Shown: positions 1-64,000 of the stretch, in pieces
Layout of the letters: every line of letters begins with the position of its first letter
How positions within the stretch are numbered: position 1 is the stretch's first letter
NCBI RefSeq assembly: GCF_037975245.1
Contig: NC_092576.1
Coordinates: 42,317,111-42,381,110 of the forward strand
DNA from: Apostichopus japonicus
Lineage: Eukaryota; Echinodermata; Holothuroidea; Aspidochirotida; Stichopodidae
DNA length: 64,000 nucleotides
Direction of reading: 5' to 3'
Position numbers and translations under genes: made by a program
The notes under the pieces: generated by a model
What the model was told of the DNA's origin: nothing
Seen by the model: only the letters and a program-made list of their open reading frames with translations
Databases searched by the model: none

Positions 1-2226
1 TTGATAACCTTCTCTTCTGGTAGTTGTCTGCAATACTTTCGCAGCAGGATTAGAAGGATCAAAGGGTATGCTATTACATATAGAACGGTTGCAATGTAAG
101 CATCAGTTTGGTAGTGAGCAATGGATTTACAATTAATATCATAGTCAGCCCGGAGTAGTGAGATCGTAATGTTACCTTCACGGTCTACCTGAAATGTATC
201 ACAGGCACCGGGATATATTTCAAAAATAGCATCACAAGTTGGTTGGTATGTTATAAAGAGGATAAGAACTACGTAAGTAAGTAACTTGGATTTGATCTTA
301 TCTAGTTTAACCGTATTTTCTGCATTAATGGTTTTCTCGCAATATTGCAGGTAAACCTTGCAGATGAAATATATCAATGCCATTACAAAAATAATTCCTA
401 CCGGGAAAATGACCGCAATATTGAATCGAATAATTGGATCAAGTAACGGATCGCTATTGAGGCATTGAGGTCGGATAATAATTTTTAACAATTTTAGAGA
501 CACCAAAGAAATCAACTTTCCTACGTATCGTAATGGCCCAATCCAACTAACGACGTTTACGCTCTCGTAGAGATCTCCAGCTACTTGATAAAATCCAAGG
601 AAGATTTTCATTCGTGATGAAAGTTTACTAACAAACAGTCTTTTGTCCTTTTTTGGCGTTTTTGTATTTTTCCATATGACTAATATAAAAATTAATAAAC
701 CCGCCAAAAATGTAATTATAATCTTTGAAATAATCCACCATTTCTGTTGACAGGGAGCGCAATAATTTAACACAGGGTAAAACGTTTTCTGACATTTACT
801 GCAAAGCCATCCTCTATAACCTTCCTGGCAATTACCATTGATGCCAGTCGGTGTATGACTGTCGCTGTTTGGGCAGTTTCCGGGTCTCGGACACTTGAAG
901 ACTCTGGGTATCTTTAGACTATATCTAGTGGTCGATGGATCGTAACTGTCATCCAATGTAAGAAGATTTGTGACGAAGCTAGAGTAGAGTGAAACGTTCA
1001 TACCAGTAAATGACCAATTCCAATAGTAACCGCGTGAAAGACTTTTAAAGTCATTACTGCAGTTTAAGCCTTCAGGTAAGCACAGCGTACATAATCCAAA
1101 TCGATCGATTCGGGTATAATTCGTTTTACAGAAACAAGCTCTAAAACCAGCATGTGTAGAATGATCTGTGCCGTCTGGACAGGTTGTGCAGTCCAATGCA
1201 GAGAAACCTCCCCCTTCTTTGACAAAATTACCGTTACTGCACTTTTTACACTTCTTGCTTCCAATTTCGTCTTGAAAAAAACCACCTGACAAAAAAAAAA
1301 GAATCAGGAATTAATTTGTACACATTATTTCAGTTCGTCCAAATCATCTAGCGCTTATTTAGCATTTGATTGATTGGGTCGAAACTATCTTACAACAAGT
1401 ACTAACTGAAAGCGAAATCACGTTAAATACTACAAAACATTTGCGTCTAAATGATTAAGGAAATGCAAATGGTATCACAAAACCGTCACTGTTTTTCAAT
1501 ATTTAAATATAATGACGAGGCACTAACACCATGCCCTAAAGGATATGAATAGTCTAGTCTTCACCTACCTCTTGGACATTCACGGCACATTCCATATCCA
1601 TTAGCAAAGAGGCCAGGAGCACATGGACGACATTTTTCTTTACTGTCAACCTTCTGACACATGAACCCTTGATTTTGGAAGAACGTTTTTAGCACCTTGA
1701 TACTGGCGTTAAAAATCACTTCAGGAACAAATGTGTTGTGAACGCAATACCTGCATATGTAAAGTAGTGTTACATTAAAAAGATATAAGAAAGCACAAGT
1801 GATGTCAAGGTGGGAGATGAAAGAATACACGAAATATAAGCAGACTTACCCGAAAAATTTGTTCTTACTCCACGGTAGTTGATGCAAGCTTTCACAACTC
1901 AAGAATCTAAGTAGTACAAAAATACAATTTCCTCCTTTTAAATTTACAGTATGTAATCAGTGTGATACGTCTTTTTTTGTAACTGATTCAAAAATGAAAA
2001 TGCCTAAAACAATGTCATCGGGAATGAAACTGTTACTTAAAAAAGTCATGCTTGGTATGAATACCAAGTCGTTTAAGTATCTATAGAAATATGTTATTTT
2101 TAATTGGTGCATAAAGTCTGGCGGGTTATTATTTAGTACTTATTTTTTACTACTTACATCGTTGCATTACCCATACCACGTAGAGCTGATTCAGATATGT
2201 TACTGATGTTGTTCTTGTATAAGTGA
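1..2226 (-). CDS. LRR / Cys-rich multi-pass membrane receptor-like gene, 3' exons (partial)
   Basis: Five exons with matching phases: 2226-2158 (an LRR unit, HLYKNNISNISESALRG), tentative 2080-2037, 1934-1850 (LRR/C-cap-like), 1750-1569 (Cys-rich, ends CRECPRG), and 1285-1, which stays open for about 427 residues to the window edge. The last exon continues the Cys-rich part with CxxC motifs of the GCC2/GCC3 (ephrin-receptor-like) type, such as KKCKKC, CTTCPDG and CSKCQ. About five hydrophobic segments follow: IISKIIITFLAGLLIFILVI, a hydrophobic stretch near ISLVSLKLLKIII, FPVGIIFVMALIYFI, LLTYVVLILFI, and YIATVLYVIAYPLILLILL. Donors and acceptors are canonical (for example AG|GTAGGT after 1569). 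Role inferred: cell-surface receptor with extracellular LRR and Cys-rich modules. The family is recognised by architecture only and ligand and signalling are unknown. The stop codon lies outside the window. The 44-nt exon is supported only by phase and splice sites. Confidence 0.75.
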
Positions 2227-2427
2227 CTAAAACGAAAGAGGTGAATCAATAAGCGCAAGTGGAAGTAGGTGATGGAAGAAATAAATCTTTAAATGTTATT
2301 ACTTTCAAATGGTAGTAGTAATAAAACTAGACACAAAGATAAGGGCTAAAATGTAGACGACGAAAACGATGTTTTTGCAATAGGCAGCCGATTAATACTG
2401 AGATTACAGTAACTACTGTAAATCTAA

Positions 2428-2635
2428 AGTTTTGTACCACAGTAAATACTGGATCTGATAAATCGGTAGCATGTGCTATTAAGTTTACAGTAAGAACTGA
2501 GGATATTTGTAATTCCGAAAAATCCCAAACAACTGGATTTGTTGGAATTACACATATCCTCAGTTCTTACTGTAATCCTAATAGCACATGCTACCGAATG
2601 AAAGCACGATCTAGTTTAGACTGTGGTACAAAACT
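2428..2635. mobile_element. Palindromic MITE-like foldback element
   Basis: A near-perfect inverted repeat of about 208 bp. The left arm starts AGTTTTGTACCACAG and the right arm ends CTGTGGTACAAAACT. Inner arms share GTAGCATGTGCTATT and AAGAACTGAGGATAT with their reverse complements, and a short loop sits near 2520-2540. It has no coding capacity and lies in the large intron just outside the left tandem array. Confidence 0.75.
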
Positions 2636-3002
2636 GTAACAGTTGATGTTCAATATGTCTGTATTGAAGTACAATATTCTTTCTGATACCAATATCCGTT
2701 CATTGTATCATAATATAACGTGAAGAAAATTGTTTCCTGTACTAAACGTGGTTGCAAATACTTCCAATTTATTGCATTTAAGCATTTTCTGATATTTTAA
2801 TGAAAATCACCTACACAAGATAATATTGAAAAATTGGTCATCTGAACTTTTTCTGAAAACAAATACAACATTTCCGGAAGATAAGGGAAGATTCTAAATT
2901 TCAAATATTTAAAAAAGAAAAAGAAATGTCAGCTAAGACGGTTTTGGCAAAGTTAATTTTAATGTACTAACCAGCATTTCAGTGTACTCTACTCCAATTC
3001 AC

Positions 3003-3800
3003 AATGAGAGGTTCGCTGGTAAACCCTTCATAGATATATAACATTTTAATAGTAAACTGTACAAAAAATACACTCCAGTTATAATACTTGTGGGCTATGA
3101 GAGATTCGCTGGTAAACCCTTCATAGATATATAACATTTTAATAATAAATTGTACAAAAAATATACTCCAGTTAAAACACTAGTGGGCTATGAGAGGTTC
3201 GCTGGTAAACCCTTCATAGATATATAACATTTTAATAGTAAATTGTACAAAAAATACACTCCAGTTATAATACTTGTGGGCTATGAGAGGTTCGCTGGTA
3301 AACCCTTCATAGATATATAACATTTTAATAGTAAATTGTACAAAAAATACACTCCAGTTAAAACACTAGTGGGCTATGAGAGGTTCGCTGGTAAACCCTT
3401 CATAGATATAGAACATTTTAATAGTAAATTGTACAAAAAATACACTCCAGTTAAAACACTAGTGGGCTATGAGAGGTTCGCTGGTAAACCCTTCATAGAT
3501 ATATAACATTTTAATAATAAATTGTACAAAAAATATACTCCAGTTAAAACACTAGTGGGCTATGAGAGGTTCGCTGGTAAACCCTTCATAGATATATAAC
3601 ATTTTAATAGTAAACTGTACAAAAAATACACTCCAGTTATAACACTAGTGGGCTATGAGAGGTTCGCTGGTAAACCCTTCATAGATATATAACATTTTAA
3701 TAGTAAACTGTGCAAAAAATACACTCCAGTTATAACACTAGTGGGCTATGAGAGGTTCGCTGGTAAACCCTTCATAGATATATAACATTTTAATACTACG
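3003..3800. repeat. Left tandem array, ~93-bp unit, about 9 copies
   Basis: Nine head-to-tail copies with the core TATGAGAGGTTCGCTGGTAA followed by ACCCTTCATAGATATATAAC. Variants after CCAGTT alternate between ATAATACTTG and AAAACACTAG in the first copies. The array starts about 30 bp past the transposase stop codon. Its core is shared, in opposite orientation, with the array at 27040-29390, which suggests subterminal repeats of one element. Confidence 0.93.
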
Positions 3801-3827
3801 CCTATTGTACTATACATTTGCCCTCGT

Positions 3828-6800
3828 TTATGATGCAGTCCCTGCATCTAGCTCTCTATAACTGGCTTTCAATGTCTCTACTGTCAATTTCTTCAGTTTC
3901 CTCCCCTTGGTCAAAGTGAAATCCCATAAAATAAGTGAAGAGACAGGTAAACAAGATGTGTATGGTGAGGGCTGTTTGCTTGTACCAGCTACCCAGAATT
4001 GCCATGCTCCAGAGTAGCTCCCTTTCATCCACTGTACAAGGACATTCTCATCATTTCTCTCAATGACCTCACCAATGAAAGGCCTACCTTCCTTTTCCTC
4101 ACAGTGGACAGCCACCAAAACTCCACTTTCAACAGAGGCATAGCTGTCCATCAGTGCCACTCTTTTATGTGGCCTACCTTGGTCCCCTATAAAAATCTAG
4201 AAGGTAGAAGAAAAAAATTACACTACTGTTACTTAGTAAACCTGAACTGCTATATGTACTATAGTTAGTAGAACAGACAAACTAAACGTTCATTATTCCA
4301 GCTTGCTGCTGTTCATTGATTCCATTCATAGGGTAATTTTTAAGGATGCCTTACAGTAAAAAGAGAAAAAGTCCATGCCCCTCATAAATATACATGGCAT
4401 TGATCAATAATTCCCTTGTTGGAAGTTGAAGCCCTAACCCCCAACCCCAACCCAGTTTCATAAATGGTTTTTAAACATTGAAATGCCAAACTTATTTTCA
4501 GATCTACTTTTGAGAATATGTATGGTAAAATTGGACAATAAATCTGCTTGAATAATCCAAAGTACTCACTTCAGGGCAGCTGGCATCCACGTTGCTTATT
4601 ATAGCGTCAAAAGCTGAACTTTCAGTTGGTGTGACTCTGTCTTGCCCAAAGGTCTTCAGCAGGGCAGACAGGTTCCATGGTTGAGTCAATGGAAGCTGCA
4701 GAGAATAAACGAGCAAATTTAATTTAATACTACAATATATGGGTTCATTATTATGGAATGAAGTTCTTATTGGGTAGATGGTTTTCACAACCATTTCTCC
4801 TACACCACACCTGTGTATCAATGTATCACCTAATTTATGCTTTATAAGCATACTTAGGCAATACTTTTGGACAGTTATTACATACCTGATCATAGGTTGA
4901 AGACACATTAGCCATGAAGTTCACCCACCATTCTTCTGCTGAAGGTGGTAGTCTGTGGCAATAGTTCTTCGGCAGCTCCTTCACCAACTTGGGAAGATCT
5001 AATTTGTCTAAATTGGGTTCTACCCACTCCATAGATTGTGATAGGTCTGGAACATCCTGTGTCAGAATTTAGATAAAAGTTGCTAAACCATCACTCATTA
5101 ACTTCTAAGCATAACAATCAAGTTAACTTGACACTTTGAATAGATCTAGTAACTGTTATCTTCTATAAGGATGAAAATGTAGGTAAAAAAAAAAGTCTTA
5201 GAATTTGAACTGAAGTGTTAATGTTGCTGTCCAGACCATTAAGATCTACAAATGTGCCATTTTGTAGTAAGTAGGAAGCAATTACTGTACCTTCAGACAA
5301 AGAAGTCCATGAGGAAGTTCTTCACACTCTTCTGGTTTCCACTGACTGGACTCCCATTTTTTATAGTGCATGTAACACCTTTGCTGGACCTTTCTAAAAC
5401 GAAACCAGTGAGGTTTGCTGTGGTTTGCAAAATGTCCATACAAATGCTTATCCAGCACAGATTTCACATTTGGGATGGCAGTCACAGCACGAACGTCAAT
5501 GTGTGGGGTGAAGCTCTTAGCTGTCTCAATTTCCAAGTCTGTTAACATAAGTAAATGTACTGTTTATTTCTGTATGTAAAAACACAATTATTTTGAAAAT
5601 ATGAACAATAAAGCATTTGTGGTTGTCATTCAAAATCACTACTTTATCAATTTGCCAAAAGTCCTTGTATAGATAAACCACTGAATATTTGGCACGTACA
5701 TTGAATATCCTTACTTTTCCCCCTGCAAGACGGATGCCATTACAGGGAGGGGTCATAAGGGAGGGGGTGCCCTCAAACATTTATTTGTTATTTAAGGTGC
5801 ACATGCTATCTTTAAGCTTCAAACTGGGTAATTCTTATTATTTAGTGAAGCTATCATTATTTTTCCTAATTTGCAAGTGGGTGGAGGTCAATGGGGTATG
5901 GGGCAAGAGAAAGTGAAGCCCCTTGCACTTGAAGAAATGGTTGTCTATTCCACTTTGGTGCAAAATAATGTTTTCTTGTGCTAACCTTTGAAGTTATTAT
6001 GTGTTATTAGTAAAAGGAATCAGTGCCAACCTACCACCAGATTAGTATGCTGCTGGCTATATTGAGCAATGAAAATGAAAATTTGAGATTTAAACATGTC
6101 AAAGCAGATAATTTCACATAATTTTGCTTTTTCCTTGAAGAAAAAATTAACCATTCACCAAACAATCTTCAAAGAAAAGAACTCACCTTCCAGTGTATAC
6201 ACATTGGTATGATTCAAATGACGTGCCACGCAGGAAAACATCTGATCCACGTCTTCGTGTGTATGTCCAACAGGGAGAAAATGAATATAAACCTGCAAGT
6301 AGAAAACATAATTGTTACTATTGCAGGAACACAAAGATCATTATGCTTGTATTTTTAAGAACTTGACCAACCTTTTAGTAAGGGTGTGCAACAAACTAAA
6401 TAACCACTAATTGGCTGTTTCATTCAATGTGATACATTAAGATAGTAAATATACTATTGCTACATATCTTGGGATATAATGTTTACATACTTGGGCATGA
6501 CATACCCATATATAAACACACCAACTTGACTGCATAGGTTATATGACTGCTTTCAGCAATATAACCAAAGGATTTGTAACCATATTGTATTTATGCATTA
6601 AAGTTAACAATTTGCCTCCCCCATCTACACCCATCAAGCTTCCCATCTCAGCAACAACAACAACCCATGGCCACTCCTGGCTCTGAGCCAATGTCCAAGA
6701 ATTTATCAGGAATTTGGATGCTGTAGCTTACCTCTTCAAAGATGTCTCTTTCCACAAGGAGGGCTGCAAAGGACAAGACAAACTTATTTTTGTTTTCTCT

Positions 6801-9487
6801 AAAACAGTTGTCCATTTGTAAAAATAGCACTTTGCCCAGGTAATCTTGTGCTGCCTTCAAAGCTTCCGTCAAACAGTATATGGTGAGGTTGCTATCATGG
6901 GGAATGTGCTTCACATCATGAAAAACAAATGGCATTTTTCCTTCAGCTGTTGATGTGTGTAGAAGAACACCTGTAACAATTAAAATATTAGCATTTTAAT
7001 ACATCAAATTTCAACCTTTCATTTTCTACATCACACAATGCAAAATCTGAAAACATGACAGGAGTTCAAGTAAAGAGACTATGATTCTGTTGTCTCTCAT
7101 TTACCTGTGAAATGCACTGGTAGTCGTGCCAAACTAGCACTATCCTTGTCCTTCACGATGAGATGTGGGATATCTGTCTTGCTTTGGTCCATCCCATCAA
7201 TGATCATGCAAGTCATCTCATGTGGTTCCCGTCTGGCCCTCTCACGAGCTAGATGATAAGCTCTTCTCTCAGCTCTGTGCAGAAGCATAAAAGGATGGAA
7301 ACCAAGTAAGACTGGTAGAAAATTACAAAGGATGCCGAATTTGCTCCTTACAGAGCTGTTATGAAACCTCTATGCTGCTCACAAGAGGCCATAGTTCTTA
7401 CATTGGTTAAATCATAGACCTTGGTACAAAAGTCCAATCCCAGCATGAGCAGTTCATGTAACAGGCATGCACACATAATTTGCAAGGAAAAATCCAGCAT
7501 TGACTAGAAACATGACTCAATTCACAAAAATAAGCAGTTCTAAATCACTGAGAAAAACACATATTTAGACCATATTTTGCCAGACTAGAGGATATGGAAA
7601 TCGAGCTAGGCACTACTATGGGTCAAATCCCTCTTAATACTGATGCTGCTCCATTTATGTCAGCAACCCCTTTTAGATGACGGCAACAATTTTCAACAAT
7701 ATTTATGAATTAAGCGCCAGAAAAAAAAAAATACTGTTAAAAAGAACTTACTCTACAAATTTATCATGGGATGCCTTTAACCCAGAAATTTTTTGCCTTT
7801 GGTCTTCACTGGAGGACTTCTCATAGGCTTCCTGAAGTTGTGTGCAAGTGGTGCACTTGGAGAAATCTGTAGACTGAGAGAAATGTTTAAAACAAATGTA
7901 ACCATGAGGTTCACTTTATAATATCAGATATGCAATGATTTTACATACTACTTGACAAACTCAGCTGCATGTTAAATTTTCTGATTAATGAAAAATACAT
8001 AATAAATCATACACTAGTGCACTGTTTACCAAATGTACTTGTACTATGTCCCACAGTTAATAGGTTTCCTGAGCACAGCTTATCTACATAAATAGTAGCA
8101 AACCTGACCTTCACGTGTACCCTACCTTGGCATGATCACCATTTGCAAAGAAACAGCGATACTGAGCTGGATCTGTTGCAACTAACAAATCTTTGTCAAG
8201 TTTTTCTGTGCCACTTATAAATTGCATGTAAATTTTATGTAAAATAATACCAGTTAAGGAAAATATTTTGTCCTTCAATGGCTAGTTTATGCGTATGTAT
8301 AACATGTATACAGTAAGTGGGGATGTGCAAAATTAGGGAAACTTAACTAGCCTGGTTAACTGTCAAGACTTGAAGAATTTATTAATTATTTTAATGTCTT
8401 CATGTTATAATATCAAACAATCCTCAAGAACAGAGCAATCTGCTGCATTTTAATTGTTTCGAGAAATAATATGTCCATAGCATCAAGTACCATCATACAC
8501 TACAAAAATCATACTCACATTAGGAATGGTGAACTGTGGTAGCTTTTCCTGCCATATGCGAGTAAAATGCTCATAGGATATGAATCCTCCAGGAAGTTCA
8601 TTTTGCGTCACTAGTTCCCTCGTCATTCTTTCATATACCAGCCTTTTTGTCCAAGTGTGAGGAAGGTGCACCAATGTCTTATGGGGCATGTAATCACCCA
8701 TTCTCTTAAATAAGTCACTCATCCATGCCAATGACTTGATGGTTCTGTGGCACATTCTTCTCTTCCCTTTATTCAGATGTTGCAATGTCAATTTTCCAGC
8801 TTTGTATCTTTTTAAGCAATCTTGGAATCTCCACTTGCTTACACTGTGGGCTATACACTATGCTTGTTCACAAACAAGTTTCCCACCTACAACAAACTTG
8901 TGAAACAATGTAGGCCTAATATTGTTGCTTGATCTTATTAAGGTGGTATGTTTACTTAGTTCTGACAAAATATACTGTTTTTGTAAAGACTCATTTCTGG
9001 TCAACATCTCCTTATGACATGAAGAAAGGTCATTAACTGACAAGGTACTCATGCAATTGTTGTGACAACATTTCTCTTTAAGCATTGGACCCGGGTCGAA
9101 TTTTGATGCCATCCTCTGTGCGTCATACAACTTCCTTTTCCGACTTGGCAAATTAATAGTACTACTTTGCAGAAGCTGAGGTGCTTGTTGTGGTAAAAAT
9201 GTATTTGTACAACCCTCATCTTCAGAATCCGAGTCTGATTCTGATAAGTACAGATGAAGTTGTTCACATGTTGTTTCTCCATGTAGTCCCAATGCTAACC
9301 CACTTTCCTTCCTACTAGTGTTACCTGTAACTGTGCTGTCTACATCGGACTGACCTGAGTCTGATGAATAACCATCAATTATTGTTTGTGTGCTCAAGTT
9401 ATGTTCCACTCCATTTGTAAACAAATCGCTTTCTTCCGAATCTGTTGAGTAGCCGTCGATTATTGTTTCTAAAGAGTCATTCATCAT
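3828..9487 (-). CDS. Ten-exon transposase-like gene (DUF7869-like RNase H motifs), interrupted by TAG
   Basis: Exons 9487-8515, 8205-8126, 7873-7752, 7274-7105, 6970-6732, 6292-6187, 5538-5291, 5056-4886, 4695-4570 and 4196-3828. Phases agree throughout and total 868 codons including the stop. The first two junctions (8515/8205) are the least certain. The N-terminus is acidic with a duplicated TIIDGYSxDSxxSD. Next come a Cys motif FSKCTTC (about residue 355) and three motifs typical of an RNase-H-like DDE core: IIDGMDQSK (~418), LQMDNCFRENKN (~500) and FLPVGHTHEDVDQMFS (~535). I know these motifs from the uncharacterised DUF7869 family of animal repeat-encoded proteins; the family name is from memory. 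The C-terminal exon has Trp-rich segments ending in a LWDFTLTKGRKL stretch. Codon 210 is TAG inside the otherwise continuous VCEQA*CIAHSVSKW, so the copy is probably inactive. The gene abuts the left tandem array. Confidence 0.8.
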
Positions 9488-10640
9488 GAATCAACAAACT
9501 TGTAGCCTGACTGTTAGTGTTACAACTTACACTGCCGTATCATGTACTTAGACCGGCTATGAAAAGTATGAAACGATCCATCGCGTAACTACTACCTCTA
9601 GCACTTTGTACTAGCCTACAGTACTACTCCATTACACGATAGCGTAGTGGTACTTGTGTACAAGCTTGTGCCTAGTTTATAGTGGTAAAATTACGACTGA
9701 GCCCCTCGTCTTTGAGAAGACAACTTTGTTATTATTATATCGACCGGATATGCACTACTACCTTAGTAAAAAATCACCGCAAGTCGAAGGGATGCTACAA
9801 CATGAAAGAGCGGCCACTCTTTGAAGTGTTTAGTCATGCCTGACTGCACCAGACAGAACAATTGGGCTGTATAGCTGGTTGAGTAATTGTATAGGCACTC
9901 GTTACGTTATCATATACTATACACATAGATAACGTAATACCAATTACTAGTCACAGTCTCGATGCACAAGGGGGCTAAGATTGAGAGCGGATTAGTCGGT
10001 GCGTTGTTTGTTTATTTTTTCGTGCCCAGGTTCTTTCCCGGGTGACTTTTCTTTAGAAAAAGTAGCCGTGAGAGGTTGTACCGTGGTGTAGAGCAACTGC
10101 CCTACATTACACATATAGCTTAGTCTTTTAAAGGGGAAATGGTCACTCATTCATATGCTACGAGTGACAGTTGTGATTTGTGAATGCTAGCTTACTTGAC
10201 CATGGGAGGAATGGACTGGCAGAAGGGGGTACCGAACTGTTACAAACTCAGTTATTCAAATTAGCTAATCAACACAGTCAGGCAGCTGCAATATAGTACT
10301 AATGGGCTATATATACCAAAGTAGGGAAGGGTGGATTTGAAAATCTTTAGTACGACTGTCGTTCATTTCTCGCCACCGGTCACTTCTGCACCTTTCAAGG
10401 TTATTAGTCTGCATTAGCATGTGTGTTACGTAATTAATTTGCATGACTATTAAAGGAGCCGAGCTTGGAAAAGTCACTTGCACGGCTCAATATTCCCGTA
10501 ATCTACCACTATTGAAATGCCAGAGGCAGATAAACTCTTGTGGTACTAAAGCAGCTTTCAAAAAAGGACGCAAAGTTTGCGTCCTTTTCTATGATTTTTC
10601 TCAACCTAACTGACTCCACGATGCCATAACGACAGACATT
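9488..10640. other. Non-coding spacer upstream of the transposase gene
   Basis: No convincing ORF on either strand. This is where the transposase promoter would lie, but I see no clear TATA or initiator. The only structured piece is a 27-bp palindrome at 10562-10588 (AAAAGGACGCAAA, one base, then its complement). Confidence 0.5.
10562..10588. repeat. Perfect 13-bp-arm palindrome
   Basis: AAAAGGACGCAAA is followed by a single G and then TTTGCGTCCTTTT. As RNA it would form a tight hairpin with an A-rich 5' side and U-rich 3' side. It does not match the histone 3' stem-loop that I know. Function unknown. Confidence 0.6.
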
Positions 10641-11572
10641 ACAAGCAAGGGATCACAGTATTACCATGAATGATAAAATTATTAATCGGGTTAACACGAC
10701 TAAGTTCTTGGGTGTACACATAGACAATAAACTTTCGTGGCGTGATCACATATCAGCAGTCTGTAACAGAGTGGCTAGAAATACTGGTATTTTATGCAAA
10801 TTAAAACATTATTTACCTCCAAATATACTCAGAACACTCTATATAACTCTGATTTTACCCCAATTAACTTATTGCGCGACTATTTGGTCAGGAACCTATT
10901 CTACAAATCTTAATCACCTATGTGTCCTCCAGAAGAGAGCTATCCGCCATATATCACATGCTGCACCACGTGATCATACTAGCCCATTATACAAAAGATT
11001 AAATTTATTAAAACTAAATGATATTATAAGAGTCCAGCTTGCAACATTTGCATATAAAGCATGGAATGGATTGCTACCCGAGGCTTTTAAAGATTTTATA
11101 TATAGTAATAGACTAATCCACAACCATCAAACACGCCATTGTAATAACGCCCATGTTTTATCCCAACGAAGTACTTTAAGTTCTTTTAACCCTCGTATTC
11201 GTGCTGTAAAAACGTGGAATAATCTCCAGGATAATGTTAAGAATAAGCCTTCTTACTCTGTATTCAAAAGGAATCTCCAAACTGTAATTATTTCTCACTA
11301 TTAATGGATTTATTCTTGTGTGTGTGTTTGCGATTAAGATCATTATAAAGATTGTTAGGATCGCTTATTAACATTATTAATTTCTAGTAGAGTCAATTCG
11401 ATTATTTCATCATTGTAGATGCTACTATTAACTTTTCATTTCTATTCTTAAGTTTTTCTTTCTTTTTTCTTTTTGGGGAGTCTCCTACTTTGTTAAGCCT
11501 TACAGGCTTTATAGGAGACTTCCCGTCACACTGTAAATTGTGATGAAACAAATAAATATACAAATATACAAG
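10640..11572 (+). mobile_element. 5'-truncated non-LTR retrotransposon (RT C-terminus plus 3' tail)
   Basis: An open frame at 10666-11304 encodes 212 residues of the C-terminal part of a LINE-type reverse transcriptase ORF. Family hallmarks are the post-RT segment TKFLGVHIDNKLSWRDHI, then LILPQLTYCATIWSG and LCVLQKRAIRHI. The catalytic palm is missing, so the copy is 5'-truncated. After the stop, a 3' UTR with the inverted pair GTCTCCTACTTTG and CTTTATAGGAGAC runs into a short AAATATACAAATATACAA tail, as in CR1/jockey-like elements. It lies inside the candidate giant transposon and is a later insertion. Confidence 0.8.
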
Positions 11573-11935
11573 GGCGTAGGAACCGGGGGGCTGGGGGCGC
11601 CAGCCCCCTCCCCCCGTGAAAAATGTGGAGGGGCGGAAGTATCATTCCGCCCCCCGCTTCGCAAGTCAAATTACCCCTTTTTCATTTCCAAATGAGAAAA
11701 AAGTCTCATTTGGAGCACCAAATTGCATCTAAGGCCAGGTGAAAATACAAAATTAAGTTTACAAAATGGAGTGGGTGTTGTAGTGTGCTATATTGCACCA
11801 AATTGCATCTGAGGCCACCTGGAAATGCAAAAAAAATCCAAAGGGGAGGGGGACACCCCCTCCCCTTAGACCCCCCAGGCCGGCCATCAGTCTTCAGGCC
11901 CCCTCCCCACTCAAAAGTACCTTCCTACGCCACTG
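11573..11935. mobile_element. hAT-like MITE with G/C-rich interior
   Basis: The left end reads GGGCGTAGGAACCGGGGGG. The right end reads CCTTCCTACGCCACTG, the complement of a CAGTGGCGTAGG end typical of hAT-like termini. A near-identical flank (ATATACAAG and ATTACAAG) may be an 8-bp target duplication with one indel. The interior repeats ACCAAATTGCATCTRAGGCC twice. No coding. Confidence 0.55.
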
Positions 11936-12904
11936 ATTACAAGCTTATTTATTCAAATCTTACTTCAAGTGGCACAAAAGTGGCAAAATTTACAATTTTC
12001 ACATTTGTTTTTCTCGTTGGGAAAACTTGGCTAATATCTTAATAAGAATGCTGTTTTGTGATTCATATATTTAAACAACCCGATGACCATATCAAAACGT
12101 GCAAAACGGCGACAAAACGCAAAATGGTTCTTTAAAGGGCGCATTTTCTAATGGGTGTGTGAGGGGATGAATGTGTTAATGGTTGTAGTGGTTCAAGCTC
12201 TGAATTCTTCTTGTGGATCTTGACAGTTGGTATATGCCATTGTTTATGACATTTATCTGCTGCAAAAATACTTTCGTGCATGCACTTTGCCTTACTTTTC
12301 TAGGTCTTTAATAAATACATGACCTATTTCTTCAGTGAATTTTGCTTCCATGTAACTCAGACAGATAGTTTGTTTACTTGCATGAATATGTTACCCTCTT
12401 AAGTATGATATGTAATGGAAGAAAACTTTAAGTCCTACATTTAGCCACGTGTAAATGGTTTCCAAACTTTATCCAAATGAGGCTATTTACAATTTTGAAC
12501 ACTGTATAGAAAACATCAGGTTTCAAATATGCCCTGTTTTGGTCATCATACAACCAATTATGAAGAAGGCTTCAATTTTCTGGTTTAATAGGCTATAATA
12601 GAGGGCGCCCTCTATTTGATATCAACGGTATAACAACTGTTAAATGCATTTTACGCACATATAGGGTGAAGAAGGGGTAGAGGGAGAGGTATGTTTTTCA
12701 GAGAACATGCCATACTTGGTAGCCTATGGGGAGCTCCACAAATTCTTGAAAAAAATATGAAAATGTCAACTTGCAAATTTCTCTCTTCTGTTGGCCTGCT
12801 GGCTTAATAACCCCCATCTGCTTTGATCAACATAGTCGCCAAGCAAAGCCTGGGTCTCATATCTTTGAAAGACGATTTGTCAAGTTATTATACAGTTTCA
12901 CATA
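11936..12904. other. Non-coding AT-rich spacer
   Basis: No supported gene or clear repeat. Only short random ORFs are present. Confidence 0.4.
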
Positions 12905-13125
12905 ATGGCCAGTGGCGGCGGAACCGGGGGGGGGGTCTTGGGGGGGCTCAGCCCCCCCAATGAAAAAGTTGAGGGGGAAAATGCGTGATAAGCCCCCCCA
13001 ATATTTACCAAGGCTCCGAAACGTGCATCTGCCCATTTTCAATGCCTATTTGTCGATCTGTCCGATGCACACGTATACTATATAGGTGTAATAATTTTAG
13101 TAAATGCTGGGGGACCCTCGGCCCG
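12905..13125 (+). repeat. Dispersed G/C-rich repeat, copy 1
   Basis: Begins CAGTGGCGGCGGAACC followed by poly-G/poly-C runs, then ATTTACCAAGGCTCCGAAAC, GTCGATCTGTCCGATGCACA and TAGGTGTAATAATTTTAGTA. The same blocks occur in reverse orientation at 50185-50397. The CAGTGGCG start resembles a hAT terminus; the other end is not resolved here. Confidence 0.7.
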
Positions 13126-13489
13126 TCCCCTGGCTATAGACCACATTGTCACCACAACCGCGTCTTCACGCCCCGTGAAAAGTGGAAGCAGTGAGTGTGA
13201 GTACCGGTAAGCGTAACACAACTTCGTCTTAGGCCAATGACTTGCCTCATTTCAGCCAGTTCTCAAACATCCCCTTACTTGGTGACGGAGCGTCCATCTA
13301 TACAGTCAGGGGGCGGATGCCCCCCCCCCCCTGACGGACTCAAATGGACTGCTGGCGCCCTTTTCAGCACTACTTATTACTTATTCGCGATTATTGACTA
13401 TTTTATTGCGCTCTCATATACCTATTGACATTTTTCATATTCTGTTGGTGTAATTTTCCGACAAAATGGAGACGACACCTATTTATTCA

Positions 13490-14085
13490 CTGTTTCAAAT
13501 TAAATCCGGTATATGTCATATTAAATCGGCATATACCAATTTAATTCGGCTTCTACCTAATGAAATCGACATATCATCGATTTCGCGGGCCTTGTCAGGT
13601 GACTGCACGTGATGTACCTCCACCGATATTAATCATCACCGAAATCGGGATTCGGAATATGTTAATTAGCTAAATCGATGATATATCGATTTAAATAGGT
13701 ATATGTCAATTTGAGTTGCTAGAAACTGGTATAAGTCCAATGAAATTGACTTCTATCGATTTATTTTACATATCATCGATTTAAATAGGTATATGTCGAT
13801 TATAACCGGTATATGTGGATTTAAACTTGTATAAGTCGAATTAAATTGGTATATGTCGATTTAAATGACATATACCGATTTAATTTGACATATCATCGAT
13901 TTGTTTTACTCATCATCGATTTAAATTGGTATATGTCGATTTAAATCGATGATATGTCGAATTAAACTGGTATATGTCGATTTAAATCGGTAGAAGTCAA
14001 TTTAAGCTGCTAGAAACTGCATGGTATAAGTCGAAGGAAATTGGTATATGTCGATTTAAATCGGTATATGTCGATTCCCCACGTT
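13490..14085. repeat. Degenerate repeat field of GGTATATGTCGATTTAAAT in both orientations
   Basis: About 600 bp built from a ~20-bp motif, GGTATATGTCGATTTAAAT and its reverse complement, interleaved with ATATCATCGATTT and AGTCGAATTAAA variants. ATCGAT and TTTAAA palindromes recur. Motif orientation flips many times, unlike a simple head-to-tail satellite. Non-coding. Confidence 0.75.
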
Positions 14086-14769
14086 TTCAGACTGATGGCC
14101 CGCCATATAAGCGACCACGAATGTGGGAGAAGCCCGTAAGGGCTTATAGATTACAACTTACACGTTGAGTGGCTTCCAATTAAACATTTTTAGCTCAATT
14201 ATGGAATTTTTTCATTTAGAAAGTTATTTAATATGGGAAAACTGTATTCTTGCTCTTGGATGAGAACCCACCTTACTATGACCCGGCCAGGTGGTAGGAA
14301 GCTTCCAAATAGTGGGGAGTCCACATATCAGAGGGGCACTTTCTCATTCCACAACCGCCACTCGTTATGCTATAAAAACCGATACACACCGCAACATAAA
14401 AGGATTAAGCTGACAGACCAGGTTTAGTATAGAATAATATGCTAGTAGAATGAGCTGCAAACATGATGTTTTATTTATTGAGATTGTTTATTGTTAACTG
14501 TGCTACAAAAAGAAATGATAATTGAAATAATATATTAAAATTAGCAAAGGCTTAAGAATCTAAAAGACAGTTCTTCATCAAAAGGGGACATTTTATTTGC
14601 CAGTAGGGCACATTTTGCTTTTTGGAAAAAAAGTGGGGTGGGGGCACTTTCCCCCCGTGCCCCGGCTCCTGCCCCACTGGACCCGGCCAACCCCAAACCT
14701 CCAGATTGCTAAGCCTCATTGCTTCAAATGCCACAGCCTTTATATCCACTCGGCCACATGGAAGCAGGA

Positions 14770-15845
14770 CACTTCGCCCAACAACCATTTCGCCCAACTG
14801 CCATTTCGCCCAACCTTACCATTTCGCCCAACCAGCCTGGTCATTTCGCCCAACCAGCCTGGTCATTTCGCCCAACCAGTCTGGTCATTTCGCCCAACCT
14901 TGATTAAATATGATATTTCAAAAGGAGGCGTTCGGGAATTATTAACGTTACAGGATACGAACCGAATATTAAGGAAACTTAAGGATTGATCAGTGTGTTA
15001 GGGGTTAGGTTTGATAGTAAACGTTCGAATATTAAGGAATATTTAGGAAACGTGAAGTCTTTACTTTGTATAACTTTAGTAAGGAAACGTTCGGGAATTT
15101 TTAACGTTACAGGATGCGAACCGAATATTAAGGAATCTTGAGGATGGATCAGTGTTTTAGGGGTTAGGTTTGATATAGTAAACGTTCGGGAATTGTTAAC
15201 GTTACTGGATACGAACCGAGTATTAAGGAAACTTGAAGTCGTGGTTAAATTGATTACATATGTGATTACATATGTGGTTACATTGATAAAGTGGTTATAT
15301 TGATTAAATATAGTAATTCAATATTACGGACGGGTTTTATAATTTTTTTTCAATTTAATAAGGAAACTTTCGGGACTTGTTAGTCAGTAGGATGGATCAG
15401 TGATTTAGGGGTTAGGTTTGATAGGTTTTTATGAAGACCGATTCCCCTGTGTTTGTATAATAATATAACTTCCATTGTATGCGTAAAGGCCTAAAGTAGT
15501 GTAATCCTCCCATTATACCCGAAATAACTGCTCAGACTCCGATCGATATCGAGCGGACCTCACTTTTTTATTTACCTATTACGAAGTAACCTAACCCCAA
15601 ATAAATCAAATTGAACTAGTGGAATAGAAAAAGTAATATTATTCTGACTGAATATTAGTAAAAAAAAGGTTGGGCGAAATGACCAACACGGTTGGGCGAA
15701 ATGACCATGCTGGTTGGGCGAAATGACTATGATGGTTGGGCGAAATGACCATGCTGGTTGGGCGAAATGACCAGGCTGGTTGGGCGAAATGACCAGGCTG
15801 GTTGGGCGAAATGGCAGTTGGGCGAAATGGTTGTGGGGCGAAGTG
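14770..15845. mobile_element. Non-autonomous element with terminal inverted arrays of ATTTCGCCCAACC
   Basis: The left end (14770-14905) carries about seven copies of ATTTCGCCCAACCAGCCTGG-like units. The right end (15668-15845) carries about nine in reverse complement. Outermost bases match: CACTTCGCCC on the left and GGGCGAAGTG on the right. Between them, a ~165-bp block (ACGTTCGGGAATT, ACGAACCGAATATTAAGGAA, AGGGGTTAGGTTTGATA) recurs about three times. There is no protein; apparent Pro/Phe-rich ORFs are translations of the array. The superfamily is not identified and no target duplication is clear. Confidence 0.8.
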
Positions 15846-15849
15846 ACTA

Positions 15850-18005
15850 GAAAGCGGCCACATCACCGGTCATTTGACCTAGTGTATTGGCATTTTCTGA
15901 GTCATTTCTTGGATGTTGAAGAGAATGAATTGAACTGCTGATGGTCTAAGTGTATCTATGCTCTAGCGGCCTTGTGAAGTGAAAAGTTTAGTGTAAGTCA
16001 GTTGAACTATTAATTCTGGTGCGACACCCGCATACCCAATGTTACACTGTATCGATAACACAAAACGTGCCTTCACGTAGCCTATATGCGCCATGAAGTC
16101 AAGTGTGACTTTTCTTCGTTCAACCGGTTGAAAAGGCAATCATGCACGGTCCGAGATATTTTGTTAAACTAAAGTGCACTTTGTTATATCAGGGAGCATG
16201 GAGACGGAGAATGGGGGGGGGGCAAGGGTGACTTGTGTCCCCTCCCACTCTTTTTACCATTGAATTTGGTCCATCTTTTCACCCATACTTGGTGGGGCTT
16301 TTTATTCTTAAAAAATAATAGAAGTGTACTATATGAACCCATTGTACCGATATATGATCAGCCCTCCCACTTCAAAATTATCTCTGTGGTCCATGTATAT
16401 GTTGGAAATAGGGGAGAAAATTCCAGGGGTGGGGGTAGTACCTCCCACTTTTTTTGTTATGGGCTGATGGTCTACACAATTCCTTAAATCCCGTCCCTCC
16501 TTCAATCCCAAAGACCGTGGTTAATAATAGATCGGAGACCAGAATCGGGAAGCATGTTTCATGCATCCTAATCGATCATGTGTAAGGGGGAAAATATTTA
16601 AAAAATTGCCACAAGAAATTATTTTGCGAGCCCGTATGTTACACTAAGCGTAAGTCGAACTAATTCTTCCGGGTTTTGCGTTCCTTCGTGCATTCCTTAC
16701 GTTCAAGTCAATTTAAATGAAGTCGTGTAGTTGCGGAGCTTCATAGAGTAGTGAACGACACATATCTACCTTTGCAGCGTACCTACAGCTTATGTAACAC
16801 GCAATTCAAGTTTTTATAGACAGCAAAGTTTACCCTGAAAATCGAGAATGAAAGCATCTCTCTGGGTGTACGTGCGGTGAATTTATGAAAGTCATCCCGT
16901 AACCCCATACAGTTAGGCCACATCAAAACAGTTATCTGGACGTTTTTATGTTATTCCTTAGTTGCATATAGCCGACGTACTAATTAGAAAAAAGATATTT
17001 TCAAAATAAAATTAGATAAAAGAATATATTTTGTTAATAACTGCCCAATGGAGCAAGTCTTGAATGCAGAACCCATGTACAGCCCCTAGCCATATCTCTT
17101 TGTATATCCATAGCTGTGGATATTCTTACAACATGGAAGTATTACCCTCACAGCGGTGAACGGTTTGTACATGGTCAGGGTATAACTTCTATTGTTTGTA
17201 GTATCATGGAGCTAAACACAGATTTAAGCTCCATGGTACAATAAACTATCTTGTCTATTGAACGTGGCACCGCTTTGATTTACACCTTCGGTAGAAAAAG
17301 CTTTTGTACTCTGCGAACTCTTTTAAGATTGTAAAGATTGTAAAGATATAACAAGCGTTACCTTTCATCCAGGGATTATAACGTGAATAGGGCCATCACA
17401 CGGCGCGTGAATACAGAAATTAATCCCGACATCATGGATCGATCAATAATAGACAATGAACAGCTAATTGCCATGTCTAGCTTTGTAGTTATAGTACACG
17501 GGAAAGAATCCCGGTAGGGGCGAGGGTGGGGAGCTACAGGACCAGGGATACTGATCATGCATCCTGTATGTCGTACAGTGTGTGGAAGAGGCCACCGATG
17601 CTTCGCATGTGATACGCTGTAATTGTGGGGCTCATTTAATGGAATCAAAATGAGCCGCAAGCTTACAATTAAACCAATGTTACAGAAAATATGAAAATGT
17701 TGTTGCTGCTTTTCCATTATGAATCATTATGAATTCAATTTTCTTGCAAACAATGCGATAATTACAAACAGATCCAGGCACATACGAATATTGATATGAG
17801 TACATTGGATAATTATTGTGTGACCGTATATGCGTTCCTTAATAAGTGTCGGGCACATTCCAAACAAGGGAATTATCTATTTAATTTGTACATATATTTG
17901 TTTTGATATTTCCAGTAACAACTGATACCATGAAGAAACACCAATAACTAAAGATGGATCTCTTTAAAAAAAAAAATGTGTGCATTTTCTTCGCATGAGG
18001 GGAAT
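15850..18005. other. Non-coding spacer
   Basis: No convincing exon. A poly-G run lies near 16214. Small ORFs lack splice context or family features. Confidence 0.4.
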
Positions 18006-18009
18006 GGAG

Positions 18010-18126
<117 letters not shown>

Positions 18127-18178
18127 AGGCCTATATATAATCGAAAATCGTAATGAGTTGGAAAATCAAGAACAGTAG

Positions 18179-18484
<306 letters not shown>

Positions 18485-18578
18485 TTGCAAAACGGGAGGG
18501 ACTGGGAAGGAAAGAGAAAAAAAACAATTAGTCTGTCTGGGCTTGCCATCTTAGCTTCTCATTGCTCTTTTACTACCG

Positions 18579-18586
18579 CCAATCAG
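18579..18586 (+). promoter_or_regulatory. Candidate CCAAT box upstream of the ParB-methylase gene
   Basis: CCAATCAG lies about 180 bp upstream of the chosen ATG at 18763, in an otherwise unremarkable 5' region. It matches the NF-Y type CCAAT box. No TATA is evident at a fixed distance, so this is only suggestive. Confidence 0.3.
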
Positions 18587-18762
18587 CATCCACCTTTTTG
18601 GCGGGGAATTTGTCCACTCCGAATATCACGGATATCACCGCATAACCACAGCGCTTAGTGTCCGGGTTAACAAATCTTATTGTTGTCTAGCTCGCATTTA
18701 AAGAGTCAAATAAATTTAGAATAATCATAGCAATCGCAGAAATCAGCACGTTACACATCACT

Positions 18763-21700
18763 ATGACTAAGGCAAGAAAATGGTGGATGGAGACCGAAAC
18801 TGGGGGAGAAATCGTCATCCGAGTTCAAGGAAACACTGGTCCCGAACCTCTGAGACATAACCAGACTCCGAAAAGGAAATACAGTGGAGTCGCTAGTTGC
18901 GAACCTTACGAAAAGGATGGACAAATGTTGAAGGTGAGTTTTTTTTCTTCAAAATTCCATTTAATGTGTATATACCGCTGTGGCTCTGACTGTTTGTAAC
19001 AACAAGAAAAGAGATATATATATAATAGATCAGTCTCATTAGGCAAGTCAAGATATGACGAAAATGCCCTGCGTATTATGTTACAGCAAAGTAGAAACTG
19101 TGTACTGACCATAGGTACTGACAAGCGTTAGCAAGAAAAGTTTTACGCGTTCCATGAACCATAGGGATAAGTTAGGTAATGTAGTGTGTATAAATGCGTT
19201 ATCGTCTAAATTTACATTATTGCGAGTACAACCACAGATAATCTTTAGTACAACTTTTTCCGGGGTTTAAGCGTATATGAGATTGGGAGTAAGTAGCCTA
19301 TCGATATCAGTGCCGATACAATATAACATAATTTAGGCCGTAATATTAAAACGATTGCTTTATTAACTCATGTTTTTAGAACCATAATGTTTACGTTTCA
19401 ATGTTTCATGAAGTGGCTACGTTCACCTGTGGCATTTCAACTCAATATCCTATGCTATTATTAATGTAGTACTAGTTCTGGTGATACTAACATTATAAAT
19501 GTAGTGACAAAGGCTACTTCTTTATCGACAATATCTTAGCCTATACCACCACTCGTTATCTATAACCTGTAGGCTGTACCCCTATTACAGGGGTCTAAAA
19601 CAGTTAGAGTATCGCAGGAGTCAGTTAGGAGAGGGGTTGGGGAGGGTAATTAGTTGATGTATGTTTAGTGTACGTCAGTTAAACCCTAGAGGTGGGTTAA
19701 TTCGTTTTGGTTTAGTAACATGGTTTTCAAATTTAGCACTAATTAAATTAATTTTGCCTTGTATAGGCCTATCTAGCGTTTCCCTAATTTGCTACACACT
19801 GTTGAGGAAATTTTTCTTATAGGGATAAAGACCAATAGGGATAAGTTAGGTAATGAAGTGTGTATAAATGCTTTATCGTCTAAATTTACATGATTGCGAG
19901 AACAACCACAGATAATCTTTAGTACAACTTTTTCCGGGGTTAGGCGTATATGAGATTGGGAGTAAGTAGCCTATTGATACCAGTGCCGATACAATATAAC
20001 ATAATTTAGGGCGTAATATTAATACGATTGCTTTATTAACTCATGTTTTTAGAACCATAATGTTTACGTTTCAATGTTTCATGAAGTTGCTACGTTCACC
20101 TGTGCTATTTCAACTCAATATCCTATGCTATTATTAATGTAGTATAGTAAAGGCTTCATAATTGACGCACCCCCGTAATTGACGCACCTTCAATTATTAC
20201 TAGCAACGATATAGAGGGCAACCTAAACTTTTTGCAGTCAAGCAGAATTACATATTTTCATGAATTTTAATCCATTTCAGCTATTTGCTGACCAAATTGT
20301 GGTATTTTTTACCCTTTTAACACCCTCCCCCCAGTTTAACACATATTTTTGACATTTGGAAATCTTACAGTACTCCCTAAAAATAACCAAAATTACTTCA
20401 ATATGATACCACTACTCTCTGGGACCTGACCTGTCTAAGCTTAGAGGTTCAGAGCATAGCAAACAGCATCCAAAGTCAATGGATGTATACTTAGGCCTAC
20501 ACTACAGTTAGGTTATCGACGAATGTGTCAATTTAGGGGTATGAAAGAACTTGACACAGCAGACATTTTGTGGTCAAATTCTTCTCAATTGTACGTTGCG
20601 TAGGCACAGAACAATAAATATTTTGAGATCATTACATTTCTGATGAACTACACATATGAAAAGTGCATGCAGTTGAGTGATTTTGATTTTATGTTGACCG
20701 ACATCGTCAATCCAATCCTTAAGTGCGTCAATTATGAGCCCACCATGCTACTAGTGCTGGTGATACTGTTATTAAACACTAGAGGTGGGTTAATTTGTTT
20801 TGGTTTAGTAATGTGGTTTTCAAATTTAGCACTAATTAAATTAATTTTGCCTTGTATAGGCCTATCTAGCGTTTCCCTAATTTGCTACACACTGTTGAGG
20901 AAATTTTTCTTATAGGGATAAAGACCATAGGGATAAGTTAGGTAATGAAGTGTGTATAAATGCGTTATCGTCTAAATTTACATTATTGTGAGTACAACCA
21001 CAGATTATCTTTAGAACAACTTTTTCCGGGGTTAGGTGACATGAGATTGGGAGTAAGTAGCCTATTGATACCAGTGCCAATACAATATAACATAATTTAG
21101 GCCGTAATATTAATACGATTGCTTTATTAACTCATGTTTTTAGAATCATAATGTTTACGTTTCAATGTTTCACTAAGTTGCTACGTTCACCTGTGCCATT
21201 TCAACTCAATATCCTATGCTATTATTAATGTAGTACTAGTGCTGGTGATACTGTTATGTAGTGACAAAGGCTACTTCTTTATCGACAATATCTTAGCCTA
21301 CAGTATACCACCACTCGTTATCTATAACCTGTAGGCTGTACCCCTATTACAGGGGTCTGAAACAGTTAGAGTATCGCAGGAGTCAGTTGGGAGAGGGGAT
21401 GGGGGGGGGGTAATTAGTTGATGTATGTTTAGTGTACGCCAGTTAAATACTAGAGGTGCTTCAATTTGTTTTGGTTTAGTAGCGTGGTGGGCTAACTAAA
21501 TTAATTTTGCCTTGCATAGGCCTATATAGCGTTCCCTAATTTGCTACACACCGTTGAGGAAATTTTTCTTACTTTGTCATTCAGTCATTATGTTTGTGCA
21601 TTCAGGATGTCTCAGAACAATTTGAAGAATTAAGACCACCAAGATAGCACTTTGAGAACTTCTAACAATTTATAGCATACAGTCTGTCAGAGTTTTTTAT

Positions 21701-24700
21701 AAACAATTAAACCAACTTTTTGAAATATAGCCACTACAGGTTGATTTGTGTAGACGACCTGTAGCCTGCATGCAAGTGGGGGTGTGGGAGGTCATGGATT
21801 GGTAAATTAACATCCCTACGTACTTCTAGCAATTTTTTTTATTGTTCATAAGACTGATGATGACCAAAACATGGTGAGGAGGCTAAAGCCCTCCCCGCTC
21901 CCCCCCCCCCCCCTCTGGATCTATCTACCAGTCCCTGAGTATGGCTAATTACACACAATCAACTAGAATAGTTTTTAACACGTTCACATTTCTTTTCAGA
22001 TTTTCTTCACGGATAGAATTGACAATCCACGAGCCTTTCAACTGAATGCCTTCTCCTGGAATTCTTCTGAATTTTCACGTCAGTTTCAACCCCTCCTCTC
22101 AAATAAGAATAAATTTAGTGAAAAGCTGAATGACTTGGTAGGGTCATTGCAATCTTCCTACACCATCGTTCAAGTTCATAGAGAAGATGATACGGTAGTG
22201 AATCCGATGTCTACTTTTGAGTGGGAACTTTCAGGAAGTGAGGTCCCAGAGATAGGGGACTCAGTAGTACATAGGTGAGTATCCACACATGAAGAATAGA
22301 ATTAATGTAGACTTTTAACAAAATTATCTGATATTAATGTGCAATTCAAACCATTTAATGATTACTATACATTAGGATCCATGTAGGCTTGCAATTTGAT
22401 TAATCAGTTTTATTACCACGCCCTGGGGAAAATTTACCTCGCTGTGACATTCGGTCATCTTTTATCCTCATAAAATGTCTACATGGCACCCTTTGTATGT
22501 ATACACAACTTAGGGCAAATTATTGTCAGCTTTTGCCACGCTGGTGTATGATTTGTCATTGGCAGGACAGATACTACTATACAGCTAGCACAGACTGTTT
22601 CAAGTCTCCTCAAACCTGGTGTGTTACTAAGGGCATTTGCATACTTATTAAGTAGATCTGATAGTTAGGAAGGGTCACATGACCCTGTATTAACCAATCA
22701 CAGGGGCAGATTGTAAATAACCCATAAATAGGGGTTGTAGAAATGTGAATAATCTGTCACAATCACAGGTGTTGTAATGTATAATATTGATGGTTCTTTT
22801 ACAGCACTCCAGCTAGAGCACCCACTAGACAGACAAAGAGAACAAATAGTGCTTCCATTGATGACCTCCCTGCTTTGTTTAAGAAGAAAAAGTTGGAGAT
22901 GTCTGCAGATCTCAAAATCATAGAAGAAGTGAAGGAAGCGTACTTGGGTAAGTTTCCCCAAACTTCAACATGGCCTGACGCACCAGAGGAATTTGTATTT
23001 AAACAGTTGTCAACTGCAATTTTTCCTTTACATCAATTTCCATGACAATACTGCTGAGGTCAAAATAAGCAGTTTTTTTTAAGGTAAGAGGTCGTGCACT
23101 TGCATGGACAATAAACTGTTTACATTCCTGTCTAATTCGCCGTGTTACTGTTTGCAACCTGTATGGAAAAAATTCCTGTGAGGGAAAATAACCTGAGAGA
23201 TCTCAGCAAGTTGCTCATTTAGTCAGGAGGAATAACAAGGTTTTAGGGCTGTTAATACAAAATGATATGTGCAATTGACTGCCAGGGTATGTGTCTCTTA
23301 TGCTCCAGAGTTTTTATTTTTCAAATCACAAAAGTTTCCTTCTAACTTAATTTATTCAGGTTCTGCCAGAATCCAAACAGCCCATCTGACGTTAGGCATC
23401 CAGCTGAGAGAAATTCGGGAGGCTTTTGTGACTGAGCTGATGGACAAGATGGTTGAGTTTCCTGGGCATTTTTATCAACCTCTCTGTGTCATCATCGACA
23501 CCCTTGATGACATCACTCATTTTAAGGAAACAAATGTAAGTCACCATATCAAAGTGTATGGACACATTTGATGAGTCCATACTAAGTTTGACCAGTTATT
23601 GATTAAATTATAAACAAAGACTTACAAATCACAATTCAACAAACCAAATCATTGCTGTAATTGTTTTGACATTATTTTGTTCTTCAACAGGCAAATGGTT
23701 TCCATTACAAAGTTATTGGAGGCTGTCACAACTATTCTGCTGCTGAGCGACTCAGTCAGATGTACCCTGGTCAAGATGTTTTCAAGACTAGACTGTGCTC
23801 TATTTACAGCAACACATTGAGTGAAGAGGCTATCCTTTGGCTTGCAAACAGACACAATAAAGTGGGAGAATTTAGACACAGCATGTCATTAAAGGAAAAG
23901 GTAATTTATCAGTTGAGTTTTGATGACCTTTTAACAGTTTCTAATGACCCTGTGACTCGCCAATTTTGTGAATCCCAACCAATTTTTAGGCAAGACTCTG
24001 GGCTTGTTTTCTGCAGATTGCACGTTCAAGTGTTCAAGTCCTGGGGTGGTCATTGTGGTTGTTCTTGTCCCTACCTGGATGTCCATACAAGTGTGTACTT
24101 TTCTATTAATTCACATTGTTCTGTTCCTCTGTCTTACAGATACAGCTCTGTCGGAATATTTTTGAGACATCTGGGATGGAGAATGAGCAGTGGCGTACTA
24201 CTGTGACGGCAATTTTTAGTCCAGAAAGTCTTGCTGGCAAATTTACCTTACTGTTTCTTACATACGTAGGACACTAGAAAAGCTTCTATACACTGTTTTG
24301 TTTAATTAATTTCGATATATAAATCTATTAATATATTTATATATCAAATTTCCAGTCAGCACAAGTTAGTGCACAATTGAATTCTTGTTGTGCTTGTTAT
24401 TTCCCTATTTATGACAAGTTTGGTGATTTTGTGTGGATCATGCTCTTTCATATGTGTTTTTTTCGGTGAAAAAAAAAACAATTTTTGCATTTTCAGTGCA
24501 TTTTTTCAGTGAAATTGATGAGATAGATATTGAATTGTTATTGAAAGTCATGATGGGCAGAGTGGCCAAGACTCTGGTGCTTGTTATCTGGGTTTACAAA
24601 TGTCCACTTGTGATATGACTTGCACTTGTTTGTTATGCAGGAAGAAACAAAGGGTGTTATCAAGCTTTTGATAAAGCTTGCAACACTGGAGGAAGAGACA

Positions 24701-26957
24701 TATCATCTGCTCCAGGAGGTTCTATGTCAACATGCTAACGGTAGACTAAAGGGGCAGAACCTGTCATACAAAGACATAACAAATGGTCCAGATATGAAAC
24801 CCTATGTTTTGGTATCGCTGCCATCACTGCCATCAACTGCTGCTAAACAGGTGCTGTCAGAGGTGAGGGATGGTACAATGACTCTACCAGATTTACAGAA
24901 GGAGACAAAATTACTGGTGAAGTTGCAGTCAGTCCAGAGGATGTTTGTAGACCTAATGGGTATAAAGAGCTGGGAAGAGGCTACGCAGCAGTATCCAAGG
25001 GCAGCAACCAGGGAGGCCTTGGAGCATTTTTGCAGATTCAACCTGCGGTCAACACCTCCTGAGTTGAAGTCTTTCTGCCAGCAGCTGAAGCTAGAAGCCA
25101 GCATGGAACTTCAGTGTTTTAAAAGCATCAATGGAGCTGTTTGCTATCCACTGCTGTGTGATGCCCGGGAACTGGATAGTGAGACACTGCTGGAAGAAGT
25201 TCCATGTTTTACTGGAGCAACCTTGGTCATCTTGGACAAACCACAGGTAACATTTAGTATACATATGGTTTCAATTTGAGCAGTATTTGCAGATAAGACT
25301 AAATTGTTGCAATGGTGCTTCTCCAAGCTTAGGTTGGAGATTGGAGGCTTGGACTGATCTTGTAAGTGGTATGTACATGTAATGTTTTGCGTTCAAGAAG
25401 CCTATTGCTTTTGTTGGCGGTCAGATATCATTTGCTGTCAGCAGGGGTTAAAAGGAAACCTTGTAAACAGATATCTCAAGAATGGAAGCTTGGAAAGATC
25501 TCATATTTGGTGTGTATAGTGTTTCACTTTGAGAAAAAAAAAAGCCTTATGTTTTTTCGTAGGTCCTTTGGGTCAGATTGTGGAAACCTTTTAAATACAA
25601 CATATTAAGAAGGAGGGCAAGTTGAGAGATCACAGACAACTACATCAAAGATAAATGTTTTGTTGTATGACTATCAATAATGCTCATTGCTTAAGCCTTG
25701 TGATCCACCTCCCCACTATTAAAACTGTAATTAGGAGAGATTAATTATAATATTTCCCTTTTTTATATTCTGTTTTTCTTGTTCTAGGATTGGCAATGGA
25801 CAGATGTAAAGACACTTGCCAATGCAATTACATCTGTCAATATACACTATGGTATAGACAACTTCACGCTTGCAGTGATAAGCCCTGTGCGAGACATGTG
25901 TGATGTAGAAAAGGCCATTGTGGAAACCAGGCATTTTAATGAGCCTGTATCAGCATTCTACATGGTGGATGACCATAGTAATAGTAAGTATATTTTACAT
26001 GCAGCTTTTGAATTATTTAAACAAGCTGCTCCTCTGTAGCCAGTAACTTTCTGCTTCAAAAATAAAAAAAGAAAGAAATTCTGTTGATGCAAATTCTGCT
26101 AAATACTGTTATTTTGTTAGGATGATTGCAACTAGCTATGTTGTTTGAAAATTTTTCAGACTATTCCTTCAAATTGGCATGTTGTGCAACATGCGAGAAA
26201 TTTTGTGTTAACAAGGTGACTTCTGTATTTATGGATTTTTACCAGCTGTACTCCTCCAACGAATATGTGTGATCATATTTCCTAGTTTCAATCTTAGAAT
26301 TTACTGCTTGAAAGAAAATATCGTGCAAAGGCTTTAGGTTACCATATTTTTCCCATTAACACGGATAGCTTTGTTTGTTCGGCAGGCAATCAAAATCAAC
26401 TCATTGACTGTGTTGGGTCCATTACAATTGCAATGAGGGGGCTGAAGAGGCCAGTTTCCTGGAAAGCTGGACATCACCGCAATTGTATTATAGTACAGAA
26501 GGACCTTGCATTTTTTCATGACGGTGTCCCTATTGACAAAAATCAGAAGCCTATTGGACTATTCCAGGAATTGGTTTCTGCACTCACTTATCCCAAGGAA
26601 TGGATTTTGGATGTGTGCAGTGGCACAGGTAATATTGACCTCTATTTACATTGCAACTTACACTTGTTGTGTTTGCCAATTGACAGGAAGTATTATGATA
26701 CATATGAATAAGGAAGTTTAATTTTGATTTATTTGTTTATTGTTTTTTCAGGTACTGGATGCTTAGCAGCCCTCAAAGAAGGCAGAAATGTTGTTGGATT
26801 GGAGAGCAACAAGAAGATGCTAGAAGCCATCACTATGCGGCTCAGCACCCAAATCTGTGAAGTTGGACCAAAGGACAATGAGATAGCAGAAGATGAGGAC
26901 AGTGTTGATGAGGACAATGTAGAAACACTAAACCTCACATTGTCTACTGGTGTATGA
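18763..26957 (+). CDS. ParB-like domain plus DNA N4/N6-methyltransferase-like protein, ten exons
   Basis: Exons 18763-18933, 22000-22274, 22805-22947, 23360-23535, 23691-23900, 24140-24265, 24641-25246, 25788-25983, 26386-26628 and 26752-26957. All have GT..AG and matching phase, giving exactly 784 codons (783 residues). Residues ~200-340 look like the ParB/sulfiredoxin fold: CVIIDTLDDITHF, then YKVIGGCHNYSAAERL (the GxxRxxA-type loop, with Asn where Arg is usual), then LSEEAILWLANRHN. After a helical linker, the C-terminus matches a beta-type DNA methylase: motif IV at 567-570 reads DKPQ instead of D/N/S-PP-Y/W, then KPIGLFQELVSAL, then the SAM loop WILDVCSGTGTGCLAAL and GRNVVGLESN. The tail is acidic. 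ParB-methylase fusions are known in phages and bacteria. Here the introns show it is eukaryotic. The TGA lies ~85 bp from the right tandem array. DNA-binding or epigenetic control of the element is inferred; catalysis is doubtful because of DKPQ. Confidence 0.82.
19157..21570 (+). repeat. Three tandem copies of a ~670-bp block inside methylase intron 1
   Basis: Copies start at about 19161, 19835 and 20926 with ATAGGGATAAGTTAGGTAAT and share GTGTATAAATGC, CGTCTAAATTTACATTATTG, CTTTTTCCGGGGTT, GATTGCTTTATTAACTCATG and CCTAATTTGCTACACAC. Copy 2 lacks a middle piece (the TAGTGACAAAGGCTACTTC region) and holds the 604-bp insertion described separately. It lies in the 3.1-kb first intron and no coding potential was found. 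Confidence 0.85.
20145..20748. mobile_element. 604-bp MITE with TA target duplication
   Basis: Sister repeat copies give the empty site (TGTAGTACTAGT). In the middle copy the TA is duplicated around an insert whose ends contain TCATAATTGACGCAC and GTGCGTCAATTATGA, inverted repeats of each other. TA duplication fits Tc1/mariner-type or related mobilisation. The internal 90-codon ORF has no recognisable features. Confidence 0.75.
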
Positions 26958-27039
26958 AGCCTTTGTCCTTGTGTACTATGCCCAAGTATATAACAGAATT
27001 GAGTTTATGTCTTTCTATGGTTCATTAGCAATAATTTAA

Positions 27040-29390
27040 AACAGTATTAACTTTTTTGCCTTTTTATGGTTCATTAGCTTTAGACTTCTGGTGGACTAAG
27101 TGCAAATAATCTAAAACAGTATTAACCGTTTTTGCCTTTGAAGGGTTCACTAGCGAACCTCTCATAGACTTCTGGTGAACTTAGTGCAAATAGTCTAAAT
27201 CAGTATTGACTATTTTGCCTTTGAAGGGTTCACTAGCGATCCTCTCATAGACTTCTGGTGAACTTAGTGCAAGTAATTTAAAACAGCATAAACTTTTTGC
27301 CTTTGAAGGGTTCACTAGCGAACCTCTCATAGACTTCTGGTGAACTAAGTGCAAATAATCTAAATCAGTATTAACTTTTTTGCCTTTGAAGGGTTCACTA
27401 GCGAACCTCTCATAGACTTCTGGTGATCTTAGTGCAAATAATCTAAATCAGTATTGACTATTTTGCCTTTGAAGGGTTCACTAGCGAACCTCTCATAGAC
27501 TTCTGGTGATCTTAGTGCAAATAATCTAAATCATTATTAACTTTTTTGCCTTTGAAGGGTTCACTAGCGAACCTCTCATAGACTTCTGGTGAACTTAGTG
27601 CAAATAATCTAAATCATTATTAACTTCTTTGCCTTTGAAGGGTTCACTAGCGAACCTCTCATAGACTTCTGGTGAACTAAGTGCAAATAATCTAAATCAG
27701 TATTAACTTTTTTGCCTTTGAAGGGTTCACTAGCGAACCTCTCATAGACTTCTGGTGATCTTAGTGCAAATAATCTAAATCAGTATTGACTATTTTGCCT
27801 TTGAAGGGTTCACTAGCGAACCTCTCATAGACTTCTGGTGATCTTAGAGCAAATAATCTAAATCATTATTAACTTTTTTGCCTTTGAAGGGTTCACTAGC
27901 GAACCTCTCATAGACTTCTGGTGAACTTAGTGCAAATAATCTAAATCATTATTAACTTCTTTGCCTTTGAAGGGTTCACTAGCGAACCTCTCATAGACTT
28001 CTGGTGAACTTGATGCAAATAATCTAAATCAGTATTAACTTCTTTGCCTTTGAAGGGTTCACTAGCGAACCTCTCATAGACTTCTGGTGAACTAAGTGCA
28101 AATAATCTAAATCAGTATTGACTATTTTGCCTTTGAAGGGTTCACTAGCGAACCTCTCATAGACTTCTGGTGATCTTAGTGCAAATAATCTAAATCAGTA
28201 TTGACTATTTTGCCTTTGAAGGGTTCACTAGCGAACCTCTCATAGACTTCTGGTGAACTTAGTGCAAATAATCTAAATCATTATTAACTTCTTTGCCTTT
28301 GAAGGGTTCACTAGCGAACCTCTCATAGACTTCTGGTGAACTAAGTGCAAATAATCTAAATCAGTATTGACTATTTTGCCTTTGAAGGGTTCACTAGCGA
28401 ACCTCTCATAGACTTCTGGTGATCTTAGTGCAAATAATCTAAATCAGTATTGACTATTTTGCCTTTGAAGGGTTCACTAGCGAACCTCTCATAGACTTCT
28501 GGTGAACTAAGTGCAAATAATCTAAATCATTATTAACTTCTTTGCCTTTGAAGGGTTCACTAGCGAACCTCTCATAGACTTCTGGTGAACTTAGTGCAAA
28601 TAATCTATATCAGTATTAACTTTTTTGCCTTTGAAGGGTTCACTAGCGAACCTCTCATAGACTTCTGGTGAACTTGATGCAAATAATCTAAATCAGTATT
28701 AACTTATTTGCCTTTGAAGGGTTCACTAGCGAACCTCTCATAGACTTCTGGTGAACTAAGTGCAAATAATCTAAATCAGTATTGACTATTTTGCCTTTGA
28801 AGGGTTCACTAGCGAACCTCTCATAGACTTCTGGTGATCTTAGTGCAAATAATCTAAATCAGTATTGACTATTTTGCCTTTGAAGGGTTCACTAGCGAAC
28901 CTCTCATAGACTTCTGGTGAACTTAGTGCAAATAATCTAAATCATTATTAACTTCTTTGCCTTTGAAGGGTTCACTAGCGAACCTCTCATAGACTTCTGG
29001 TGAACTAAGTGCAAATAATCTAAATCAGTATTGACTATTTTGCCTTTGAAGGGTTCACTAGCGAACCTCTCATAGACTTCTGGTGATCTTAGTGCAAATA
29101 ATCTAAATCAGTATTGACTATTTTGCCTTTGAAGGGTTCACTAGCGAACCTCTCATAGACTTCTGGTGATCTTAGTGCAAGTAATTTAAAACAATATTAA
29201 CTTTTTTGCCTTTGAAGGGTTCACTAGCGAACCTCTCATAGACTTCTGGTGATCTTAGTGCAAGTAATTTAAAACAATATTAACTTTTTTGCCTTTGAAG
29301 GGTTCACTAGCGAACCTCTCATAGACGTCTGGTGAACCGTGCAAGTAATTTAAAACGATATTAACTTTTTAAAAGTATTAATTAATGCAA
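27040..29390. repeat. Right tandem array, ~82-bp unit, about 27 copies
   Basis: Head-to-tail copies of GCCTTTGAAGGGTTCACTAG, CGAACCTCTCATAGACTTCT and GGTGAACTTAGTGCAAATAA, with a final AT-rich variable part. The first two and last three units are diverged (CAAGTAATTTAAAAC variants), and the centre is near-identical, as expected for arrays homogenised from the middle. Decayed partial units continue to about 29520. Reverse-complemented, the core matches the left array (CTATGAGAGGTTCGCT, ACCCTTC). Confidence 0.95.
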
Positions 29391-31045
29391 ATAACCTAAT
29401 ACAAAATTGAGTTTGGTGCCTTCGAAGTGAACCTCCGTCTCCTGTACTTACTCAAATAAGTTATAACAGATTTTAGTTTTGTGCCTTTTGATCGACTGTG
29501 AAGGGTGCACCAGACCCAGCTGAAAGCTTTGCTATTTATTGTAATATATTTTTAAATTACGATTTCATCATTTAGCAAATTTCTTGCTATCAAGTCAGAA
29601 TTGAACAATTTAAGTGGAGTTCATCTTTGATGTCATTATTTCATAAATACATATCTTTCAGGGTGTACTGATCCCTTGAAATGAATTATTCCTTGTTGTG
29701 TTACATATGTCTGTGGGAATGTGTATAATTTCATCACTAAATTATGACAGGCCACCACATTTGTGACTACATGCTTCAATTAAAGAATTTAAGACAAAAA
29801 GTTACACAAAAATGTGTCTAGTGAACAACATATGTGTTCGTCTTGTTAAATCTGCTGGTTTCACTGATGTTAGCCTTCCCAATTGACAATACTTGAAAAT
29901 AATGTTGATACAAGTGTACATTACATAGCTACATGTTACGATCTTAACGTTTCATATTTTTACCTCTGTATAATCATTGTTGTAATTTATTGAGTGTGTT
30001 GTTTTTTAATGAAATACACTGGTTGATAGTCAACATTTAATTTCACTGTTTTTATCTGAGTAATTTCTTGTTTTTGTTGATAATTCTTCTTTTCAGTGTA
30101 TAAAAGTGACAATCGTCTTATTGCAAATATTTGAAAGTATTTGCAACTACGTTACTATTTATTTCTTCAGTTAATTGCCTTATGTAAACATTTAACAATT
30201 AATTATTCTATATGATGTCATGAAATTAATGTCCAAAGAATGTAAGATAAACTTCTAAAATGATCGTATGATAATTGTTTTTGTTATTTATTTGTTTACT
30301 CTTGAAGACAACATCAAGTTTGCAAAATAATAATTTTCTGCTGACACTTAGGTTTTTTTACACATATGAAATAATCTAGCAATTCACGTTTCTTCTTTAT
30401 ACTTCAGATGAAATAATTGCAAACTATTTATGTTGAAAATTTAAAATGTTATAGTATTACAATCTAACCAGTTTTACCAATGTAATAAAAATGTTACATA
30501 CACGTATGAGACTCCTCTTCCAAAACTGTTGTTCGTCAATTCCGTGATAGAATTTTCAAAAAGATATCTTTAAAAAAAAAGTACTGTGATCTTGGTTAGT
30601 TGCACAAGACCATGACAATGCAAACTGTAACTTAGAGACGCATTACATGATATTAAAATTAACACACAAATAATTCCTTCCTTAGCTTCCTTTCCGCATG
30701 AAATTGTTTTAATGGTTTACACTTTTGAAAATAAATAATTGTGGAAAGTTAACTTTAACGATATCTTGACACTTAAATACTGTTTTTCCACTTACACATC
30801 CTCAATGGATCTAGCGTTGAATGTATTTTCCCCTATATATTTTATAGAATTGCCGTTGAGGAATCTGGGCAGGAGAAATTAAGAGCAAAAGAAACATAAT
30901 TGACTGGACACTTTGCTGCCAAACCTTCATAACACTGAAGTATCGTCAGGTGTTCCATGACGCGTTCTTCCACTATCCCGAAATCGAGAATTATAGGAAA
31001 GAAAGCTGTATATAGAGCTCTTTTACACTTAACATAACATTCATA
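29391..31045. other. AT-rich intron sequence without recognisable features
   Basis: No exon, repeat or RNA gene seen. It lies between the right array and the next LRR exon, inside the proposed 29-kb intron. Confidence 0.4.
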
Positions 31046-31047
31046 TC

Positions 31048-31093
31048 AATATAAAAAAAATATATATATATATATATGTGTATATATATATAT

Positions 31094-31137
<44 letters not shown>
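31048..31137. repeat. (TA)n / (CA)n microsatellite
   Basis: TA runs flanking TACACACACACACACA. It adjoins the tail side of a minus-strand tRNA-derived SINE. Confidence 0.93.
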
Positions 31138-31140
<3 letters not shown>

Positions 31141-31262
31141 ATTGAAAATCGTAATGAGTATGAAAAAACTTCCAGCCTCTACAGGGATTCAACCCGGGCC
31201 TCCCGCTTTATATGCGGGCACCATAGCCACTAGGCTATGGACGCTGATTGTATGTCCAGAGG
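31138..31262 (-). mobile_element. tRNA-derived SINE fragment
   Basis: Minus strand reads TAGCCTAGTGG (A box), then a 5-bp anticodon-type stem CCCGC-ATATAAA-GCGGG, then CCCGGGTTGAATCCC (B box). This gives the clover-leaf order of a tRNA head. The body then passes ATTACGATTTTCAATTAC into a TA tract, the usual SINE tail. No acceptor stem pairs well, so it is not a functional tRNA. Confidence 0.65.
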
Positions 31263-31553
31263 TTCGAAACCGGTAAGGAAGGTCGTTATTCCACTGTAGG
31301 CATTTGTCACCTGTATCGAACAATACTAGTTCTGTTTTTTGGTGACATATTTTGCCTTACCCAAGAGAGCAAACTTCATGCTAACCAACTCGAAATCATT
31401 TGTGATTCCTAAAGCCGGATCTCGAAAGGGATACTTTGAACAGACTTTATGTTAACTTAATTAAATGATGTCATCTATTATATATACTTATATCAGGGAG
31501 TTGTTATGGAAACTCCCTGCTTATATACACAAAAAGATAAATACTAAACTTAC

Positions 31554-36893
<5,340 letters not shown>

Positions 36894-37116
36894 CTGAAAG
36901 AAAAAGAAAACAATATTTTTTTTTTGAGGGAAACTGTTATAACAAAATATTTGAACTTATTTAACCCAAGGGATAGCTTGAACATGTCCTCAACTTTTGT
37001 ATCAAGAAACGTAATTACGGTTATTTGTCCATTCCATGAGTACGTAAAGTAATATGCCGTTCCAACAAATTCCGTCACACGTGCTACTTTAACTGTTTTC
37101 TCTGATCGTTGAGCTA

Positions 37117-37275
<159 letters not shown>

Positions 37276-37329
37276 AAACTGGCTTTGTAGCAAGTGGTAT
37301 GACCAGGTCACGTAACAATATCCAATGAA

Positions 37330-38755
37330 ATAGTAAAATATGAGCATAACTGATTAACTGTTATTCTTCATTTAAAGCTGCTATTTTACTTTATTCAAAA
37401 CTTCCTGTCTTTACCATGCCCTTAAAACAGCTAACAGTGAAACGTCAGAATGAAGACAATGAAGAGGTGAGCATTAAATAGTATTTTGTTCTTCCTAAAA
37501 ATAACAGAAAATCACATCCTATCATAAAAAGAAAGTAATTAATCTCACTGTCTTTTTTATCACATACTAAAAGACATTGAACCTTACATATAACATTTAA
37601 CCCTTAGTATAACTTTGGATCTAAACGTTGTGGGGCTTGTACAAACGGTGTGCTGGTTTATAATAATTGAGTAAACGTTGTCTCTCTAAGATTCACAGAC
37701 CAGCTATATACAAAAGAAACCAGCCCGAACACTACTACATATACGCCGTTTTAGTAAATGCATGCTAAAAGGATTGAAGGAAAACCGATTCCACTTCTTA
37801 TAGTTACCAATAACTCTGAGCCATCGAAAAAAGAAGAAGGATGTTATGCAGATGTTATCAGAGGGTGTCAATGGATGTTACTGGAAGTTCAACAGCAGGC
37901 AGACAAGTGAATGACGAAGACATGACAGGTATGTTGTTTCGAATTGATATAACATTCTAATAACCATTGATTACGCCTTGAGTAAATTTTACAATCATTT
38001 AATAAATATGAGATAAGCAGTTGAAAATCAGATGATTACTCTGATTGAAACTTTATTCTTCTACATATCGAGTATTGTTTTAGCTGTCAGCCTTTGATTA
38101 AAACATCATTTTCTGAAGTAGTGTAAAAGGTTGAGGATATAAATTGCAGAAACGTCTCTAATTGATGAATTGACCGCATTCCATTTGTTCTATTGTATGT
38201 GCTTTTCCATGCATTGTCAAATGCCCGTGCTCTTTTATGTAACAATATTGATACAGCAAAGAAAAATATAAAAACGAAAGGTAGATAAATATAATAGCAA
38301 TGTTAAACAAATTATACCTTGAAGTCATTGTAGGCTGATAGAAACTTCAAAGCAACATTTGACCAGCATTGTTAAAACTGTGATTCGATTCTCATTATGT
38401 TCTTATTTTTTATTACTTCGTTTTTTTTTTGCACAACGAGGATATAAAATGACCCATTGTATTTTAATTGACCCATTGTCTGTAATGACACAATCATAAC
38501 CCATTGTCTTTCTAGTCAAGTGTGATTACTTATATATGTATACAAAAAGCCGATTCACACAGAGCTCTCAAAAAAGTCAGAAATTTAGAGTTAATGTGGC
38601 TACCTCTTGTTCTCGAACTAATACAGGGGATTCTTGAAGACTTAAATCACCAGAAGGTGCTATTTTCATGTAACATGGCATCGAAAAAAGGCAGCAAAAA
38701 GATCTGGCCAAGAAATCACCTCAGCTAACGAAGCTCAGGCCAACCTCCGACTTCA
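37330..38755. other. Non-coding spacer
   Basis: No gene recognised. The missing first exon of the LRR gene could lie in or beyond this stretch but I could not identify it. Confidence 0.35.
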
Positions 38756-38759
38756 CTCC

Positions 38760-40740
38760 TTGGACACATGGGCGCATTCCTCATACTCTAGTAGTTATGG
38801 TAACATATTACCGTGTAATTACTTTGATGATAGTACCTTACTTACTAAGATAAGTCGGAATGATAAGTCGTTTATTCATATCAATGCTGGTAGTTTATGG
38901 AAAAATCATCATAATATTCGTTACCTCATCAATAATGAATTAGAATCTAGAGTCTCATTAGTTGCCGTTTCTGGGAATTGGATTCAAGAAAACACCCCTC
39001 TTTATATGTTACAGGTGGATAATTATAACCTCATATATGTTAATAGAACTGGTAAACGCGGTGGTGGACTTGGTTTTTACATTCGTAATTATGTTCAGTA
39101 TGAAACAAGGACTGATCTTAATTTCAATTACATTACTATTGAGTTTTTTTGTTTATTGAAGCTATAAACCAAGACCGAAACGTTGTTATTGGTGTTATTT
39201 ATCGACAGCCTGATGGTCCATGTTAATTTTATTGATGAGATGTCTACTCTGCTTAAAGCAATTAACCTGGGTAAGAAATCACGCTTGCTTCTCGGTGATT
39301 TTAATATTGACCTCCTCAAGTATGACTCTAATTGTTATGTTGCCACTTTCATAGATAATATTTACTCTGATACATTCACGCCACTTATCAGAAAACCTAC
39401 CAGGATTACTGATTCATCTTTAACTTTAATTGATAATATTTTCTGTAATGACGTCAATCTCTTCAATTTGTCTGATATTCTGGTGTCTGATATAAGTGAC
39501 CATTTACCTATGTTAGCTCAGCTGCGTTCAATTCTTAAAATTGCTCACACGGTACTACCAGATATGTCATGAAAAAGGATACGTCGAGGGGTAGTTACAA
39601 TAGGTTTTCCTCTGAGCTCAACGACTTCAACTGGCATCAACTTTACACTAAAACAGATGTAAATAATGCTTTTAATATCATTGTTGGTGTAATAAGTGAG
39701 ATCTACACACACACACAAATTGTCCCATTAAACGTACTGTCGTCAATGGGTCACGCAAACGCAATCCTTGGTTTACCAATGGAATTATTTAATCAATTGC
39801 TACTTACAAACGACTTTACAAATCGTACCTCCAAAACAGATCTCTTCGAAATAAGTTGAACTACGTCACTTCAAAAAATATCCTTACTTCCATTATTAGG
39901 CTCTCAAAAAAATTGCTATAGCAATTTGCTCAATGAAAATAAAAATAATCAGAAGGAAACCTGGAGAACTATAAATGAAATAATTTGTCAAAGCAATTTA
40001 ACCGGTAAGATGCATTTAAGAATAAATCACGATAGTGAAGAATTGGCTTCAGATATAAAGGTTGCTAATTGCTCTAGTGATTATCTTTCTAGTATCGGTC
40101 TGAACTTAGACGGGTACGTTGAAGAAAGTAATGTCGGCTTCAATAGTTTTCTTAAAACTCTAGACCTTATACTATATTTATTTCTCAATAACTGTACGGA
40201 AATATCATCAATCATTAAAAATTTGAAGAAGAAAAAGGTTCAGAGGCTGGGACTGACGGTGAAACTATCAATATACATAGTACTTGCGAAAATCTTCTTG
40301 AACCACTCACCTATGTTTACAACCTTTCTCTCTCTCTATAGTGGTTTTGTTCCTTGTAATATATGAAAGTTGCTAGAAAAACGCCTATTTTCAAAACCGG
40401 TGATCCCTCGGTGCTTTCAAACTACCGACCAATCTCGATTTTTTTTCCTTCAACAATTACTAAAGTTCTAGAGAAAACTTTGCATAAGAAACTCACAAAC
40501 TTCCTAGACAAGAATAATATCATTTCATCACGTCAATTTGGTTTTCGTGAGGATCTTTCCACTTATATGGCTGCAGCAGATATAGTCCAGTACATCGATA
40601 ATGGCTTCAATAAAAATAAATGTACTATTGGTGTGTTTCTAGACCTTTCTAAAGCATTCGACACTGTCAACCATAGCATCTTACTAAAAAAAACTTAGCC
40701 ATTATGGAATCCACGGGTTGCATACAGTGCCGTATAATAG
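38760..40740 (+). pseudogene. Degenerate non-LTR retrotransposon (endonuclease plus partial RT)
   Basis: Consecutive ORFs in shifting frames give an AP-endonuclease-like part (FIHINAGSLWKN, VSGNWIQ, KRGGGLGFYIR, then LLGDFNIDLL and SDISDHLPML) followed by the start of a reverse transcriptase (KVARKTPIFKTGDPSVLSNY, RPISIF, QFGFREDLST, GVFLDLSKAFDTVNH). At least four frameshifts or stops separate the pieces, and the RT ends before the YADD box. Domain order matches CR1/jockey-type LINEs. It lies on the strand opposite to the host genes. Confidence 0.85.
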
Positions 40741-41029
40741 TTCAGCAAACTAAGTCACTGATTGTGATTTGCAACTGCCAGTTCTAACAAACACAATCAT
40801 ATTAAAATTGTTCATCTGAGTAACGTCGAATGTGATGCTTAAGATATAGTATAATATTATTCATACCTTTAAATACATTTGATTTACTACAAAAATAGAA
40901 GAAATACTGACTCCATGAGTTCTTTTAAATATGTGAATAATGTAATGTATTAGTGTGATGTTTTAAGATCACTTGACCAGAGTCAAGTATGCATCATTCC
41001 CAATCAAGTACGGTGCTTGTACGTATTCT

Positions 41030-41230
41030 TCAAGGCCATCGACTTGAAAGTGGGAATTTGTCAATAACAGTCGGTTTGTATTGAGGACAATAAGCTGAGT
41101 TGCAATAGCGCCATCGTTTCTTATGAATCATTTTGTGACATTGGTGAGATTTCTTGGAATGACTGAAGCAACTGTCATGTAACCATATACATTGTAAGGT
41201 CATTGAAGTATTCAGTAGAAGGTTATACAC
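41030..41230 (-). CDS. Orphan Cys-rich candidate last exon
   Basis: A plausible acceptor (CAACTCTCAG at ~41231) opens onto about 66 residues with five cysteines (QCIW, DSCFS, QCHKM, YCNS, YCPQ) and a basic stretch, ending in TGA. No family is recognised and no partner exon was found nearby. It could equally be a chance ORF. Confidence 0.22.
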   Translation of the reverse strand: MYNLLLNTSMTLQCIWLHDSCFSHSKKSHQCHKMIHKKRWRYCNSAYCPQYKPTVIDKFPLSSRWP

Positions 41231-41239
41231 CTGAGAGTT

Positions 41240-42010
41240 GCGTTCAGTGTAGGAACAGTTCTGCGAAGATATAGCCGTTACATGGACAAAGCTTTGTTCA
41301 AGTTAGAAAGTGCATGCTCACTCAGATAGGTCGAGCACCCCTGACCCTACTCCTACCCAATATTTCAGTTTAGATGCTAGTCTGCTATTTCTTGGCAGCA
41401 AATTAATTTAAAAATTATCAGAAACAGCGAGATGCGGTTTAAAGGATACTTCCTGTTCAGTTTAGTGTAGCCATTTGATTTATGTACCATCCTTGCGCTA
41501 TATTACCATCCGCCGAACTTCATGATCATCCATATTATCCTCTCTCCTATCCCCCACCCAATGAATATTCCCAGTCTCACACAATACTTCGCTTATTAGC
41601 GATCTAAAGAAAGTAAAAATATTAATATGGTTGACATTGCCTTTCAATGAATCAATGAACTACTCAAAGACAATTTATAAAGCGCCAAAATCATTGATAC
41701 CACTGTACCCCGACCTATTAGTAGTATTGTGTAAAGTATAGTCTTAAGAAATACACAAGTTGTTCTTATCGGTGACAATAGTTGGGAGGAGGGGGGCAAT
41801 CAGGGGAGCAACACGCGGATTCGGTGACAAATGGACCTCGTTAAAATCTGGGATAAAGAAAATTGAATTTCTCAGTTTCGTAATAGTTACCGCGGAAATT
41901 TGAAAATTTTACAAATTGGGGAGTGGGAACGGGCATGTGACGTAATTGTTTCAGGAACAGAACCTGCCTCTTGACGTCCATGTGGAGTACAATCTCAATT
42001 TTAGCAAGTT
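41240..42010. other. Non-coding spacer
   Basis: No supported feature. Confidence 0.35.
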
Positions 42011-42014
42011 GATA

Positions 42015-42212
42015 CATTTAAGAGTAAATCAATGTATACCAAGAGTGCCAGTTCTTACCAAGATGATACATTGAAGAGTAACTTAATATACAAAGACTAC
42101 CAGTCCTTACCAAGATGATACATTAAAGAGAAACTTGATATACCAAGACTGCCAGTCCTTACCAAAACGAACATTATAGAGTAAATTAATATACCAAGAC
42201 TACCAGGAAAAA
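42015..42212. repeat. ~54-bp minisatellite, about 4 copies
   Basis: Units contain ATACCAAGA, TGCCAGTCCTTACCAA and GATGATACATTAAAGAG, followed by AAACTTGATAT-type variants. The repeats are imperfect and head to tail. Confidence 0.8.
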
Positions 42213-42987
42213 TATTTACAAGTTCTGCACAGTGAAACAATGAACCCACTTCTCGGGCTGGCGTCTGAACATCTGCAACACTCTAGTCTATGCACATATG
42301 TAGGTAGCGTGTTTTTATTCCGTATAAACAAGAAACCAGTAACAATATGAAACAGCCATCCCTCGATATTCATTCGTATGTTGACTACAAAATAAAGATA
42401 ATTTATACCATATGAATACCACAACTATGACAAATGCGTATGACATGTCTAACATTGCAGACAAACATGAAAATCCCTGTTTCGGCAAATTGATTTGAGG
42501 AGATTTTTTTTCCTTTAAAAGACTAGTATACTAGGGACTCCCTATATTACATATTAACTTTAATTACAGGATGGTCTTCACACAAAGATTATGTTTATAT
42601 GTTGTACAACGTCAATGGTACTGCTTTCAATCCAGGTTATGTTGCTGTATAAGAAATTACCCTTTCAACATTTGAGGCTCATTAATGAAAGTGGCTGGAC
42701 TAGTTAGTCTAACACAGGTAAGCTCATCATTATGCAACCCAATACTCAATATGACATAAGTAGACCTTTATGACTTCAATAACGGGTTTCCACTGTAGTA
42801 AAATTTAATCGAGAATAAATAGTGTTGATAGTCACCAAGAAGACTGATTTTATTTAGTTATTAGATTTGTTTTTTTAAATGGATTAAAATTGACATTTAG
42901 GGTTGCACCGAATAGGCTACTTCATCATTAAGTTAATCTTAAAGGAGCATTCCAATGAATTTTAGCACATTTCGCATTATTATTATT

Positions 42988-43500
42988 TGTTAAAGTAAGT
43001 TGGTCTGACGTTTCGATCCTAGCAGGATTTTCAGAGGTTAAATGAAAAAAGAAACAGTAACAGAAGGGACAAAAACACGCACAGAATACAGACAGGTTAA
43101 TGCGCATGGTGAACACAAAAAGATAGATGTTAGGGGGTTAATAGACAAGGGATGGAGAGAAGAAAGAAAGAAACCAACAGGGGAAGAAAAGAGGTAGGAG
43201 ATAAACAGTGGAGGGACAAAGAGAGGATTAAGAGAAGGGGGTAGGGAATAAACTGGAGAAGGACAAAGACAGAAAAGTGTGGAGAAAAAGGGTGGAAGAG
43301 AGCTATGAGAAGAAGAGTGATAGGGGGACAGGGGGAGATGTAGGGGGGAGGACAGAAGAAAAGTTAGTCATATTCTTCCTCATTGCTCATTAACCTGTCT
43401 GTTTTCTGTGCGTGTATTTGTCCCTTCTGTTACTGTTACTTGTCATTAAGCTTCAGAAGAAGATTCTGCTAGGATTAAAACGTCAGGTCAACTTACCCTC
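42988..43500. mobile_element. Foldback element with ~105-bp inverted ends and purine-rich core
   Basis: Left end (GTAAGTTGGTCTGACG, TTTCGATCCTAGCAGGATT, then CAGACAGGTTAATG) is the reverse complement of the right end (CATTAACCTGTCTG, TGCTAGGATTAAAACGTCAG, GTCAACTTAC). The interior is purine-rich (GA-rich) and non-coding. Each end holds a GAAACGTCAG-type block, also found at 52.48 kb, that resembles a hammerhead ribozyme core. Confidence 0.65.
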
Positions 43501-44571
43501 ACACATTCTATTACACAGGCTATCTAGTAGATAAGCAGTTTGCTAACAAGTGTATGTTTTTTTGATTATTATTATTATTATGTAGCATATTTTAGAAATT
43601 TAGAAAAGATGACAATCGTGATATACGAAAAAGCTTTTACTTGAACACTGATATATCCATATTTATATTCTGCACAAGTTCTTTCTTTAAACAGAGAAAG
43701 CCCAAACCTGCACGTCAGGAAAATGCTGACTGTTTTCTTCATATTGGATTCTGATGCCAAATGAAATAAGCTTTGTTTTTAATATGACCACATGCCGTAC
43801 TATATTACGTGGAATATTTATAAATAGTAAGATGTTCATGTATGACCCTTCATGAACTATACTGAGCGTATTAGGTTGGGACACCACGGTACCAATGGTA
43901 AACCAGAAAGTAAAGAATATCTATTCATACGGGCATACGAATAATATTAATTTCCGAGTTTACGATATCATAGCTTTTAATTGTCGGAATATGTTACTGC
44001 GACATTTAACATACCGACCAATTACCATACCAGCAATTCGAATTGAAGTATTATTATTGAAAAAAGGGTTATCGACTGTTCTGAACTTGATAACGATGTG
44101 CATTTACCCAAATGATGATGAAATCCCAGGATTGTCAAATTAATTTACTCTTTGCCGTTTCAAGTATGGTAGTTAATCAACAGACTCCCTTCCAAAATAT
44201 GGGTCATAATAATAGAAATATTTATATATTATTATAATTCTTAAATAAGAAGTAAGAATTCTTAACGAAGAAGAAGATTTGACATGCTGTGAGCGTAATG
44301 AACATTAATTTGCCAACTATTTAAGTTTAAGAAACGACAACGTTTTTTACTGTCCTCTAAGTGATCGACAACAGGGTTTCCTGATAATTTTCCTCTCACA
44401 TTGTGACCGCTTTATATGATTCAATATTTGATCGACTACATTAAAACAGATGAAAGAATACAAATTTATGGTCATTTCGAAGATCATACAATGAACTATA
44501 TATCCGATGAGCTATTAGCCCTTATCTGGATCACCCCGTGTAACAATAGTTATTAATACATAAACAACATG

Positions 44572-44744
<173 letters not shown>

Positions 44745-44749
<5 letters not shown>

Positions 44750-45994
44750 TTTGAATTTTGCAGCCAAACCTCTACTCAGAGTTTCATGCTTACTAGCAAT
44801 CGTCAGGAGGTGTACTAAAAAGCTATCTCTCTTTCATCTTAGTCTTGACTTTATTTTGGGGGTGTTTTGGTTGGTGTCTGCAGCTTGCGAGGATTTCAGA
44901 CCTTTTGTTCAGGAGATTAGGGCTAGAATGATCTATTATTGCTAGTTTCTCGGCCTGGCATAGATTACAAGAACCTGAGCTGTTGATCAATGTGTTTGAT
45001 CGCCTGACAATGGACCAGGAGATTTGGAAGGCTCTATTGCTTTCTTTTAGAGACCAAACATGTTTTGAAAGCTCAGTCTCTCCTTGATAATTCTTCAGGT
45101 TGAACGACTTTTTGTGGTTATTGAACCTTGTTTTGAACTGCCCTCCGCACATACCAATATAAATAGACTTAGAATACCCTGCAGTCACTTCCGCTTTGTG
45201 TACTATGGAAGGGGTCAAGCACTCTCTTCCGAGGGGGCAGGTCTCTCGCATTCTGCAGTTGCATCCATGGTTGGGTAGGTTTTCAACGGCCTTTGAAAGA
45301 ACTTTTTTATTGCGGCTGTTGATAAGAGCCTTTGCGTTTCTCATGCAGCTGTAGCTTAATTTGAGGGTATTTTTGTTGAATATTTGATGGAGCCTGTGTC
45401 CTGGGGGAAAGTGCTTGGCCACTAACTTCAGAAAAGTTTTACCGATGTTTGTCTTTACAGTTTTGCTAAATGGGGGGTTAAACCATGTGATTTTCCTGGT
45501 TCTTTTGTTACTTTTCGTTGAGGCAGGCCGGGTTTCTGGTTCGAATTTGAGGTCGCAGTCGTAGCCACTTGAGATGAGCGCCTCTTTGTATGCTGGTGAC
45601 GCTTCGTTGAATATGCTTTCTTTGCATGATAGGCTGCTTAATCTCTTGTTTACGGCTGGGGGAATGTTCTTTATGATGCCTGGTGGGTGGTCCGAGTGTG
45701 AATGGATGAAGAGGGGGTTGTCGCCTGGTTTCCTGTAGGGGGCGAACGATCCGGTTCAGCTCAGGTTCTTGTAATCTATGCCAGGCCGAGAAACTAGCAA
45801 TAATAGATCATTCTAGCCCTAATCTCCTGAACAAAAGGTCTGAAATCCTCGCAAGCTGCAGACACCAACCAAAACACCCCCAAAATAAAGTCAAGACTAA
45901 GATGAAAGAGAGATAGCTTTTTAGTACACCTCCTGACGATTGCTAGTAAGCATGAAACTCTGAGTAGAGGTTTGGCTGCAAAATTCAAAATTTA
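44745..45994 (-). mobile_element. Penelope-like retroelement, 5'-truncated, with GIY-YIG domain and 238-bp inverted arms
   Basis: The minus-strand frame from about 45750 to the stop at 44823 encodes the end of the RT region and the endonuclease. PLE-typical segments include HPPGIIKNIPPAVNKRLSSL, KRTRKITWFNPPFSK, LVAKHFPPGHRLHQIFNKNT and KLSYSCM. A Cys cluster (CNCRMRETCPLGREC) precedes the GIY-YIG-like core (SIYIGMCGGQFKTRFNNHKK, TELSKHVW). The 3' end (44745-44982) is repeated as an exact-looking reverse complement at 45757-45994, fused to the truncated 5' side. TA tracts flank both sides, as expected if the element inserted into or spread a TA microsatellite. The RT palm is missing, so it is not autonomous. 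Confidence 0.88.
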
Positions 45995-46062
45995 CATTAC
46001 GCTCTTCTTCATAACGCGGAATTGAGCACTCTGTCGTGTTCTACTTGGAACATTTTATACAC

Positions 46063-46164
<102 letters not shown>

Positions 46165-46535
46165 TTTATATATATATTTTCAGGGTCAGTATTTCAGGAA
46201 ATGATTCAGTTATTGTTTCCGTGTTGAGGGAAACTTATAAACATTTAGAAAAGGGTTTTGTCCAAACTTATATTTACCTGTGAAAAGAAAGAAACACGAA
46301 CACTTGAGGGATGAACAGGACTAATAGAAATGTTATCATGGATTCCAATAAAGAATTGTATGCTACGAGAATGCCTCATTAATATTCACAAAAGAACGAT
46401 TCTTAGCAAATTGAGGAACTGATTAAGTATCTCCATCCTAAAACAAATTTCACCAACTAACTCCTCCCTTGGCAATTCCCATCTTGCCAGTCCTCTCCCT
46501 CGATAAATAAAATAACGAGTTGATGGTTGGACAGT

Positions 46536-53607
<7,072 letters not shown>

Positions 53608-53699
53608 GTTTGCAGTGGTTGAGTGGAAACGTCTTCAGTGCCAAAGATTGCGTCAGGGCTTACACGCGTATGCTCAATGAAGTTCATGCAAAATGCCAG

Positions 53700-54634
53700 C
53701 GATGTTAATACACTGTGACCGGAGTTATAAGATACTTAGCCATCGTTCTGGGAACTGTTCTGACGTCATGGTTCGATAGGGATACGCCCAAATGATACGA
53801 GCCTGTTATCATTTTTTATGGCATCGTTATTGTAGTGTTTACTTACATAACATATGGTATGCGTTTCTATAGCTCTGTTATGAGTTCAAAGGTGTATGTG
53901 TGTGTGTACTCATTATAGACAACAGATAGAGAGGGCAGTGACATTTGGACTAAGGCAAGACACTTTCAAACTTACAAATGTTATTTGAGAGACTATAGAG
54001 TTTGAGTTTATACAAAAAATGTCTCCCGTGTTTTTAAAAGTCTTAGAAAACGTACAGATTGACAAATCGGAATAATCCTCTCAAACCCCCACCAACCCCA
54101 CCCACCTAAACAAAGAAAAACATCCAACCACCTTTATTAATACCCAATCAAGTTTTTCAAACTCCATTCACTTCGTGTCAAAGTGTTAAATGCGCTGATG
54201 ATATATTCAGAGTTAAGGTTTTATCCGGGAACTACTTTTTTCTAGCAATATTTATAGCGGATGAATACTGTGCAGTGTTACCATAACTTCAGCATGTAAA
54301 GACAACATTGTCTAGTAAATCCACTTCTAAGTGGTAACGGCTATGCCCTGGTCATATGCTGCGTATATGAATAACTTCCATGGAGGATATATATAACGGT
54401 CACTACATTAATCCGTATGACGGCTTTGCACAAGAACAAGTGTCAGAAAGCAACAGAAGAACATCTTAACCCCCCCCCCCTCCTTTATGTCAGCAAAATG
54501 TATTTGGTCTTTATGTCTTATATGTATACAAATTTACATATGGTGCAAACCATATGTACATATGTCATGTATTGAACATTGAGTCGTTTTGAGAACACCT
54601 TAAGCATTCAAATTTCAAAATTGTTTGGTTACAA

Positions 54635-54637
<3 letters not shown>
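53700..54637. other. Intergenic spacer between MSMB-like genes 1 and 2
   Basis: It lies 5' of gene 1, so the promoter of that gene should be here. No diagnostic box was identified. Confidence 0.35.

Positions 54638-54720
<83 letters not shown>
54638..54720. repeat. (TA)n microsatellite
   Basis: Pure TA tract. Confidence 0.96.
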
Positions 54721-54722
<2 letters not shown>

Positions 54723-55031
54723 AATAATGTATGTGCTATTACCCAATCAGGGCAATTCTTATTACACACAATATGGAGTGTGACTAACATGATGAACATG
54801 ATAAACTGACACATAGGTTAAGATAGATAACACATGATATAATTATTGTTGTGTTTACTTTGACATTATAATAACCACGCAATTTACAACATGCGATATG
54901 CACCCTTTATAATTAGGCTCACGTCGATATTACTCCTCACCCTTGCCCAATCACCATCCGAATCATTTACCCCCTCCCCGCCCCCTTAACGCCCCTCCAT
55001 GTCCTCCATCAGGCAGCATGATTGTTGGTTA

Positions 55032-56655
55032 TTAATTCTGTGGAATTCTTTCACATTGGATTTGCCACCGAGGTTTGCGTACAAATTTCCATCGGCAATC
55101 TTTTAGAACTCGCTCATACTTCCAAGAATTGGGAAAGTCAGCCAGTTCGTTTGGATAACTGTGAGAAATAGAGAACGTTACGTTATAAGCTACACTTGTG
55201 TTATAATCTTATCCGTTGCATGCGATTCTGCCCTGACAGATAGATTGATCTCCAGAAAACTGAAGCTCCTATTTGCAATTTGGGGACCGATCGTGTAATA
55301 GGCTACTTGATACCTTAGTCTAATCAGGGAGATTTAATGGAATAATTCCCTGGTCTAATACGTATTGGATATTCACACGCAATCACACACACACCTTGAT
55401 CAGGTCATTGTCCAATGTATGTGGTAGTAACGTGTTACACGTTGTTGTATGTACGCAACAGGCTGTTGCAAACACATATAAGACGCTGAGGTATGCGCAG
55501 GGTTCATGGAACAACATCACTTGAAACGTTAATTCCAAGTGCGAAACGTAAATACTAGCTCTAGAATCATAAGCAGCATTTGATATGTCATCATGATACG
55601 AAGAGCGCTGAAATATTTGATGCGTAGGTCTAACCATGGTATTTGATATGTTATCATGATACGAAGAGCACGTCAATATTCCATACGTATGTATAACCAT
55701 GGTATTTGATATGTAATCATGAGCAACAACACTACTATATATAAATATAATTTAAGAAATATCATCGATAGAGCAGCTACATTGACTTTATATCAAATTA
55801 CAGGCGAATCTAAATACTGGAGCTACTTTACACTTGGTTTAACATCGACATATCAGCATTGGGATTTAGGTGTTGGGATGTATACTTTCTCTTAAATGCT
55901 TTAATGCATTTTAATGCTTTTGACTAGATCAATCAAATTAACACGAAAGATAAAACATGAAGTGTTCAACTCACATGTCATGGCAATATTGTTTACCACC
56001 ACTGCAATAACATTCTTGGCATCTGTCCACATCTACCCACGAAGATTGTTCACACTCCACTCCGTCAGGAAGTTCTGTATACACAACACGAAAAACAACA
56101 GAAGAGAAGATACGTTTTCCTTTTGTTTTGGGCAATTATTAAAAACAAATCTAGTTTTACACTTCAGGAAGAATTTATGAACGGAAAATGTGGGCAACCT
56201 GACAGTTAAAAATATGTAAGGGTAAAACAGAATGTCAATGTTGTAGTTTTCGAAGTTTTCTGACGGAGTCGGTTTTTAGTAGCCATGGTTGAAGTCTGTA
56301 ACTTCAGTCGCAAAGACAGTATCTGTTTTTTACTAGAATTAAACGATTTATACATTATAAATCGAAATCTCAGAACTAAATATTAATGGCTATACTGGAC
56401 TTACCTTTACACTAAAGTCAAACAAAAATAAAATGTTCCTATAACAATGAACAAACAGTGATTTTGATTAAAAATACATTCGGAGAGCATTTTCCATTTT
56501 TTCCAATTTTCAATTTTTCTTCTTAAATTTCGTTATTGACGAAATATAACAATAAACACGATGTATTAAATATTATACTTACCGTAATAGTAAGTTGCAC
56601 CGTAGACATTACAGGCAAACAACACACATACCGCTATTACAAGAAGCAACTTCAT
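55032..56655 (-). CDS. Beta-microseminoprotein-like secreted protein 2, Cys-reduced (three exons)
   Basis: Exon 1 56655-56583 starts MKLLLVIAVCVLFACNVYG (signal peptide; mature ATYYY). Exon 2 56074-55975 encodes LPDGVECEQSSWVDVDRCQE, then CYCSGGKQYCHD. Exon 3 55158-55032 encodes YPNELADFPNSWKYERVLKD, then CRWKFVRKPRWQIQCERIPQ and N-stop. Phases (1, 2) and exon sizes match gene 1; the product is 99 residues. Compared with gene 1 it lacks the first mature Cys, one of the CC pair and the first Cys of exon 3, leaving seven. An odd number suggests a free Cys or altered disulfide map. Secretion is likely; function is unknown. Confidence 0.83.
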
Positions 56656-56699
56656 CTTGAGTGTGGTCTCTCGACAATGGTTTTTAAAACAGTGAGTTT

Positions 56700-57776
56700 G
56701 TATAAAGTTACATATTAATCAAATACACATGTGAGTTTATATAGTTACCTATTAATGAAATACAATGTACTTTACGTGGTTTTATATAATGTTGGAGATC
56801 TTACGAATCCATTGAAGTTGCAGGATCCTTCTTTGATTTCATGGTTAAATTCTCGGAAACAATATAGATACCCGTAAGTTTCTGCTTAATATAATTATCA
56901 TACATTATAATATTGTCTTCAATTTCAGTTTGTCGATATTCACAATATGCACTTACATTGTTGTAAGTAGTATATTCTCTGTGTTATTTTTGCACTGTTT
57001 TACACTTTAAATAATCCAACTTGTGTGGCATGAGGTATATGTATACCATGTTGGCCATTTTTCGCAGGCGGACCATTGTTGTGTATTATCCAGGAATTTA
57101 TGAAGGAATTTATAAAGGAATTTATAAAGGAGGAAGTCGATGAAGCCGAGTCCAATGTAGAAAATGTGATGGTCCTCACCCAAAGAAAGACTACATTTTA
57201 TACGTGGAAATTTGGCAATTTTTAGTCATATCGATACCATAAATTAGAGGTACAATTAGTTATATATACGTTGTACAAATTTGCTATTTGTATATTTTGT
57301 GTGGGGTTGAAAGCGGTGTGGTTGTAACACCACCCCTGCCCCCTCAGTCATCCCACCCTCTCTCAATTCTGGATCCGGGCAGGATATCCAACGTCTATGG
57401 ATAACTATCTCGATTTCGGACAACTTTAAGATCACGAAAAGGTTAGAATTGTCGGGTGTGTCAATTAATTAGAGTAAACATTTTTGATTTGATCATTGTC
57501 ACGTGACTGACACGCACTGATGTAGCCATTGCGGTGCAGAGGATGGGGCCGGTGGGCGGGGGGAGGGTGTGGGGAGAGGACACCACATCACCTATCAGGG
57601 CCGATACAGGGACGTCAAGAAATTGTCTGACGAAATATGAAAGAAATGACCGTGATATAATTTGCCCTATATGTTACTTATTATTAACATACGTTGTGTT
57701 TTGCGTGGTTGGCAGAGTAAGCTGTGTTTTGTGCATATAAGTTCTAGTATATACTTGTGCGGCGTTTCCAAAGTTT
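56700..57776. other. Intergenic spacer upstream of MSMB-like gene 2
   Basis: A short tandem GGAATTTATAAA lies near 57105 and a G-rich stretch near 57545. No exon was recognised. Confidence 0.35.

Positions 57777-57838
<62 letters not shown>
57777..57838. repeat. (TA)n microsatellite
   Basis: TA tract with one TTTA interruption, followed by AAATAAATATAT. Confidence 0.94.
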
Positions 57839-57846
<8 letters not shown>

Positions 57847-57899
57847 TATAAAAAAAAATATATATAAATAAATAGTTCGGTCTTCACAAATCATAGAGT

Positions 57900-59035
57900 G
57901 GTGTTTTTTTACTTAAGATTTATAGTTACTTAGGGTCATGTCCTCCCCATTCCCCATTCACCCCTCCTCCTCCATCCTCCCAATCACTCCGTGATCATCG
58001 TCAGTTTGGGAAACACGTCTAGTCGAGAGATTTACATGCAGTCTGGGAAGGATTAGACCCCTAATCCGGACCAAGGACGAGGACGTCCCGAAACCATATG
58101 CGATGACGCCAACCAGCCCAGGCCCAAATTTATTTCTTCGAGCCCGTCCATAAAGGTATATGCCTTTACCTTCATCAGTCGAAAGAATTAAGAAGTATCC
58201 TCTCCTCTCCCCTATCCTCCCCTCCCCTCCCTTCCCTCGCGCCAAACCCTCACCCACTCCTCCCCTTTCGTCTACTGTGGAATTACTGTGCACGTCCACG
58301 AAATGATTGTGTATTTCATTTTATTATTCGTTATGCAGCATAGAGAAGGGTATGAAGTTTGCGGTGTGATGACAAATACCAAATTAAAGACTTGTTATAA
58401 TAAAGTCAATACATTTTAGTTACAAAGTCAATCATATGTAATAAGAAATTAATAATTTGTATTGACAAATTAATAACTTGTGATCCATATATTGTTGTAA
58501 CAAATTAATAATGTGCAAATCACAAGTTATTGATATGTAATACCAAATTCTAATAGACTTTCGTACGTTTATCACTTGACATACAATAGCTTTCATTATG
58601 TATATGCATTCAAATACAGGTCATGGATTTGAAACCTTTAACTCAAAATAAACATGTCACTCAAAATATATCACATATAAGGGACTTTATCAAGTTTAAT
58701 CTTGGGGAGACCTGGCATCCCACCACCCTACATCAATTTAAGCATACTATTTTACTTCCATGTAGGAAAACATACAAACTATCCAAATATTAGAATAACT
58801 ATCCAAACTGCTTTCTATCTAACGTTTTGATCTCGTCCGGCTCGAAGTCAGTCTTAAATTGAATACTTAATGTGAAATTTAAATAATTAACATGATGCTG
58901 GGGATTTAAGATATCCATAATCCGACAACAGGTGTATAATAATGTGTACGCTTGTTGTAAACTGTCCGTGTGGTTATATTTTCAACACCAAAAATAAAGT
59001 TTTCATCATATTATATTGGCATAACTTTCTGACAC
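57900..59035. other. Non-coding spacer
   Basis: A G/C-skewed block at 57950-58290 gives a low-complexity ORF that I do not accept. An AT-rich part with repeated AATTAATAA and ACAAGTTATTGAT segments follows. Confidence 0.35.
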
Positions 59036-59044
59036 TATGCTCAG

Positions 59045-59412
59045 GTTCTTTAACTTTGAGTAACTTCAAGTGAAAGTGCCACTTGGAGTTAGTTCACTTA
59101 GAGTGTACACTACAACTTTGAGTAACTTCAATTGAAAGTGCCACTTAGAGTCCGTTCACTTGAAGTATACACTACCACTAAGAGTCAGTTCACTTGAAGT
59201 GTACACTACCACTTTGAGTAACTTCAAGTGAAAGTGCCACTTGGAGTCAGTTCACTTGAAGTGTACACTACCACTTTGAGTAACTTCAAGTGAAAGTGCC
59301 ACTTATAGTCAGTTCACTTAGAGTGTACACTACCACTTTGAGTAAGTCCAAGTGAAAGTATCACTCAGAATCAGTTCACTTAAAGTGTACACTACCACAT
59401 TGAGTAAGTTCA
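59045..59412. repeat. ~60-bp minisatellite, about 6 copies
   Basis: Units of ACTTTGAGTAACTTCAAGTG, AAAGTGCCACTTGGAGTCAG and TTCACTTGAAGTGTACACTA. Each unit holds CTTCAAGTG and its complement CACTTGAAG, so each is partly self-complementary. Confidence 0.88.
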
Positions 59413-59884
59413 AGTGAAATAAGTCTACATATCGATACGAAGATTCCTTCTTCAAGTATACGTCCATGTAGCATTTTAACATTTCACATGCATTCTGCGT
59501 CAGAGTCAACCCTTTCGAGAACTCTTACCGTGAACACATCACATACTACCCATGGAGTTGCACCTCCTAAAGTTAAGATAACATTCAATTAACAATATCT
59601 TATGATGGCGATTTTCAAGGACTACATAGTAGAATATCTTCGTTTCGATATACGTGTTACACTTCCTGAAACTTATATTATGGGATAGCTGCCTATTCGC
59701 GCATGCGTTTGAGCAACGTTTTGAAAGTGAACTACTTTAGAAAAGAGCCAGGACATGAATTTGGAGTTTGGTTTACATCTGGATATGTCCTTTCTCCGGT
59801 GTTTGTAAAGAGGTTACAGTGTGAACGGGACTGTGGAGGAGGGGTGGGGGAGGGGGTAGCAATCGTATTAATCGTGTGGTTATT

Positions 59885-60091
59885 TATTATGGAACGCGAA
59901 AAGGGAAAACTTATTTCGTTACTAAGTTTAACGTAAGTTTCGACAACAACGTAAGTTTAGACAACGGAATGTTAGACATCAACGTGAGTTTGAGCAACAG
60001 CGTGGTAAAACAGCAGCAACAACTTTAGTTTAGACAACAACAAACTTAGTTTAGACAACGAAATAAGTTTGCCCTTTTCGCGTTCCATAAT
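59885..60091. mobile_element. ~207-bp MITE with long inverted ends
   Basis: Left end TTATGGAACGCGAAAAGGG and AAAACTTATTTCG is mirrored at the right end by CGAAATAAGTTTG and CCCTTTTCGCGTTCCATAA. The interior repeats AACGTAAGTTT and GTTTAGACAACAA. A TTA/TAA flank is possible. Confidence 0.75.
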
Positions 60092-60602
60092 TTATAACAT
60101 ATTAGTGCCCAAACGTTGATTTATGTCGCCTAAAGTTAGTACTGTTTTCTTTAGATATATAGTGCAATGCATCTTTTCTTGTTACAAAGAATAAAGAACA
60201 GATTTATTTCGGTTCGTCTTCTCGACAACTTTTATACCACAATTAATCGCATAGTGAATCAAGCAATAACCAATTAACACGTAATTGATTTTTTTTCATG
60301 TTTTTAAGTTAAGTTATCGATATTTAAGTGCTAAGCATTGCACGCTTTCTTGCAAGTGGTTGGAAAAAGAAAAATAATATGGCAAGTGAAACAAGAGATA
60401 TGTCTACTACATAAACTCAAAAAAAAGAAAATTAAACTTAAAGGAATTCAAAGGAAAGTTATCATTTTTCTTTTCTTCAAATGTGATGAGTTTAAGAAAG
60501 GAGAAAAGAAGAGGCAGATTATGAACACTTTTCATTCTCGTTAATATTCAACCCTTCTCCCACTTAGTAATTTAGGTCTTTTACATAATTCAACGTTTTC
60601 TT

Positions 60603-62238
60603 CTATCTTTTTTCCTCTTTTTGTTTACAGAGTGAGGGCGTTTTCCAGACGAAAATTTTCTTGATGCAGCTAACATATCTTCCGCTTGGTGAGCTGGCTG
60701 ATGACTGGGCTTGGGTTCCTAGAAGTAAACAATGACAAGAAGAAAAATTAGTATAAAAAAATCCAAATGAAAAGGTAAAACAATATATATATATATTTTC
60801 AAAGACTTAAATGTCAAGAAGGGGGCGCTAGACATATATATACATGTTCATATATTCATGACATGGAGAGACACGCGTAGAAAGTGGTATAACTTCTGAA
60901 GCAGCGATGAGTTTATCTAGCGCGGAGTATTGCTGCATATATTGACGGAATCCACAGATGTAAAACAGTATTAACTGGACTGTTCATTCTTCAGAGACAC
61001 AAAATGGCTGACATAGGTAACAACAGGACTTGATATACCAGAAGTATCAACTCGCGACAATATTAGTACTTCCGATAGATCCACCTAACAAGAAACAGAT
61101 GGTGCCATTGTAAACCAACAGCATTAAATCACAAAAAAACAGCAGGACTATATTACCAATAGCATCAAATTACAAGAAACAGCAGGACTACATTACCAAT
61201 AGCATCAAATTCCAGATCACCAATATCATCAACTCGGAGAATCATCAAAACGTGATACATCAATAGCATCATCTCGCAAAAAACATCAATACTTGATAAA
61301 CCAATAGCATCAACGCACAACAAACAGCAGGACTACATTACCAATAGCATCAAATCACAAGAAGCAGCATGACTACATTACCAATAATATCAAATCACGA
61401 GAAACAGCAATATATTCGAAAAGATTTAATGAACAGAAACTGCAATACTTGATATACTCATGTATATTTACCTAACAAGGAACACCAATCTTTGCCGATA
61501 GCATCAACTCGCAAGAAACAGTATTACTTAATAGACCAATATCATCAACTAGGAGAAACATCAGAACTTGACAACCAATAGCATCAAATCGTAAGAAATA
61601 GCAGGACTACATTACCAATATCATCAAATCACAAGAAGCAGCAGGACTACATTACCAAATAGCATCAAATTACACGAAACAGCAGGACTACATTACAAAT
61701 AGCATCAAATCACAAAAAACAGCAGGACTACATTACCAATAGCATCAAATCACAAAAAAGCAGGACTACAATAACAATAGCATCAAATCACAAGAAACAG
61801 TAGGACTACATTACCAATAGCATCAAATCACAGATTCTGATATTGACATATATAGCATCAAATTTACAATAAACCAAGGACAACATCAGGCAGCCAGCAG
61901 TGGTACTTGGTAAAATTCATGTAGTCATTTAAAAATTCGAATATCAAGTATTACTATTTATATAAAATCGGAAGAAATGAAATGAAATTTTATATTTCAT
62001 TCAAGATATATAAGGAACAACGGTATACTTGATATTATGCATGTACCAGCCAATGTGGAGCTGATTGGATGAATAAGTACGGGACTATGAAACATATCAT
62101 GAAATATGTAATCTGCGACTTACATATCACAGCACACAGCGAGGAAACCATAATTCTCGCAGTGACATGTCAAACACGCTTCCTTATCTTCCCAAGTTGA
62201 TTCCAGCTCGCACATTTCATCGCCGGGTTCAATCAACC
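60603..62238 (-). CDS. Beta-microseminoprotein-like secreted protein 3, partial (exons 2 and 3)
   Basis: Exon 2 62238-62124 is the same length (115 nt) and phase as in gene 1 and encodes LIEPGDEMCELESTWEDKEA, then CLTCHC and VCCD. The exon 3 candidate 60693-60603 encodes SPSGRYVSCIKKIFVWKTPS, then LCKQKEEKR-stop. It needs an acceptor at CATCAGCCAG with a poor pyrimidine tract. An upstream acceptor (TTCTAG) reads NPSPVI, matching gene 1, but hits a stop after about 15 residues, so exon 3 may carry a frameshift. Exon 1 was not found and probably lies past the window end. It may be a functional paralogue or a decaying one. Confidence 0.65.
61085..61860. repeat. ~40-bp degenerate minisatellite, about 18 copies
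   Basis: Units CAATAGCATCAAATCACAAG, AAACAGCAGGACTACATTAC with substitutions and indels, inside the intron of MSMB-like gene 3. Confidence 0.85.
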
Positions 62239-62604
62239 CTAGACAAAAACAACAAAAAATAATAATAATTTAACTTTAGAGGACGTGCCAGATTCTAGAT
62301 TAAATTAATCTTGTCGCAACATTCGTTTGTTTTTTATTCTTCCACCGTGGGTGGCTTTATTAATTTTGTGTAAACATTCCTCTTGGTGTAAATTTATAAT
62401 TGAAACAATTAATGAAGCGCATCATTGAACCAGTTAGAGATGAAGCTGCATTATTAAATAGAAACACTAATTAGAGCAGATCGTGCGAAACAGTTGATAA
62501 ATGTAACGTGTGTCTGCTGTTGCACTTTTTAATGTCAGCATGATCCAGAACAAATCTAACGCTATACACTTCACGTCTGTGGACGGTATCCCCCGAAACA
62601 TATA

Positions 62605-62607
<3 letters not shown>

Positions 62608-62675
<68 letters not shown>

Positions 62676-62689
62676 CATATATATATATA

Positions 62690-62720
<31 letters not shown>
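62608..62720. repeat. (TA)n microsatellite
   Basis: TA tract with TTTA, CATA and CTA interruptions. Confidence 0.95.
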
Positions 62721-62724
<4 letters not shown>

Positions 62725-62759
62725 CCCCGAAACATTCCGTGCAATGCGCAAATCTGAGT

Positions 62760-63156
62760 CCAGTTGTACAGCTCTCGGTTTTTCGTTTTCCTTGATATTA
62801 AACTGATTTTAGTGAATATGTCTTTAGGCATCCCTTGAGAATGGAAGTAACGAATTCAAAGCCTAACAAATGAAAGTGGTCACAGTGAATCGGTATAAGG
62901 TGTGTAATCCGTGCGTATTATTACATCAATTGTGACGTAACTTGTCAGAAATCAAATTTAAGCAGACCCGGTAAAGAAATTAGAAAGGAAGACGACGAAC
63001 TACGGGAATTATGCTCCTTTTCTAACCATATAAATTGATCATTTTTAAATTCGTTTGTCAATGATGTGTACAATGTGCACTTTTGAACAAAGCCAGCAGA
63101 ACTGAAAAGATCACTACTCTAGTTTACAACGACACCAAATAAAGTTTATAAAAATA

Positions 63157-63191
<35 letters not shown>

Positions 63192-63635
63192 GTCTGGAGT
63201 AAGCTTTAATATATTACATTGTGTCGCTTTAAAAACTACTAAAACTACTCCTACCAGCGTGATTTGACGGAAAGCAACCATTCTGCGTCGAGTTTTTCTT
63301 TCCTAACGTCATTTTTGTCAAAACCATAATCCTCAAATTTTACACATAATTGAGAACTCATTACTCATCTTATTTACGATTTTTTTTTTATCGTTTGACT
63401 TCGAGGTAAAACAGGTTTGATTAAAAAGAAACAGAATATTTTGTGTCCCACACTTTGAATCCCATGATGTTGTTTTTTTCTTCCTGTTTTTTTCTTTCTC
63501 TTCTTTGCTGTTGTCAAACGGTTGATATTTTTTACCTTACATTCCACAATTTCTGGTGGATTTGGGAACAGTTAAGATATAGATAATACTTCCAAGTACA
63601 ATATATTTCATCTAGTCAATCGCTAGAGTGTTGCA
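62760..63635. other. Non-coding spacer with short (TA)n at 63159-63188
   Basis: No exon accepted. A signal-like ATG frame on the minus strand near 63580 was considered for MSMB gene 3 and rejected on phase. Confidence 0.35.
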
Positions 63636-63638
63636 GTT

Positions 63639-63822
63639 GCTAATACCACTTGATACTGTCCTATCATGTCATGCTTAAAAGCACTCCTACTGACAGTATG
63701 AACAGTTCCTTACCTTTCTATGATTCTAATGCTAATACCACTCTATACTGTCCTCTCTTATCATGTTTCAAAGCACTCCTTCTGACAGTATGAAACAGTT
63801 CCTCACCTTTCTATGATTCTAA
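63639..63822. repeat. Two-copy ~91-bp tandem duplication
   Basis: Both copies contain GCTAATACCACT, ATACTGTCCT, GCACTCCT, CTGACAGTATGAA and CTTTCTATGATTCTAAT with about 10% differences. Confidence 0.85.
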
Positions 63823-64000
63823 TGCTATAGTAAAAGTAGAAATAACAGATATATGCAACAAACCCAAACTTGAAATGGTATGCAATCTATAAACCTATTC
63901 AATTTTGCGAGAAAAAAAAAACCGTCGCTGTGTACGATCCCAAAAAAAAAATCCAGAAAAGGGGGAGAGGTTTGGGATACAAGCATCCAATTACGTAGAT

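Follow-up and report, generated by a model that had tools for sequence, protein, structure and literature searches.

The window, i.e. the whole 64-kb stretch of DNA that was analysed (C16:42317111-42381110), comes from the sea cucumber Apostichopus japonicus with its genome of 671.6 Mb. It contains two divergent multi-exon genes located between two tandem arrays, as had already been stated in a preliminary description of this DNA: one on the minus strand (9487-3828, nine exons) and one on the plus strand (18763-26957, ten exons). Both gene models consist of manually placed exons with consistent phases and GT-AG borders. Genes and arrays lie within a transposon of 27,409 bp (27.4 kb) at positions 2745-30153. 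The features in the window are the following:

2741..2744, no strand: left target-site duplication ACTA, from the copy-to-copy boundary
2745..30153, no strand: complete transposon; both ends common to the copy on contig C17, flanks unrelated
2745..2776, plus strand: left terminal inverted repeat; 27/32 bases match the right end reversed
3004..3795, plus strand: left subterminal array; 93-bp unit, 8.5 copies, 96% matches, 9 cores
3828..9487, minus strand: DUF7869 gene, very probably a transposase gene; PF25273 E 4.2e-62, in-frame stop at codon 210; 9 exons (9487-8519, 7873-7752, 7274-7105, 6970-6732, 6292-6187, 5538-5291, 5056-4886, 4695-4570, 4196-3828)
10652..11568, plus strand: 917-bp nested insertion, in the window copy only, without counterpart in the C17 copy (copy alignment)
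14773..15842, no strand: two short tandem arrays of GGTTGGGCGAAATG units, nested and inverted relative to each other, within the part common to the C17 copy
18763..26957, plus strand: putative ParB-like/DNA-methylase-like gene (partner gene), 783 aa; 10 exons (18763-18933, 22000-22274, 22805-22947, 23360-23535, 23691-23900, 24140-24265, 24641-25246, 25788-25983, 26386-26628, 26752-26957)
27081..29370, minus strand: right subterminal array; 83-bp unit, 27.6 copies, 94% matches, 27 cores
30122..30153, minus strand: right terminal inverted repeat; pairs with the left end, 27/32 bases
30154..30157, no strand: right target-site duplication ACTA, from the copy-to-copy boundary

A second full copy of the element is present on another contig (C17:24687012-24713392). 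Homology between the two copies has the same boundaries, to the base, in both of them, and no similarity was found between the flanks of the two insertions at E 1e-3. The terminal sequences are inverted (left AACGTGGTTGCAAATACTTCCAATTTATTGCA; right, reversed, AACGTAGTTGCAAATACTTTCAAATATTTGCA), and target duplications with a constant length of 4 bp were found in all three family insertions of which both ends were seen, namely ACTA in the window, CTTC at C17 and GATG at a 921-bp derivative. The exact termini and target duplications which the preliminary description proposed to look for by aligning copies do therefore exist. Its idea of a large transposon was correct, but the suggested extent of about 26 kb (3003..29390) was too small, as the copy comparison sets the true limits at 2745 and 30153.

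The two copies are identical at 25,349 of 25,439 aligned bases (99.65%; 90 differences), a figure in which neither the nested insertion nor 1,995 gap positions are counted. The outermost 258 and 783 bases are 100% identical, and in the four blocks plus end pieces outside the arrays the difference ranges from 0 to 0.23%. The arrays vary in size between the copies, with 9 and 27 cores in the window and 16 and 14 cores at C17, and roughly 250 bp located between left end piece and left array in the C17 copy are absent from the window copy. The open frame of the 917-bp insertion looks similar to the terminal part of a reverse transcriptase from non-LTR retrotransposons, and a Pfam scan gave no reverse transcriptase match for this frame.

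A genome search with the terminal repeat, allowing at most two mismatches, resulted in 15 matches (control: 0). One of these places is the 921-bp internally deleted derivative (C16:12452826-12453746), which consists of the left 127 and the right 796 bases of the element with 99.2-99.5% identity and carries GATG on either side. Further matches are truncated or diverged, with a single end seen: C15:12690387 has a left end at 98.5% and little other element sequence in the next 20 kb, C7:12434176 has an end at 88% together with an 84-bp array, and C16:23.71-23.75 Mb is at about 89%, with stops in the transposase. Overall, the inverted repeats at exact ends, the duplications of constant length and the dispersed copies with non-autonomous derivatives are those of class II elements. 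The element is thus a genuine DNA transposon of the sea cucumber, very large and with recent mobility, and we hold with high confidence that a giant class II transposon is the best explanation overall.

Two observations concern the surroundings of the element. In the public gene model P0010 (BSL78_19541), DUF7869 exons are fused with the adjoining ephrin-receptor-like gene (window 3-1310), and a further A. japonicus assembly thus seems to have the element at this same position. At 47744-48503 the window contains a nearly perfect AGAT tetranucleotide array of 760 bp.

The two arrays were initially described as related sequences in opposite orientation. This is confirmed by a shared core that is found nine times in the left and 27 times in the right array, and this core of about 26-29 bp (26/29 bases), in opposite orientation, is all that the two unit consensuses have in common. 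No cores were found outside the arrays within the 64-kb window with up to 7/26 mismatches allowed, and none in five mononucleotide shuffles of 34 kb. The core is an imperfect palindrome (14/16 bases), a score that is reached equally well by 59 of 5000 shuffled cores. An exact search of the genome for the core gave 64 matches (control: 0), of which 34 belong to the window element, 28 to a single site on C17 where the pair of arrays recurs, and two are single. The arrays are subterminal, since the element extends about 260 bp past the left and 783 bp past the right array. Each gene was described as ending within about 30-90 bp of its own array, which is right for the left gene (its stop codon is 32 bp away) but not for the right one (about 120 bp).

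The model of the DUF7869 gene comprises 839 codons with one in-frame stop, and the public A. japonicus protein P0008 is 100% identical over 71% of the gene. In an alignment of 17 DUF7869 proteins from echinoderms, hemichordates, amphioxus, sponge, coral, oyster and two further sources, the motifs IIDGMDQSK, QMDNC and VGHTHEDVDQ have their first aspartates at positions 433, 436, 517 and 559 of P0009. No variation is seen at these four residues among the sequences covering them (16-17 of 17), and the D..D..D RNase-H-like motif set that had been noticed in this gene is thus real. An AlphaFold model (mean pLDDT 67.8) gives the order strand-strand-strand-helix-strand-helix-strand-helix. Two short helices separate strands 1 and 2, D433 lies at the end of strand 1 and D517 at that of strand 4, and the predicted order fits an RNase H fold. 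A Foldseek search of the model against the PDB yielded no match at E 0.001, the top-ranked hit being an unrelated acetyl-CoA carboxylase. Many of the 50 weak matches listed have an RNase H fold, including Argonaute PIWI, NurA, RNase H1, Hermes and Tn5. The DUF7869 protein is very probably the transposase.

Exons 2-9 of the DUF7869 gene are identical in the window and C17 copies. In exon 1 (9487-8519), the window copy has a stop at codon 210 and the C17 copy has stops at codons 49 and 185, so that neither of the two full copies may be fully autonomous. Three codons of exon 1 are substituted between the copies, and each of them is a stop in one copy.

A separate observation concerns the C-terminal domain of the DUF7869 protein (profile positions 721-824; window 4196-3828), which matches the extreme C-terminus of the human cohesin loader NIPBL in a single clean alignment of about 100 residues (PDB 6wge_E 1537-1638, E 1.2e-13). 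Judged by this similarity, one of the two domains may be derived from the other. NIPBL is not mentioned in the transposase literature searched, and a literature search for DUF7869 found nothing.

The partner gene was first described as a phage-style ParB-methylase. The methylase domain proved to be real, but its catalytic motif is degenerate and the ParB part is without profile match. The A. japonicus protein P0001 is 98% identical over the partner gene; in this NCBI model exon 24140-24265 ends earlier, which results in 769 aa. Between the window and C17 copies four codons differ, none of them a stop. The C-terminal domain is of the permuted N6_N4 type (Pfam N6_N4_Mtase, E 5.2e-9), and its PDB profile matches (CcrM, RsrI and DpnA) are all restricted to the part from motif X to motif I. 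The stretch upstream of it (VIGGCHNYSAAERL and its surroundings) appears ParB-like when read by eye, as were its GGCHN motif and the order of its elements. No ParB profile in Pfam or PDB matches this stretch, and its only Pfam match is a sub-threshold DUF7883. The predicted structure of the partner protein is poor (mean pLDDT 47.7).

A profile search, in which the best 8000 candidates were scored, found at least 11 partner proteins, nine of them from A. japonicus or Holothuria leucospilota. The SAM-binding motif I (D-x-C/F-SGTG) and the motif X sequence QKP are retained in most members covering them. In contrast, the catalytic motif IV, (D/N/S)PP(Y/F/W), is absent from all six proteins that cover the site, two of which are from A. 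japonicus. The site reads DKPQ, DMPQ, DMPK, DKPE or DKPK, i.e. D-x-P-x, in which both the second proline and the aromatic residue are missing; DPPY was paired with DKPQ by a global profile alignment to the methylase of an Aeromonas phage, in which the confidence per position is low. A canonical [DNS]PP[YFW] does not occur anywhere in the 11 partner proteins, some of which are partial.

With catalytic motif IV lost, methylation by the partner protein is doubtful. The earlier notion of a DNA-modifying cargo is therefore to be narrowed: a methylase-like gene travels with the transposase, but whether it modifies DNA is questionable. One could still assume that the protein is an active DNA methylase and shields the element against nucleases or silencing, a role that has been proposed for the TET/JBP cargo of fungal transposons. 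The retained SAM-binding motif and motif X, the N6_N4_Mtase match and the presence of TET/JBP genes in fungal transposons of many superfamilies (PMC12730594) would agree with such a role. However, given the loss of motif IV in every protein covering the site, even if this site is placed at low confidence, and the lack of a canonical motif in all 11 proteins, we regard an active methylase as unlikely. A DNA-binding accessory factor, rather than a working methylase, is a possible function that we propose tentatively.

A phage origin of the partner is not shown by the phage sequences. When 50,697 phage records were searched by tblastn with the partner protein, 143 of them gave a match, in no case over more than 80% of the protein, and the 20 matches listed comprise only parts of query residues 562-739, i.e. 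the methylase end.

In the genome, 53 matches to the DUF7869 protein merge into 43 loci (57 of 57 candidates scored), and at least 54 exon matches to the partner protein merge into at least 18 loci (58 of 120 candidates scored). A partner locus is located within 50 kb of five of the 43 DUF7869 loci, and all five pairs are divergent (the window, C17:24.7 Mb, C22:19.55 Mb, C12:24.98 Mb and C8:11.10 Mb); the distant ones share 30-58% protein identity with the queries. Repeated co-occurrence of the two genes in the same divergent layout, as the preliminary description had suggested to look for, is thus seen in five pairs, but 38 of the 43 DUF7869 loci lack a partner. At 58 of 120 partner candidates scored, 13 of 18 partner loci are likewise unpaired within 50 kb. 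The opposite expectation, that the genes are found apart with unrelated flanks, hence holds in part, with the five pairs against it. The binomial probability of at least five pairs among 43 loci is 1.4e-7 if related copies are treated as independent, which is only a guide: the window and C17 copies hardly differ, and the C8 and C22 loci share an end.

Since 38 DUF7869 loci are unpaired and 33 of these form one group with similar scores, the partner is not always present in cis. In this group (e.g. C1:3306121, C9:2090262 and C16:18107388), many members have the same stops in an N-terminal exon and arrays of GGGGCGTACCAGTACGCCCC; the group was possibly amplified in trans. In Holothuria leucospilota, the locus tags 01154/01158 and 43994/43995, with the members of each pair on contigs of equal length, suggest two further linked pairs, as read from names and lengths only.

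The unpaired loci are also the argument for the assumption that two unrelated transposons are nested or fused here and that the gene pair is accidental. This is very improbable, because five loci hold the same orientation, the distant ones at 30-58% identity, two further pairs are suggested in Holothuria, and both genes lie within one set of ends in two copies. The proposal of one mobile unit is supported by the second, nearly identical copy with exact ends and its own duplication, by the non-autonomous derivative and by the five divergent gene pairs. An alternative without a transposon, the segmental duplication of two ordinary host genes along with satellite arrays, for which the many introns, the unusual length and the exon 1 defects in both copies might speak, was rejected as extremely improbable, since it is contradicted by the inverted ends, the three different 4-bp duplications, the two-ended short derivative and the unrelated flanks.

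The C8 pair represents a second lineage. An array of units of about 70 bp is located 3' of its DUF7869 gene, and the core of this array is a perfect palindrome, GGGGCGTAC-CA-GTACGCCCC, with 960 matches in the genome at one mismatch or less (control: 0). The about 100 matches listed make up nine arrays, none more than about 3 kb from a DUF7869 locus, and two single cores in opposite orientation, one at C8:11111964 on the far side of the C8 pair and one at C9:2070292 about 20 kb from an array. The element has a sharp end at C8:11096525 (within a few bases) that is shared by at least 26 further loci, one of them at the C22 pair (40 of 2869 candidates scored). The first bases of this end have no resemblance to the window terminal repeat beyond AA. 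Arrays of palindromic cores beside DUF7869 genes in both lineages point to a recurring design with lineage-specific sequence. The flank of the C8 element (C8:11094501-11096524) is itself a repeat, and this left flank has a 92% match, C8:11071960-11074010, that extends no further than the insertion point; from this similarity, the matching place is possibly an unoccupied site for the element.

Concerning the mechanism, the DUF7869 protein, as a DDE/D transposase, would bind to both array cores and terminal repeats, excise the element and join it to staggered 4-bp cuts in the target, and short derivatives would be mobilised in trans. The palindromic cores and the ParB-like region invite a purely hypothetical comparison with parS and ParB. 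As an accessory factor, the partner protein would recognise the palindromic cores with its ParB-like region, as ParB does parS, and help to pair or mark the ends, and its methylase domain would bind SAM but would have lost the ordinary amino-methylation chemistry. A wider proposal, which we consider doubtful, would be that DUF7869 elements constitute an undescribed superfamily of eukaryotic DNA transposons, in some lineages of which the ends are recognised in a parS-ParB-like manner: a ParB-like clamp encoded by the element and joined to a SAM-binding methylase without catalytic activity would be loaded onto the palindromic core arrays near both ends, would pair these ends lying far apart and would thereby permit the giant size.

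CACTA/EnSpm elements have arrays of short repeats near both ends and end in CACTA. The window element resembles them in its short-repeat arrays close to both ends, but it ends in AACGT, has 4-bp duplications and possesses a transposase of another family. piggyBac and canonical Kolobok, with a TTAA duplication, were rejected, since the duplications here are ACTA, CTTC and GATG. Pfam includes a KDZ model. A kinship with the KDZ elements (Kyakuja, Dileera, Zisupton), which was considered at first, is not supported, and membership was rejected because the Pfam scan of the transposase gave DUF7869 only and the duplication is 4 bp instead of 8 bp.

The KDZ elements with TET/JBP genes are likewise large eukaryotic DNA transposons with cargo of the DNA-modification type; they differ in that, according to the available part of PMC12730594, the Zisupton duplication is 8 bp, versus 4 bp here, and in that the cargo here is ParB/methylase-like. 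Among the known relatives, the fungal TET/JBP transposons of this source come nearest in concept. The available part of PMC10045372 gives target duplications of 3-4 bp for AcademX, which is similar to the 4 bp observed here, and associates a helicase or nuclease with Academ lineages; a Pfam scan found neither in the two gene products of the window element.

The recognised ParB motif is GxHR. In phages, where ParB-N6_N4 methyltransferase fusions are more frequent according to the available text of PMC12704722, these fusions have the same order as the partner, a ParB-like stretch followed by a permuted N6_N4 methylase. The partner differs from them in that it is without motif IV, has GCHN for GxHR, is encoded by ten exons and is housed in an animal transposon. 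The text of this ParB survey contains no word beginning with "transpos". No such element is described in the available parts of PMC12730594, PMC12704722, PMC9587614, PMC10294476 and PMC10045372, and we call the element undescribed only because the literature searched has no description of it.

In the presented element, an animal transposon has retained a protein of bacterial methylase type as a companion that moves with it, despite the loss of the protein's catalytic motif. Why transposons keep such methylase proteins is a question that is now open to direct test by binding and methylation assays. Moreover, DUF7869, an animal protein family with a placeholder name, now has exact ends, target duplications, a working definition and a tie to giant transposons.
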